64,000 bases of DNA from Pseudoips prasinana (lineage: Eukaryota > Arthropoda > Insecta > Lepidoptera > Nolidae). The stretch covers positions 29,350,893 through 29,414,892 of the forward strand of contig OX621251.1 of the NCBI GenBank assembly GCA_951640165.1. The letters are read 5' to 3'. The notes beneath the pieces are model-generated. The model made no database searches. It was not told the DNA's origin and worked only from the letters and a program-made list of their open reading frames with translations. Below, piece by piece: positions 1-64,000 of this stretch (the first letter of the stretch is position 1; each line of letters begins with the position of its first letter). A program made the translations under genes and the position numbers.

Positions 1-53
1 AAACTCAGTAGGAATCCTTTTTTAAAATAAAATATACTTAAGATTAATTACAA

Positions 54-974
54 TCATGTGTGTTGACTCAGAACAACTCCATCCCAAGCACTTTTATCAC
101 TTAAATAATCAGAAATTTTGTAATATGCCCTGCTACACAATTTGGCTTTAATAATTCTTTTAAACTTATTCGTAGACAATTCTCTAATATCATTGGGAAG
201 TTTGTTATAGAATCTTATACATTGCCCCATAAAAGAGTTACTTATTTTGTGGAGACGGGTAGTATGCAGTATGAGATTATTCTTATATCTAGTATTTACA
301 TTATGTGTATCGCTCCTTTTACAGAAGGAATCGATATTTTTATGCACATATAGTAAGTTTTCATATATATACTGAGATGGTACAGTTAGAATGTTGACCT
401 CTTTGAATTTTTCTCTTAGAGACACTCTCGGGCCAAGATTATAGATAGCTCTTACAGCTCTTTTTTGCAATATAAATATGGTGTCAATGTCAGCAGAGCT
501 ACCCCAGAGAAGAATTCCATAGGACATTACACTATGAAAATAACTGAAATAAACCATTCTAGCTGTGTCAACATCAGTCAGCCGTCTAATAGTTTTCACT
601 GCATATGCTGCAGAACTTAATTTGCCGGACAGTTTTTCTATTTGTGGGCTCCATTGTAGCTTTGAGTCAATAGTGATACCCAAGAACACAGTTGATTCAA
701 CAGGGTCCAACCTAGCTCCATTAAGTTGTACATTGGTTGTCGCCTGTTTCACATTCGGTGTAGTGAATTTAATGACTTTAGTTTTCTTATCATTAAGCAC
801 AAGATTATTGGCATTAAACCAATGAACAACTTTAGAGATTGCATCATTAACATCGTCAAAATTGCTTAATTGTCGGTTTATTTTGAACGTCAGGGAAGTA
901 TCATCTGCAAACAACACAATCTCATGCTTATCCCTTACGTAGTAAGGTAAGTCATTGATATAAATTAAAAACAT
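54..974 (-). pseudogene. 5'-truncated non-LTR retrotransposon, reverse transcriptase C-terminal part
   Basis: An open frame of 306 codons begins inside the palm of a reverse transcriptase. The active-site motif FADDTSL lies about 20 residues in, after YINDLP, and is followed by the thumb and a C-terminal region with FYNKLP and a terminal stop. It resembles LINEs of the CR1/Jockey group. The endonuclease and the fingers are absent upstream, where the sequence changes to an unrelated repeat fragment (about 1005-1060), so the copy is 5'-truncated as is usual for LINEs. The frame is undamaged, which suggests a fairly recent insertion. The 3' UTR runs off the window at position 1. It is a dead fragment and not a host gene. 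Confidence 0.85.
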
Positions 975-1932
975 ATATGTGATGTATGATATGTGATGCA
1001 GCGATGTGCCATAATCGCCACGCTGGGCAAGACGGGATAGTTATAGCAGTAAGATAGTCATGTTACTCAATACAATGCTGCTGTCCGATCTATGGTAGAT
1101 ATTTTTTATATTACTGAAGGGGCAAGTGAGAGAGGTATGTATATATTTGAAGATATACTTTATTCGTGTGATTTAAAGCATACTCTTTATTTAATTTAAA
1201 GACAAGTACATACAAATATGTTCAAAATCAAAGCGAGCATCATACTCTGACAGTGATTGAATAAATACAAAATTAAGTACAGAGTGAATAAATGGAAATT
1301 CGGTGTCCATTTCATGTGAAACAAATTGCTAATTTGTTAATACCAATTAAGTTAAGTGAGGCAGCTTACATTAATTACCAACCAACTGGTGTAAAACATT
1401 TATCTGGCAATTAATAAGATAAATTAATTAGCCGTTGCTGATAATTATTTATTTTGTTAATTACTAAATAAATGTTACATAGATATTTCATTGCTAAATA
1501 CTCGTTAAATTTGTAATGTGTAATGTTCTCTAAATATTTTGAACACCTTTTTTTACTTACAGGTTTAACGTAGAACTTGTTCAGTTGCAGATTCGACTCA
1601 TTGTTCTAAAATTATACATATAAATCTCTAAAATTATACATTAAGAGCACTAGATCGGTTGTATGTGAGCAAAACACATTTTTATCTTGTTTAAAAGACA
1701 ACGACCGCATTAGGGATACGATTTTTTGTATGTAAACCTAATAGTAAGCGGTTAGTCTATGATGGTTCTAACACGCAAGGCATCACTCACGCGCTGCCGT
1801 CCCTTCTTCCCACTTCAATGACACTGGCTATGCTATTACCTGAAGCCCTTTATTTGTCGGGCCAGTTGACGTGGTTGATAAATACTTGCCTTTCGCGCCT
1901 CAAGTTTTAAATAAATAAAATAAAAAATAAAT
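975..1932. other. Intergenic, AT-rich
   Basis: No coding signal. A short piece near 1005-1060 (gccataatcgccacgctggg) matches the repeat at 48003-48150 and 53335-53470. The rest holds nothing I recognise. Confidence 0.6.
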
Positions 1933-2185
1933 AAAAAAGGTTTTTATTCACGTAGACTTTAAAAAAGCGCTTGTAAATAGTCAGAACATGTTTGTAGTAA
2001 TATAGTTGTATACATTAGATATTATTTCTAGTAACATAGATATTTAGGTACATCTTGTATGAAAACATTTATAAAATTTATTTTATTACAGAAATGATAT
2101 TTAGCTAGCTCGTATCAAGTTATTGTCAAGAGATTATGTTTAATTATCTAGTTTAAGTCTAATATTTTTACTACATATTGTCAAT
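1933..2185 (+). repeat. Dispersed repeat family E
   Basis: About 250 bp beginning near ggtttttattcacgtagac and containing cgcttgtaaatagtcagaac. The same sequence recurs at 60575-60875, in reverse complement at 45715-45960, and as a degenerate piece at 7915-8060. It is probably the 3' UTR of a LINE because copies begin beside A/T-rich tails. The family name is unknown to me. Confidence 0.7.
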
Positions 2186-2214
2186 GGTTCTGTCTATATT
2201 AAAGGTATTATTAT

Positions 2215-2400
2215 TATGACGGACCTTGTGTTAATAACGACGGTCGCGCTTTAATGCTACCACCGGATCCAATGCGCCCCAACTGAGAAGACCCAGCGAA
2301 ACAAACTCAGTGGGTTCATCTACTACCGGTTTCAACACGACCCAGTTGAGACGGTCCGGCGAAACATACTCAAGCGGGCATGAACACGGGATTTGGTCCA
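2215..2400. repeat. GC-richer imperfect duplication
   Basis: Two imperfect copies of a unit with the pattern cccag..gcgaaaca..ctca lie at about 2278-2320 and 2337-2385. A related sequence (accttgtg..ataacgac..tcgcgcttta) precedes it and recurs at 60905-60950, directly after another family E copy, so the two belong to one longer repeat. Confidence 0.45.
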
Positions 2401-2607
2401 ATTAGAGTAATTATTTAGTAGGCAAACACAATATATGCTCGATCGGTTGTCTGAATGCTTATTATTTTAGATTATATTTAGGTATACAAAAGAAAAACTT
2501 CGAAACAATAACATTATTCATTTTGAGACAGAGTCAATAATTTTAAATTAAGTATATGATAGCAATCATTTACAGATAGTTCACGTAACACAGCAGATCA
2601 GTCATGT

Positions 2608-3620
2608 CTATATGGCTACAAGATCTCCAGCGAGCAATGTGCAGGTAGGAAGTGAGAGCCAGACGTCTTTGTCATCGATGTACTCTTTAGTGGTGTAATA
2701 ACCCCTAGCCATAAGTATACGTTTTATATGTGTTTTAAAACTTGTGTCAGGCAGATCAGTAATTTGAGTAGGAAGCTTGTTATAAAACCTAATACAATTT
2801 CCTAAAAATGATTTATTAGTTTTGCTTACTCTAAAGCCTGGCATGGCTACTTTGTTTTTATTCCTAGTATTTATATTATGCAGTTCACTTTTCTTTTTAT
2901 AATTTGTCGCCCCGATAAATAGGACATCACAAGATCAAGAGATGTGCCAGATATTCCATAGTACTTCAGTTTAACAACGAGCGTACGATGATCAACGCAA
3001 TCGAAAGCCTTAGAGAGATCACAGAAAACTCCCAGCGCATCCTGTGATCCCTCCCAAGCCTCCAATATTGACCTAATTAATGTGCAACCTGCATCCTGAG
3101 TAGAGCGGCCCTTTGTAAACCCGAACTGCTTGTTATGCAATATCTCATTCACGTTAAAGTGCGACAACATTTGGCTGAGCATCAGCTTTTCAAATATTTT
3201 ACTTAAAGCTGGTAGTATTGAGATAGGCCTATAATTCGTGGCATTTTTTGAACAACCTGCCTTGAAAATGGGTATTATCTTACTTATTTTCATTAAATCG
3301 GGAAAGACACCATCACTTATACAGCCATTGAAGATGGCTGCAAGGATTGTAGCAATGTTTAGTATGATTGATTCAATTGCTTTAACAGACAGTCCCCACA
3401 AATCTTCTGTGCCTTTCCTTTTAATACTCTTAAAAGCTTTTATAATATCATCACTTGTTACGGATTTAAAACTAAAGTTAGGTACAGTTTGTTTTACGCT
3501 TTGATTTAAAAAGAGTTCAGCCACATCTGGTGATGATGCGAGACACTTAGTAATATCCACGGGTATATTTGCAAAAAAAGCAGCAAAAAAATTGGCAAGT
3601 CGTGGGGTCGATTCCCACAC
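2608..3620 (-). pseudogene. Internally deleted non-LTR reverse transcriptase
   Basis: Two minus-strand frames are parts of one LINE ORF2. The upstream part (3620-2871) has RT fingers and early palm: NYRPISILPALSKIFEKL, QFGFTKGRSTQDA and the catalytic block LSKAFDCVDH. The downstream part (2844-2608) is the extreme C-terminus, with FLGNCIRFYNKLP. The segment between them, which should contain the VPQGS and YADD motifs, is missing, so an internal deletion near 2850-2910 removed the active site. The C-terminus is clearly related to that of the fragment at 54-974. It is non-functional. Confidence 0.8.
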
Positions 3621-3765
3621 AGGACAGATATCCGGGTCCGGGTGTAAGTATGTATTTACAAAGTATATGTAATGTATCAGTTCTTTGGTTTCTATAGTAC
3701 AAGCTCTGTTTAATTGGGGATCAGATGGCTGTGTGAATAATTTTCGAGGATATTCATTTATTTAT
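3590..3765 (+). repeat. tRNA-headed SINE, family F (partial)
   Basis: It contains a B-box-like ggggtcgattcccac followed by the family body: ggtgtaagtatgtatttaca, then ccatag-like tagtacaagctctg and ggggatcagatggc. Related copies are at 38868-39095, 52631-52826 and 47715-48000, and in reverse at 49375-49660. Confidence 0.6.
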
Positions 3766-3948
3766 TAAGGTACTTCGACCTGCTTTTAGAGTAATAAGTC
3801 ATAGTGCCCTATCGTACCGTTTAAATCCAGAGGTCACGTATAAAACACTAGAGAAGAAAATAGAGTATTGGACGCAAAAAGTAAAGATTTCTTCTACGTT
3901 CGATAAATTTCAGAACCGAACAATTCTTTTTAAATATTTTATTATTGA

Positions 3949-4207
3949 CGGTCACCGTAGCCTAGTTGGTAGTGCTCCTGCCTACGAAGCTGGTGGTCCT
4001 GGGTTCGAATTCCGGTAAGCGCAAATATTTGTGTGATGAGCACGAATATTTGTTTCTGAGTCATGGATGTTTTCTATGTATTTAAATATTTATCTATCTA
4101 TATAAGTATGTATATCGTCGCCTGGTACCCATAGTACAAGCTTTGCTTAGTTTGGGGCTAGGATGATCTGTGTGACATTGTCCATAGATAGATATTATTA
4201 TTATATT
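3949..4207 (+). repeat. tRNA-derived SINE, family A, copy 1
   Basis: The tRNA-like head has an A box (tagcctagttggtag) and a B box (gggttcgaat). It is followed by a unique body with cgtcgcctggtacccatagt and a tail of tta triplets. Other copies are at 12568-12825 (minus), 48152-48398 (plus) and 58305-58561 (minus). The copies are very similar, so this family was recently active. Confidence 0.85.
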
Positions 4208-4557
4208 AAAAAATTTGTTACTTAAAAATTTCGCGTTGCTAGTTATGGAGATTTTGAACTTTTACCCGTTTCCCAATCGTCCCTACAACACGAGCGAATA
4301 TACATAGCACTTTTTAGTCCACTCTTTGATATTATAATTCGGAAGAGCCATTCCCTCGTGCCCACGTCTGACGTATGTAGCATCTCAAAGCGAACTCAAA
4401 CGAAATGCGAAGTTGAAATAATAATTCGCAAGAATTCGGGCGGTGTTCGTGTATAAACGGCTGCTTGTAATAGTTTTGTAGGAATTGAAGTGTAGTTGGG
4501 GGAATAATCTTCCAAAATATGTAGGTCAAACAAAATACGAGTACTGTTTTACAATAA

Positions 4558-4945
4558 TGTCCTCCTAGCCAAATTTCGGCCACGGCGGCCAGTCTCAATG
4601 TAATACATAAAACACACAACTGTGTGCGTGAACACAGGGGCACTTTATATTCCATCACTGTCATGATCCGATGGGATGGTTAGCGACACGACCGGAAAGA
4701 GGTCAGGTACAGGACCAACGGCTTTTTGTGCTGTCCGAGCCACGGTGGGTTTTAGTCCAACTCCCAGACTTCGGACTGATATTGAGAATATTTTCATATT
4801 TTTTTCAAAAATTATGAAAATATTATTTCTATCATTTCATCTTCAATCATACAAATTCATAATAATCCCAAAATCACTTTTGTCCCGTGACTTGAACCCA
4901 AGACTAGTTATTTGCGGTTGAACACGCTACCACTAGACTAACGAG
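4558..4945 (-). repeat. tRNA-derived SINE, family B, copy 1
   Basis: In reverse complement it has a tRNA-like head (ctagtggtagcgtgttcaac and a degenerate B box near 4890), a body ending in ggccgccgtggccgaaattt and a terminal aggaca. Near 4785-4850 it carries an AT-rich stretch not seen in the copies at 42951-43312 and 43553-43910. Apparent ORFs across it are chance. Confidence 0.75.
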
Positions 4946-4954
4946 TTTTACAAT

Positions 4955-5095
4955 ATGTAAAACAGACAGTGAAGAATATAATGACAGTAATCGAGGCAAA
5001 AGACGTGTGCAAAGATCGTGACATATAGAAATACGTTGTCTCTGCCTACCCCTCTGGGAAACAGGCGTGAGTCTATGTATGTATGTAAAACAGTA
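4955..5095 (+). pseudogene. LINE C-terminal fragment
   Basis: A short decayed reading frame contains vckdrd and SAYPSGKQA, then a stop and a (tgta)n tail. This is the extreme C-terminus of a LINE reverse transcriptase ORF that recurs in antisense at 37655-38000. Confidence 0.5.
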
Positions 5096-5346
5096 CTCGT
5101 ATAAGAATAATTGATACGTTTTCTTCTTCTACCTTGCCTTTTCCAATTACTAATTACTAAACTAAATTGACTCGCACTATTAAAAAACTTAATTTTATCC
5201 CCACATCACAGCATTTTTTCTTCTCCTTTCACATATCTGTTCACCCCCACGTTCGACATGGGGTACATCTTCTACGCTATTTTTATCTATAACTAGCTGA
5301 CCCGACAGACGCTGTCCTGTCTTAACGATGACTATTTAATTCGAAT

Positions 5347-6267
5347 TCCCTACTCCTACCCTACCCTACCCTACCCCTACTCTACCCCTACTCTACCCCT
5401 ACCCTACCCTACCCTACCCTTACCCCACCCCTACCCTACCCCTACCCTAACCCTACCCTACCCTACCCCTACCTTACCCCTACCCTACCCCTACCCTACC
5501 CCTACCCTACCCCTACCCTACCCTACCCCTACCCTACCCCTACCCTACCCCTACCCTACCCCTACCCTACCCCTACCCTACCCCTACCCTACCCCTACCC
5601 TACCCCTACCCTACCCCTACCCTACCCCTACCCTAGCCCTACCCTACCCCTACCCTACCCCTACCCTACCCCTACCCTACCCCTACCCTACCCCTACCCT
5701 ACCCCTACCCTACCCCTACCCTACCCCTACCCTACCCCTACCCTACCCCTACCCTACCCCTACCCTACCCCTACCCTACCCCTACCCTACCCCTACCCTA
5801 CCCCTACCCTACCCCTACCCTACCCCTACCCTACCCCTACCCTACCCCTACCCTACCCCTACCCTACCCCTACCCTACCCCTACCCTACCCCTACCCTAC
5901 CCCTACCCTACCCCTACCCTACCCCTACCCTACCCCTACCCTACCCCTACCCTACCCCTACCCTACCCCTACCCTACCCCTACCCTACCCCTACCCTACC
6001 CCTACCCTACCCCTACCCTACCCCTACCCTACCCCTACCCTACCCCTACCCTACCCCTACCCTACCCCTACCCTACCCCTACCCTACCCCTACCCTACCC
6101 CTACCCTACCCCTACCCTACCCCTACCCTACCCCTACCCTACCCCTACCCTACCCCTACCCTACCCCTACCCTACCCCTACCCTACCCCTACCCTACCCT
6201 ACCCCTACCCTACCCCTACCCTACCCCTACCCTACCCCTACCCTACCCCTACCCTACCCCTACCCTT
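5347..6267. repeat. 11-bp satellite (CCCCTACCCTA)n
   Basis: About 920 bp of nearly pure repeat. Its first 160 bp are irregular mixtures of ccctac and cccctac, then it settles into an 11-bp unit with very few variants (one ccctagccc near 5632). All guanines are on the minus strand, as TAGGGTAGGGG, so that strand could form G-quadruplexes. It lies inside a dispersed repeat and is not at a chromosome end. Confidence 0.95.
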
Positions 6268-6658
6268 TACTGGGTCAGAAGTGACACCTGTAGACATCTG
6301 GCGGGGAAACGCCTAATTAAATGACGATTGATCAGTTTTCGACCGGAGAGGAAAACTGATTAAATTACTAAAATGGCTATTAAAAAATAAGGGTTGATCG
6401 TAGAAGGGTGAAAATTGGGGATTGTATGTATTTTTGTATGTTGTATCATGAAAAAATAGAAATTAGAAATTTTGTATAAAAAATAAAAAAAAATTAGGGG
6501 TGGACTACCCCTAACATTTAGGGGGATGAAAAATAGATGTTGGCCGATTCTCATAGATACCGGATAAGCACAAAAAATTTCATCAAAATCGGTTAAGCCG
6601 TTTCGGAGGAGTATGGCAACGAAAACTGTGACACGAGAATTTTATATATTAGATAGTA

Positions 6659-6793
6659 GAGACGCCAGCACATCAAGCTAGCCTAATCTGTCAAATTTCC
6701 CCAATAGAAAGTGAACCTTATGCTTTTGTGATAAAGCTGAAAATTTATAAAAGGAATTTGACAGATTGGGGTAGCTTGATGTGCTGGCGTCTG
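6659..6793. mobile_element. Palindromic MITE, copy 1 (TA target type)
   Basis: About 135 bp with long inverted ends: agacgccagcacatcaagct on the left and its reverse complement on the right. The next block of each end contains ctgtcaaatt. A second copy is at 62843-62988. Outside the ends the dinucleotide ta can be read on both sides, which would fit a Tc1/mariner-type MITE. No coding capacity. Confidence 0.7.
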
Positions 6794-6951
6794 TACCTAT
6801 TACGACTAATTACTAAACTAAAATGACTCGCGCTATCAAAAAACTTAATTTTATCACCACATCATAGCATTTTTTCTTTTCCTTTAACATATGTGTTCAC
6901 CTCCACGTTCGACATGGGGTACATCTTCTACGCTATTGTTATCTATAATAG

Positions 6952-8169
6952 TACATACAATTAAACAGCATCCTGAGAAACGAAGACACGCCCTGGTACC
7001 AACCTAATTATCTTTGGATCTCGACTACAACCATAAAGAATGTCCTCCCAATTAAATAAATAATATATAATATAAAACATACACTCAAGACAACATATAT
7101 CTCATTCATACACTTTATTCACCACACCATAATTATAAATATGTATATATATATACGACATGTTTTTTATTAATTGTACTTGTGGCACTGTCTAACTTTT
7201 AACAGCTACTAGTTAGTAAGCAATTTGGAGAAAGCCTGGAGATTTGTCATACAGCTAGGTCTCGAGCCTAGTACAGACTCCAGCTCTCTCAAAGGTCTAA
7301 CATAAGCTCAATTTTTGTAACTAAAACTGTTAAAACTAATGCATGTACCTTTAAGAGAGAAATAAACGATTATTTTTATTATAATTTACTAATTTCTGCT
7401 GCAGATATTCTACTGTAAACTCCAAAATTTCAAAAGGGACCACGAAGAAAAAACGAATCAACACAAACGCTAGTAATAAGAGTCTACTATACGAATTAAG
7501 TTGTCCATCCAATCGCCTTCTAAAACAAAAGAACACTTAACTAAAATAATACATCTCCACAGAACATCTGCATCTGACAGTATTTCAATTCGCTGCAATT
7601 CTCCGGAGACAGGGTTGGCCAAATTTTTCAATGCCGCGAACCAATTGGCACCCAACCGCCTAATGCAGTTTCAGCTATAAATCCTTGCTAGGAAATAGGA
7701 AATGCCAGGGGAATTTAGACTTAAAACTTGTAAGAATTGGAGCTGCATTTGGAGGAAAAGTAAATTGTGAATATAAAACATGGGCAAACGTTTATTTGGG
7801 TTGAGTTTAAGTCATAAATTATGATACTACTGTAATAGTAGAAGAAAGTAGATATACAGATTCAAAATAACGTTTCTCGGCAAAAACCAATACAATTAAA
7901 ATTAATAAGATAATAAATAAGACAATTTTGTAAAAAGTCAGAACATGTTCGTAGTATTACAGTTAAGTAAACATAATTATTTCTAGGTACATAATAATAT
8001 ATATATATTTAAGTACACGTATTTTTTGAAAACATTTATTCAGTAGAAAATTGTTCTTTTTGGAATCGTCACATTTTCTACCCTGGATTACTTGACATGA
8101 CTACTGAGAAATACTGCCACAAAACTCCGTAGAAATCATTTTTGTTTTTAATCAGGATCATCTATATCT
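6952..8169. other. Intergenic, AT-rich
   Basis: No credible gene. A degenerate family E piece lies near 7915-8060. The short minus-strand frames around 7351-7655 lack any family signature and overlap each other. Confidence 0.55.
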
Positions 8170-8482
8170 TCTATACATATAATAAAATCGTAGGAAAGTC
8201 AAAACTGTACATTGAATATTTTTTAACAAGGATACTTGGGGCGTGATGTACAATCGATATTATAACCAAAAATATAGTTTTTAGAATTTTTGTCTGTATG
8301 TATGTCCGGGCTAAACTCAAAAAGTACTGCATGGATTTATTTAAAATTTTTGCATGAATATTACTAAGAGGTTGGGTCACCATATAGGCTACATATTATC
8401 ACGCTATCACCTACGGGGGTGGAGCTGTGATGATTTATAAAATTTAACCGCGGGAAATTGTAAAACCGCGGGGCACAGCTAG
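8170..8482 (+). mobile_element. Non-autonomous Helitron, copy 1
   Basis: It starts TCTATACATATAATAAAATC and ends CACAGCTAG followed by T. Near the 3' end are the short GC-rich inverted blocks ccgcggg/cccgcgg expected of a Helitron terminal hairpin. Its partner at 11422-11726 shares the body cttggggcgtgat, gtccgggctaaactc and cacgctatcacctacggggg. There are no terminal inverted repeats or target duplication, as expected. Confidence 0.8.
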
Positions 8483-8489
8483 TCTTAAC

Positions 8490-8705
8490 ATATAATTGTA
8501 TTATCTAAATAAGTTCAATGATAGCAATTATATCATTAACATAGTCTGAAAGTTAGTAATATGCCTTGCGACAGAATTTGGTTTTAATTTTCGTTAAACT
8601 TGTTGATTGATAGTTCTCTAGTGTCACTGGGAAGTTTGTTGTAGAAGCGTAGACACCGTCCCATAAACTTAGAGTTACTGATTTTGTGGAGATTAGTAGC
8701 ATGTG
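8490..8705 (-). pseudogene. LINE reverse transcriptase C-terminal fragment
   Basis: In reverse complement the decayed sequence matches the C-terminal region of the element at 54-974 (cccataaa..agttactgattttgtgga; gggaagtttgtt.tagaa). Frameshifts interrupt it. Confidence 0.65.
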
Positions 8706-9111
8706 CTTGTTTCACATGCTACTTTATTATTTTATTATTATGCTTATTTCTATAAGAATAATAAGATAATAATTAGATTGAATATAAGTTATTTATGCTT
8801 ATGTATATTTTGTTTAACAGCTAAGCATAACCATGTAGAGTTACATTGCCGTCATTCTTGTATTCTTCGAACATTACCTACTGGCACGGTTTTAAAACCA
8901 GTTTTAGTTTAAGAGGTTATTTTAGGAAGTATACAACGCGAGCTCTTACAAAATTTAATCTGTATCGCAGAGTACTTTAGAAACTGATAATAGATCGAAT
9001 TGATCTAATTATGGTAACTAATGGTAGGTGTTCTACGTGGGAATCGAAACCGGGACACGAAATAGCTAGGCGACTGTCTTCACCGCTGCGTCACTTTTAA
9101 GTTCATTTTGT

Positions 9112-9185
9112 AGATAGATAGATAGATAAACTCTTTATTGTACACCTTAAGAAGACAATTAAATAAATCAAGTTAATTCAGTCCA
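9112..9185 (-). repeat. Family D repeat (LINE 3' end), copy 1
   Basis: It begins with (gata)n followed by aaactctttattgtacacc. The same junction is seen at 52109, 52473 and 63626, and in sense orientation near 12320. The (gata)n stretch is the simple tail of the element read on the opposite strand. Confidence 0.65.
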
Positions 9186-9440
9186 TCTCACTGGTTGACT
9201 AATTAATGCTAATATTACCTTTGGAAACATATTAGACAAGTACAGAATCTGTATAATATTCATATTCTTTACATGGTATTTTAACCAATTTCTTAGAAGG
9301 AGGTGTCAGGAGTTAAATAAGTACTAAGTTAAGTTAGTGCCAAGTTAGATAGCGATACATTTGATATGTTGTAAAGTAAAATGAGTAAAATTGTAAAAAT
9401 CATAAAGAATATAGAACAGAAAACAAAAACAAAAACTGAC

Positions 9441-9469
9441 TGAGAGAGAGAGAGAGAGAGAGCGAGAGG
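9441..9469. repeat. (GA)n microsatellite
   Basis: A run of ga dinucleotides of about 28 bp with one c interruption. Confidence 0.9.
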
Positions 9470-9741
9470 ATTAAATAGACACATTAGGTAAAACTTTGTT
9501 TTTAATTAACTCCAAAAAAATCCACAGACACCTTCATCTAATTATTATTTATTGAAGTGTATTCAAGGAGTGGATTAAATGTTACTGAAAATATTTTAAT
9601 GACATATATTTGCTTAAAATATGATTTACACTGCGTTAAATTACCAGTGTAAGGGAGTGCAATGTGATTAGTAAGTGAGTGTTACTGTATTTCGATTCTA
9701 ATTATGCTGCGTCCGTGTCTACGGACGCTGACACTTTTTGC

Positions 9742-10149
9742 GGGTGCACTGAAGCAGCATACCCGCGTTCCCGGAACTCCTCCCATCAGGCGCCAAGAGA
9801 AGTCTACGGCAGGTTAGGTTTAGTTGATGTGAGTCTGATATACCACTCGCTGACACTTTTTGCGGGTCCCATGCGTAGGCATTACCCCTGCAATATTAAA
9901 AAAAATAACTTGCTCAGAGGGCAATCTCTTAGGTATTCAAATCCTTACTTAAGTTGGTTACTGACGGGTTATAGGTAGGGTCACTAGAGTCTTCTAGTGA
10001 CCCTACCTATAACCCGTCCCGGGACCCGCAAAAAGTGTCAGCGAGTGGTATATCAGACTCACATCAACTAAACCTAACCTGCCGTAGACTTCTCTTGGCG
10101 CCTGATGGGAGGAGTTCCGGGAACGCGGGTATGCTGCTTCAGTGCACCC
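9742..10149. repeat. Long palindrome with two nested hairpins
   Basis: Arms 9742-9870 and 10021-10149 are 129-nt reverse complements with no mismatch that I can see. The 150-bp centre contains a second hairpin with 26-nt arms (9963-9988 and 9993-10018) and a 4-nt loop. The motif cgctgacactttttgcggg occurs at both ends of the left segment (9726-9744 and 9847-9865). An open frame at 9679-9978 simply runs through the left arm and is not a gene. Confidence 0.95.
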
Positions 10150-10639
10150 CTTTTGCGCCATGTCTAAGATGATCAGGATACGTGCCCTGGTTGCCAGGTT
10201 AGTATTTTATGTTGTAACGAAAGCCTCCTTAACAAAATGTGGACGTAATATAAAAAAAAGAAAGACGAGAACGATTTTTACATCACGAAAATATCTCATA
10301 CAATAGACGCCTATTAAAAAGCTATACCTACTAACTATACTTTAGATCACAACTTTATACGAATAACACACAAAGTGATCTTATTACCCTGTCACGATAT
10401 AACCTGGCATCGACCATTTTAGCAAGACCTCTATACTTTCATCGATTTTCCCTGGAACCCTGTCAGAATTATTGGGAAAAAAGGGGTAGAGAAGATCATG
10501 GATAATGGTCGTTTTAGAATTAACGTGACGCGGGTCGCTCATTTTGTTTGGGGCGTGGTGTAGAAAAGTATCACATGGTGAATTTTTAATTTGACACAAG
10601 ATCGTTGTTTATACTAATAAAAACGCTTTTTTGATGTGA

Positions 10640-10900
10640 AATCTTGTTGAGGCACGTTGAGCACTTTTTGGTTGAACAAAACTCATGGAACTCGCGTCAT
10701 CGTCACGACACGTTTCCCATGTGCCATATTTATACTGTGTATAAATATGTATATGTGTTCTTTTTGGGTGAAACTCACGTCATCGTCACGCTTTTTATGA
10801 GCTATATGTATTCTGGGTATATATGTGTACTTTGGGGTCAATAAAAAGCGTGAAACTCCCGTCATCATCACGTCACGCTTCCCATAAGCTATATGTGTAA
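10640..10900. repeat. Three-copy degenerate tandem repeat
   Basis: Units of about 83 bp each contain aactc.cgtcatc.tcacg followed by cccat.agctatat-like sequence, near 10688, 10770 and 10853. No coding content. Confidence 0.7.
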
Positions 10901-11421
10901 CTATTATATTGTAGATTATTTAGATTAGTGTAAAAAATTGCTTTTACTTCTATTAGCAGTCTCTGAAGACCCCGAATGTTTCTTTTTATTTATTAAGTAA
11001 TATCCACATTAGGTACATACACTGAGATATTAATGATAGTAATTTCTTTGTCTTGCAACATTCAAATACAGCCACATTTAAATAACATATTAAAAAAAGT
11101 TTATACAGGAGTTAGAAGAAAAAAGCTGACTATATTATATTGCATAGTTTTGCTTGAACCTTTATTCTCTCCTCTTCAAATAGAAAATCAAAAACATGGG
11201 CGGAAAGAGATCAAGCTATATTGAATGATTATTGAGGAAAAGACTTGACAGTGAAAGCTGTGAGGTTTTCAAGCATAAAAGATTCAACTAATACTTTTTG
11301 AACCGAACCCTCATTCTTGATTTTAATTCATTAGGCATACTTTTGGTAATAAAATAACTAATATTTGTTTTAGTTCCTGAAAGTTTTATAACTTCTATCA
11401 TCAAAAATTATAACATCCAAA
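10901..11421. other. Intergenic, AT-rich
   Basis: No gene or repeat that I can identify; short frames here have no family signature. Confidence 0.5.
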
Positions 11422-11726
11422 TCTATACATATAATAAAATCGTAGGAAAGTCAAAACTGTACTTTGAATATTTTTTTAAAAGGATACTTGGGGCGTGATC
11501 TGCAATAGATATCGACGCCAAAAATGTAGTTTCTAGAATTTTTGTCTGTAAGTATGTCCGGGCTAAACTCAAAAAGTACTGCATGGATTTATTTCAAATT
11601 TTGCATGAATATTACTAAGAGGTCAGGTCAACATATAGGCCACATATTACCACGCTATCACCTACGGGGGAGGAGCTGTGATATTTCATAAAATTAAACG
11701 CGGGTAACACCGCAGGGCACAGCTAG
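11422..11726 (+). mobile_element. Non-autonomous Helitron, copy 2
   Basis: It begins TCTATACATATAATAAAATC directly after A and ends CACAGCTAG directly before T, so it fits insertion between A and T. It is about 85-90% identical to 8170-8482, with small indels near the 3' hairpin (acgcgggtaacaccgcaggg). Confidence 0.85.
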
Positions 11727-12189
11727 TTAATAATAAAGCTATGCTTTAGAAGTTATTCAAATAAAAAATGGACTTTAATATCTTTCTAAAACTCTAACAA
11801 TAAAGTTAATTGTGTGGTTTCCGGCTCAGAAATAAAAACAGGGGCACCCCATACCATTCCGTGGGTGTCGTAAAAGGCAATTAAGGGACACACTGCGGGT
11901 AGCAGCGCGTGCGTTTGTGGAATGCATTGCCTTTAACAACAAGACAAGCTCAATCCCTAGACATTTTTGAAAATCATCTTAAGAAAAATAATTTATCTGA
12001 CTAGACTACTTAAGTTCATTATTTACCGCTGCCGCCTTTGGTTTTTTTTTCACGCATTCCTGCTTTTTTTGACATTTCTAATTGTCTATGTATTTCCATT
12101 TTAATTTTTTATTATTTTGTATTAGATTAAGTTTACATTAAGTTGACCTATTGTTACACCTATCTACCCTGCTTTCCCTTTCCTTCGTC

Positions 12190-12325
12190 TATCCACTCCA
12201 TAATTGGTTGTCTGGAAGAAATCGCAGTAGCGATAAGACCGCCCTTTGTACCGAATTAATGTATGTTCATTTTAATTTTAAGTTATGGTGTACAATAAAG
12301 AGTATTTTACTTTTACTTTTACTTA
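12190..12325 (+). repeat. Family D repeat in sense orientation
   Basis: It contains ggttgtctggaagaaatcgc, gcgataagaccgcc and ggtgtacaataaagagtatt followed by a (ttttac)n tail. This is the sense strand of the LINE 3' end found reversed at 52109-52230, 52473-52605 and 63626-63745. Confidence 0.7.
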
Positions 12326-12404
12326 CTCTGGACTAGCTACCACCTAACTGTGGTCACCAACTCGCTTGCTAAGCGCTGTAAGGTACCAAATGGCAACGTT
12401 GGAG

Positions 12405-12455
12405 AAACCTTTGGGGAGGCCTATGTCCAGTAGTTCAGGCTGATGGTGTGAAAGG
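12405..12455 (+). repeat. RTE 3'-end remnant
   Basis: The string ctttggggaggcctatgtcc followed by agtagttcaggctgatg is the end of the RTE ORF seen more fully at 13676-14175. Confidence 0.6.
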
Positions 12456-12567
12456 TCACTGTTTATTTCACAAATTTTTTTATTTGAAATTACCTACATT
12501 TAAAATTTCTTAAGTACTAAAAATAAGACAGTTGATTTTCAAATACAATCGTTTTGAAATTATAATA

Positions 12568-12825
12568 TAATAATAATATAATATCTAGGGTCAATGTCAC
12601 ACAGATCATCCTAGCCCCAAACTAAGCAAAGCTTGTACTATGGGTACCAGGCGACGATATACATACTTATATAGATAGATAAATACTTAAATACATAGAA
12701 AACATCCATGACTCAGAAACAAGTATTCGGGTTCATTACACAAATATTTGCACTTACCGGGATTCGAACCCAGGACCACCAGCTTCGTAGGCAGGAGCAC
12801 TACCAACTAGGCTACGGTGACCGTC
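12568..12825 (-). repeat. tRNA-derived SINE, family A, copy 2
   Basis: Full-length in reverse: the (taa)n tail is at the left and the tRNA-like head with A and B boxes ends near 12825 (aggctacggtgacc on the plus strand). Confidence 0.85.
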
Positions 12826-12837
12826 ATTCCATTTAAA

Positions 12838-12990
12838 TTTCACGAAGGGAAGGGTCAGCAACACTGGTTTGCTGACTCTTTTAAAAGCCGGCAACGCACC
12901 CGTGACTCCTCTGGTATTGCGAGTGTCCATGGGCGGCGGTAATCAGATGACCCACTTGCTCGTTTGTCGACCCTTATATGCATAAAAAAT
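12838..12990 (+). repeat. Dispersed lepidopteran repeat 3' end
   Basis: It contains agccggcaacgcacccgtga and gcgagtgtccatgggcggcg and ends in cttatatgcataaaaaa. I know this sequence as a frequent LINE/SINE tail in moth genomes; the exact family is not certain. Confidence 0.55.
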
Positions 12991-13558
12991 CGCGTCGAAT
13001 TTATTTGTTAAATTATATTTATTAGAATACAGTGACAGATGGCGCCACCTTCGCGTGTTTACGTACCTGTATAGCTCCTACTCTAAATTATTGTTTAAAA
13101 TTATATTAAATGCAAATATTTGAAATTTAATATTAAATAATCATAGAAATAGTGAACTTTAAGACGTGGAATAAAGAAAAACTCAACAAAAGTGTGTGTT
13201 TAAAGTGACAATTACATAAAACTAAAACAGTTTGAATAACGGTGTAATTAGTTACCGAACAAGTGTTTAATTGTGACATTCTCATCGCTATTGCGTAACA
13301 GTACCCCATCTCCACACTTAGTTGCAGCGATTATCAGTCATATACGCGTTCACAATAATATTCTCCGAAAACAAATGTGATACGAAGTGATTAAAAGTAC
13401 ATTTTCATCGCTCAAAACCAGTGTACTCAAAACAAATTTGGAAAACGCTGTACGTAATTACTGATTGACTACTATTCAGCATAAAATTTATACAATAATT
13501 TGTGGAATTATCTTCACTTGTGCATACAACAGCTGTGACTTCATAATATCAAATCTGT

Positions 13559-14290
13559 ATGTCATCGCGCCTGTTTTAATTAGCGACATCTTTACATAAC
13601 AAGAGGAACTATCTAGTGTCGTCGTTACCAATCTGATGTCATTGCGCTTTTTTAATTAGCGACATCTTTACGTAACATCTTCTCGTCCAAAATACCGCAG
13701 TGTCTCAAGTCGAAAGTCTTCGACCAGTGTGTGTTGCCAGTGATGACATACGGAACAGAGACGTGGTCGCTCACTATGGGCCTTATTAGAAGGCTCAAGG
13801 TCACCCAAAGAGCAATGGAGAGGGCTATGCTCGGAGTTTCCCTGCGGGATCGCATCAGAAATGTCGAAATCCGCAGGCGAACCAAAGTCACCGACATAGC
13901 CCGAAGAATTGCCAAGCTGAAGTGGCAGTGGGCAGGGCACATAGCTCGTAGAGCCGACGGCCGTTGGGGCAGAAAAGTTCTCGAGTGGCGACCACGAACC
14001 GGAAGACGCAGCGTGGGCAAGCCCCCTACAAGATGGACCGATGATCTTGTGCGGGTCGCTGGAAATCGCTGGATGCGGATAGCGCAAAACCGGGAATTGT
14101 GGAGATCTTTGGGGGAGGCCTTTGTCCAGCAGTGGACGTTTTTCGGCTGATATGATGATGATGATGATGATGATTACATAGCAAGAGGAACTATCTAGGG
14201 TCGTCGTTACCAATCTGATGTCATTGCGCCTGTTTAATTAGCGACATCTATACACAACAAGAGGAACTATCTAGTGTCGTCGTTACCAAT
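13559..14290 (+). repeat. Three ~77-bp tandem repeats at the 5' end of the host LINE
   Basis: Unit 1 is 13559-13634, unit 3 starts at 14218, and unit 2 is split into 13635-13677 and about 14176-14217 by an RTE insertion. Shared blocks are ttaattagcgacatct and caagaggaactatctag. Since ORF1 follows about 125 bp later, these are plausibly the repeated 5' UTR/promoter units of the LINE. Confidence 0.7.
13676..14175 (+). pseudogene. RTE-type LINE, 3' fragment
   Basis: The frame 13731-14150 encodes the C-terminus of an RTE-clade reverse transcriptase: YGTETWSLT, then QWAGHIARRADGRW, GRPPTRWTDDL-like KPPTRWTDDLV and GEAFVQQW, with a stop and a (gat)n tail. The 5' end is truncated. Similar sequence flanks it (ttacgtaaca on the left, ttacatagca on the right), a decayed target-site duplication. 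It is inserted in the middle unit of the tandem repeat above. Other RTE pieces are at 35571-35830, 42180-42525, 53250-53470 and 54093-54430. Confidence 0.85.
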
Positions 14291-14414
14291 CGATGATCAC
14301 TATTGCCAAACTGATTTCCTAGAACCAAGTTACTTAGAAAACGTGCCCATTACCACTAGAGGGCGGGACAGCAGTCTCCATTGTACACGACTACACTGCC
14401 TACTTAATATAAAC

Positions 14415-15737
14415 ATGAGCTGCTACGCCTGCAATGGTTCCATAAATAACGGGGTGCAGTTTTTGCAATCCTTTGCCTGTAAAGAAATGTACCATGCCGC
14501 CTGCTTAGATATAAAGCCCTGCCAATACGTAAATATCACACAAGATCAAAAGTCAAGTTGGAGATGTCCTTCATGTTGTAATGTCTCTCGTCGTGCTCGC
14601 TCAAATATAAATACACCTGTCCGAACCTCGCAGTTGTCTACACCCGACGTAAGCGTCTTACTTGAGCCTAGCACTAACTCAGTTAGCACTAACTTAGCCC
14701 AACGTAACACCAACTGTGCTGTCCTCTGCTCCCGTGCAATCCAGTCAACGCGCCGATATTCACCAACGTGACACGGACTTAAATCAGATCATAATTCAAA
14801 ACATACAAACAAGCATACAAGCCTCGATATTAAACCTGAGAAGTGAATTAGATCTTAGCATTCAAAAAATAGGTGTAAACATAAACACTAAATTAACTGA
14901 GAATCTGAACTTCGCAGTATGCGCGAGGAAAATGTGGCTATTAAATCTTCCCTAAAAATCTTGACCGAAGATGTGAGTAGCCTTAAGACTTCGGTGGAAC
15001 AGCAGAAGACCGATCACGACGTTCTCAAACAAAGATTTGATGAGCTCGCATCCCAGTCCTGTAGCCGTAGTGCCAACAGCGATGCCGTGGCTGCACTCGA
15101 AATGAAGATGGACGCCATGGAACAACAGGCTAGGCAATGTAACTTAGAAATCTGCAACGTTCCTGAGAAGCGGGGCGAAGAACTAACTACTATCTTGGAA
15201 TCAATCGGATCGCAGATCGGCTGTGCAATTGCCCAAAGAGATATCATTTCTATTCACCGAGTGCCACACGCTCGCCAACAGGACTCCCGACCGAAAAACA
15301 TAATAGCTAAGCTCGCCACTCGCACCCTTCGCGATAAGGTACTTAGCTCTTACCGATCGGCTAAAGGTATAAAAACCGACCAAGTAAATATTAGTGGCCC
15401 CTCTAACCCAATATACCTCAATGAACACCTTACTATAAAGAGAAAACAACTTTTTCGTGAAGTTCGCGAGACGGCCAGGCGTTGTAACTTTAAGTATGTT
15501 TGGGTCAAGCATGGCACGATACTTGCCTGCGAATCAGACAACTCACCAATATTTGCAATCCGCTCCAGTGCTGACATTAAAAAAAAATCAAAAATAGTAA
15601 TGCTATTTCTCATGATGAGCCTGCTAAAAACTAAACTCATCGCCAGTGCAATTCTACCATACTTGACCCAATATTTATATTTACATGAATTTTTTTTTCC
15701 TGCATGTTACATGTTTCTTGTTATCAATACCTCTTGA
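14415..15737 (+). pseudogene. ORF1 of a CR1/Jockey-group LINE, frameshifted
   Basis: From ATG at 14415 the frame encodes an N-terminal zinc finger of PHD type (CYACNG, then KEMYHAACLD and WRCPSCC). It shifts by one base near 14715-14760, runs as a coiled-coil-like segment, and shifts back near 14900-14920. The third block has a heptad-rich region and then a baculovirus-FP-like domain: NLEICNVPE, IHRVPHAR, RPKNIIAKL and IYLNEHLTIKRKQLF. PHD plus FP-like ORF1 proteins are known from moth LINEs and bind RNA in the retrotransposition particle. The end is uncertain because an A run near 15585 may have shifted the frame; ORF2 follows within about 120 bp. Confidence 0.8.
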
Positions 15738-15857
15738 TCTTTCCTGTTTATATAAATATGAAAATGCTTACTAAAAATACATCAAACGATCCATTTACCT
15801 TGTATCTACTCGTCTCTAATTACTGTACATTATCACTATTTTTTAGTAAACATTTCG

Positions 15858-16292
15858 AACCTGGATAACGTTACACTCTATTACCAAAACTGCGGTGGCA
15901 TTCGGACTAAACTGCACGAACTATTTACGAACATACTAACTTGCTCTTATGACATAATCATACTAACTGAGACGTGGCTTGTGCCTGAGATTACTGAAAC
16001 TGAATTTATGGATCAGCGATACATAGTCTATAGATGCGATCGTGACCGCACTGCAACAGGTAAGAGGGACGGGGGTGGAGTCTTAATAGGTGTGCTTAAA
16101 AGTCTTCGCGCTGCACATCTTTGTTTGCCTGCAAGTCGGACGAATATGTACATTGAACAAGTATTTATATCCATACCCAGCTCAGACACAACCAAGCGGC
16201 ACGTAATTGGTGCTGTGTACATACCGCCTAGCATGCGTAGCGAAGTTTATACACTGCACTACGACACAGTTTTAAATATAACAGAAAGCGTG
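15858..16292 (+). pseudogene. ORF2 endonuclease N-terminal part, interrupted by the Polinton
   Basis: This is the apurinic-like endonuclease domain of the LINE: YYQNCGGIRTK at the start, LTETWL with the catalytic Glu, GGGVLIGV, and GAVYIPP. The frame stops abruptly where the Polinton target duplication ends. Its continuation (LIAGDYNLP, with the GDxN block) is found in the same frame after the right target duplication at 31461. The ORF2 start is not visible with certainty because there is no obvious ATG before the first conserved residues. Confidence 0.85.
16287..16292. repeat. Polinton target-site duplication, left
   Basis: AGCGTG, identical to 31455-31460. Six bases is the characteristic Polinton duplication length. 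Confidence 0.95.
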
Positions 16293-16392
16293 AGTAGTAT
16301 ATTATTGGGCATTCTATACCACTATCGGCAAGTTGCTCGGCGAGTGCGCCTCGCTGCCGATAGTGGTATAGAATGCCCAATAATTGATAATC
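16293..16392 (+). repeat. Left terminal inverted repeat
   Basis: The 100-bp outermost block is identical to the reverse complement of 31355-31454. Similarity continues inward with substitutions and indels: cactcgaccgagacagtaca at about 16407, and ctctccgtttacttact near 16647 matching the right arm near 31262. The original repeat was therefore longer and the left copy has gained internal duplications. Confidence 0.97.
16301..16384. repeat. Perfect 30-bp hairpin inside the left TIR
   Basis: Arms 16301-16330 and 16355-16384 are exact reverse complements (attattgggcattctatacc...); the 24-nt loop is GC-rich and includes a smaller cgag/ctcg pairing. The same hairpin occupies 31363-31446 in the right TIR. 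Confidence 0.97.
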
Positions 16393-16816
16393 TACTCGCC
16401 TCTCCACTCGACCGAGACAGTACATTGTACTGAGAACTTGATTTGGAACGATAATTCGAGCAAATCGATACTCGACTCGCCACTCAACTCGACCGATACA
16501 CTCGAACGAGACAGTTCATTTTGTCGCGTACTGGATGAGCTTTACTCGACCATTGACTAGTAACTTACTCCTTACCACTATATTCCATACGTCTGACCAG
16601 TATGCGGCGTTTCGGAGAACGATGAACTGTCAACTATCAACTCGACTCTCCGTTTACTTACTGCACTCGACCGATCACTCGAGTTTGTATTCGCTGTTAA
16701 CAGAATGTCGAGCGAGAGTGATGGTGACCGATGATTGTAACAAACCAAAGCTTGTGACTAAAGCGTTAACGGGTTGTTACTGTAAATAATAAACAACTGT
16801 AACTTAGGTACTTGGT
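16393..16816. other. Left subterminal region with repeated CTCGACCGA motifs
   Basis: actcgacc-type motifs occur near 16408, 16487, 16545 and 16665 and also in the right subterminal region (31320-31345). They could be binding sites for an element-encoded protein, or leftovers of duplications in the terminal repeat. No coding frame here is credible, including the one at 16535-16789. Confidence 0.6.
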
Positions 16817-17844
16817 TTAATTATCATAAAATGTTGGTTTGTCTGGAAACAAAATATCAGCCGCACGCACGAGCTCTTGTAGTTTTCGCCACTGAGGAGA
16901 GTCCGCGTCGGTCTGGAACTTGATTCGGACGAGCGCTTTCTTCCACAGCTCGGCGGAGTCGGTGAGGCGAGCGTCGTCAGCCTTGTACACCTTGCAGTCG
17001 ATGTAGTACTCTCCGTCGGTGCTCGTTGCTCGGCGCTCACAGCCGCTGGCTACGCGGTTCACAAAGAATGAAGTTAGGTGATCCGATGAATGTTCTTTGG
17101 GTGGGATGTCGCGGTTTTTACTGATGCCGAATATGTCCATGTCAGTGTTGGTTTTTTTACTGAAATAATAACGAAAACTGTTATTAGTTAATGTTTACAA
17201 CGAGAGATGCAGGGGCAAACAAAAAATAACAACGGTGTGTAAGCAGCGCACACAATCGCATAATATTTTATGAACGGCACCACGGATATTTCTGTAGAAA
17301 ATATTACAAGTAACTAATCAGCGAATGGAATACTTATGCAAATTGCACTATTATAATTCAATTAGTGGAAACGTACTACTTTACTATTTTAATTTAATCA
17401 GAACTAGGAGATAATAAATTCAAAATATTATTCACTTGCTACGAGTTACGGTTGTTGTTTGTGACTGCATCTTGCGTTTCCCATTGCTGTCTGCAGACGG
17501 ATTGCGTCTGGCCTTCACTTTGTGTCCAGTGATCGATGCTTGCGAGTAATCACACTCAGAGTCTGACCTGAAATAAAGATAGAGGAAATGTAGTCACACA
17601 ATTATTATTAATTAATCCAATGGAGTAATGTCCATTGCGCTGGACATACTATAGGACACAAGTGTTCGGGCAAACACTGGTTCTCTAATATTTAAATGGG
17701 ATAGCACTGAGACTGAGCTAACTATGTACAGATCGGGTGATCTGTGAAGTAACGCGCTCACAAACAAATATATGTAGTTATAAATGACAGGCTAATCACA
17801 AGTGTGATCCATGAAAACGAACCGACTATTTTATCAGACTTACA
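16817..17844 (-). CDS. Spliced, GC-rich cargo gene of unknown function (158 aa predicted)
   Basis: I infer three exons on the minus strand. The first is mostly non-coding and ends at 17844 with the bases AT before a strong donor GTAAGT. Exon 2 is 17567-17436 (acceptor TTTATTTCAG, donor GTGAAT). Exon 3 is 17159-16817 (acceptor TTATTTCAG), ending in TAA. Phases agree at both junctions, and the start codon is AT|G split by intron 1. Both introns are 276 bp. The product starts MSDSECDYSQAS, has a basic Ser/Thr-rich region in exon 2, and then a mixed helical-looking domain with FFVNRVASGCERR, YYIDCKVYKADD, ELWKKALVRIKF and QWRKLQELVRAADILFP. I recognise no family. Codon use is markedly more GC-rich than POLB and the capsid genes, which suggests recent capture from a host. 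Whether it is expressed is unknown; the frame alone from the internal ATG at 17140 would give 107 aa. Confidence 0.6.
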
Positions 17845-18144
17845 TTATTTTCCGATCAGAAGTTCCACTCGGTTTGATGACTTGGCTGGTGGTGACAGCA
17901 GCGGATGGCTATCGACAATGCCGTCACTGATATTGTAGGCGACACGGAGTGTTTGTAGACCGATTATACAAGAGCACTTCGTTGCACTTGCAGACTGCGA
18001 AAACTTTGTACCGAACAGAAAAACTTGTGGCTTATAAGTTAAAATCGAATTATAAGTTAGGAATGTTAAATCCACTACAATCAATCCGGTATTGCTTTGT
18101 TAAAGTAACTTTTTTTCTATAGTCGTATTATACGCGTTGGAAAA

Positions 18145-18151
18145 TTTTATA
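18145..18151 (-). promoter_or_regulatory. Possible TATA box for the cargo gene
   Basis: Minus-strand TATAAAA within cagtataaaattttcc lies about 300 bp upstream of the first donor site. Transcription would start near 18115-18120. Only sequence resemblance supports it. Confidence 0.3.
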
Positions 18152-19496
18152 CTGTATCGAATGTCGATGCAGCGAAATAAGCTAGGGCTGACCAAACGAT
18201 AGCGTGAACGGAATCGCCACAAACCAGATAGATTTTATTATTTTAAAGAAGTAAATAAATGTTTCCAAGGTAATTATTTCATCATCTACATTTAGGTTTC
18301 GTGTAGAAAAAATGAACTTACTGCCGTCTACCGCGTACTTCTCTAGATTTCCTAAAATAAATAGATAATATAATTCCTGTAACTACGGTAACGGGCATGA
18401 CGAAACCATGAACGTTATATGATATCGTCATCGTCATGTCGTCTATCGACATACTATGATATATTTTAATCGATTAAGTGCATTGTGTGAAATTTGTATA
18501 TTTGAATGCCTACCAAGTTGTTACCAACCCTAACCAAAATAGCTGATTATTGTGATTGCGAAATAAATAATTATGTTTAGCACACGTGTAACAATTAGAC
18601 AATAACAACTTTTATGATGAAATATTTTTCTGCTTTGTAGACAAAAAAGAAAACAAAAAAAATCCCTAAAATATTATTTATTACCTCAAAGTCTCTCGGA
18701 GCGAGCACCTTTCTAAACTGTTACAGTACAATCAAGTTAATTATTATAAATAAATATTTAATTGATCTCACACCAGAAACAACAACAATTTCAGCTACTG
18801 GAGCAACTGTGTTCGTTATATCGGGGTGCTGAAATATACATACATATTTGGATCACGCAAATACATAATCTTATGTATGAACCATTTCATATTGTGCAGG
18901 TAATTATCAAATATAACACAACAATAATACGATAACTATTTAGAACATTACAATAATTATGACTATTTTTCATTCTAGAATTTACAGCTTTTTACCTAAT
19001 TCTTCATCGGTACCAATAAACCATTTTTTTAGTTTCAGATACATTCTGCCTAAACATAATATTAATTACTGACTTGCCTGTGAAGAATTATTAAATTACT
19101 TGAAGTATATCTACATATTTGGACCACGCAGATACACATACTCTTATGTATACATAGTTTCATATTTTGCAGGTAATTATGAAATATATTTTTCTTCCCA
19201 GAATATACCATTAATCTCACCTAATCAGATTATGTACCTAATGCATCCATTTTTTTTTTTTTTTTTTTTTTATTATTTCAGATACATCCTGCCTAAACAT
19301 AATTACCGACTTGCCTGTGAAAAATTACACAAGGATCTTGAAATCAGCGTAAAATTGTCCTGACCAAGTTGTACTAATTATATAAAATATTTTGTCTGGT
19401 ATACCTAAGACGGTGAATATTAGTTGTAAGTATTATCTAATCCAAATTTATTGAACTAATAATTTCAAGTGTTCTTTGATTTCAAACAATAATATA
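18152..19496. other. Divergent spacer and POLB leader with an imperfect direct duplication
   Basis: A block of roughly 240-260 bp at about 18838-19095 is repeated at about 19105-19345. Shared landmarks are catatttgga.cacgca.ata, ttcatatt.tgcaggtaatta, tttcagatacat.ctgcctaaacat and gacttgcctgtga. Each copy has a tgcag|gtaatt junction and a tttcag acceptor, so they may be alternative leader exons or introns. A long T run is at 19250-19270. There is no credible CDS before the POLB start. Confidence 0.6.
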
Positions 19497-22400
19497 ATGC
19501 CTCACTGCTCTGATTGTAAAGTATTTGTAGACAATCGTCGATGGTCTGGTCATTTACGTAGCAATGTACATAAAAACAATAGTTCTAACCCTATGTATGA
19601 TAATGTTGTAATTATTAATTCTTCTTTTAAAGAACGAATCAAAAGTTACAAAATCATAGCGACAGGTGAACAAATACATAGTTTTCCTGAGGTGTTTCTC
19701 AAAAGTATTAGTACACAAGTCAAACATTTAATAGACAATTCAATAGAGAAACACACCTCTGTCAAAATAAATTTTGAACTGTTTGCTTCGTTTCTTATGT
19801 ATAAAAATGATCAACAAGAAATAAAATCATTCCGTACAAACAACATTATTACACATTTTAATTACGATTTTGATTCTATTTATAAACTAACTATTGATTT
19901 ACTACTAAAAAAAATTGAAGAATTTGAGGAAAGGGATAGTGGTTGGACTTTTTTATGCAATTCACATTTAGAATTAAATATTAATAAATATCAACCTCTC
20001 AGCGGATCTAAATTTTTAACTTTGCCGAAATTCATAAAAAGTAAAAGAGCTTGTTTGAATATTCGGAACAATGATGAGTATTGCTTTTTGTGGTGTGTTG
20101 TGGCGGCATTGTACCCCACAAATAGACATCCCGATAGGATTTCGTCTTATCCCCGCTTTCAGGATGTTTTGAATGTTAATAATTTGACATTTCCAATCAC
20201 ATTTTCGGACATAGCTATCTTTGAGAAAAATAATCCTTCTGTTAATATATATGTGTATGGTTTAAAAAACGAGAAGACAATTATTGGACCGCTTTATAAA
20301 ACGTTGAATAATAAGTCTAATAAAAGTATCCATCTACTGTTTATAGAAAACAATAATAATTCTCATTACTGTCTTATCAAAGATTTATCTCGTTTAGTTA
20401 GAAATCAGATGACCAAACATCATGGTAAACTATATTTCTGTGAAACTTGTTTATTGTTTTTTCCAACGCTTAGTCAAATTGAATCCCACTTGTGTGGGGG
20501 GATCGTCACAGTTTTACCAGAACAAGGTTCATTTTTAAAATTTAAAAATTATGATAGGAAACAAAACATTCCATTCGTCATATACGCTGATTTCGAAACG
20601 TTACTTGAACCCATTTCCGACGATGATTTCAACACCGCTAATACGTCATACTCTAAACGCCACGTGCCGGCTGCATTCGCTTACAATGTCGTGTCATCAA
20701 ATAAAAATGATAGCGTTGAAGGCTATAGAAGTTATCGCGGCAATGATTGTGTTTCAAAATTTATAAATTTTCTTACTGAGGATGTAAAACAAATACATCA
20801 GATTATATCCAAAAGCGAGCCTATGATATTCACTGATGACAATTCTCTAGAGTTCAAACGTGCCGTTAGGTGTCATATTTGCGACAATTTACTCTTGACC
20901 GATAAAGTAAGAGATCATTGTCATATTACAGGCCTGTATCGAGGTGCAGCACATCGACACTGTAATTTGCAACATAAAGTACCAAAATTTATACCAATAT
21001 TTTTTCACAATTTATCCGGGTACGATTGTCATTTATTTATAAAAAAGTTAGGCGAAATTCCAGGTCCAATTAAAATAATCCCTAAGACTAAAGAAAAATA
21101 CGTCGCATTCACCAAATTTATTCCTATTGCTGATAATGAGTTTATTTGTATAAGATTTTTAGATTCATTCAACTTTTTAGGGACAAGTTTAGACAAGCTC
21201 GCTAAAACATTGCAGGTGGAAGATTTTGTTAATCTTCGATTTCATTTTTCTAAAGACAGACAGTTTAATTTATTGACAAGAAAAGGTATATATCCTTATG
21301 ATTACATGACCAATTGGAAATGTTACGATCAAAAATCATTGCCGTCTAAGGGTAATTTTTATAATTATTTGACTAACGAAGACATTACAGATGAGGATTA
21401 TAATCACGCACAGGCTGTTTGGGCTGAATTCAATATTAATAACCTCGGCGAGTATACGGATCTATACTTAAAAACGGATGTGCTTTTGTTAACAGACATA
21501 TTTCAAAATTTTCGGAAAACCTGTAAACAATATTACAGTCTTGACCCGGCGTTTTACATTACTGCACCTAGTTTATCTTTCGATGCAATGTTGCTAAAAA
21601 CGGGCGTTCAGTTAGAACTCGTGTCGGACTTAGCTATCATCAGAATGATACAAAGCGGTATACGCGGCGGTTTGTGCATGTGTTCCCATCGGCATGCTAG
21701 AGCCAATCACAAATACATGCCTGAATATAATCCATCACAACCTGAGAGTTTCATAGTATATTTAGATTGTAATAATCTTTACGGTTTTAGCATGTGTCAG
21801 TATTTACCATACTCTAGTTTCAGATTTTTAAGTGATAACGAATTAGCAAATTTTAATGTTACCACTATAGAGGATAACGCAAACTGGGGCTTCATATTAG
21901 AAGTCGATCTATTGTATCCCGAGCATTTACATAATGACCATAATGACTTACCATTTTGTCCCGAAAAATGTGTACCCCCGGGAGGTAAAACAAAGAAATT
22001 AATAGCAAATTTGTATAATAAGTACAACTATGTGATTCACTACGTTCATTTAAAAAAATGTTTAGAACATGGTTTAATATTACGTAAAATTCATAGAGCA
22101 ATTACTTTTAGACAGAGTCCATATTTAAAACAGTACATAGAGTTAAATACTCAATTAAGACAGAAAGCAAAAAGTTCCTTCGAACAAGACTTTTTTAAGT
22201 TATTAAATAACAGTGTTTTTGGAAAAACATTAGAAAATACTGAAAATAGAGTAACCGTACATTTAGTTAATCAATGGTGCGATCAGTCCAATCGAACTAA
22301 GAAATTTATATCCGCTGAGAAACTTATAGCCAACCCCTATTTCCACAGTGCATCTATTTTATCAGAAAATTTAGTTGCAATACAAATGAAACCTGATCAA

Positions 22401-23015
22401 ATTATTTTAGATAAACCTATATACATAGGTTTCGCTGTATTAGAACTTTCAAAAGCACACATGTATTACTTTCATTACAATATTGTAAAGCCTTTTTATA
22501 AAGATCGAGTGCAGCTATGTTACACAGATACCGATTCCTTTGTCTATAAAATATACACCAACGATTTTTACAATGATTTGAAATATAATTTTTTACAATA
22601 TTTTGACAGCAGTAACTATGAAATCACAAATGATTTACAGATACCGCTAAAAAATAAAAAGGTTCCCGGTCTCTTTAAAGATGAAATGGGAGGAAAATAT
22701 ATTACTGATTTTGTTGGTTTGAGATCGAAACTTTACTCTATAAGAACCCCTAATAGTATCATTAAAAAAGCAAAAGGAGTAAAATCATGCGTGGTCAGGG
22801 ATTTAAACTTATCAGACTATGAAACCATTTTATTTAATGGTGGAGTAATCCGGAGAAAAAATAATATGTTTAAATCAATAAAGCACGAAATATTTACTCG
22901 GACTGTCAACAAAGTTGCTTTATCTAGAAATGATGACAAACGATCGATATCTGTGGATCAAATATCAACCCGAGCCTGGGGGCATGCATTTATTTTTAAG
23001 AATGAATTACTTTGA
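19497..23015 (+). CDS. POLB: Protein-primed family B DNA polymerase
   Basis: A 1172-residue intact frame; I place the start at the ATG at 19497 (MPHCSDCKVF), since upstream in-frame sequence has no ATG. The protein begins with a C2H2-like finger (HCSDC...HLRSNVH) and has a second Cys/His cluster near FCETCLLFF. The 3'-5' exonuclease follows: Exo I ADFETL (D365, E367), Exo II FHNLSGYDCHLF (D510) and Exo III YLKTDVLLLTDIF. A CHICD...CHITG.YRGAAHRHCN insertion between Exo I and Exo II resembles an endonuclease VII-like Cys/His module. Polymerase motifs are A (LDCNNLYG, D757), B (KLLNNSVFGK, 901-910) and C (YTDTDS, D1011 and D1013). This is the pPolB of Polintons; it would replicate the element from protein-primed ends. 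All catalytic residues are present. Confidence 0.97.
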   Translation: MPHCSDCKVFVDNRRWSGHLRSNVHKNNSSNPMYDNVVIINSSFKERIKSYKIIATGEQIHSFPEVFLKSISTQVKHLIDNSIEKHTSVKINFELFASFLMYKNDQQEIKSFRTNNIITHFNYDFDSIYKLTIDLLLKKIEEFEERDSGWTFLCNSHLELNINKYQPLSGSKFLTLPKFIKSKRACLNIRNNDEYCFLWCVVAALYPTNRHPDRISSYPRFQDVLNVNNLTFPITFSDIAIFEKNNPSVNIYVYGLKNEKTIIGPLYKTLNNKSNKSIHLLFIENNNNSHYCLIKDLSRLVRNQMTKHHGKLYFCETCLLFFPTLSQIESHLCGGIVTVLPEQGSFLKFKNYDRKQNIPFVIYADFETLLEPISDDDFNTANTSYSKRHVPAAFAYNVVSSNKNDSVEGYRSYRGNDCVSKFINFLTEDVKQIHQIISKSEPMIFTDDNSLEFKRAVRCHICDNLLLTDKVRDHCHITGLYRGAAHRHCNLQHKVPKFIPIFFHNLSGYDCHLFIKKLGEIPGPIKIIPKTKEKYVAFTKFIPIADNEFICIRFLDSFNFLGTSLDKLAKTLQVEDFVNLRFHFSKDRQFNLLTRKGIYPYDYMTNWKCYDQKSLPSKGNFYNYLTNEDITDEDYNHAQAVWAEFNINNLGEYTDLYLKTDVLLLTDIFQNFRKTCKQYYSLDPAFYITAPSLSFDAMLLKTGVQLELVSDLAIIRMIQSGIRGGLCMCSHRHARANHKYMPEYNPSQPESFIVYLDCNNLYGFSMCQYLPYSSFRFLSDNELANFNVTTIEDNANWGFILEVDLLYPEHLHNDHNDLPFCPEKCVPPGGKTKKLIANLYNKYNYVIHYVHLKKCLEHGLILRKIHRAITFRQSPYLKQYIELNTQLRQKAKSSFEQDFFKLLNNSVFGKTLENTENRVTVHLVNQWCDQSNRTKKFISAEKLIANPYFHSASILSENLVAIQMKPDQIILDKPIYIGFAVLELSKAHMYYFHYNIVKPFYKDRVQLCYTDTDSFVYKIYTNDFYNDLKYNFLQYFDSSNYEITNDLQIPLKNKKVPGLFKDEMGGKYITDFVGLRSKLYSIRTPNSIIKKAKGVKSCVVRDLNLSDYETILFNGGVIRRKNNMFKSIKHEIFTRTVNKVALSRNDDKRSISVDQISTRAWGHAFIFKNELL

Positions 23016-23065
23016 TCATAATTTTAAGTTAAGTGTTACCTACTCATAGTTTAGTTTTAGGAAAT

Positions 23066-23100
23066 AATAAATGTTAATATTATACAAAAAATGAAATAAA
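23066..23100 (+). terminator. POLB polyadenylation signals
   Basis: AATAAA at 23066-23071 and 23095-23100, 51-85 bp after the POLB stop, followed by a T-rich stretch. Confidence 0.6.
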
Positions 23101-23480
23101 GTGTGAATTATTATAATTATTGACTTGTTTTATTTCTGAAATCCTGTTTATTTCAAAATATCATTACACTTTTAAAATCGGTAAACAAAGTTAACACTGA
23201 TTGCAGTTATCTCACTATGCACCTAAAATACCATGCATCATAAGGTTGATTTTCGAATAACTAACGTTTTACGATTAAGTAACATGCTTACAAGGCGTTG
23301 TTTGTCATTGTATAAGTGTTACCTACGTTGCAGTTCATTGGCCTTAGTCTTGAGACACAAACGCTTAGTTGACAATATTAGTATGACTTGTAATTATTTA
23401 GTTATTTTGTCATCATTTACGAAATATTATTCGGCGCGAACACCTGTTTAATATTTTTTTAACTTCCATCAAAAGTTATC
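23101..23480. other. Intergenic spacer in the Polinton
   Basis: A frame of 72 codons at 23233-23451 starts at ATG but has no recognisable motif, so I do not call it. The stretch probably contains the promoter of the next gene. Confidence 0.4.
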
Positions 23481-24074
23481 ATGTCGGTGAGTAAAATATT
23501 TTTAATTCGTTTTTTTATGATTGTTTTATAATTAGAGATTGTGTTCGCAGCTGTGTTGTGTTGCATTTTTCCAGAGCCTTTTGTCACTAATCTAAAGTAA
23601 ATCTAGACTTTCTCGATTGAAAACCCAATTAAAACGCTATACTAGCGGAATAGTGGTATAAATTGTGTTTATATTTTGTTCCAGAATTCTGACACCGAGA
23701 TTGTATTCAGCCAGTATGCTCAGAATCCTTACGAGGGATTCTCCGAGATGTTTCGCAGTGAACCCGGGCAAAGCAAACAAGTCACGAAAGATAAAAAACC
23801 AAAACAACGGTGCAGGGAAAAATCGATAAAGCAAAATCCTACAAAATCCTTCGTTATGAGTCGACTACATCGAAAAGGGATTAAGTTAATAAAAATTTCA
23901 GTGGTAGATCTGTGTAACAACAATCCTCAAACCATAGACAGTGATAGTGACAGTGAAAACGTTATTATAAACGCTCAATATATTGTTCAAGATCCCATCG
24001 ACAGTGTTATGGACGAAACTGAGTCTTTAGTTAAGAAAATATCAAAATCTTTAATAGGTACTGACTTTTATTAA
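23481..24074 (+). CDS. Small spliced Polinton gene of unknown function (131 aa predicted)
   Basis: Exon 1 is only ATGTCG (23481-23486), directly followed by a consensus donor GTGAGT. The acceptor is ttttgttccag ending at 23684, and exon 2 runs 23685-24074 in phase to TAA. The product is hydrophilic: a short acidic N-terminus (NSDTEIVFSQYAQ), a strongly basic middle (KDKKPKQRCREKSIKQ and MSRLHRKGIKLIKI), an acidic DSDSDSEN stretch and a C-terminus with KKISKSLIG. The charge pattern suits a nucleic-acid- or chromatin-binding protein, but that is only inference. The codon-1/2 intron and the N-terminal S-rich SQ pattern recall the cargo gene at 16817-17844. AATAAA at 24179-24184 is its likely poly(A) signal. 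Confidence 0.65.
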
Positions 24075-24207
24075 CCATTTTTGTAAAGTAGTTAATATTT
24101 GTATTTTCATTATGATGTTTTTATTTAATTTTGTATTAGGGTGTGTTATTTGTGGAGTAGCGTGGGGGTGTTTAACAAAATAAAAGCAAATTTACATTAT
24201 TTTGATT

Positions 24208-24213
24208 TTTATT
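24208..24213 (-). terminator. Poly(A) signal for the minus-strand block
   Basis: AATAAA on the minus strand, 54 bp beyond the stop of the 158-residue gene. The plus-strand signal at 24179 lies 24 bp away, so the two transcription units converge here. Confidence 0.55.
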
Positions 24214-24266
24214 TAAAAACCTTAAAACCAATAATCTAAATACATTACACATATGAGTACATACAT

Positions 24267-24743
24267 TTATACCCATTCTAAATATTTCCTTAAACAAAGC
24301 ACATTTTTAAGAGCACATTGCTTTAGATGTTTATTACAATTAAAATTAGATCTTCCTTCACAGTATTTTTTATGCAAAACAGAGAAACTAAGACATTGTT
24401 CTGTACCAAGGTCTGATACTTTACAATTCACACACAGTTCCTTTATCCAATTCACCTTCTCCAAACCATTTACAATAATTTCCTTATTTTCTAGATATGG
24501 AACGATTATACGCCGAAATTCTCTATAGTCAATATATCCTTCATTCCAATAAATACCTCTATTTCTTTCCAACCATTTAACTTGTCTCTTTTCGTCACTT
24601 GTTAAGTATTTAAACAAGTATGGCGGTTTTATTAAAAATGTTTGCGTATAATCACGACTTGCAAAAGCTAATTCTTTTATTATAAAATTATTGTTCAGGT
24701 CTTTAAACCCTTGAACATCTAAAATAATAGTATTCGGATTCAT
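24267..24743 (-). CDS. Polinton-associated 158-aa protein, function unknown
   Basis: It starts ATG with MNPNTIILDVQGFKD and continues FIIKELAFASRDY, KPPYLFKYL, WLERNRGIYWNEGYI and a Cys-rich C-terminus (ELCVNCKVSDLG, FNCNKHLKQCALKN). I recall proteins with the LDVQGFK...KELA and NRGIYWNEG pattern beside capsid genes in other arthropod Polinton-like elements. The acidic residues D9 and E24 and the beta-strand-like N-terminus would be compatible with an RNase H-like nuclease fold, but I cannot show activity. The C-terminal Cys/His residues may bind zinc. It overlaps the major capsid gene stop by four bases (ATGA). Confidence 0.75.
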   Translation of the reverse strand: MNPNTIILDVQGFKDLNNNFIIKELAFASRDYTQTFLIKPPYLFKYLTSDEKRQVKWLERNRGIYWNEGYIDYREFRRIIVPYLENKEIIVNGLEKVNWIKELCVNCKVSDLGTEQCLSFSVLHKKYCEGRSNFNCNKHLKQCALKNVLCLRKYLEWV

Positions 24744-25954
24744 GATATTTTTCTCACAGTATTACTCAATGGCTTGTACTCAATTATGCAGTCGTTCAAT
24801 ATAAGACAGTATGCAGAAGTTTGATCTGGTATATCGGAATCACTCTCAATTTCCACTCTTACATCCACAATAGGACCTGTCTTTACATTATCAGCTTGTC
24901 TAGAGCAATCTATGACAAATAGCGGCGCCAAATCTTTGAATTGTTTCTCACTTAATAAGGGTTCCGAGCGACGTCCGTAATAAGACTGTTGAAATCTGAT
25001 GTATTGCTCGTATAATAAAGCGATTCTGTTATTCGCGAAGCTGACATTTAGGTTTTCATACGGGAAGTAAGTTGAGTTTAAGTATACTCTAACGTCACGA
25101 ACATGACAGTGATCGAACTGGGACATATCAGAACTTGAATTGTTTTTTCTATTTGTTTGTAGACCTATAATTATGTATCTTGGTTTCTCTATTTGTGAGG
25201 AAGTTTTGATAGACCAGGTATGTTTTGTAGTTTTAGGTAAAGCTGGATATTCGTACAGATCCCAATTTCTGAATATCATCTGGAGTGGTCGATCTTTTTC
25301 TAACAGTTTTAGCAAACTTATTTTTTCTTTGTCGGATACTTTAACATGCGGTACACGCCAGATGATTTTATTTATCTGAACGTCGTCTACAAATTCCCCG
25401 GTGTTAAGTTTCACAGCATTCAGATTAGTGTTACTTCGTAGCAATATCAGTTCGTGCCTACTATTTATCACGACTTTCTTGAAATCTTCTGCAAAACCGA
25501 TAATGTTACAGAGGGGTATAGAAGCAGAAAAACTACCCCCATTAATATTTTTTATTCCATCGATATTCCAGCCCCATGCATTGGCTATCTTTGATTCACC
25601 TTCACTCATTGATATTAACGATTTCATGGTGGTAGTTATGCCAGCGTTTTTTATTCTATCAATTTCCACTCCATTCAGCTCATATCTTATATCTTGGAAT
25701 AAGTAGAGTAGAGCATTATTCGTAAAATTAACACTAGTGGCTTTCTCTTTCATATCCTTTTTACTTACGACAACAGTTCCTTCCAAATACAAGGTACTAG
25801 CTGAGGGAAGTATATACAAGTCCTGTTGGTTAATAGGTATGCGGATTTCATCGTTTCTATTGAAACTAGTTACGTAGGGCTTGTAAGAATGAAATTCGAT
25901 TCCTTCAACAGTGTTGTCATAAGTCGGAGCAGATAAAACGTCTAAGATATTCAT
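24740..25954 (-). CDS. PY: Major capsid protein candidate (double jelly roll)
   Basis: 404 residues, intact. Signature blocks are NRNDEIRIPINQQDLYILP near residue 35, SASTLYLEG, LFQDIRYELNGVEID, and later WSIKTSSQIEKPRYIIIGLQ and DHCHVRDVRVYLNS. These match my memory of the Polinton major capsid family, which folds as a double jelly roll and forms the pseudo-hexameric capsomers of an icosahedral particle. At 404 residues it is shorter than many Polinton capsid proteins, so a homologous but divergent capsid subfamily is possible. Its start overlaps the stop of the upstream 49-residue gene (ATGA) and its end overlaps the next gene, as in a compact virion gene block. Confidence 0.8.
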   Translation of the reverse strand: MNILDVLSAPTYDNTVEGIEFHSYKPYVTSFNRNDEIRIPINQQDLYILPSASTLYLEGTVVVSKKDMKEKATSVNFTNNALLYLFQDIRYELNGVEIDRIKNAGITTTMKSLISMSEGESKIANAWGWNIDGIKNINGGSFSASIPLCNIIGFAEDFKKVVINSRHELILLRSNTNLNAVKLNTGEFVDDVQINKIIWRVPHVKVSDKEKISLLKLLEKDRPLQMIFRNWDLYEYPALPKTTKHTWSIKTSSQIEKPRYIIIGLQTNRKNNSSSDMSQFDHCHVRDVRVYLNSTYFPYENLNVSFANNRIALLYEQYIRFQQSYYGRRSEPLLSEKQFKDLAPLFVIDCSRQADNVKTGPIVDVRVEIESDSDIPDQTSAYCLILNDCIIEYKPLSNTVRKIS

Positions 25955-26100
25955 TTTAGCAAACCGATCGCTTTGAGAAATGCCTTGTTTTCTTTAGTTA
26001 ATTTAATTTTCTTCTTAGAGCGAGCTCTTATTTGGTTGAAAGCTTGAGCGGGACTGATATTTTTGATTTGTTGATGCATATATTTATTGTAGTCAATCAT
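25951..26100 (-). CDS. 49-aa basic protein between penton and major capsid genes
   Basis: A short frame starts ATG at 26100 and stops at 25951. It contains MIDYNKYMHQ, SPAQAFNQIRAR, SKKKIKLTKENKAF and ends IGLLK. It overlaps the penton stop and the major capsid start by four bases each, the same tight coupling as its neighbours, which argues that it is a real gene. The Lys/Arg-rich middle would suit a small core or capsid-associated peptide, comparable in role with adenovirus core peptides, but this is inference from position and charge. Confidence 0.65.
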   Translation of the reverse strand: MIDYNKYMHQQIKNISPAQAFNQIRARSKKKIKLTKENKAFLKAIGLLK

Positions 26101-26771
26101 TTTTTTCTTCTGAGATGCAAATACAGCTGCACTTCTTCACCGCGCAAATTGATTAAGCGGTTATTTATATCTAACAGCCTGATATGTATACAGCTAATGT
26201 TGTTTTGGTTAATTGGAAAGTATATCGCGTTTTTCGGGATTTCTATAATTCTATATCCGGGAGGCACGTTGAGAGCAAATTCGTGGATAATGTGACTGGG
26301 TTCTCCGTTTGTGTACGAGCCGCTTACAATATCACATTCGATCCTGATCACTGTTGTAGGTAAAATGTTGACTGGAAAGTGCGATACATGCCATTTATTT
26401 GCTTTTAAGATCTGCTTATTAAACCCTAACAAATTCCTAAACGTACCTTCTTTATTAAAATTTATGTCTTTTGTACAATATACAGCAGCTTTTAAAGTAT
26501 TGTTATTGCACTGTAGTTTGATTGATGCATCTTTCATTTCAGATTTTAAATAATCATTAATATCTTGCAATTCATAGGTGCCGTCAGGTATTTCAATAAC
26601 TTCGTTAGAACCATAATAGAACTTATTATTCGTTTTGTCAATGTTTGGAATAGAATTAAATGTTGCGAAATGCAATAAGGCACACTCATACTGTTCATAT
26701 AGTTGCAACGTGTTAGGATAGTAAGTAGATAAAGTTGACGAGTTTCCAGTTATCGATAATGTGAGTGACAT
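26097..26771 (-). CDS. PX: Minor capsid (penton-like, single jelly roll) protein
   Basis: 224 residues, intact. It starts MSLTLSITGN and has the recurrent blocks CALLHFATFNSIPNI, IEIPDGTYELQDINDYL, LKAAVYCTKDINF, FRNLLGFN, VIRIECDIVSGSYTNGEP, HEFALNVPPGYRIIEIP and the final RGEEVQLYLHLRRKK. This matches the Polinton minor capsid protein proposed to form the pentons. It sits directly before the major capsid gene, as expected. No damage seen. Confidence 0.85.
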   Translation of the reverse strand: MSLTLSITGNSSTLSTYYPNTLQLYEQYECALLHFATFNSIPNIDKTNNKFYYGSNEVIEIPDGTYELQDINDYLKSEMKDASIKLQCNNNTLKAAVYCTKDINFNKEGTFRNLLGFNKQILKANKWHVSHFPVNILPTTVIRIECDIVSGSYTNGEPSHIIHEFALNVPPGYRIIEIPKNAIYFPINQNNISCIHIRLLDINNRLINLRGEEVQLYLHLRRKK

Positions 26772-26816
26772 CTTGCAAATGATTCAAATAAAAGAAAAGC
26801 ATAAGTTTTATACGTT

Positions 26817-27179
26817 TTATTTCCAAAAATTCCATAGATATTCTAAACATAAGTGTCCACAATTTACAGTGTTGAATTTCTGATATCTTGTATAATTATA
26901 AAAAACATTACAATTCTTAAAATATCGCATTAATTCCATTGGAGGTTTTAAATCTCCAAAGCTATCAAAATATTCACAATAATTGCATACTTTTACATAA
27001 GCTACCCAATGCGTGCCTTCGTTCTTAGAGTCGGCCAAGTTAACAACACCACATTCAACCCGTTTTGGCGTCCTTGGTAACTGATCCTTCATGTATACTC
27101 CTCGAAAGTGAGGGATGTTGCGTGCATACCTTTGGATGTCTATATTAGTGAGAGGACGATTAGGTAGCTTATTTTTCAG
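26817..27179 (-). CDS. PRO: Adenain-like cysteine protease, start undetermined
   Basis: The conserved frame encodes the adenovirus-type maturation protease: GTHWVAYVK with the catalytic His (residue 28 counted from the first ATG at 27092), YFDSFGD with the acidic residue (D43), Gln 71, and NTVNCGHLCLEYLW with the nucleophile Cys 78. Family-typical sequence (LTNIDIQRYA, IPHFRGVYMKD) begins about 25-30 codons before that ATG, so ATG 27092 is internal and translation must begin upstream. The frame is open back to CTG at 27177-27179 and a little beyond, with no ATG before a TAA. It overlaps the PLA2 gene by four bases in the -1 frame. Options are -1 frameshifting, a non-AUG start, splicing, or a lost start. 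Role: cleavage of virion proteins during maturation. Confidence 0.85.
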   Translation of the reverse strand: MKNKLPNRPLTNIDIQRYARNIPHFRGVYMKDQLPRTPKRVECGVVNLADSKNEGTHWVAYVKVCNYCEYFDSFGDLKPPMELMRYFKNCNVFYNYTRYQKFNTVNCGHLCLEYLWNFWK

Positions 27180-27904
27180 TTTTTTGAAGACTTAATGAAT
27201 AAACCATTACCATTTTTATGTGACTTAATGTACAAGCCCTGACCTAACTTTAAAGACTCCATAGCCTTATTATGTCGTTGTGTTTCTCGCAAATTTTGCT
27301 GACCTGCTTTGTAATCGTTAACAGTTTTTGCAATACCAGCCGCACCACCAGCTAAAGTTCCTAAAGCTGATAAACCCGCAAAAATTGGGATTAAAGGTAG
27401 AATACCTCCAGTCTTTGGTAAGGGTATCACTCGCGGCACTCGAATTTTCTGAATGCATGGGATTATTTTTTTTGCTGCTGAGTAAGCAGCGTTAATTAAA
27501 GCTTTACTGTCCTTTGGATTCAGTTTCTTTATTTTTGCTTTTATTTTTGACACGAAACTTTTAAACGTTTTAATGCCAGAACCAGATTTCAGTTTGGCTT
27601 TCATAACTTTGCTCACTAACCATGAACTAAGTTTTTCACCTTTCCCAGCATCGCTCGATTTAAGTCTTTGTTTAGCCATATTTAGTAGTTGCAAATCAGC
27701 TTTGTGGCGATTGGGTAAGTCTGTATGGTCTGCATATGCAATGTCGTGATGCATACAAGCTTCGTCTAGCTTATTTACACCTCGGTCACCTCGTAATAAA
27801 CGTTTCTGCAATTTAGTTCCGGGACCGCAATAATTGTAGCCGGGTAAATGAAGTTCGAACGGTAGATTATTAATTAAGGTATTAACAAGTTCACCTCCTT
27901 GCAT
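27176..27904 (-). CDS. Minor virion protein with parvovirus-type phospholipase A2 domain
   Basis: 242 residues from ATG 27904. The N-terminal domain (about 15-75) has the calcium loop YNYCGPGT (residues 23-30) and the catalytic pair in CMHHDIAYAD (H53-D54, Y57), the pattern of parvovirus VP1 and adintovirus PLA2 domains, which disrupt endosomal membranes during particle entry. A basic Lys-rich region (about 95-140) follows, then a hydrophobic Gly/Ala segment (LPLIPIFAGLSALGTLAGGA) and a basic tail. The layout resembles adenovirus internal capsid proteins cleaved by the protease encoded next door. Catalytic residues are intact. Its last codons contain the slippery heptamer described separately. 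Confidence 0.85.
   Translation of the reverse strand: MQGGELVNTLINNLPFELHLPGYNYCGPGTKLQKRLLRGDRGVNKLDEACMHHDIAYADHTDLPNRHKADLQLLNMAKQRLKSSDAGKGEKLSSWLVSKVMKAKLKSGSGIKTFKSFVSKIKAKIKKLNPKDSKALINAAYSAAKKIIPCIQKIRVPRVIPLPKTGGILPLIPIFAGLSALGTLAGGAAGIAKTVNDYKAGQQNLRETQRHNKAMESLKLGQGLYIKSHKNGNGLFIKSSKN
27179..27185 (-). promoter_or_regulatory. Candidate -1 ribosomal frameshift site A AAA AAC
   Basis: The heptamer is in the zero frame of the PLA2 gene as TCA AAA AAC TGA, with the stop codon immediately following. A one-base backward slip would continue as CTG AAA AAT, exactly the protease frame. A AAA AAC is an efficient eukaryotic slippery sequence. I see no strong downstream pseudoknot; a weak cctc/gagg pairing is possible further on. 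Confidence 0.5.
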
Positions 27905-27957
27905 TGTCTAATGTGTAATGAGAGAAATGATGCAAAAGTAATCGTTATATAATTATT

Positions 27958-28893
27958 TTAATCCACTATTGCAGTTTTCTCGATCCAACTATTTTCTTCG
28001 TTGTTTAGACCCAACCATTTCACAAACATTTTTGATCCTTTTCTTTTTAAAACCCTTTCTATCAAATAAATACCAGGATAGTAAGATTTCTGAAGTTCTT
28101 GCTCGTAAAATGTTCCCATTATGGCTTGCTTTCGCTGATCTTGTATATGATATGTTACTGGTATGGTATGATTAATTTTTTTTATAGTAAATATTTCAGT
28201 TGACCAATTAGGTGTATAACCTTTTTCAAAATGGTGTTTGTATTTACTGATACGAACAAAGTCACCTACTTTGAACTTAGGTTTTCTACGGACGGTTACA
28301 TGATTTAAGGCTTTTTTAATATTTTCTTTTATAACAGACTCGCAAGATTTATTTACTTCAATTGGTTTAAATTTAATGGTACGATGTTTTGTGTTGTTAT
28401 ATATCTTTAACGTAACCTCTAACGGTATACCTAACCACATATAGTTTCCGTTCAGACTAAAATATTTATATATTTTATTTTTAAGAGTTTTAATCAGTCG
28501 CTCTACGATCGAAGCTTTTTTAGTAGAAAACGTTGAGTAATGGTTAACATTGTAAGTCTTCATAAGCGTTTGAAATGAGTTGTTATAAAATTCTGTTCCC
28601 ATATCAGTTTGTAAATTAACCGGTTTGCGATTGCTGTTAATCAGTATTCGTTTAAATGCATGAGTAACATCAAGTTTATTTTTTGATTTTAATGGCTCTG
28701 CCCAAGCGTACTTTGAGAAGCAGTCAATCACCACTAAAATGTAATTATGACCTTTATTATATTTTCTTAGATTTTGCATGTCCATCAGATCAGCTTGCCA
28801 CAAGTCATCGATCCCCTTTAGAATGACAGGACGTCTAACGAAATTTCTTCGTGCTGCTTTATGTATTTCATTAACAATTTGCTGTTTTGCCAT
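27958..28893 (-). CDS. INT: Polinton integrase (DDE) with C-terminal chromodomain
   Basis: 311 residues, intact. The retroviral-type catalytic core has LWQADLMD (D35), VVIDCFSKYAWAEPL, LQTDMGTEF (D97) and KKASIVERLIKTLKNKI (E131). The D97-E131 spacing leaves 33 residues between the two, close to the D,D(35)E norm. A beta-barrel-like region follows (KFKVGDFVRISKYK). The end is a chromodomain (IYLIERVLKRKGSKMFVKWL and NSWIEK), which could read histone marks at target sites. The N-terminus is short, with no HHCC zinc finger in view. It starts within TAATG, overlapping the stop of the gene upstream by one base. It would catalyse insertion with the observed 6-bp target duplication. Confidence 0.95.
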   Translation of the reverse strand: MAKQQIVNEIHKAARRNFVRRPVILKGIDDLWQADLMDMQNLRKYNKGHNYILVVIDCFSKYAWAEPLKSKNKLDVTHAFKRILINSNRKPVNLQTDMGTEFYNNSFQTLMKTYNVNHYSTFSTKKASIVERLIKTLKNKIYKYFSLNGNYMWLGIPLEVTLKIYNNTKHRTIKFKPIEVNKSCESVIKENIKKALNHVTVRRKPKFKVGDFVRISKYKHHFEKGYTPNWSTEIFTIKKINHTIPVTYHIQDQRKQAIMGTFYEQELQKSYYPGIYLIERVLKRKGSKMFVKWLGLNNEENSWIEKTAIVD

Positions 28894-29327
28894 TACGGAG
28901 TTTTTTGTAGTAATTTATCTACCTCTGCTTGGGTATAAAACTTATCTTCCAAATGAGTTGAAATCTCAGGTATCTTTGCTTTTAAAGTAGCCTGAACTGT
29001 GTCCTTTGTGTCTTTTATGATTTGAGAGCGCAATGAACCAATCATGTTATTAAATTCTTTTAACATATTAGCATTCAATCGATCTACGTAATCCTTGTTC
29101 ACGGTCAGGTTATTTAATTCTTTTAACATGTTAGCATTCAATCGATCTACATAATCCTTGTTCACAGCATCGCCTGCTTCTACTGGAGATCGGACTCCTC
29201 TTAATCTTGATGTTTTTAAATCAAAATCTCCGTTTTCTAATTTTAACAATGCGTTCTCATTAAACTCAAATAACTCTGATAAACGCATTCTTTTGTGAAT
29301 GTAGTGTCCGAATTTGTCTACGTTCAT
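28893..29327 (-). CDS. Fibre-like coiled-coil protein with internal duplication
   Basis: 144 residues from ATG 29327. The middle holds RGVRSPVEAGDAVNKDYVDR, which resembles the GDAVNKxYVD repeats of viral fibre and tail proteins. The 21-residue unit beginning NKDYVDRLNANMLKE occurs twice in tandem, encoded by a 63-bp DNA duplication (29047-29165). Long helices follow. The sequence suggests a trimeric or dimeric elongated virion part, perhaps a spike, but I do not know a named family. It is joined to the integrase gene by a one-base overlap. Confidence 0.75.
   Translation of the reverse strand: MNVDKFGHYIHKRMRLSELFEFNENALLKLENGDFDLKTSRLRGVRSPVEAGDAVNKDYVDRLNANMLKELNNLTVNKDYVDRLNANMLKEFNNMIGSLRSQIIKDTKDTVQATLKAKIPEISTHLEDKFYTQAEVDKLLQKTP
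29047..29165 (-). repeat. 63-bp in-frame tandem duplication
   Basis: Copies begin at 29047 and 29110, differ at only a few positions over the shared 56 bp and keep the reading frame (21 codons per unit). Confidence 0.9.
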
Positions 29328-29383
29328 ATTTAAGGTGTATTGTATCGAGAAGCTGATAATAAAATAAACACATTTTAAAATAT

Positions 29384-30286
29384 TTATTTATTTATAACTT
29401 TACTTTCACGCAATTCTTCAATGATAGATATAATTTCATTATCTAATCCTGTGTTACCAGCATCTCGAGATGCAATTAGTAATTTTAACCTATCTACCAA
29501 TTCATTTGGATCGTCCCAATAAACAAAATCAACATTTTTCTTCCACATTTTTGTAAAGGGTAGTCCTTTTCCTTTCGTTTGGTGGTCCTGAATTGTACTT
29601 CGTAGTTGGAATAGAGGCTTAATAATTTGCAAATATTTTTGTCCTTTATTACTTTTGATTGGTTTACTGGGCTCATAGTCCCGTCGATGTGCGTTTGTGT
29701 CAAGTAGCATCGACTTATAATGTTTCATATCACTCTCTGTAACCAAGCTTAAATCGACATTCTTTTTCAACAGCAACTGTTTTAAACCAGGCGTATTTCG
29801 GTATTTGCGTCCAGCTACGATGATATACTCATCACTGATCGTTATACGAGCAGAACCTAACATCAATTTTCCGCCCTCTTTTCTGACACCAAACGGAATA
29901 TCGGTCAGAGCTTCTGAGGACAGTGACCAGGATGATGAATCAATACCTTGGTTGTTTTCAACTAATGATTTGTACGAAGAGTCACTTTCAATATCAGATT
30001 CATATTCGTCTTCATTGTCGTTATTATCATTGGTTCCTTTACTAATTGTGGGTTCTTTTTGCAAAGTTTTATCGATAAACGGAACTTCGGTTTCTTCATT
30101 TTCTATATTATGCGGAACACAAGCCTGCTTACTGACATTAGCAATTTGGTTGAGTGGTTCTGTTACCGGCTTGAAAACTGATTCCAGTACTTGCTGATTG
30201 TTAAGCTCAGCATCTCTCATCTTTCGCACCTTCTTCTTAACAGCATCTGCAGCCTCAACAATTTGTCTTTTCAGTGATTTTTCCAT
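29384..30286 (-). CDS. Polinton-associated protein with YWDDPNELV signature
   Basis: 300 residues, intact. The N-terminus is a charged helix (MEKSLKRQIVEAADAVKKKV), followed by an acidic low-complexity linker (NDNNDNEDEYESDIESDS). The C-terminal domain contains FGVRKEGGKLMLGSARI, YRNTPGLKQLLLKKN, then FVYWDDPNELVDRLKLL and GNTGLDNEIISIIEELRE. I recall this C-terminal signature from many uncharacterised proteins of arthropod and cnidarian Polinton-like elements, so it belongs to the element core, but its function is unknown. The acidic linker and coiled coil would fit a scaffold or virion component. Confidence 0.8.
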   Translation of the reverse strand: MEKSLKRQIVEAADAVKKKVRKMRDAELNNQQVLESVFKPVTEPLNQIANVSKQACVPHNIENEETEVPFIDKTLQKEPTISKGTNDNNDNEDEYESDIESDSSYKSLVENNQGIDSSSWSLSSEALTDIPFGVRKEGGKLMLGSARITISDEYIIVAGRKYRNTPGLKQLLLKKNVDLSLVTESDMKHYKSMLLDTNAHRRDYEPSKPIKSNKGQKYLQIIKPLFQLRSTIQDHQTKGKGLPFTKMWKKNVDFVYWDDPNELVDRLKLLIASRDAGNTGLDNEIISIIEELRESKVINK

Positions 30287-30369
30287 AGTAACAAAAAGTT
30301 CGTGATTGATTAAGCGATGTCTGAAGAATAATAATATCGCGAGGGTAACACTCTTAAATATAAATATTT

Positions 30370-31056
30370 TTAATCAAAGACAACAAAAGTGTCAAATTTA
30401 TTTCTATAACATCCTTTATTTTTGGAGCAATCCTTATTAATCACTACATAATTGAAAGGTTCACTCCATATTTTCGAACACATTTCACGAAATTCAATCC
30501 ATGTCATATCAGTGTTGACATGTTCTTCATAAATATGCCGTAAATTAATTTCATCTTGTTTAAAAAGTATGATTAAGTTCGCATTATCTCTTACTAACTG
30601 CTTGGGGATTTTACTATATGTTTGGTTCAGATAAAAACAATCTATGCATTTGTGTCCTCCCATTGCAAAATAATCACGCATGTTATTTTGATTTTCACAA
30701 GCAACATCATCAAAAATAATCACGGAGTTGGGTTTTGCGTCCTGAACGCTTAGTACTTCCTCATTTCCCTGATATTTCTGGAGGGAAATACCGGGAACCC
30801 GTTGCAAAACTCTTTCTAAGAAAATGTACTTAGGTTGGTGCAGAGTTTTTGAATAAACATAAACATTTTCAAATCTTAATCCATTTTCGTGTATAAGAAG
30901 GCCAATTAATAAATTGGTTTTTCCACAATTAGATGGACCACAAATGATACATCGTACTGAGTTAGGTAATAATTCCCCATGACGAAAACTAGTCTTACAA
31001 ATATCATCGCAGACTGTATCAACATGCAGCGATTGCGGTTGTTTTACAAATTTCAT
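30370..31056 (-). CDS. ATP: A32-like genome-packaging ATPase (FtsK/HerA class)
   Basis: 228 residues. Walker A is ICGPSNCGKTNLL (residues 38-50) and Walker B is SVIIFDDV (D116, D117), followed by a sensor-type segment GHKCIDCFYLNQTY and KIPKQLVRDNANLII. This is the packaging ATPase common to Polintons, adintoviruses and many large DNA viruses, which drives DNA into preformed capsids. It is the gene closest to the right terminal repeat, about 300 bp away. No damage is visible. Confidence 0.93.
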   Translation of the reverse strand: MKFVKQPQSLHVDTVCDDICKTSFRHGELLPNSVRCIICGPSNCGKTNLLIGLLIHENGLRFENVYVYSKTLHQPKYIFLERVLQRVPGISLQKYQGNEEVLSVQDAKPNSVIIFDDVACENQNNMRDYFAMGGHKCIDCFYLNQTYSKIPKQLVRDNANLIILFKQDEINLRHIYEEHVNTDMTWIEFREMCSKIWSEPFNYVVINKDCSKNKGCYRNKFDTFVVFD

Positions 31057-31354
31057 GATTACTGTTGGAAATGAACCGATTAAAAATGAGTGAATGTATA
31101 TAGTACGTTAACATTTATAAACTTACCACAACCTCTTTTGCGTTACTGGTCATTGATCGAGTGGATTGTTCATTACTAAGCATTCTGTACCACCCTTCAG
31201 AGCGATAGCAAACTCGCATGATCATTGGTTGTATACAGTTATACACTAGAGAGTAAGTAAACGGAGAGTTGATGGATGATCATCGTTGCTCATCAAGTAC
31301 GCAGCAAAATGTACTGTCTCGGTCGAGTTTATCGGTCGAGTGGAAAGGCGAGTC
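31057..31354. other. Right subterminal region
   Basis: Non-coding. It holds TATAAA on the minus strand near 31113-31118, a possible promoter element for the ATPase gene, and ctcgacc-type motifs (31322-31340) shared with the left end. Confidence 0.5.
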
Positions 31355-31454
31355 GATTATCAATTATTGGGCATTCTATACCACTATCGGCAGCGAGGCG
31401 CACTCGCCGAGCAACTTGCCGATAGTGGTATAGAATGCCCAATAATATACTACT
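31355..31454 (-). repeat. Right terminal inverted repeat
   Basis: Reverse complement of 16293-16392 without mismatch; it contains the second hairpin, with arms 31363-31392 and 31417-31446. Confidence 0.97.
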
Positions 31455-31460
31455 AGCGTG
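31455..31460. repeat. Polinton target-site duplication, right
   Basis: AGCGTG, identical to 16287-16292. Confidence 0.95.
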
Positions 31461-33803
31461 GATGTAGATAATCTCTTAATAGCGGGGGATTACAACTTAC
31501 CTCATACAACATGGCAGTTTAGCCAATCCGGTAACGGTATGCATTGTAATAGCGCAACCCAATTATGCGACATTGACCACCCTGTCTCAATACAATAACA
31601 TCGCAAATGCGCACCACCAAGGACGAATACTAGATTTGATTCTCTCTAACGTTGCGTGTCAGGTTCAAGAGTCCACACTACCTCTATTGAAACCCGGTGG
31701 TCACCACCCCCCTCTGTTGATCGTGTCTCCACTCTCTACTGACACTCCTAAGACCAAAAAGAAACCCGTACCTAGGTTAAACTACTACCGTGCCAATTAC
31801 GTGCTGATTAACAAAGACATCAAAGAGACTGAATGGGATGCACTACTGAATCCCCTTCCATCTGAACTGGCCCTCAATGTATTCTACTCAAATACCTATA
31901 ACATCATCAGAAAACACACGCCTATTACATCAAATAAATCTTCCAAATTCCCAATATGGTTTTCACGGCCACTAATATACATATTTAATAAAAAAAACAA
32001 GGCCTGGGTCCGATGGAAAAAATTTGAAAACCAATCTGATTATGAATCATTCTCTCTACTCAGAACTAAATTCAAATCCGAATGTCAAAAAACATTCACT
32101 AAATATGTGAATATTGTGGAAGATAGTATCCCAAGTAACATTAAATACTTCTGGACCTACTTAGCTAACAGAAAACCTAAGCCGGGGGTTCCGTGTACTA
32201 TGAAGTACAAGACTCAAACTTCAAGTGATCCAAAGGAAGTCTGTAACATGTTCTCGCACTTTTTTAGTTCGGTTTACGAACCCTCGACGCTAAGTGACAC
32301 CTGGACTCCACCCGTTGAAGACTCTTTTAATAATGTTCTCCTTTCCACTATTTCTATCTGCTCTAGTAAAGTCCGTAAAGCGCTCAAACTGCTCGATCCA
32401 ACTAAAGGACCTGGCCCAGATGGTATACCTCCGTTATTTTTCAAATCCACAGCAGACACAATATACTACCCCCTGTACATTATTTATAACAAATGTCTTG
32501 AAGAGGGAGCATTTCCAGTTGCTTGGAAGACCGCTAACATTACACCGGTATTTAAAAGTGGTTCTAAAAATGACGTTGAAAATTATCGTCCTATATCCAT
32601 CTTAAATGCAGCGTCAAAGCTTCTCGAAAGTCTTGTTCATGATGAAGTATATACCCTATGTTACATACCATCATTCTAACTCAGCAACATGGTTTCGTTA
32701 AGCGCCGATCGATAAACAGTAACCTCCTATGTTTTACGAACACCATATTTGAAAATATGGATAGAGGAGCCCAAACAGATGCTATATACACTGACTTTCG
32801 AAAAGCTTTCGACAAAGTGGATCATGAGCTACTTCTAAATAAATTAGCATTCAATGGTATCAAGGGAAATTTGCTGCGCTGGTTTTCCTCTTATATATCC
32901 AACCGAGTGCAAAAAGTCGTTGTGAATGGGCATCAGTCCGGAAATATACAGGTCACTTCAGGTGTGCCACAGGGATCGATTATTGGGCCACTACTTTTCA
33001 TACTGTTCATTAATGACATATACAAATGTTTCTTGCACTCTAGATTTCTTTTGTACGCACATGACCTAAAGACATACAGAATTATTAACACCATGGATGA
33101 CTGTAACCTTTTCCAACAAGATTTAGATAGGTTGTCTACACATTGTTATCATAACAAACTTCATTTAAGTATACCTAAATGCAACAGTATCTCATTCACC
33201 AAAAACAAGAGGAAAATAAATTACATATATAAGCTCAACAATGTCGATCTAGCACATGTCTCGTCAATACGTGATCTTGGTGTCCTAATGGACTCAAAGC
33301 TACACCTTGATGTACATATAGAAAGCATTGTGAACAAAGCCTTTCAGATGTTTGGTTTTGTCATGAGAGCGAGCAAGGACTTTAAAAACGTATCCACATA
33401 CCTAATTTTATATAATACACTAATAAGATCTCAATTGGAATATGCATGCTGTGTGTGGAATCCACTTTATAGCAAATATGTTGATCAAATTGAAGCTGTA
33501 CAACGTAAGTTCCTTAGATCCATGCACTATAGATGCCACCGTGGTCGTCTAAAATACCCGCAGTTACTGAGTAGATACAAGATGCTTTCTTTAAAATGTA
33601 GACGTACTCAACTGGAAGCTATGATGCTTCACAAAGTTTGCCATAATAATGTTGACTGCACCGAAATCAACAATAAACTATGTTACTCAGTTCCAAGAAC
33701 AGTTCACCGTCGAGAGGTTAGGGCGCGCACACTATTTGCAGTTGGGTCTTGTAGAACCAACGCTGGTGTACGCGCTCCCATGCATCGGTTAGTGAACGAA
33801 TAA
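31461..33803 (+). pseudogene. ORF2 of the host LINE: endonuclease end and reverse transcriptase, inactive
   Basis: It continues the endonuclease cut by the Polinton: LIAGDYNLPHTTW, then after a frameshift near 31570 GRILDLILS and GGHHPPLLI (His catalytic block). The reverse transcriptase follows: KGPGPDGIPP, VFKSGSKNDVENYRPISIL, a second one-base shift near 32655, QHGFVKRRSINSNLL, TDFRKAFDKVDHELL, VTSGVPQGSIIGPLLF. The active-site box reads YAHD (His codon at 33060-33062) instead of YADD, which would abolish polymerisation. The C-terminus ends at 33803. With the frameshifts and the Polinton insertion, the copy is dead. Closest to the CR1/Jockey group. Confidence 0.9.
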
Positions 33804-34250
33804 AATATCCATTTCAATGAACTTGATATTTTTGCATGTTCTATGTACCAATTTAAGAAAAAGATCATTGAAGTGCTTGGCGGAAATAATTAACCATCGT
33901 ACTACTCCACTATTCTTAAAATACACAAAATATTTTTATATAATTACCTTTTTTTTTTTCTCTTTTCTTTAATAATGTGAAATCCAATCATTCATTACTT
34001 ATTACTAATTTATTACTTTTCTATCTTTGTAACTTCTTTTTTTCTTTCAATCTAATGTGCTTGCATGAGAATACTAGGCTATAATACTTGTTGTGCCTCT
34101 GGTTTATATTTCTTAAATATTATTATCGCAACCTGTGGAAAATGTGGTTGGAATTACATTTCATAAAATTATATGTTTAGAATTAAGTACCTAATGCCTA
34201 ATGTATATCTGTTTGTTTTCCCGAATAAATAAAATAAAAATAAAAATAAA
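33804..34250 (+). other. 3' UTR and tail of the host LINE
   Basis: AT-rich, no ORF, ending at cgaataaataaaataaaaat with (aaaat)n-like repeats to about 34250. I could not define a target duplication for the LINE itself. Confidence 0.6.
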
Positions 34251-34839
34251 ATATAACATTGATGGGCTTAGATTATATCATGAAGCTAATATATTCGCCG
34301 GGAATAAAGATTACAAGTTTATTCCGTTTTTAACACATTTTACAAGTTTTCCGTCCCATGCTGTTTAGTTTAACCGTGCGGGATTTGCGTGGAATCATGA
34401 AATTTGCTCTTGACAGGCTCTTAAGACGCCCGTAAAGTAATATTACGGTCCAACTTGAACAAAATTACCTATTATTTCTAGCTGATTTTCTACGTCAAAA
34501 CTGTAACACGGGTTCTAGACAACCTATTATCGGTCTGTAATCGATTTTAGGAACTTATACATATACCTATAGAGATAAATTCTGAAATGTTCAATTTCAT
34601 AAAAGCAATTTTCTAGATGGTACTGCAATTTTATTTCTCTAATGTAAATTGAAATAGTGTTACACAAATCAACAAAATTAGATATATGTTTATTGTTATT
34701 ATTATTATTTATTGCTTTTGTTTTTAATTATTGTTTTCTTTTGTTTATTTTTATATTGTATACGTTTATTCCTATTTAATAAGAATGCATTCATAAGTAT
34801 TTACTGCAATCTTTAGGCGTTGGAAATGTGTTTTGATTC
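34251..34839. other. Intergenic, AT-rich
   Basis: Nothing recognisable beyond an att microsatellite near 34690-34720. Confidence 0.5.
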
Positions 34840-35135
34840 ACACGTAGCTTTTGAACCCAGATAATGAGGTCCTGGGTTCAAATACAAGGTCAAGCAAAAA
34901 ATGTTTTTTGGGGACGCCAGTCGAAGAAAATATCTTAGCACCCATCAGCCCCGAGTCATGAAGTTAGCGGTGTCAGATCCCTACGCTACGAGAAAATAAA
35001 GGCGTCAATTCTGTACCTGTCACCTCTCCAATCATGTAGAGTAACTTCCCATCGAATTATGATGATGAGGGAATAGAGAGAGAATGAGTGCTCCTGTGTT
35101 TGCACACATATAACTCTAATATGCCCCGGCAGTAG
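34840..35135 (+). repeat. Decayed SINE family B copy
   Basis: It retains gaggtcctgggttcaaat (B box), tgtacctgtcacctctcc and agtgctcctgtgtttgcaca in the order of the copy at 42951-43312, with many changes. Confidence 0.6.
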
Positions 35136-35570
35136 CATATTTTCACTCATAAATAAATAACTAACTGTAGTAGCCGTTTATTTTATTTATTTAAAAACTA
35201 GGCATTCTCTACCAGTCTACCTTAGGGTGATGCAGAGAAAAACCACAAGTTGGCTGGGTACACATTTGTAAAAACTTAAATTAACCACTTATTTTAATAC
35301 TACAATGTTGACAAAAGTGTACCTACTGTTGTGAGTATAGCAAAGTCAATCTTAGGTCCATTTCAAGCACTTCTAATTCAAATAAACTTCTGATTTTAGG
35401 CAAAGAAGACATTAGTCTCTTCTTCTTAGTCTAGTTGTAGTAGTAGACATTTATTCTGATTACAGAATAAACTTTACTGAGGGGCAGTGAGCGGAAAGGG
35501 TCGTTCAGCTAACTTAAGCTAAGCTTTTATTCTTATAGAGTAAAGACTTTTGCAAACTTTATAAAATCCT

Positions 35571-35830
35571 ATCATCATATCAGCCGCAAGACGTCCACAG
35601 CTGGTCAAAGGTCTGCCCAAAGATCTCTATAATGGCTAGTCTTGTGCTGCCCACCTCCAGCGGCTTCCTGCCACCCTTGCAAGATCGTCGGTCCACCTTG
35701 TCCTGCCCACGCTGCGTCTTCCGATTCGCGGTTGCTACTAAAACCTTTCTGCCCTAGAGGTGGTCGACTCTACGAACAAAGTGCCCCACCCACTGCATTT
35801 ACAGTGAGGCAATTCTTAAAGTCTTATAAG
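35571..35830 (-). pseudogene. RTE 3' fragment, antisense
   Basis: The plus strand reads catcatatcagccgcaagac then gcaagatcgtcggtccacct and cacgctgcgtcttccgattc, the reverse complement of the RTE end at 13950-14160. The 79-codon plus-strand frame here is antisense to the RTE and not a gene. Confidence 0.7.
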
Positions 35831-36637
35831 ATAGGCCGTGAAATTGGAGACGTAATTCGTTCTCACAACCATATTAAATGACATTTTAAAGAGAATTTAT
35901 TGATATTTTACTCTAATATAAAAGTAAGAGAACGGCATAAAGCTATAATATAACCAAGAAACATAAATAACAGTTCCGTATGTTATATAATTACTATAAA
36001 AATTCCCTGCCAGTAATATTTTCGCCATAATCACAGTTTTGTTTTCCCTATAAAACTTAATTTTAGTAATGTAATCCATACCCCATAGTTTCAACGATTC
36101 TTTTCCCCAAACAAACAAATATTCCCCATGTTACCAAACAATTCACTTAAACAAGAGTTAGTTTCACAAAGAATTAGTTCCATAACACATGCTCATAAAA
36201 TGCGATTACCGCCCAACCAAATAAAAGGACAACAAAACAATAGAATTGCCTAAAAGAAAAAGTACGTTCAACAATTCAACCGTAATAACAAACTATTATA
36301 GACCTTATTACCATACAATAGAGATGACATATGAAAATTTTATTAACCAAATTATTTTTGTAATGAATAAGCAAATAAAACCACAGAAGCGGAGGTAAAC
36401 ACGTTGATAATTTTAATCTACCCACCTTTACAAAGGGCTGTTTACAGAGAGTGCTAAAAGGGTTGCCACGTCGAATTAAGGGTCCTTTTATTTTTGGCGT
36501 TAGGGTCTATACTTGGTGCGATTGCTCGTTTACTTAACGAAGGCTAAACTAGGAAGTGTTTACCAGTCCCTTTGAGATTTTTAGTATAATCACCACTTTT
36601 GCTAACTCATCCTCTTTGTTTGAACACTTTATATTAC
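35831..36637. other. Intergenic, AT-rich
   Basis: No feature that I can support. Confidence 0.5.
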
Positions 36638-36972
36638 AGTTTTTTGGAACGAGGTTCCATAGCGCGGTTTGCGGTAGTTGTAATTAGTTTTTTAGAGTTT
36701 CGTACCCAAAGGGTAAAACGGGACCCTATTACTAAGACTTCGCTGTCTGTCTGTCCGTCTATCACCAGGCTGTATCTCATGAACCGTGATAGTTAGACAC
36801 TTGAAATTTTCACAGATGATTTATTTCTTTTGCCGCTATAATAACAAATACTAAAATACAAAATGAAATGGGGGCTCCCACACAACAAACGTGGATTTTT
36901 TGCTCGTTTTTAAAGTGGTACGGAACCCTTCGTGGGTGGGTCCGACTCGCGCTTGACTGGCTTTTTTTTTAA
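36638..36972 (+). repeat. Dispersed insect repeat (gttccat...cgtacccaaagggtaaaa)
   Basis: It contains ggaacgaggttccatagcgc, tcgtacccaaagggtaaaac, tgtatctcatgaaccgtgat and gtggtacggaacccttcgtg. I recognise this as a very common repeat of moth genomes, class uncertain. Part of the first block (ttggaacgaagttcc) recurs at 44409. Confidence 0.6.
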
Positions 36973-37654
36973 ATCTTACTGTCTCATAATGGGAATTTTG
37001 CAAGGATTTCGTACATAGACTTCGTTTCCGACTGGAGTCTCCCGACCGCACAAGTTACCCTTAGCACGATATTTGTTGTACAGCAAGTAAATTGACCAGT
37101 ATAACAATATATATCTACAGCATTCCAGGCTTGTCGAGCATGTTCATATTGATTTAACGGCCAATAGAAATTATATCAAGAGACATACGTACCACATATA
37201 AATAATGCTGTCTACTGGTCTCTTATTCCTCTAACATTACATTATATAGGCAACCAATTGAATAGATGGAAATTCCAATTTGAAAAGAAATCAATCTATT
37301 GACACGGATTAGGTGGGATCGCAATTCGATCTTTTCACATTGGTATTTTTGATATTCTGAGTATCTTGGTATTTATTAATCAATGATTGCAGGCTGACGA
37401 GTGCTTCCTTTTCACAGAGCATGAAATCGCTGTGCCACTTTGTCGTTTCTGTTTTTCCTCGCTGTGTTTATTTAAGATTTTTCTAACGGCCAGTAGTAAT
37501 GCTTATAGCATATATACGGAGTTTGTACGTATTTGCAGTTAATTACAAATGCAATGATTGAGCGTTTGCGCTATCGAGCGTGTCATTAAACATGAAAATC
37601 TCATACCGAGAAACATTATTAATTAATATTACATGCATACCTACAGACACTCAC

Positions 37655-38000
37655 GCCTGTTTCCCAGCGACAACGGATTTCCATTTTACACGATCTTTGC
37701 ACAGCTTTTTTGACTCGTTAACTGTTATTATATTCTTTATACATTGTCGGTGCTTCTGACCTGGCCTTTCTTGAGACCATCTCCGATTTGATCAGAGAAT
37801 GTTCTACGAGGTCTTCACCTTCCGGTTGTACCATTTACACAGGCCAGGTATACTTCTTTTGTCAATCTTCTTTCATTAATCCTTTCTAATTGCCTAACCA
37901 TCTCAGCATACCTTTTCAAATCTTTGTAACTACCTCCTCTTTCACACCAAAACGCTCCCTTACATTAGTATTTCGTATATTAATAATATTATTTGAGTAA
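37655..38000 (-). pseudogene. LINE C-terminal fragment, antisense
   Basis: In reverse it reads a decayed C-terminus with KDR, a CMxxMMNVEE-like stretch and a Ser-Ala/Gly-Lys-Gln end, plus a (tgta)-type tail, related to 4955-5095. Several stops. Confidence 0.45.
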
Positions 38001-38554
38001 TTTTCGGGTTAATCGTTGATAATACATAACATGGTAAGAGTAATATGGAGTATCGACTATTAACCTAATAAGTACCAATATTCTAAATATTGGTCGTTTA
38101 TTGGTAATTTGGTCACTTTCCATATAGCTATGATCCTATGGCATGCAAAAACCAATTGTATGATCATGGCCTCAATAGTGGCCAAGACTTTGCCGTCATT
38201 CGCCAATTTGAATAAAAAGAAACTCCTAATATAGAAACATTTTGCTATTTATACAAGTGAAATATTTGTGTCTGATAAATCCACTGGGCTTTATATGGGC
38301 ACAAATATTTCATGTTCGCATGAATAACGTATTGTAGTTAGCGGTTAGTTAAAATTTGTTAGAAAGTGTAATCACTATTTTTAACCAACTTTAAGTTACA
38401 TTTGGTATCAATTCGACTCCTAATTATTTTTGTTTTTGTATGTAGAATATTAGTTCGTGAACCAGTTATAAAAAAAAAAAAAAAACTTGTGTGTACTTAT
38501 GTACACGCGTTAGAAGTTATACTTCTTAATATACAACTTGAACATAGTTATCAA

Positions 38555-38740
38555 TTTTCATACCACCCAGAACTAACTTCATGCTGTTATTTTTACGATA
38601 CGCGCGCATCTGCGCGCGCATCGTAAAAATAAATAAAAATGAAAATTTACTGTCATACCACCTAGAACTAACTTCATGCTGTTAAATTTTTTGGTGTCGG
38701 TGTGCGCGCGCATCGTAAAAATTCACTCTCATCATTTTTC
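38555..38740. repeat. Hairpin between direct repeats
   Basis: A near-perfect hairpin at 38589-38630 (atttttacgat...atcgtaaaaat with a cgcgcgca/tgcgcgcg centre) lies between two copies of agaactaacttcatgctgtt (from about 38568 and 38663). A third cgcgcgcatcgtaaaaat piece follows at 38704. Confidence 0.75.
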
Positions 38741-38867
38741 TCCATCGCGCCAAAAGAAGTATAACTTCAAAATATATTTTTATATAAAAATTGGCTATAG
38801 AACAGAAAAGTTTCAGCGGGTTAATTTTTTTAAAACAGTACCTAATTATTCTCGAATAAATTGCCGC

Positions 38868-39095
38868 AGGTCGTGTGTTCGATTCGTACTAAACACAGAT
38901 ATTTGTGTGCATGAACATATCTGGTTGTCCTGTGTCTGGGTGTAATTATCCATATAGGTATGTATTTACAAAAGAAAAGTAGTACCTTTATGCAGTATGC
39001 CAGTTATTTGGTTTCCATAGTACAAGCCCTGCTTAGATTGGGATCAGATGGCCCTGTGTCAATAATGTCCCAGGATATAATTACTATTATTGTTC
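38868..39095 (+). repeat. tRNA-headed SINE, family F, best copy
   Basis: Head: gcaggtcgtgtgttcgattc. Body: tttgtgtgcatgaacat, tgtctgggtgtaattat, tatgtatttacaaaaga, ccatagtacaagccctgctt, ggatcagatggccctgtgtc and aataatgtcccagg, with an att-rich tail. Confidence 0.7.
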
Positions 39096-40180
39096 TTCTA
39101 TTGTCTCATTAAGATAATGCTTTGTTTAAATCATTATTGCTAATGATAATCATTAATAATAATTATCTTTTTCTTAATGAGAGAAAATGTTCCGTGAAAG
39201 TTTGTATGAAAAAAGCAGTAATAATAAAATATTTCTTAGAACTTAGGAACCCATCAGCAAAACAAGAACTATTTCAAGAGAAAAATATTAAAGCCAGACC
39301 AAATTTCCCGGAATTATTACCAAATCATAAGAAGAGATGTTAAATGCCTTGGAAACAAATTTCGAAACAATATCATTGGAAGAAGAATTTCGCCTCGTGA
39401 TGCTCCTCGTATAACTGGTTTCAGGTCAAAGAGTCAAGTATGAAGAAGCTTATAATAGCTGCAACTAAGATCTGCACACTCTGCCACTTAATAAATTAAG
39501 GTGTCTAACGGAGGTAAATTCTAATTTTTTTTTTTAATTTTCTCGAAAAGAGTTGTAAAGGAGATTTATATGAAGAGTGTGAACAAGGCAGATATTAATA
39601 TGTTCAATAATTTTTTATCATCTCTAACTTCGAAAGTATGGACGCCTCATTAGATTGATAGCATAATTAAATGACGTCAAGAACCCTAAAATGGGAAATT
39701 CAAAATGAATTGTCACTTAATGTTAAATTGTTTACAACAAGGAAATTCTAAATTTGATCTGCCAGTTTGTATCGTTTGTAGCTTGCCCTGGATTGGTAGA
39801 GAATACTGGTTTGAAACCTGCCGGACGATAAAATTTATGATTATACATTTTTAGTTAAAAAGTCGATGTTTAGCCATTTTAATAAGTCATGGGAAATATT
39901 GTAACAATCTTTGAACCTCCTGAGTGATTATACTATAATACCACAGCTCGATTCACGCATTTTCATAGCAGCGTTTTCTGAATACGCTCTTCTCTCCACC
40001 GTAACATAACCCACTCACGCCATTTTATTTCGCACAACAGTGTTCCAAGCTCAATGCGCCGGTAATTATCTTGATTAGTAGACCAAGTGTACAAAGTAAA
40101 TAGCCTACCAGAGGGAAAGCCATTGAAATCTACGAATATACATTTAAATGTAAAAATTAACTTTAATCCATTTGATGGTG
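39096..40180. other. Intergenic, AT-rich
   Basis: Contains low-complexity T and A runs only; no gene or repeat identified. Confidence 0.5.
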
Positions 40181-40184
40181 GCGT

Positions 40185-40352
40185 GGTTAGTAAATGCTTG
40201 CTTTTCACGCTGGAGGTCGTGGGTTCGATTTGAAGACATGATAATTTGAAGACATGTTCATGCACACAAATCCCTGTCCAGGGTGGGAATTGAACCCATG
40301 ACCTGCGGCGTGAAAGGCAAGCATTTCCCAACCACATCAACTGATCCATCAT
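40185..40352. repeat. Two SINE F heads in inverted orientation
   Basis: A sense head (gcgtggttagtaaatgcttg, then ggtcgtgggttcgattt) faces an antisense one (gggaattgaacccatgacct, then caagcatttcccaaccac), so the segment folds back on itself. Confidence 0.6.
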
Positions 40353-40890
40353 CAAATGGCCTGTCTTCTTAATAAACTGTCGTGCTCACTGACCGTACGT
40401 CAGTATTGAATAGTCGTGGGTTGTCAGGCTTCCAGTTCATTCCGTTTTGTATTGAGCTCAACTTTTTGCTGCTACTCAAAAAACTTGGTTTGCCTTCTAT
40501 ATCACTCCCGTCATCCTGATCAAGGGAGTGATGTTGAAGGCAGTAGTACTGGAAATAAGATGCATTGTGAGACGGTGGCGGACCAAAAAAAATTGAATAT
40601 AACACCTTTTGGTTAAACTAAAAACTAAAATTGAGATATTCTTGCCTGTCCTTTACGTAGCATGTGAATTCTACGTTATTTTTCTCCATTTTTAGTAATA
40701 AAATGCAGAAAAATAACAGAAAAGAATACCCTGTTATTGTTTTCTATTACAGCAATATTTGCGTTTAGTATGCCTATAACCAGGATTCTCAATAGATTAC
40801 GCAAAACGGGCGATACAGATATATATTTTTAGTAGTATGTCTTTAGTATCAAAATTTATATGTTAAATTTGTAAGTAAATTTGTCATTTA

Positions 40891-41576
40891 GGCTGATTTC
40901 AGAGACACGCGCGCGGCGCGCGCCGTAGGCCAGCGCGTTTCAACAGCGCGCGCTTGACGCGTGGACCATCTGAAACCAGTTTTAGTATCGCGCGTTTCTT
41001 TGTAATGTAGGGTCGTGTACAATCGTCATCATGGACACAAACCGATTAAGAGCCGATTTCACCGTTAAAATTAAACGCGATCAATTGACGCTAAACTCGG
41101 TTCTGCTTCCTGTAACTGAGTTTAGCGTGCATTGATCGCGTTTAATTTTAACGGTGAAATCGGCTGTAAGAGGATTAGCTATTTATTTTTTATGGAAAAG
41201 AGTGCAACAGCGACCTCGTCCTAGAAGATTGCAAATTACTCCGTTCAATGCCACATGGTTACTGAGAGGCGCCTTCGTGACATCGTTCTCCGATTTACGG
41301 GAAGGTAGTTACATTTTTTACAAAGGCCAGTTTTAACAAAAAGCATTACGTTTTATTTACGTGTACGCAACAGCGCGTGCGACCCGCGTCACTCTGAAAC
41401 GCAAACTGCCAGTAGAGGAGCTCGGGCTACGCGCGCTTCGGCAGCGCTGACCGACGGCGCGCGTCTCACCGGCGGCATGTTTGAACTGCGTGACTATGAA
41501 ACGCAACTACTATCTAGTGTAATTGCGCGCGCGCGTTTGGACGGCGCCGACCGCCGGCGCGACTCAGAAATCAGCC
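40891..41576. mobile_element. Non-autonomous PIF/Harbinger-type element with TTA target duplication
   Basis: It is flanked by TTA on both sides (40888-40890 and 41577-41579) with inverted ends GGCTGATTTC and GAAATCAGCC. The termini are GC-rich with many gcgc stretches. Inside, 41051-41100 and 41116-41165 form a near-perfect inverted repeat, and the adjacent frame 41154-41336 reads QQRPRPRRLQITPFN, LLRGAFVTSFSDLREGSYIF. This resembles the N-terminal region of Harbinger transposases (RRRxW..P.N..R...G.F.T...ELR) and then stops. The element is 686 bp and encodes no complete transposase. Confidence 0.75.
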
Positions 41577-42179
41577 TTAAAGTTTATTATTTTAATTTCT
41601 TACCTAAATATCAATATCAACGCTAAGCGTTGATATTGAAATTTCCACATTTTAACATTTCATACGTTTGTTTAAACATAGTTTGCGTCACTTAATTTAT
41701 ATTACAATCCAATTAGTAAAACCTTGTTACTGGCTTACTGTTAGATATATAAACTCTTTGTTCACTGCTTTTATTCTGCGAGTTATACACTCATGTGACA
41801 TGAGTTCATGTTGATATTTCCGCGAAGATTTAAGGGTTTAATTAGAGCGAAATTGTTTTTTTACTTTGTTCGTGTATGATTCTAAACAATTGTTATCCGA
41901 CTGCGTTAAAAGAAGGTTTTTATATCAACATTATAAATTTGAGCAAACCTTAAATGAAATAGGTATATTTTGGTAGGTTTATGAGCCATTATCAACCCTA
42001 CATCGCTAGATACATCTCGCTAAGATTAGGCAGTACTCTCTATGAAATTACGCGTATTTCTGTTTGTCACTGTCAAGGTCAAAGTGTGCCCCCCGAGACG
42101 TGGCATCATTACATATTTTCAAAAAAGCAAGCTTGAATGGCTAGGAATATGTAGGTAATATAGATTGTGTGGTCGTACT
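41577..42179. other. Intergenic, AT-rich
   Basis: A short palindrome ctaaatatcaatatcaacgc / gcgttgatattg near 41604-41640; nothing else recognised. Confidence 0.5.
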
Positions 42180-42525
42180 TCATCATAACAGCCGTAAGAA
42201 GTCCACTGCTGGACAAAACTCTCCACAAGAATCATCTTTGGACGACGGGTTGACGATCACAGAATTTATTTAATTTATTAAATAAATTACGTAATTTATT
42301 TAAATAAATTCTGTGATCGTCGACGAACGTAATTTATTTAAATAAATTAAATAAATTCTGTGATCGTCAACCCGTCGTCCAAAGATGATTCTTGTGGAGA
42401 GTCTTGTTCACAAGAATCATGGGTGATAGTAATCCGAAAAAAGCTGCTGCCCGTCTTCTGGTAGATATTCCCTTGAGTTGATTTCTACGCCCCCCACGGA
42501 ATTTGATGGGGTGATGATATTCTGA
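42180..42525 (-). repeat. RTE-derived repeat carrying a large palindrome
   Basis: The left part (cgtaagaagtccactgctgg) is an antisense RTE end. At 42218-42404 the arms actctccacaagaatcatct...gtgatcg and their reverse complement enclose AT-rich taaataaatt hairpins. The right part (gctgctgcccgtcttctggt, tagatattccct) matches 48065-48150 and 53400-53465. Confidence 0.75.
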
Positions 42526-42881
42526 TATTCGTCGCCTTCGCCACACACCAAAATTTAAGAAACTGAATTATCCAACGAATCTCAAGAACTTGTAAATGCG
42601 AAATATGCAAAAGCAAATTGGGTCTCGAAAGTCAGCCGGTCAAAAGGAGAGGTCAGAGCATCTATAGTCACATCTAATTTATCTTGAGAAGCCACATCCG
42701 CTCCGTGGAAAGTGGAGCTAGTATAATTTAGACCTGTCTCTACCATTTTACCAGCCATACTGTTCTTTATTTTTAAACAGTACCTGCACTAGAGAATTAA
42801 TGCCTGTTTTACGGGATACTTTCCAAACATATAAATCACATAATTGACGGACACTAGGTACATTCAGACTTAGAACAACAT
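42526..42881. other. Intergenic
   Basis: It contains a decayed SINE family C-like piece near 42770-42880 (cagtacctgcactagagaat, ctttccaaacatataaatca). No gene. Confidence 0.5.
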
Positions 42882-43472
42882 TTTTTTTAAAAAGACAACG
42901 CCCTCACTATAAAATCTAATCCCTGTGTCGCGGGGTACTTTACAAACACATGACTGCCTCGTTGGTCTAGCGGTAGCGTGTTCACCCGCAGAGAACGAGG
43001 TCCTGGGTTCAAAACCCGGGTCGGGCCAAAAAGTGTTTTCGGGGCTTTGCTATAAATCTTCTCAGCATCAGCCCGAAGTCTGGGAGTAGGCGGCATTTAT
43101 ACCCCGTGCCTCGGAGAGCACGTAAAGCCGTCGGTCCTGTACCTAACCTCTTTCCGGTCGTGTCGCCTAGGCGTCCCATCGGATCATGAGAGTGATGGAA
43201 TAGAAAGTGCTCCTGTGTTGGCACACACACTTGAGCACTATAATATGTCTCGCGCAGATGGCTAATCTCTGTTGAAACTGGCCGCCGTGGCCGAAATTCG
43301 GCTGGGAGGACACTACTACTACAAACATATAATTGACAGACACAAAGTACATACAGACTCAGAACAACTATTTATGGGTCACACAAATTGTTGTCCAGCA
43401 CGGGAATCGAACCCAGTATACAAAGTGGCGAGTCGACTGTCTTAACCGCTGCGCCACACGTGCAATCAGTAA
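42882..43472 (-). repeat. SINE family C copy split by a SINE B insertion
   Basis: The left half is 42882-42950 (ccctgtgtcgcggggtactt) and the right half 43322-43472 (cagactcagaacaactattt, then the reversed tRNA head cgggaatcgaaccc and gcgactgtctt-like sequence). The intruding SINE B is bounded by acaaacacat and acaaacatat, its target duplication. Intact family C copies are at 54725-54912 and 55225-55402. Confidence 0.75.
42951..43312 (+). repeat. tRNA-derived SINE, family B, copy 2 (full length)
   Basis: The head is ctcgttggtctagcggtagc, then gaggtcctgggttcaaaacc (B box). The body has cagcccgaagtctgggag, ctttccggtcgtgtcgccta and ggatcatgagagtgatggaa, ending ggccgaaattcggctgggag. Apparent ORFs in it on either strand are spurious. 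Confidence 0.85.
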
Positions 43473-43552
43473 GTGTTCTCCCTAGTGTAAAACGAACCAA
43501 CCACAGTTGCTGGCCAGGTATATCTCCTTTGTTGATTGTCCAATAGAGCTGA

Positions 43553-43910
43553 TGTCCTCCCGACCGAATTTCGGCCACGGCGGCCAGTCTTAATGGAGAC
43601 TAGCCAACTGCGCAGGATATATTATAGTGCACAAGTGTGTGCGCAAACACAGGGGCACTTTCTATTCCATCACTCTCATGATCCGATGGGACGCCTAGCG
43701 ACACGACCGGAAAGAGTTCAGGTACAGGACCGACGGCTTTACGTGCTCTCCGTGGCACGGGGGTGTAATACCGCCAACTTCCAGACTTCGGGCTGATACA
43801 GAGAAATTTCTTTTTACGGAAAAATCCCAAAATCACTTTTTGCCCGACCCGGGATTTGAACCCAGAACCTCATTATCTGCGGTTGAACACGCTGCCGCTA
43901 GACCAACGAC
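43553..43910 (-). repeat. tRNA-derived SINE, family B, copy 3 (full length)
   Basis: Reverse complement of the copy at 42951, with which it forms an inverted pair about 240 bp apart. The tRNA head is at the right (gggatttgaacccagaacct). Confidence 0.85.
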
Positions 43911-43998
43911 CAATAGAGGTAATGAATGCGGTAAGACGCTATACATCCGCTTTGTAGGTTATCGGCTACACTCAAGGCAAATATTGTCTGTATATATT

Positions 43999-44160
43999 GA
44001 CTGACCTGATGGTCTAGTGGTTAGTTACCATAGATCGTAGGTTGGATCCCCACCCATGACGAATTTTTGTGTGATGAGCACGATTACTTATTTATACATT
44101 TGATTCGAGTTTCGATTTGGTTCGAGTTTTCTAAATGTAATGAATACAATCAATAAATAA
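43999..44160 (+). repeat. tRNA-like SINE head
   Basis: It reads ctgatggtctagtggttagt (A box-like) and aggttggatccccaccca (B box-like), then ttttgtgtgatgagcacgat as in families A and F. It is not a functional tRNA, as no acceptor stem pairs. Confidence 0.5.
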
Positions 44161-44167
44161 TGAACAA

Positions 44168-44216
44168 ACACACACACACACACAGAGAGAGACACACACA
44201 CACACACAACACACAT
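44168..44216. repeat. (CA)n/(GA)n microsatellite
   Basis: Mixed ca and ga dinucleotides; the 71-codon frame across it is a repeat artefact. Confidence 0.85.
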
Positions 44217-44756
44217 AACCCACCTAGAGCTGTCAATATTTATTTGTACCTAGTCCTAGTATTTTTTTTTGATATTTCTAGTATTTTGGGTTTGGATATT
44301 GTAACTTGGGAAGGAGCGAGGAAGCCCCAACACAAGTATTTTATAACTTACTGGGGCAGCCTCATAATATTTTAAACTGTAATTACGAAATCCAATAAAT
44401 CATTTTTATTGGAACGAAGTTCCTTATCGCGCGTTGTGAAAGGGGGCTAGACGGAAAAAAATCTTACGAAAAGTTGTCACGACACTTTTTGCAGATGTGC
44501 GGCGTGCGCATGTTTCTCTCTCTCTCTCTTATAGAAAGCAAGCCAGATATTTTCATTTCTATTTCGCATTGTGGTGTCGCGACGATTATTTTTGTTGAGT
44601 GTATACAGGTTTTTGTACATAATAAATAATTTTAAGAAATAACTTCGTTCCCTCCGGGTGTCCCTTGACACCTCTCAAGTTTATTTTTAATTTTACTTAT
44701 TTATTATTACTTATTCTGTATCTGGGTGTAACTTATCTATAATATGTATAACTAGC

Positions 44757-44805
44757 AGCCCGTCCCGGCTTCGCACGGGTGGACATTTATTTTTAAACAT
44801 GTTAG
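44757..44805. repeat. Dispersed repeat head (cccgtcccggcttcgcacgg)
   Basis: The short string agcccgtcccggcttcgcac is a very frequent start of an insect dispersed repeat. A decayed version is at about 60447 (gcgacctgccccaacgtcac). Confidence 0.5.
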
Positions 44806-45182
44806 CATAACGTAAACCTCTATCTCAGAAAGAAAGAGAAGAAATCATTTGTTTAGGGAAGCATTAAGTCAAAGGTATAAATAACATGGTCTGATTTTGA
44901 TCGGAATTTCTATTAAATGTTTAAATATTAAAAGTCGTTATAGTGACGTAGCTACAATAGTTAGATACGTGATATTGCAACATTTTTTGTAGATATTTAT
45001 ATGTTTTTTTTAATATTGTGGAACATTTTTTTGTTCTATCATCAATCGTTATCGCAGCGCATGCGATGAAAGATATTTTATAGGCCTTTACACCTTGTGA
45101 TTGTGATTTTACACCTTGCGTTACTTATTGTTGTAGTTTTAGTAAGGATCCTTATTTTTTTCTTGCTATAAAATGGCCTATA

Positions 45183-45328
45183 TTAATCAGTGCAATGCAA
45201 ATGGTGCATTCAAATGGTGAATTTTCTTTTTAAATCGGTCCAGTACTTTTTAAGCTTAATCAGTGCAATGCAAATGGTGCATTCAAATGGTGAATTTTCT
45301 TTTTAAATCGGTCCAGTACTTTTTAAGC
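45183..45328 (+). repeat. Perfect 73-bp tandem duplication
   Basis: 45183-45255 and 45256-45328 appear identical (ttaatcagtgcaatgcaaat... to ...gtactttttaagc). The lack of divergence means it is recent. Confidence 0.95.
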
Positions 45329-45714
45329 CAAACCTTTCCTCTTTATAATATTAATATAGGTAGGTTACCTAATAATCTAAAAACACTACAATGCAGATTA
45401 TTTAGAATGGAATTATTTAAATGGTTGAATGAAAATAGCTTCTATAGCAGTAAGATATTCCTGAAACTGAACATTCGCGTGCCTTAGTTTTTAAGCAAAA
45501 CATGTATGGTCTAATTCAATTTTATAAAAGCTCTGTATTCCATGTCTATGGCAAATAAATATATGATTTTGACTGTATGACTATGACTATATGACTATGA
45601 TTATGTATTAAAAATATACAAGTATATTTAGCAGTTGCCATAATACATGCTCTGTTAGGGATCAGATGGCAGTTGTCCCAAGATACTACGATTTACTTTA
45701 TTCATCATATGTAG

Positions 45715-45960
45715 TAAAAATATTAGACTTCAACTAGATAATTAAACATAATCTCTTGACAATAACTTCATAAGAGCTAGCTAAATATCATTGCTATAAT
45801 AAAATAAATTTTATAAATGTTTTCATACAATGTGTACCTAAATATCTATGTTACTAGAAATAATAATGTATACAACTATATTACTACAAACATGTTCTGA
45901 CTATTTACAAGCGCTTTTTTAAAGTCTACGTTAGTAAAAACCTTTTTTATTTATTTTATT
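45715..45960 (-). repeat. Dispersed repeat family E, reverse copy
   Basis: Reverse complement of 1933-2185 with high identity (tagactt...gataattaaacataatctc, tgttctgactatttacaagc). Confidence 0.8.
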
Positions 45961-45984
45961 TATACATCCGACCAACTAAATCTA

Positions 45985-46084
45985 ATGACATTGATGGAAT
46001 AGAAAGTGTACTACAATATGTTCCGCGCAAATGGCTTATCTCCATTGAGACTGGCCGCCGTGGCCGAAATTCGGCTAGGAGGAC
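45985..46084 (+). repeat. SINE family B 3' fragment
   Basis: Only the terminal part is present (ttgatggaatagaaagtg, then ggccgccgtggccgaaattc). Confidence 0.7.
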
Positions 46085-46837
46085 ATTATTGGTAACTAAA
46101 AAACAAAATTGCGACATCTGAAAAATGTGAATGGACTAGGTACCGTATGAAATTACATAACATTTAGAGAATCTCATAAAGTAATCCAAACATCAACAAA
46201 CGAACTTCCAGGATGACGCACCAGAAATGTGCGGCCTGTTACCACGACACCCGAAACTGGAACTATTTGTCCCTCAAAGGTTACGCTGAACAAAATACTT
46301 AATTACTTGCATTTCTAGCCGTGACTTGAACAAGGGAGAGCAAGTCACTGCCAAAATTACTTTTTGGCTGACGTCATTATTCTGTAGAGGGGGTGGGAGA
46401 GTGGATAGCAAATGCTTAGTAGGTCAAGGCTGTTTAATTATTACTTAATAGCAATCCTTACAACTTAGACTATGTCACTCTCCACGATACCTTCGAAAAA
46501 GAAAACATTAATAATATCGATGTTTCGTAGTATCTTGTCTCCTCGTCCAAAATTAAACCAATTTACATTTGTTGTTCAGTAGTCAAACGAGAAGAGATTA
46601 GGCTAATTCTGGCCATTTTATATCTTCGTTGCTAGTCGCCATGTTAGTTTACTAGGCATTTATTTTTTAAATTGATTTTGTGCAGGTTATAATAACTACC
46701 TAAATCAGGTTAATAAGCAATAACTTATTCTTACTTCTTTTGTACGATTACACCAGCACTTGTTCTTTAGATTCCTGTGTCGCATGGGATTTTAGATGAA
46801 TATCCCCCACTCCCACCGTAAATTGCACAATGTTGGT
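46085..46837. other. Intergenic
   Basis: No gene or repeat that I can name. Confidence 0.5.
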
Positions 46838-47145
46838 AAAGTTAGCGTATATAAATATAAACTATATTTTTATACGCCAAGTTTAAGAATTCAAGTATGT
46901 ATTTAATGTATAAAAATATTTCTGTATAAAAAAACGCTGTAAAACTTGGCGTTTATAAACATGAACTATATTTATATACGCCAAGTTGTACAATTCAAAT
47001 ATTAATTTACTGTATAAAAATATTTTTGTATCAGCCATCGTTGTATAACTTGTCGTATATAAATATGTACTATATTTATAAATATACGCAGAGTTTCACA
47101 ATTCAAATATTCATTCGCTTTAAAAAATATTACTGTATGAAATTA
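46838..47145. repeat. Tandem array of three hairpin-bearing units (~100-108 bp)
   Basis: Each unit has a palindrome of the type acttggcgtatataaata / tatttatatacgccaagt (about 46844-46877, 46943-46985, 47047-47094), followed by caattcaaatatt and gtataaaaatatt. Divergence rises toward the third unit. Confidence 0.85.
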
Positions 47146-47714
47146 ATCTTAGATATTTTAGAGATTTACATTATTTTCCGCTACATCTTGGAAAATGGTA
47201 CATACCAATTTTCTTAACAAGTATTTAATGTTGATTCTTACTTATTCAGACCAATTTTGCCTACCTATTAACGGCGAGATGTGTAATTAATTTAAATTCA
47301 GTAACTAATTTTCTCTACCATATCAAGCGACTACGATTCTGCTACGCTATGCTGTGCTACGGCAAATATTCTATGATGTCCATTGCCCAGACTAGAAGTA
47401 AAAAAGTTCAAATTTGAGCTTCAAAATGTAATAATTCATTTTTGAAGCGAACATTTAAATCTACCAAATCTTTTATGCAATCTACCCAATGAACCAATAC
47501 ATAATGAGGCGTTTTAAATTTCAGTAACGTACGGCAAATAATTCTTAAAGCAAGTCAATTAAAATCACAAATCTAGAAACGTAATCACAAAAATTAAGTT
47601 GTACTTAGTACAAAATAATGTTTACTACAGCTGGCAGAATTTTAATTTTGTAAGAAACTGGGAACTACATGAAAAACAAATGGAAAATGTCGCAATTTGC
47701 CGACAAATCTGTAC
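47146..47714. other. Intergenic, AT-rich
   Basis: Nothing recognised. Confidence 0.5.
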
Positions 47715-48000
47715 GGGGTTATAGTACAGATTTGTCGTATTTTTGTGTGATTCGCACGATTATTTGTCCTGTGTCTAGATAATATTTATATCAATATTAT
47801 TTATTTCTCTCCACAATATTATAATATGTTACATAGTGTTATGGTTACAGACATTGAAAATTGTACAACATTAAGCAAAAATATTGACGTATACACATAC
47901 ATTACATTTATTATATATAACATGTTTGTATTTACAAATACATAGGTATGTTTATCAGTTGCCTGGTTGCCATAGTACAGGCCCTGCCTAGTTTGACAAT
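47715..48000 (+). repeat. SINE family F, divergent copy
   Basis: It contains tttgtgtgattcgcacgatt, atttgtcctgtgtctagata and, after an AT-rich stretch, gttgccatagtacaggccct. Confidence 0.5.
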
Positions 48001-48002
48001 AG

Positions 48003-48153
48003 CCTCCCACAAGAATCATCTTGGGGATATGCCATAATCGCCCCGCTTGGCAGACGGGTTGGCGATCGCGAAGCTGCTGCCCGTCCTCAAGTAGATATTC
48101 CCTCGGGACGACTTCTACACCCCCACGGGATGAGATGGGGTGATGATATTTTG
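48003..48153 (+). repeat. Fragment of RTE-associated repeat
   Basis: ctcccacaagaatcatcttg, gatatgccataatcgccccg and gatgagatggggtgatgata; shared with 42400-42520 and 53330-53470. A family A SINE is inserted directly at its end. Confidence 0.65.
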
Positions 48154-48398
48154 ACCGTAGCCTAGTTGGTAGTGCTCCTGCCTACGAAGCTGGTGGTCCT
48201 GGGTTCGAATCCCGGTAAGTGCAAATATTTGTGTGATGAGCACGAATATTTGTTTCTGAGTCATGGATGTTTTCTATGTATTTATCTATCTATATAAGTA
48301 TGTATATCGTCGCCTGGTACCCATAGTACAAGCTTTACTTAGTTTAGGGCTAGGATGATCTATGTGACATTGTCCCTATATATTATTATTATTATATT
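48152..48398 (+). repeat. tRNA-derived SINE, family A, copy 3
   Basis: Full length: head gaccgtagcctagttggtag, B box gggttcgaatccc, body ending acattgtccctatatattat. Confidence 0.85.
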
Positions 48399-48449
48399 CG
48401 CCGCCGTCACCACACAGCAAAGCATATATAGGCAGATAATCCCAAGATC

Positions 48450-48540
48450 AAGCGCCTGTGTTTGCGCACACACTTGTGGATACGTCCCGCGGAAATAGCT
48501 AGTCTCCATTGAGACTGGCCGGCAATTGTCCGGGACATTA
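48450..48540 (+). repeat. SINE family B 3' fragment
   Basis: cctgtgtttgcgcacacact, then tagtctccattgagactggc; the terminal part is rearranged. Confidence 0.55.
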
Positions 48541-49374
48541 TTATTCATGATTAACAAAATTCTAGTACTATACAATATTAAAAAGAAGAATGTTATCAAT
48601 TTGGCTTAGGATTTTTATATATGTCGTGTATGAAATTTCTCAGTTGTTTGAGTACAGGTTTTTAATATTTATTTCGTTATGCAATGCTTTTAAAATGATT
48701 CCTATATACATTTTTCTGTGTTATTTTTATTTCAAGGAAGTTGTATGCTTTATACAAAGTCATTATTTTATATTATTTAATATAAAATAATGATTGTGTT
48801 TAAAAGCCTTAATAGTCATTATACAACCACATTGCTTATGAAAACAATAATTCCTTTCAACTTACCGTGAAGGCACCCTAACCCTCTATCCCTATTATAA
48901 TAGGAGGCCCAAACTACCCCGTAACAGTTATCTAACGTATTCGAATTGTTTGAATGTATAAACAATGAATTAATTATCTTGCGGATTGTCTATGAATCAC
49001 AATGGGGCTCATTAGGCTACCTTGTAGATGTGGCTAGGGGACAATGCCACAGTATTAATTGGTTGCCAGTAGGACCAGAAACAACGCAATTATATTATTA
49101 GGAACCACAAATGGCGGCACGTGTGAAGCATTAGTTAAGTTAGTCGCCTAGCTTGGATTCGATCCCCGCACAACTATGTGCATGACCCATAAATGGTTAC
49201 CGTAATGTCATGCAGGGATTTATGTGACTAGTACGCTCGGAGACTTTTAAAAAAAGAACAATAAAATATTTTAGAGAATCTTTTCCTTATTTATTGTTAG
49301 GTTTACTTATTGTTCCTACAATCACAGTCGAGAGAATTGAAAGAGGAATTGTGTTAAAATCGTTTTTTTTATAA
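48541..49374. other. Intergenic
   Basis: A decayed tRNA-like stretch is near 49135-49200 (agttagtcgcctagcttgga). A short palindrome attattttatattatttaat / atataaaataat lies near 48762-48791. No gene. Confidence 0.45.
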
Positions 49375-49660
49375 TGGCCTGGCTACCTGGCTATATTTTG
49401 GGACATTATTCACACACCACCATGTTATCCGTAACTAAGCCGATGGATAATATGGAATACTATGGAAACTAATTACTACTACTAAATAATACGAAACAAA
49501 ATAATACTTCTTTTTTTTCTTTGCAAATGCATGCTGATATAGATAATTACACCCAGACTCAGGACAAACAAACATGTTCATACACACAAAATGTATCCCG
49601 GATAGAAATCGAACCCACGAACTGCGTCGTGAAACCAACCACGCCAACCAGCCCGTCGAT
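49375..49660 (-). repeat. SINE family F, reverse copy
   Basis: In reverse it has the head ggtttcacgacgcagttcgt-like B region (gggttcgattt) near 49610 and the ending tgggacattattcacaca near 49400. An A/T-rich insertion separates them. Confidence 0.55.
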
Positions 49661-50599
49661 TATAAAAATCTTCCAATTAAAAAAATACCTATATATATTT
49701 AAGTATTTTTTCCATTACAAAAAAAAACAAATTCCACTTTATTCTCTTTATATTATTAGTTTGGATAGTTTAGACATAGTATAGCGGGATACCAACTTCC
49801 TGCCCTTAGGTTTCTATTCAGGTGCTTCCATAAGTTATGAAAGATCACAAAAGTTCACAAAAAAGGTAGTACCTTTACTCGTGTAGTGTAATTTATTACA
49901 TAGTCTTTTCAAGGCAGTTTCACGTAATTATTATTCTGTGTGTTATCACGTATTCTGTGACAGTGACGAAGGATGTAATGGGTAGCTTTACTTGCAGGAG
50001 ATTAGAATGGTAACAGGTTTATGCTATTCGAAGCTACGTATATATTTTTTCCGGTGTAAATCATCCAATATGGGTATCCTCTGCGCAGTAGGTTGAGTAC
50101 TCCCCGGGGATTCCGTATACTAAGCGATAATTGGACCAGTTTCTAATGAGAACATCTTCGACTAACTAATAGTTATGTGTCCTTAAAAGCCTAATACGAA
50201 CTGGTTCTTATTTTTAAATCGATTTATTTAAAAGCATATCAATGTATTAAGTTCTTACACGCCTCCTATAGTCTGCGTTTTTATTCGAATCTAAAAAGCG
50301 ATGAGAAAAACGGTTATCTTCCAAACGTGGATCAGACGATTCCATGATTTTGTCCTTATATCGGTACATCTATCACCGCCGGTGTCTAACTTGCACCAAG
50401 ATTGCTTCGAGTTCATGATTCATGTCTACCATAACCGCCACTTAAGAACCGAATAAAATGCAACACATCCTTCACTCTCTAGATACGTGGCTCTGCATAT
50501 GGACCTTGTCGGTGAACGTGGGAAGACTATAATAAACTTTTCCTAAGCTGCTATGCTACCAATATCTGCAATGATAGAAAATCAGTAGTTTTCAGACAC
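49661..50599. other. Intergenic
   Basis: No gene. 50340-50560 is less AT-rich and could be the decayed upstream part of the reverse transcriptase remnant that follows. Confidence 0.4.
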
Positions 50600-50900
50600 T
50601 AACTACTTGGAGGTCACTATCGACTCGTATAAATACTACTCGTATTAACCAAGAACGTCAACCGCGTTCGCACGAGGAGTAAATCCGAGCGGCTCAGCTC
50701 CGTTCAGTGCTATCGACCAAACTACCTCTCAAGGTCAAGTTGAGCTTCTACAAAGACTTAACTCGTATAAGATTAACTTACATGGCACAACTTTGGTTCG
50801 CCATAACAAGCAAACTCAACTAGAAAAAGGCATAGCTATAGCTCTCATCGTAAGATACGCGGCAATCAAGAGTTGGAGATCGTCAGACGCCTGACCGTGC
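50600..50900 (+). pseudogene. Decayed Jockey-like reverse transcriptase remnant
   Basis: Broken frames recall the thumb region of Jockey-type LINEs: a YLGVTIDS-like start near 50608, ALSTKLPLKVKLSFYKDLTR-like sequence near 50715-50770, then LTYMAQLWF. Many stops and shifts; an old copy. Confidence 0.5.
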
Positions 50901-50999
50901 TTAATTAATACTTGTCTTGGCTGACAACTAATCAGAGAATAGCCACCTGAAAGACATTATACATAAGAATATTTTAATGTCATAAGGACCTGGTGAAGG

Positions 51000-51400
51000 T
51001 GCAAGTCCTGAATAACTATGGGTGCAATTCGAGGGCAGGCTCGTTGTGGTCAGGCCGAATAAGGCCGGACCACCTGGTGAAAGAAAAGAAAAGAGGTCCA
51101 CCAAGCCACCCTTTCTTTCCCCCCCCCCCCTGAGCACAATCCAAATTAGCACGGCCCCTCCAGTATCAGGCCTCCGCCGCGCGCCGCCATTTGCACACCC
51201 AACAAATAAGTCGTGTAAGCGACCGGCGATAGTCATCTCGGTCAGGGGCAGGCAGCTAGATTCCTCTGTCTTAGTGAGGCAGTATAAGAAGATTAGAATG
51301 AAAATGTTCTTCTTATCTCGAACCATATTCTATTCTTTATTCCTTTGCATCTTTCGGCTATCAAACCAAAATTAGGCGAGTAACAAGATTTAGTACTATT
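51000..51400. other. GC-rich segment, probable repeat
   Basis: It includes a run of 12 C near 51119, the palindromic ggccgaataaggccgg and long overlapping open frames on both strands (51022-51375 and 51326-50928). Composition rather than coding explains the open frames; I recognise no domain. Confidence 0.4.
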
Positions 51401-52100
51401 AGATACCTACTTTAATATCAAATATTTATAATCTGACTCGTTCCTAGAATTAAAGCTAAAGCTTTCAAACGTTTTAAAGGAAATACTACTTCTTAGGCAA
51501 CCTTTAATTAAGTTTCATAAGTTAAATTGCCTCCTTTACAGAACTATCTCTTGCGAAGAAAATATTGCAGATAATAATATTATATATCTGTCTCCAGTAA
51601 ACTACGGTAATGTCTTGTTAGTTTGTACTTTAAAACCGACTTTAAAAGAAAGAGGTTGGCAATTCAATGTTAGTTTTTATTTTACGTATGTTTGTGAGAT
51701 ACGCACTTAGTGCGTTGTGTTCCTTTTTATTCGATGGAAAATGCTTAATCACCTCAGATGGGTGAAGGGCGTTAAATAGCTGTAGAGGAAGATGGGAGTG
51801 AAAAACCAGTGAGGTAAATGAGTGTGCCCGTATCTGGATTGCTGGATCGAAACGCTGCGAATCTCCTTCGCTGGTTCTTGAGGCAATGGACATTTAAGCA
51901 CGAAGGTACTGGTACTTAACTATTTTTATATGATTATTGATTACCGTAACATTATTTCAAGGTCACTGTACGCAATTGTGAGCACATGAGCGAGAATATT
52001 TATTTAACGAAGCGGATTCGCAATATGATCCCCGTTCTAACGGGTTGTGATAGTCAACAAGTTAAAAAAAACATTTATTTTGTTTAAATGTTAGGTTTAT
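51401..52100. other. Intergenic
   Basis: No feature that I can support. Confidence 0.5.
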
Positions 52101-52108
52101 GTGGTATA

Positions 52109-52235
52109 GATAGATAGATAACTCTTTATTGTACACCAAGTAAAATAAAATATAAGGAACAAGGATGCATTACAAAAATGTACAATTGGCGGCCTTATCA
52201 CAAAATGTGATCTCTTCCAGACATGTGGTATCATC
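52109..52235 (-). repeat. Family D repeat, copy
   Basis: (gata)n, then actctttattgtacaccaag, and acaattggcggccttatcac, gtgatctcttccagaca. Confidence 0.75.
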
Positions 52236-52389
52236 ATTGTTATTTCCTACCGCGGAATGCATAAAATGACAGTTGGAAATAAAGAAAGAAAAACATATTT
52301 ATCCGTTTTTGCGCATACACTCGAGCACAGTGTATGTGTATGTGCTGCGAAGTTGGCTAGTCTTCGTAGACATTGGGTGGCCTTTTAAA

Positions 52390-52826
52390 AATATAGAAAA
52401 GGTTGGCAAATGTTCGCTTTTCACACGTCGTGGGTTCGATTCCCACCCAGGACAGATTTGTGTGCATGAATATAAGATAAGATAAATACATTTTATTGTA
52501 CACCATTTACAGAACATAATTTAAAATAAAATTAATTATATTTAAAAAGGGTACAATTGGCGGTCTTATCGCTTACAGTGATCCCTTCCAGACAACCTTC
52601 AGTTGGACCATATTGTAAGGAATTTGGATTCACGTCTGTTTGTCTTGAGTCTGGGTGTAATTATGTATGTATGTATTTACAAAAGTAAAGTAGTGTAATA
52701 TGTAGTATATACTGATATAATACACATTAAACTACTTTACTTTTTATCTGGTTTCCATAGTACAAACTCTGCTTGGTTTAGGATCACATGACCGAGTCTA
52801 AATAATGTCCCATGTTATTATTATTA
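52390..52826 (+). repeat. SINE family F interrupted by a family D repeat
   Basis: The SINE head at 52390-52472 (tcgtgggttcgattcccacc, cagatttgtgtgcatgaata) and the body at 52631-52826 (ttgagtctgggtgtaattat, ttccatagtacaaactctgc, aataatgtcccatg) are separated by a reversed family D copy at 52473-52620 (aagataagataaatacattt, aattggcggtcttatcgctt). Within the body a palindrome aaagtagtgtaat...attaaactactttac is present. Confidence 0.75.
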
Positions 52827-53244
52827 TTTATCTAAGCCTCCAAAATTTAAACCTGTCGCTGAAAAACAAATCGTTAACAAAATTACACAATTACATTTGC
52901 ACAAAACACCAAATACGCACGACGCACAATGCTAATTCTGAACAAACACGGCGTACGCGTTAGCTCACGTTGTGAAATAATTAATGCCTCCATCTTTATT
53001 TACTCATGGTATCACAAAATGGTGGAATCACAATGTGTTCGGTGTTGGGAAAGATACGTGATTATGTTGTCGCTGGGAAAATGGCTGTTGTATAATAAGT
53101 ATAATTAAAGCCCAGACTTCAGCACGCAGCCGTCTCGCTCGTACATTTCGAGCTCGTACTTTTACGAGATATGAAAATAATTGTATGCAATTTATTAAGT
53201 TTCAAATGTTCTTCAATATTCTTGAGAGACTAATATTTCAATAT
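52827..53244. other. Intergenic
   Basis: No gene recognised. Confidence 0.5.
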
Positions 53245-53249
53245 GATCA

Positions 53250-53470
53250 TCATCATTACCATATCATAACGACCACTGCTGGACAAAGGCCTCCCTAAAA
53301 GATTTCCATACTAGCGTTGTGTCCACAATTTCGAAGGATATGCCATAATTGTCACGCTTGAAGACGGCCGCAGTCACAATATGATGGTAATAGTACACAT
53401 CGAGATTCTGCTCCTGGCAGATATTTCCTCGAGACGACTTCTACCACGAGTTGAGATGGGGTGGTGAATT
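53250..53470 (-). repeat. RTE-associated repeat, antisense
   Basis: atcatcatcattaccatatc and ccactgctggacaaaggcct (reverse of the RTE end), then ggatatgccataattgtcac and gagttgagatggggtggtga as at 48003-48153. Confidence 0.7.
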
Positions 53471-54092
53471 TTTTTGCCGTCAGCCAGAATGCAGAATAAT
53501 CCAAGATATTCAGAATAAGGATCTATTTTAGATATTACGATTAAAGACATGTGAGTATTTTTTTTAGAATTTACTGTAATTCGCTTACATAACTGGTATT
53601 ATAAGCATATTATATCAATCAAACTTTTAATAGTTTGACAGTTCTATGTGTACCCTATTCTAATCATACATGCTATATTACAGAGGAATATAATGACATT
53701 TAAATTAGATTGATGATGTATATTATATATATTACTATTAAACATTTAAACCGAGCGAGACAGCTGCACGTTGTAGTCTGGGTCTTAATAAGAGCTACGT
53801 ATATAGTTACCCAATTAACCTAATTTTGCTTAACCCTTACGAGCTTATGCCGTGACGTCAACAGCATGGTATCTTCAAGAATACGGCATATTTTTATACC
53901 TACAAAGACTAAAAAGACGAAAGGCACTACCAAAAGACGGTAATCGGTGAGTCTGAACCCCGTCACCAATAAATCTCTCTAGATCTAACTGTTTTGATTA
54001 TATTTTTCCTATTTCTTTAGGTAACATATAGAAATGTAAACTTGTTATTGAATATTTTAGTATATATCTCTATATTTATAATCTTAATAAAA
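53471..54092. other. Intergenic, AT-rich
   Basis: No feature recognised. Confidence 0.5.
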
Positions 54093-54430
54093 TATGCTCG
54101 GAGTTTTCCTGCGAGATCGAATCAGAAATGTCGAAATCCGCAGGCAAACTAAAGTCACCAATATAGCTCGAAGAATTGCAAAACTGAAACGGCAGTGGGC
54201 GGGGCAAATACTACAAGCGACGGCCGTTGGGGCAGAAAAGTTTTCGAGTGGCGACCACGAACTGGAAGCCGCAGCGTGGGCAGGGCGCCTACAAGATGGA
54301 CCGATGATCTTGTGCGGGTCACTGGAAACCGCTAGATGCAAATAGCGCAAGACCGGCAATTGTGGAGATCTTTGGGGAGGCCTTTGTCCAGCAGTGGACG
54401 TCTTTCGGCTGATATGATGATGTCGATGAT
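54093..54430 (+). pseudogene. RTE-type LINE, 3' fragment
   Basis: It starts with atgctcggagttttcctgcg (MLGVFLRDRIRNVEIRR), loses frame after QWAGQ, and continues to cctttgtccagcagtggacg and tctttcggctgatatgatga. About 90% identical to 13824-14160, with frameshifting indels. Confidence 0.85.
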
Positions 54431-54724
54431 TAATCTTACAAACTCATGAATGAACATATTTATATGTTTCTAAATACATACATATTATAAATGAATTACA
54501 TCCAGAAACAGAACGAATAATCGTGTTGGTCACGCAAAGATTTGTCCTCCGTGGTGATTGAACCCGAAATAACTGGCATAGCAGTCAGGATAACTAATCA
54601 CTAGGCCAACAAGCCATTAAATTTATTGTACTCTATAGTAATGTTAATAATTTAATATTGCATACAATATCTAAAAACACGAAAAAGATAGCTACGCACT
54701 AAATTCTGGGCATTAAAAGCATTT

Positions 54725-54912
54725 TTTTAAAGACTACGCCAGCACTAGGGAATATAATATCGCGGGGTACTTTACGAACATATAATAGACGGATACAAAT
54801 TACATCCAAACTCAGAACAACTATTTATGGGACAACTATTAACAAATAGTTTTCCGGCGCGGGGCTCGAACCCGCGACACGAAGCGGCAAGGCGACTGTC
54901 TTAGCCGCCGGG
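54725..54912 (-). repeat. SINE family C, copy
   Basis: atcgcggggtactttacgaa, aactcagaacaactatttat and the reversed tRNA head gcggggctcgaacccgcgac, ggcgactgtcttagccgcc at the right end. Confidence 0.75.
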
Positions 54913-55224
54913 CTCTATTCTAATATTCAACAGAAAAGTAACTTTCTGTTGTAAATACGCATGGTATTGAAAACTTGAAGTCTTTTAAAAAGCAGATACG
55001 TGACTTTACAAAAAAATGAACATTCTGAGCGCGTCATCTGAAATCACAGATGGCTTTGAAAACCAATGACGGCAATGTACCGCTGAGTGCCGTTCAAATG
55101 ATCATTTCAAAGAACCTTTCCGTCTCATTAGCTCCTACCGAGTTTCATTGAGGCTAACGGTGACGGCTCGTGGACAGCGGCTCTCAAACCAAGAGTCTTA
55201 CGTAAGAGGTATTCTTTTCTTTTT

Positions 55225-55402
55225 TTAAAAAACAATGCCTGCACTAGGAAATCTAATCCCTGTTTCGCGGGGTACTTTACAAACATATAATAGATGGACG
55301 CAAATTGCATCCAGACTCAGAACAACTATTTATAGGTCACACAAATAGTTGTCCGGTCCGGGACTCGAACCCGCGACACGAAGCGGTGAGGCGACTGTCT
55401 GA
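55225..55402 (-). repeat. SINE family C, copy
   Basis: acaatgcctgcactaggaaa, ctgtttcgcggggtactt, ctcagaacaactatttatag and reversed B box gggactcgaacccgcg. Confidence 0.75.
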
Positions 55403-58304
55403 CTGAAAACAAAATAACATTATATTTTGGTTTTGACTACTTAATTGGCCTATAAACAGTAATTTTATATATATGATAAGCTTCTCATTCTCGAGTTAAG
55501 GTCTATTAAAGCTTTTCTAGCAAGAACGTTAGAAAAATTCCAAAAGACACTATTTTTTTATGACGACACTAATTCGAGAATCTAATACAGGTCATCATTG
55601 CCTTTAGTGGAACACTACTATAATTAATCCAGTTAACTGTAAGTAAATACCCAGTCTAGAATTAGACTGTTGCACTTCAGCTGAAGTGTAGGTAAAGTCA
55701 TCATCCTGTTTCGGTTCTTTTCCTGGTTATAGCTGATTGCTCTCTCAAAGACGAGTGCGTTTGGCAAAGTAAAAAAATACTATCCTTAGTTACGACTTTC
55801 CCATTTCCATGTGAAATACCCATTTGGACTCCCCGTCAAATTTGACCTCTAAACCTATACAGAACTAGTAATCAATATATGCATCTTAGTTGGTCGAGAC
55901 TTGATGTTAAATATAATAGGAACAGGGACGGCTGCCATGTCGTACTCTGGACCCTGAAGAAAATTTGCATTTTTACTAAAATATATATCAGTGTAGCAGT
56001 GGGACCCGTAAAATAAATCGACGTCGCGCAAAGGTTCGACGGAATATCTTATAATAATTGGAAACTAAGTTCATCTAATCTGCATAATAATTAATACAAC
56101 TTTATTTTGGACAGTCGTATAAAACATTTGCGATCAAGTCATGTATGAAACGCAACGCGAGGTAAAATCCAATGGATCTCTTCGTGTGATTTACTGGACT
56201 CTGCTTCGCGTTGTGTTCTTTGGTTGAGCTGACACGTTATAATCAAAATTACAAAAAGTCAGGGAGCCATATTTTATATGATCTGTATCTACAAACCAAA
56301 TCTACATAAAACTCATATTAAAATATATGTAATAGAAACATACAGTCGGGAATTTCTGTTTAATCTATACAGCTTTTAAACACTTTTCACCAATATAATT
56401 ACTTAGTCGACTTTCGAAGTTGGCGTGGCTTCGGCAGAAAGTTTGAAACAGCTGATTCCTCCGAATGAACACGTCAGGGTATCTGTGACGATGAAAACTT
56501 TTGTTTTTTGTCGTTCCTGTTAATTATAATTAATTCACGTTAGGATAATCTTTTTTGTAGATTAATATAAAAACGTAAGAGTTACCTAATTTTATACATT
56601 ACAGATTGACTAAAGGTTGTCTTAGTAAACAAGCCTATAAGGATTAGTCACCTGGCTACTACAAACAATTCTATATAGAAATGAACTAATAATTGAAAAT
56701 ATTGCCATGCAAATTGGGTCTGTGGCTAAATCACGTCAGCTTAAGTACGTCCACTTTTACTGGACAAAATGGAGATAGGTTTTACCCTGGATTAACCATA
56801 GACTACAATAAATTTTAAAATTTTGGGTAACGGCGTGAGACACTGCGAGTGATATTATTTCTGCTTTATTCCCATTTAATTTAATTTAATTCAACCCAAT
56901 TAAATGGTAAGTTTTTTAATCCGGAAAGTTGGTGATAACGAACCTACCTAACTTCAAATTATTACTTCAAATCCGTTAAAAACTGCACGGTTCGCATTTC
57001 CCTGGGTCTCATTAAGAGTTGAGTCGTCAAAAAGTTTGGCAGCCGCTGACTCAGCAGAATGAACACGTCAAAACACGCCGTATTCATGCCTACTCTAACG
57101 CGATTGATATCCGGCGTAAAGGGACGCTTTGTTTACGTGATTTAAATGAACATTTTTACGGAGAGGCGTAATTTTCTTCAAAACTGAGTGAGAATTTTCT
57201 TCAACATTTTTGATTCACATGAACTAAGTTATTTCTAGGCAATAATCTTAAATTTGAGCCAATGCACGTCTTAATCAATATCACACAGCGCCATCTAGCC
57301 GTAACTAATACTAGGGATGAATGACGGACCAGTTCTAAAATATAGTTACTTTGATATTGTATTAGACATACTGGTACATGACCTTGACATTCTTGACAAG
57401 TTGAAGTGTATATAAGTGAAAAGGTATTTAAATGTAGGTATTTAAACTTCTTATTTGCAAATACAGGTATTTATTTACTTAGCGGTGATATTTTATTTTT
57501 ATATTGTTTGATTTTATTTGATTATTGTTTCGTTACAAAACATTAAAATAGTTAATTTAATGTTTCTACGCTACGAGTTATGTCTCGTTTGTATTAAGCA
57601 TATCTGTTAGGTTTTGGTAGCTACTTACCATCAGGTGGACTGTTTGATTGTATAGCTAAACCCAAGAACAACGAGTTGCTATATATATACATATATAGAG
57701 GGTCAAAATAATCAAGGTAAGACTTACAAATGTCATTGAAAAAGCACCGTAGTCCTCTCATATTGCCCTGACTCATTTTTTTCTTTTACCGAAGCAGAAT
57801 TAATGGACGGTTAGTTAGGGGTGCTTGGTCGAACTTCCGTCCTATCGCCGCTTGCGTCTAATCAGTCATTCTCGTCATGCACTACTCTTGCATCGTTCAC
57901 TACAAGCACATGAATTCTGGACGCACCGCAGTTGGGTGTATTCTAGAACATTCTGTTCATATGTTGTATATCATCAGCCGGCCGGTCTTAATAGTGTATA
58001 GTATACAAGACAATGTCACTCATCACATCTCATCCTTATCAGATAATCTCATAGATTGTTTCATAGCAAATTGTAGCCCAATCTACTAATATTTTAAAAT
58101 GTGCACTCTTAAAAAGTAATGCAAACTATATGCACAGTTTTTAAATTGTTAACATTTTTAATATATGTTGCTAATTTCTTTATAAGAGGCCTTCATCTTC
58201 GCCTGACGAGAGCTTCTTATTTATGGTTCATTAACTGGTTTTACCATAAATAATATATATTTTTCCTTTTCATATTTTAAACTCTGTAGGCTATTAATTG
58301 TTTT
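55403..58304. other. Intergenic, mostly unique-looking
   Basis: About 2.9 kb without a gene I can support. 56440-56480 and 57028-57070 share the decayed pattern aaagttt.g..gctga.tc..c.gaatgaacacgtca. The 70-codon frame at 57877-58089 has no family signature. Confidence 0.45.
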
Positions 58305-58561
58305 ATAATAATAATAATAATATCTAGGGACAATGTCACACAGATCATCCTAGCCCCAAACTAAGCAAAGCTTGTACTATGGGTACCAGGCGACGATATA
58401 CATACTTATATAGATAGATAAATACTTAAATACATAGAAAACATCCATGACTCAGAAACAAATATTCGTGCTCATCACACAAATATTTGCACTTACCGGG
58501 ATTCGAACCCAGGGCCACCAGCTTCGTAGGCAGGAGCACTACCAACTAGGCTACGGTGACC
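58305..58561 (-). repeat. tRNA-derived SINE, family A, copy 4
   Basis: Full length in reverse with an (aat)n tail at the left; very similar to the other three copies. Confidence 0.85.
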
Positions 58562-59845
58562 TTTTGCTTTTAATAAATGTTATAGATTTGGTAGAAAAAG
58601 AAAAAAATAGTTTTTGCACACTTTCAGCCTATCCAATGCTCTTAATAAGTTTCTGCTGATTTACTTAAAGTATTGTAGGTATTAGCTAAAATAACTTCAT
58701 AAAACCAACTCTTTCCAGAATTAAGCGTACTTCTCTCCACAAAACAGCACTCATAGTAATGAAGTATTCAAATAGTCCTCAGAATAAGTTATACAGCGTC
58801 ACTTGACCCGGTTCCTACTTTGCATTGTGAGCCCAAAGCGAGTACATTCTTCTTTTTTTTTTGGTGAACTACCAAGTAGGTATAAGTGCAGAGTCTAAGC
58901 TGTTATTCAATAGAACCTTAGTTATCTTATTAAATATAAAATATACTAGTAATGTTAACTATTTAGTTATTAGAATTAAGATGTGAGCCCGCGAGAATAC
59001 TGCCGACAAACTGTACTGCAGTTTGGCAGAATACATAAAGTGTAAAAAAAATTGTATTAGTTTTGAAAGTTAAAAAATAAAAAAAAATACATAAAAAGAA
59101 ACGTGTAATGTAATTAACGCACACCCCTCAAACACCCCAATTAGAATATTATGTTGTAAACATAATACATCACTGAATTTTTAATTTAAAATGTATAGGC
59201 ATTGTTATTTACTAAATTAGTTTCTTGAAATATAGTTTATTTTTCTTTATTTTGTATTGAATGATGGCATTTGTATGAATACAAATAAAACTGCGATTTA
59301 AAAGTCTTATTACTTTGTCTTACGATCCATTTCAATTTGTTTTGACTGTACAGGATATGACAATAATTTCCTTAGTTTTAATTATTTGGGAATAAAAAAT
59401 TATCTATATTAAAAATGATATAAATCGGTTCAGTAAACGATTCTGGACAAACTATTTTCAGGATGTGCGTTAATTAAGTTACATGTTGTATATTGAAAAT
59501 CTTAGAACGGGGTAAAGACGAGAACAAGATATTCCATACGTATGGATACGGTCCCTATCGCTATTTACCTCTCTTAATCGTTGACTTCAATTGTTAAGTA
59601 CTAAAGTATATAAAACTCATACAGTATTTTATCAATTAGTTATACGTGTCAATATCATACTGAAAAATTGTTTATTATCGAAATCTCAATAGTGATGAGA
59701 CTCTAACAACAATCAAATTATAAAAATCATTGACCTTTGAAGTGTAGGGAATTTTGAAACTGATTGAACCTCAAAAACTATATACTCTCAAGTTACCGAA
59801 ACTCAAAACTGGCAAGTAATTGGGTCTTAAAAGTACTGGCCCCTA
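58562..59845. other. Intergenic, AT-rich
   Basis: No gene or recognised repeat. Confidence 0.5.
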
Positions 59846-59849
59846 TTGT

Positions 59850-59950
59850 AAACCAGAGGTCATGGGGTTGCTCCCCACTCAAGACAAATATTTGTGTGAT
59901 GAGAATGATTATTTGTTGTGTGGCTGGGTGTAATACATTCTATAATACGG
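59850..59950 (+). repeat. SINE family F/A-like head fragment
   Basis: cagaggtcatggggttgctc, caaatatttgtgtgatgaga and gtgtggctgggtgtaata. Confidence 0.5.
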
Positions 59951-60574
59951 ATAAAGTTTAGGGTTTTATCACGACGAGTTCAGGTCGAATGCCTAGTCAG
60001 TTTTCGATCAAAGATTTACAGATCGAAGTGATAGAAAACTACATGGCATTCGATCTTAACTTGTGATTTAGGTTAATTTGACGCTAGATATTTTTATTAA
60101 TACCTGTGTTCTGCTCTATGTATGTCTATCTGCTTACCATGTGAAAATATTTTTATTTATATAATTGCTGCAAATTCTTATAGGGAATAAATATCTTAAA
60201 TATAAAATAAAACACTAAATAATAATTAAAAAAAAAAAATTAAAACTAGTTTTTTAAATTGAATGAATTTTTAATTTACTTACATGCAATATGATCTGAG
60301 ACTGATTGAACGCTTTTATACAATTGGATTTTTAAAAGTTAAAGAAATTTAATGAGACAAGTAAATGGATTCTGTTTCTAAAAAAGTAACTGAATCATAA
60401 AGAATATTGCACTCGAAACTGACAGAACAGTGAATATTGTAAGCGACTAGCGACCTGCCCCAACGTCACACGGGTAGATAAGAATATAAAGTATCACTTT
60501 ACACTCAGTAATGACTTTTGTAGTAAAATTTATGATACCTACCTTAATTTTATTTATTATAATTTTCCTACGGA

Positions 60575-60875
60575 ATCCTTTTTTTTTAATAAAAAGTTTT
60601 TATACACGTAGACTTTACAAAAGCGCTTGTAAATAGTCAGGACATGTTTTTAGTAATATAGTTAATATATACTCTGCTGGTATAATACATAGATTATTTC
60701 TAGTTACATATAGATATTTCGGTACACGGAATGTTAAAACATTTGTGAAAAATATTTTATTATAGTAATGAAACTTAGGTAGCTTGTATTAAGTTATTGT
60801 CATAGAGATTATATGTAAGTTAATTATTGAAATTTATGCTATTTTTTACTACTTATTTCTGAATAGTTCTGTCTA
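60575..60875 (+). repeat. Dispersed repeat family E, copy
   Basis: Related to 1933-2185 (acgtagactttacaaaagcg, gcgcttgtaaatagtcagga) and followed, as there, by the accttgtgtttataacgact block at about 60912. Confidence 0.75.
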
Positions 60876-61367
60876 TAATAAGGTACGAATTCAATATTAT
60901 TATTATGATGAACCTTGTGTTTATAACGACTGTCGCGCTTTAAGGCTTCCACCGCACCGGATCGAATGAAAAAAATATATTAATATATATTATTAATATT
61001 TTTTTGCATTCGATACGGTGCGGCGTTTGCCTATGTTACTAGCAGACAATGCGACTTTCTTTAAAGCCTCTTTATTTACACAAAGAAGGATTTACATATA
61101 ACACAAATATATTTTGACGCGGACAGTAAATCGTCATTCTCACGATCGTCATCATGGGCGGACATGAAGATATTCTTGAAATAAAACTGGATTATTGACC
61201 GGTACACTTATCTTTGTTAATAAACCAACTTTGGTTACAAAATAAAAAAGGATGCGCAAAATATTGTTGGATTAAAATAATCAGATGGAATACAATAAGG
61301 TTAGTTGTACCGCGACACGACCGTTCCAACGTTACGAATAGCAATGCCCCGCTTTCCTCAATTCACT

Positions 61368-62200
61368 GGAGTTTTGGCGCCAACGCGGAAAAAGACGCAT
61401 CAGGGTTTCATTTTCAAGAACTGGTGTAAATTCAATTTTTTATGTGTAAATATGGTGGATTTTTAGACATAACATCATGGACAACGTACACAAGTGGAGG
61501 AAAATGCCATATTGCCGTGAATTGCGATTTTCTTTGTTGAATCTAAAACTCCATATAAGCATCTAGTAAAGTCTCCACTGCTTTACTAGGGTACGACAAG
61601 GACTACGTATGACTTGACTGTGACGGACTTTACTTGACATGACGAAAATAAATGCAATAATAATATATTTTACGGAAGGCTGAAGAAGCCACAAAAAAAA
61701 AACAAAAGAAAACTCAATTCACTATCATTTTTCAATTGACATATGTCATCTGGCTCATATTATCGCTGCAGTAAACACACTCATGCAATAATAAAGTGAA
61801 CTGAACGATTTTGATTTTCTTTTGTAATTCAGTTTTACAGTCCTGGCTTCATCGGCCTTATGAGCCATCATCAGTAATATATATTTTCATATTTTTTGCT
61901 TCGTTGATTTCGCCATTAAGTTAAAGTGAAGTAAAGTCTGTCTCAGTCAAGTCATAGTCCTTGTCCTACCCCAGTAAAGCAGTGAGACTTTACTGAAGAC
62001 TTCTATGGAGTTTTAGATTCATCACAAAAAATCGCAATTCTCCACTTGTGACGTTGTCGAAGATGTTATGTCGAAAAATCCACCATATCATGATATATCC
62101 TATATCACCATATCATATATAAAAACTCAAATTTACACTAGTTTTTGAATATTAAACAATGCCTCGATGCACAATATTCCGCGTTGGCGCCAAAACCCCC
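61368..62200. repeat. Large imperfect inverted repeat (~290-bp arms)
   Basis: The left arm 61368-61650 and the right arm 61911-62200 share ttttggcgccaacgcggaa at the outer ends. Going inward they share atggtggattttt.gacataa, aattgcgatttt, atctaaaactccata.a and actgctttact.gggta.gacaaggact. They are separated by about 260 bp. No coding content, so a fold-back element or an inverted pair of one repeat. Confidence 0.8.
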
Positions 62201-62842
62201 GAATGATTTTGAACTTAAATGTAATTGACAAATAAAGTCTTGACATTTATACTACCTAAAAATATCTCACACTGCGACATATATTATATAATACGCTGAA
62301 CATTAGTATTCAAAAATATACATTTTATAACAGATATAAATATCTTATAATAATTTATAAGTATAATATAAACACATTTTTTTAAATTAAATGCATTTAA
62401 AAATAAAATATGTATTTAATTATTACATTTCATTACAACTAAACGTGGCATAAAATGTCGTTCTATAGGCGACATAATCTTTCGAATCAGTTAAGTGCTT
62501 TTTTATTTAATCCAATACAAACAAACATATAAAAAAATATCTTGTTATATCAGTTCAGATTTGAATGTTTTTAAATTGGATCTCAAAATGAATTAAATTA
62601 AACTTTCACAAGGAAACGAATCTTAAAAGTGCTTGGAACTCCAAACTGCGATTGGGTCCTAAAACTGACAAGGAACTGATCCCAAAAGTAATTGTACTGT
62701 AAACTGCACAGCGTAACTTTACAGTGACTTGAACGTATTCCAGATAAGAGTGATATTCTTTCCACTCGAGACGGGGATTATAGTCCCTAGGGGTCTCTAC
62801 AAATGGCTCACTAACCACGGAGAAGTGACTGAGAGCTCTTTG

Positions 62843-62988
62843 TACAGACGGGAGCACATCAAGTTACCCCAATCTGTCAAATTTCCCCAATTGAAAGTGA
62901 ACTTTATGCTTTTGTGATAAAATTGAAAAATTGTAAAAGAAATTTGACAGATTGGGGTAGATGGATGTGCTGGCGTCTACGCGTCTGT
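62843..62988. mobile_element. Palindromic MITE, copy 2 (TA target type)
   Basis: The outer motif cagacgggagcacatcaagt and its partner gatgtgctggcgtctacgcg enclose attgaaagtgaactttatgc, matching 6659-6793. TA flanks both ends (tttgta and tacata). A third, partial piece is at about 63840-63900. Confidence 0.7.
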
Positions 62989-63550
62989 ACATAGTCCTAC
63001 GGAACCTAAGGTAAATTACATTTTAAAAACTAAAATGTAACTATAAAATCTACTGCTCTTAAAACTTCGGGCTTACCTACATGCGAATCATTACCTGTGT
63101 AGTCAGTTTTCATAATCTCGTTAGAGGTCCTCGTTAGCCAAGGATCATGTAAGGTCGACTCCACGACTAATTGGCTCAGTTGAGGGTGCACGCGTAATGG
63201 GCTTGGGATGGCATCATCAAACGATATGGAATTTGTGTTTTGTTTACTATGTCTTTTATTTTTGACTAACTTAGCTTAAGAATACCGATTTAGTTGCCTA
63301 GTTTTCTTTACAAAAAGTAATGATATACCACCAAAAACATACATGTAAAAAAGGAGAGCCAAGTTTAATACAAAAATATGCTTGGCTGTAGGCTTCGCCT
63401 CAAAAAGAATGGAGATCTAAATGAGTGCCAAGTTCTATGCGAAATCCAAATATGTATTTATAGGAAAAAAGACATCATGAACTAGTAGTTAAACTCAATT
63501 TCTTTGCTTTATTGGATACCTATAACAATTGATGTTATTTAAAATTAATG

Positions 63551-63823
63551 TGAGATCTTAAAGTAGGTTAGGTTTGACTTGACCAGTTTTTATCAGAATT
63601 AATAAACATAATTATATAATATATAAGATAAGATAAGATAAATACTCTTTATTGCACACCAATTACAGATAAAAACATAGGAAATATTAATTAGCTATTG
63701 AAATTGTACAATAGGCGGTCTTATCGCAGTCAGCGATCTCTTCCATATATGTTGAATAAATCTATAAATTTACTGATGTTATGAAAACTTGCCAAGTCAA
63801 ATCTAACCTACTTTAAGATCTCA
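63551..63823. repeat. Short inverted repeat enclosing a family D copy
   Basis: Arms 63551-63584 and 63791-63823 (tgagatcttaaagtaggtta...) are reverse complements with one or two mismatches. The reversed family D repeat at 63626-63745 (agataagataaatactcttt, caataggcggtcttatcgca) is inserted between them. Confidence 0.75.
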
Positions 63824-64000
63824 TTTTTTTTTTTTAATAACGCCAATTTCAATCGGGGAAATTTGATAGATTGGTGTATGTGATGTGTTGGCATCGGTAC
63901 ACATTTGATCCCGGCTTGATAAACTGACAATTAGCGGAATTAACACTACATATTACACTACATATTTTGTATTTTGAACTAAGAATTAAATATAATTGTC

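What the first reader, a model, noticed from the sequence alone, without database searches (positions are those of the whole stretch)
16293..31454. Complete, apparently intact Polinton/adintovirus-like element in a moth genome
The sequence shows perfect 100-bp TIRs, a perfect 6-bp TSD and open frames with catalytic residues for polymerase, integrase, ATPase, PLA2 and protease, plus two capsid candidates. Most genomic Polintons are decayed; one this clean may be recently or still mobile, or able to form particles.
Basis: partly seen in the sequence, partly recalled or inferred. Interest (0 to 1): 0.8.

Follow-up and report, generated by a model that had tools for sequence, protein, structure and literature searches.

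The report
Recently multiplied moth virus-like transposon
This is a 15-kb virus-like jumping element (an endogenous adintovirus, or Polinton) in a moth genome, and it is one of dozens of nearly identical copies sitting at different places, so it was copying itself very recently in evolutionary terms.

Summary
A 15,162-bp element at 16293-31454 has perfect 100-bp inverted repeats and a 6-bp target duplication inside a LINE. Its genes are open. It is an endogenous eupolintovirus (formerly adintovirus): capsid protein 91% identical to the hexon of "Spodoptera moth adintovirus 1", layout as in Sf Maverick 2.

It is not a lone clean copy. In its own 1.13-Gb assembly, 65 of 103 scored capsid-gene matches belong to this family, none with a stop. 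All 26 copies whose two ends could be paired have perfect, different 6-bp duplications. Twenty copies differ by 0.02-0.11% per pair on average. This is a very recent burst. Particle formation is untested.

New details:
(1) The protease lacks its own start. In three families it lies in the -1 frame behind a slippery A_AAA_AAC directly before the PLA2 stop, predicting a frameshifted fusion.
(2) ORF8 has an exonuclease fold, lost catalytic residues, and the ECHC tetrad of the piRNA factor Maelstrom.
(3) The terminal repeats hold 30-bp-stem hairpins; no flipped orientation was found.

Classification: new member of a known kind, with unusually direct evidence of recent mobility.

The parts
16287..16292 (.). 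target-site duplication, left copy (AGCGTG)
   Evidence: perfect 6-bp duplication in 26 of 26 paired copies, this one included
16293..16392 (+). left terminal inverted repeat, 100 bp; starts with a doubled trinucleotide; holds a hairpin (30-nt arms 16301-16330 and 16355-16384, 24-nt loop)
   Evidence: fold -40.8 kcal/mol, z -12.5
16393..19496 (.). left region without a convincing gene: subterminal repeats and a direct repeat with a spacing of about 272 bp near 18830-19330
19497..23015 (+). PolB, 1172 aa; exonuclease and polymerase motifs present (D365, HNLSGYD 504, TDVLLLTD 660, DCNNLY 757, KLLNNSVFGK 901, TDTDS 1010)
   Evidence: no Pfam polymerase hit
24267..24743 (-). ORF8, 158 aa; DEDD-exonuclease fold, catalytic residues lost, ECHC tetrad as in Maelstrom
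24740..25954 (-). major capsid protein (hexon, double jelly roll), 404 aa
   Evidence: Pfam PF21738 1e-109; 91% identical to Spodoptera moth adintovirus 1 hexon
26097..26771 (-). candidate penton / minor capsid protein, 224 aa
   Evidence: position only; structure model failed; likeness to other Polinton pentons recalled
26817..27191 (-). adenain-like protease frame, 124 codons, no ATG before its conserved core; H61, D76, Q104, C111
27176..27191 (-). PLA2/protease overlap with slippery A_AAA_AAC directly before the PLA2 stop codon
27176..27904 (-). PLA2-domain virion protein, 242 aa
   Evidence: PF08398 3.4e-14; YCGPGT and DEACMHHDIAY
27958..28893 (-). integrase, 311 aa, rve core (D35, D97, E131) and probable C-terminal chromodomain
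28893..29327 (-). fibre-like protein, 144 aa, with a 21-aa internal duplication
   Evidence: 63% identical to 'tail fiber' of Spodoptera moth adintovirus 1; PHROG tail fibre 3.4e-4; 63-bp repeat
29384..30286 (-). ORF2, 300 aa, unknown function
   Evidence: open frame, no family; same place as ORF2 of Sf Mavericks (PMC5803895, passages)
30370..31056 (-). packaging ATPase, 228 aa, Walker A GPSNCGKT, Walker B FDD
   Evidence: Pox_A32 2.4e-4, just below cut-off
31355..31454 (-). right terminal inverted repeat, 100 bp, identical to the left one
31455..31460 (.). target-site duplication, right copy (AGCGTG)

Best explanation
It is an integrated eupolintovirus (Polinton/Maverick/adintovirus, Sf Maverick 2 type) of a noctuid-like moth, and one member of a family that amplified very recently. 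Shown: complete ends, a target duplication at every paired copy tested, dozens of near-identical copies at unrelated sites, and open genes in the copies and genes examined. Inferred: the DNA is copied by its own PolB, probably protein-primed from the doubled terminal trinucleotide. The copies are inserted by its own integrase, which cuts target strands 6 bp apart with a weak palindromic preference. Structural genes (hexon, penton candidate, PLA2, fibre, ATPase, protease) imply a virion stage. Inferred with conserved sequence support: the protease is made as a PLA2-protease fusion by -1 ribosomal frameshifting at A_AAA_AAC, so protease is made as a minor product relative to PLA2. Inferred from fold and motif: ORF8 is an RNA-binding, non-cutting Maelstrom-like protein.
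For: Ends and duplication. Left end: 40 of 40 scored places (128 candidates) are 208/208 identical. Right end: 40 of 40 scored places (128 candidates) are 255/255 identical. Union of the two capped lists: 54 distinct places on 26 contigs, 26 with both ends; 25 of 26 are 15,156-15,188 bp long and one is 16,401 bp. Perfect 6-bp duplications in 26 of 26, all different. Capsid gene: 103 scored of 332 candidates; 65 in the window's family, 0 with a stop; 30 in a second family, 7 with a stop; 8 in a third, 0 with a stop (I sorted the rows by hand by open-frame length and identity; tallied). Divergence among 20 copies, the window's included: 12 variable sites of 4,115 columns in two mostly coding stretches and 7 of 1,071 in a non-coding stretch, mean pairwise 0.00017-0.0011. 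Five genes intact in 99 of 100 gene copies. Frameshift site kept in three families whose proteases are 58-84% identical.
Against: Only one assembly was available, so no presence/absence polymorphism was seen. No transcripts, particles or transposition products could be examined. The end searches list only the best-scoring 40 places, and the 20 copies used for dating were taken from those whose two ends match this one exactly; both favour young copies. PolB, ATPase, ORF2, penton and protease were not checked for intactness in the other family A copies; the PolB query did not complete. Among the 20 copies, changes relative to the window copy are 6 amino-acid-changing and 3 silent, so they give no sign of purifying selection. 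No significant RNA structure follows the slippery site (z 0.24, z 0.93).
Confidence: 0.92

Rival explanations
1. The copies were seeded by repeated germline infection from a circulating virus with almost no sequence diversity, rather than by copying inside the genome.
For: Set of virion-like genes. Most differences between copies are private (17 of 19 variable sites in 20 copies), as expected if all copies descend from one recent source. Close relatives occur in other noctuids at 90-91% capsid identity.
Against: No relative was found in IMG/VR, though that collection may hold few insect viruses. The data fit intragenomic amplification equally well.
Confidence: 0.35
2. The copies are segmental duplications or assembly artefacts, not transposition events.
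For: Mean pairwise difference of about 0.1% or less over the three stretches compared. Two capsid genes sit 16.4 kb apart on one strand of C33, which could be a tandem duplication.
Against: Different flanks and a different perfect 6-bp duplication at each of 26 paired copies. Family A capsid genes lie on 30 contigs.
Confidence: 0.02
3. The protease is expressed from a start codon brought in by splicing, or by a non-AUG start, rather than by -1 frameshifting.
For: No stimulatory stem was found. Splicing could not be tested. In-frame slippery heptamers are frequent by chance in these AT-rich genes (35 in 3,192 codons).
Against: In all three families the slippery A_AAA_AAC stands in the same phase directly before the PLA2 stop (12 of 14 B and C copies; the other two are disrupted there). 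The CTG following the slip in families A and B is CTA in family C, so a shared CTG start does not fit.
Confidence: 0.2
4. ORF8 is simply a diverged DEDD exonuclease domain (for example of proofreading type) with no special link to Maelstrom.
Against: Catalytic residues are replaced (Q11 and N147 in 47 of 47). The ECHC tetrad has Maelstrom-like spacing, and cellular exonucleases other than Maelstrom are reported to lack such a zinc site (PMC7968707, passages).
Confidence: 0.3

Closest known systems
Spodoptera moth adintovirus 1 (NCBI taxid 2609853; family Eupolintoviridae, formerly Adintoviridae)
   Same: Hexon 91% identical over 404 aa; fibre homologue 63% identical.
   Different: Fibre is 144 aa here against 122 aa, mainly through an in-frame 63-bp duplication.
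Sf Maverick 2 of Spodoptera frugiperda Sf-RVN cells (PMC5803895, passages read)
   Same: Eight small ORFs in tandem with PolB on the opposite strand; protein lengths nearly the same (ATP 228, INT 310, ORF7 404, ORF8 158). A protein labelled S. frugiperda ORF 7 is 91% identical to this capsid protein.
   Different: In the passages read the fibre gene is not among the nine ORFs, the PLA2 protein is called the capsid, ORF6-8 have no function, and TIRs are not mentioned (0 occurrences of that term).
Sf Maverick 1 type
   Same: Family C of this genome appears, by eye, to have PolB sequence upstream of the late genes on the same strand, like the Sf Maverick 1 layout.
   Different: The window's family A has PolB on the opposite strand.
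Intact Mavericks of vertebrates (PMC8097293, passages read)
   Same: TIRs, 6-bp TSDs, PolB, integrase and ATPase genes.
   Different: Highest number of intact elements reported there is 38 per genome; here at least 65 copies with an uninterrupted capsid gene, although not all genes were checked in all copies.
Maelstrom MAEL domain (PDB 4ybg, 5af0, 9nhc)
   Different: No sequence-profile match; no room for an HMG box in 158 aa; H-to-C gap 3 instead of 8 residues.
Parvovirus-type terminal hairpins (recalled)
   Same: A long palindrome at both ends that can fold when single-stranded.
   Different: No flipped loop orientation found: 0 exact matches in the genome (the matching control query for the normal orientation did not complete). 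The element has a PolB instead of a rolling-hairpin nickase.

Membership tests
Eupolintoviridae (ex Adintoviridae) | hexon recognisable by BLASTP against adintovirus hexons (definition in PMC11071296, passage) | tested here: met
   91% to Spodoptera moth adintovirus 1 hexon
Eupolintoviridae (ex Adintoviridae) | PolB with N-terminal OTU-like domain | tested here: inconclusive
   Polymerase and exonuclease motifs present, but no Pfam polymerase or OTU hit; an OTU-like Cys/His pair seen by eye only
Eupolintoviridae (ex Adintoviridae) | retrovirus-like (rve) integrase | tested here: met
   rve 3.1e-12; D35, D97, E131; retroviral integrases in PDB at best 8.3e-6
Eupolintoviridae (ex Adintoviridae) | C-terminal chromodomain on the integrase | tested here: inconclusive
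   Chromo at residues 281-309, E 0.003, 17.9 bits against a cut-off of 25.1; chromobox chains in PDB only at E 0.51
[quoted passage not shown]
   100-bp perfect TIR; 26 of 26 paired copies with a perfect TSD
Polinton / Maverick | packaging ATPase and adenain-like protease | tested here: met
   Pox_A32 2.4e-4, 21.1 bits against a cut-off of 22.8; adenain 1avp E 0.005; catalytic residues. Scores are modest, as they are for Sf Mavericks in PMC5803895
Polinton / Maverick | penton (single jelly-roll) protein | tested here: inconclusive
   224-aa ORF in the expected place; model failed
Polinton / Maverick as virus | forms particles | not testable with these tools
   no reads, transcripts or particle data
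Maelstrom (MAEL domain) | RNase H/DEDD exonuclease fold | tested here: met
Maelstrom (MAEL domain) | ECHC zinc tetrad with loss of DEDD catalytic residues | tested here: met
   E24 47/47, C136 46/47, H139 47/47, C143 47/47, Q11 47/47, N147 47/47, D9 45/47 (the window's protein plus 46 of 97 hits); spacing as in Bombyx and this host's own Maelstrom exons except the H-to-C gap; zinc itself not tested
Maelstrom (MAEL domain) | sequence-profile match to Maelstrom | tested here: not met
   Maelstrom is not among the 12 families matched by the 47 members at E<=1, nor among PDB hits at E<=10; so filed as Maelstrom-like only
programmed -1 frameshifting | slippery X_XXY_YYZ in the zero frame inside an overlap with a -1 ORF lacking its own start | tested here: met
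   conserved in the window copy (family A), B (6 of 6) and C (6 of 8)
programmed -1 frameshifting | downstream stimulatory structure | tested here: inconclusive
   nested folds no better than shuffles; pseudoknots not tested
parvovirus-type hairpin replication | both flip and flop orientations of the terminal loop | tested here: inconclusive
   flipped pattern 0 exact matches in the genome; the 80 listed ends all have one orientation but were ranked by identity to it; the control query for the normal orientation did not complete

The most novel reading that the evidence does not exclude
ORF8 is a virus-borne mimic of the host piRNA factor Maelstrom that binds RNA without cutting it and blunts germline silencing of the element. 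This could explain how a 15-kb Polinton reached dozens of near-identical copies in a moth whose germline defence relies on piRNAs.
Probability: 0.15. Interest if true: 0.87.

Novelty: new member of a known kind. Interest (0 to 1): 0.68.

Why it matters
Whether animal Polintons still move, and whether they are viruses, is an open question, partly because most copies known from vertebrates are decayed (PMC8097293, passages). This genome holds a family young enough that insertions may still be segregating between individuals, so movement, silencing and particle formation can be looked for in living moths. The conserved frameshift arrangement explains how a protease can lack a start codon, and warns that automatic annotation may call such copies broken. 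A Maelstrom-like protein in a transposing virus is a testable lead on how such elements meet the piRNA defence.

Tried and rejected
Fibre lengths varying in heptad steps: suspected from the lengths, dropped, because most length differences lie at the protein ends. The 21-aa duplication is real but shared with at least two of the closest relatives shown (P0220, P0222).

Parvovirus-like flip/flop of the terminal hairpin: no exact match to the flipped form, without an answered control. One family B copy (L148) has a different, longer palindrome; not explained. Of 5 family B right-end stretches, 4 show the terminal palindrome and one (L150) shows none; of 7 family C stretches none does, but their right end was not reached.

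Relatives in viral metagenomes: none.

Penton by structure: the single-sequence model failed.

Maelstrom by sequence profile: no hit.

First motif count for ORF8 gave 0 of 47 because my spacing was wrong by one; corrected to 45 of 47 (the two misses, P0212 and P0213, differ in the C-terminal spacing or lack the first Cys).

Downstream frameshift-stimulating stem: not found.

Literature: I make no claim that these points are unpublished. One search (Maelstrom with Polinton/Maverick/adintovirus; 20 of 151 listed) showed two papers that hold Maelstrom together with Polinton words, a piRNA review and a Drosophila virilis transposon paper, seen in the listing only. Searches (12 of 32 listed; 10 of 15 listed) were seen as listings; only PMC11071296 was opened. 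That preprint (passages) suggests -1 slippery sites in some adintovirus penton genes and a "similar relationship" for possible hexon-protease fusions; the passages do not mention a PLA2-protease fusion. The adintovirus founding paper and the 2024 Polinton review are not held.


Full report
What is there. The element spans 16293-31454 (15,162 bp). Its two ends are perfect 100-bp inverted repeats, flanked by a perfect 6-bp duplication. Joining the flanks restores a LINE endonuclease reading frame, so the target was a LINE. ORF1-like frames with a PHD finger and a Baculo_FP domain (14238-15734) and a reverse transcriptase (32646-33800) remain on either side. About 40 codons beyond the junction the LINE frame is itself broken, whereas the element's genes are open.

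Genes. PolB lies on the plus strand. On the minus strand, in order, lie ATPase, ORF2, fibre, integrase, PLA2, protease, penton candidate, hexon and ORF8. Catalytic motifs are present in the five enzymes. The hexon is 91% identical to that of Spodoptera moth adintovirus 1. The closest listed relatives with species names are in Chrysodeixis, Spodoptera and Helicoverpa (90-91%); Ostrinia and Loxostege follow at 69-72% (best 120 of 2,076 listed). So the host is most likely a noctuid moth; the species itself is not named. The layout equals Sf Maverick 2 (PMC5803895, passages read), plus a fibre gene that is not among the nine ORFs named there but which NCBI names in Spodoptera moth adintovirus 1. 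PolB is the weak point: no polymerase family matched it in Pfam, NCBIfam, PHROGs or PDB, although every polymerase and exonuclease motif that I looked for is there (the motifs themselves are recalled).

A recent burst. The assembly is 1,125,673,386 bases in 56 contigs. A left-end query matched at 208/208 in all 40 scored places (128 candidates), and a right-end query at 255/255 in all 40 scored places (128 candidates); only the best 40 are scored, so less perfect ends are not seen. The union is 54 distinct places. Of these, 26 have both ends in the two lists: 25 are 15,156-15,188 bp long and one is 16,401 bp. All 26, the window's copy included, have a perfect 6-bp duplication and all duplications differ, so each is a separate insertion. 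The targets show a weak palindrome: a pyrimidine at the third base of the duplication in 22 of 26 and a purine at the fourth in 20 of 26. A capsid protein query scored 103 of 332 candidates: 65 in this family with no stop, 30 in family B (7 with a stop), 8 in family C (none with a stop) (rows sorted by hand by open-frame length and identity, tallied). For comparison, the most intact Mavericks found in any genome of PMC8097293 is 38 (passage); that study required all genes, and I did not test all genes in all copies.

Age. In 20 copies, the window's own included, 5,186 aligned columns hold 19 variable sites, 17 of them private to one copy. Mean pairwise difference is 0.00017 and 0.00038 in two mostly coding stretches and 0.0011 in a non-coding stretch. 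That is 1.6e-4 private changes per site per copy, about 57,000 generations (33,000-90,000) at 2.9e-9 per site per generation (the rate is recalled from Heliconius). The estimate leans young, because copies with perfect ends were chosen, and includes any sequencing error. Families B and C are older: 0.2-0.9% and 0.6-0.8% apart over about 2.3 kb, leaving out L143, which does not align. Five genes are intact in 99 of 100 gene copies; the one exception is a disrupted frame in PLA2. Changes relative to the window copy are 6 amino-acid-changing and 3 silent, too few to show selection.

A frameshifted protease. The protease frame has no ATG before its conserved core. It overlaps the end of PLA2 in the -1 frame, and the overlap contains A_AAA_AAC in the PLA2 frame directly before its stop. 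Such heptamers are common by chance in these AT-rich genes (35 in 3,192 codons), so one site proves little. But the same heptamer, in the same phase and directly before the stop, is present in 6 of 6 family B copies and 6 of 8 family C copies; the other two C copies are disrupted there. The proteases are only 58% (A-C) and 84% (A-B) identical. I therefore predict a PLA2-protease fusion by -1 frameshifting. Against it: no significant downstream stem. A preprint suggests related but different fusions in adintoviruses (PMC11071296, passages).

ORF8. Its model (pLDDT 89) has the DEDD exonuclease fold. Best matches are DinG, Maelstrom, Pol III epsilon and arenavirus nucleoprotein exonuclease, within about 1 Z unit of each other, so the fold alone does not choose among them. 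The residues do. In 47 sequences (the window's plus 46 of the 97 hits) the first acid pair reads D-x-Q (45 of 47; E-x-Q in two) and the last acid is N, so it should not cut. E24, C136, H139 and C143 are invariant or nearly so. In Bombyx Maelstrom the zinc ligands are E137, C290, H293 and C302, with D122, N124 and R306 at the dead site (PMC4408791, passages). The E lies 15 residues after the D in both, the C-x2-H is the same, and the residue four after the last C is N147 here and R306 there; the gap between H and the last C differs (3 and 8 residues). This moth's own Maelstrom exons show the same D, N and E spacing, and a Cys followed by Arg at +4. Sequence profiles do not link ORF8 to Maelstrom, so I call it Maelstrom-like and do not file it as Maelstrom. 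Arenaviral exonucleases share the ECHC tetrad and take part in suppressing innate immunity (PMC7968707, passages), so a role against host RNA defence is plausible but unproven.

Terminal hairpin. Each inverted repeat contains 30-bp arms around a 24-nt loop and folds far better than shuffles. Family B ends share the outer 24 bases and also form a palindrome in 4 of 5 stretches examined. The flipped loop orientation had no exact match in the genome, which argues against parvovirus-style hairpin transfer, but the control query for the normal orientation did not complete. The doubled terminal trinucleotide is what jumping-back protein-primed initiation would use (established for adenovirus-like systems, recalled); that is an inference.

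Verdict. The element is a new member of a known kind; the copy number with near-identity, the conserved frameshift arrangement and the Maelstrom-like gene are the parts a specialist would not expect.

Noticed in passing
G000 contig C32 (9.3 Mb): 15 of 103 scored Polinton capsid genes lie on this contig, which is 0.8% of the assembly (0.85 expected); it may be the W chromosome (inference).
   Followed up: partly
window 5348-6266: Tandem array of about 85 copies of an 11-bp CCCTACCCCTA unit with a strong strand bias.
   Followed up: no
window 46838-47142 and 45183-45328: A 104-bp tandem unit containing an inverted repeat (2.9 copies) and a perfect 73-bp duplication.
   Followed up: no
G000:C24:27074085-27089503: An apparently full-length family A copy followed within about 50 bp by the left end of another in inverse orientation.
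   Followed up: no
G000:C33:45365981 and 45382380; G000:C18:12700321-12716721: Two family A capsid genes 16.4 kb apart on one strand, and one copy 1.24 kb longer than the rest: possibly the same kind of insertion or a tandem duplication.
   Followed up: no
L148 (family B right end): One family B copy has a 39-bp perfect terminal palindrome in place of the 17-bp arms of its relatives, as if part of the loop had been copied back in inverse.
   Followed up: partly
window 29042-29165: 63-bp in-frame tandem duplication in the fibre gene, shared with close homologues, which lengthens the fibre by 21 residues.
   Followed up: yes
families B and C (L133-L158): Two older Polinton families in the same genome; family C seems, by eye, to carry PolB on the same strand as the late genes, like Sf Maverick 1.
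   Followed up: partly
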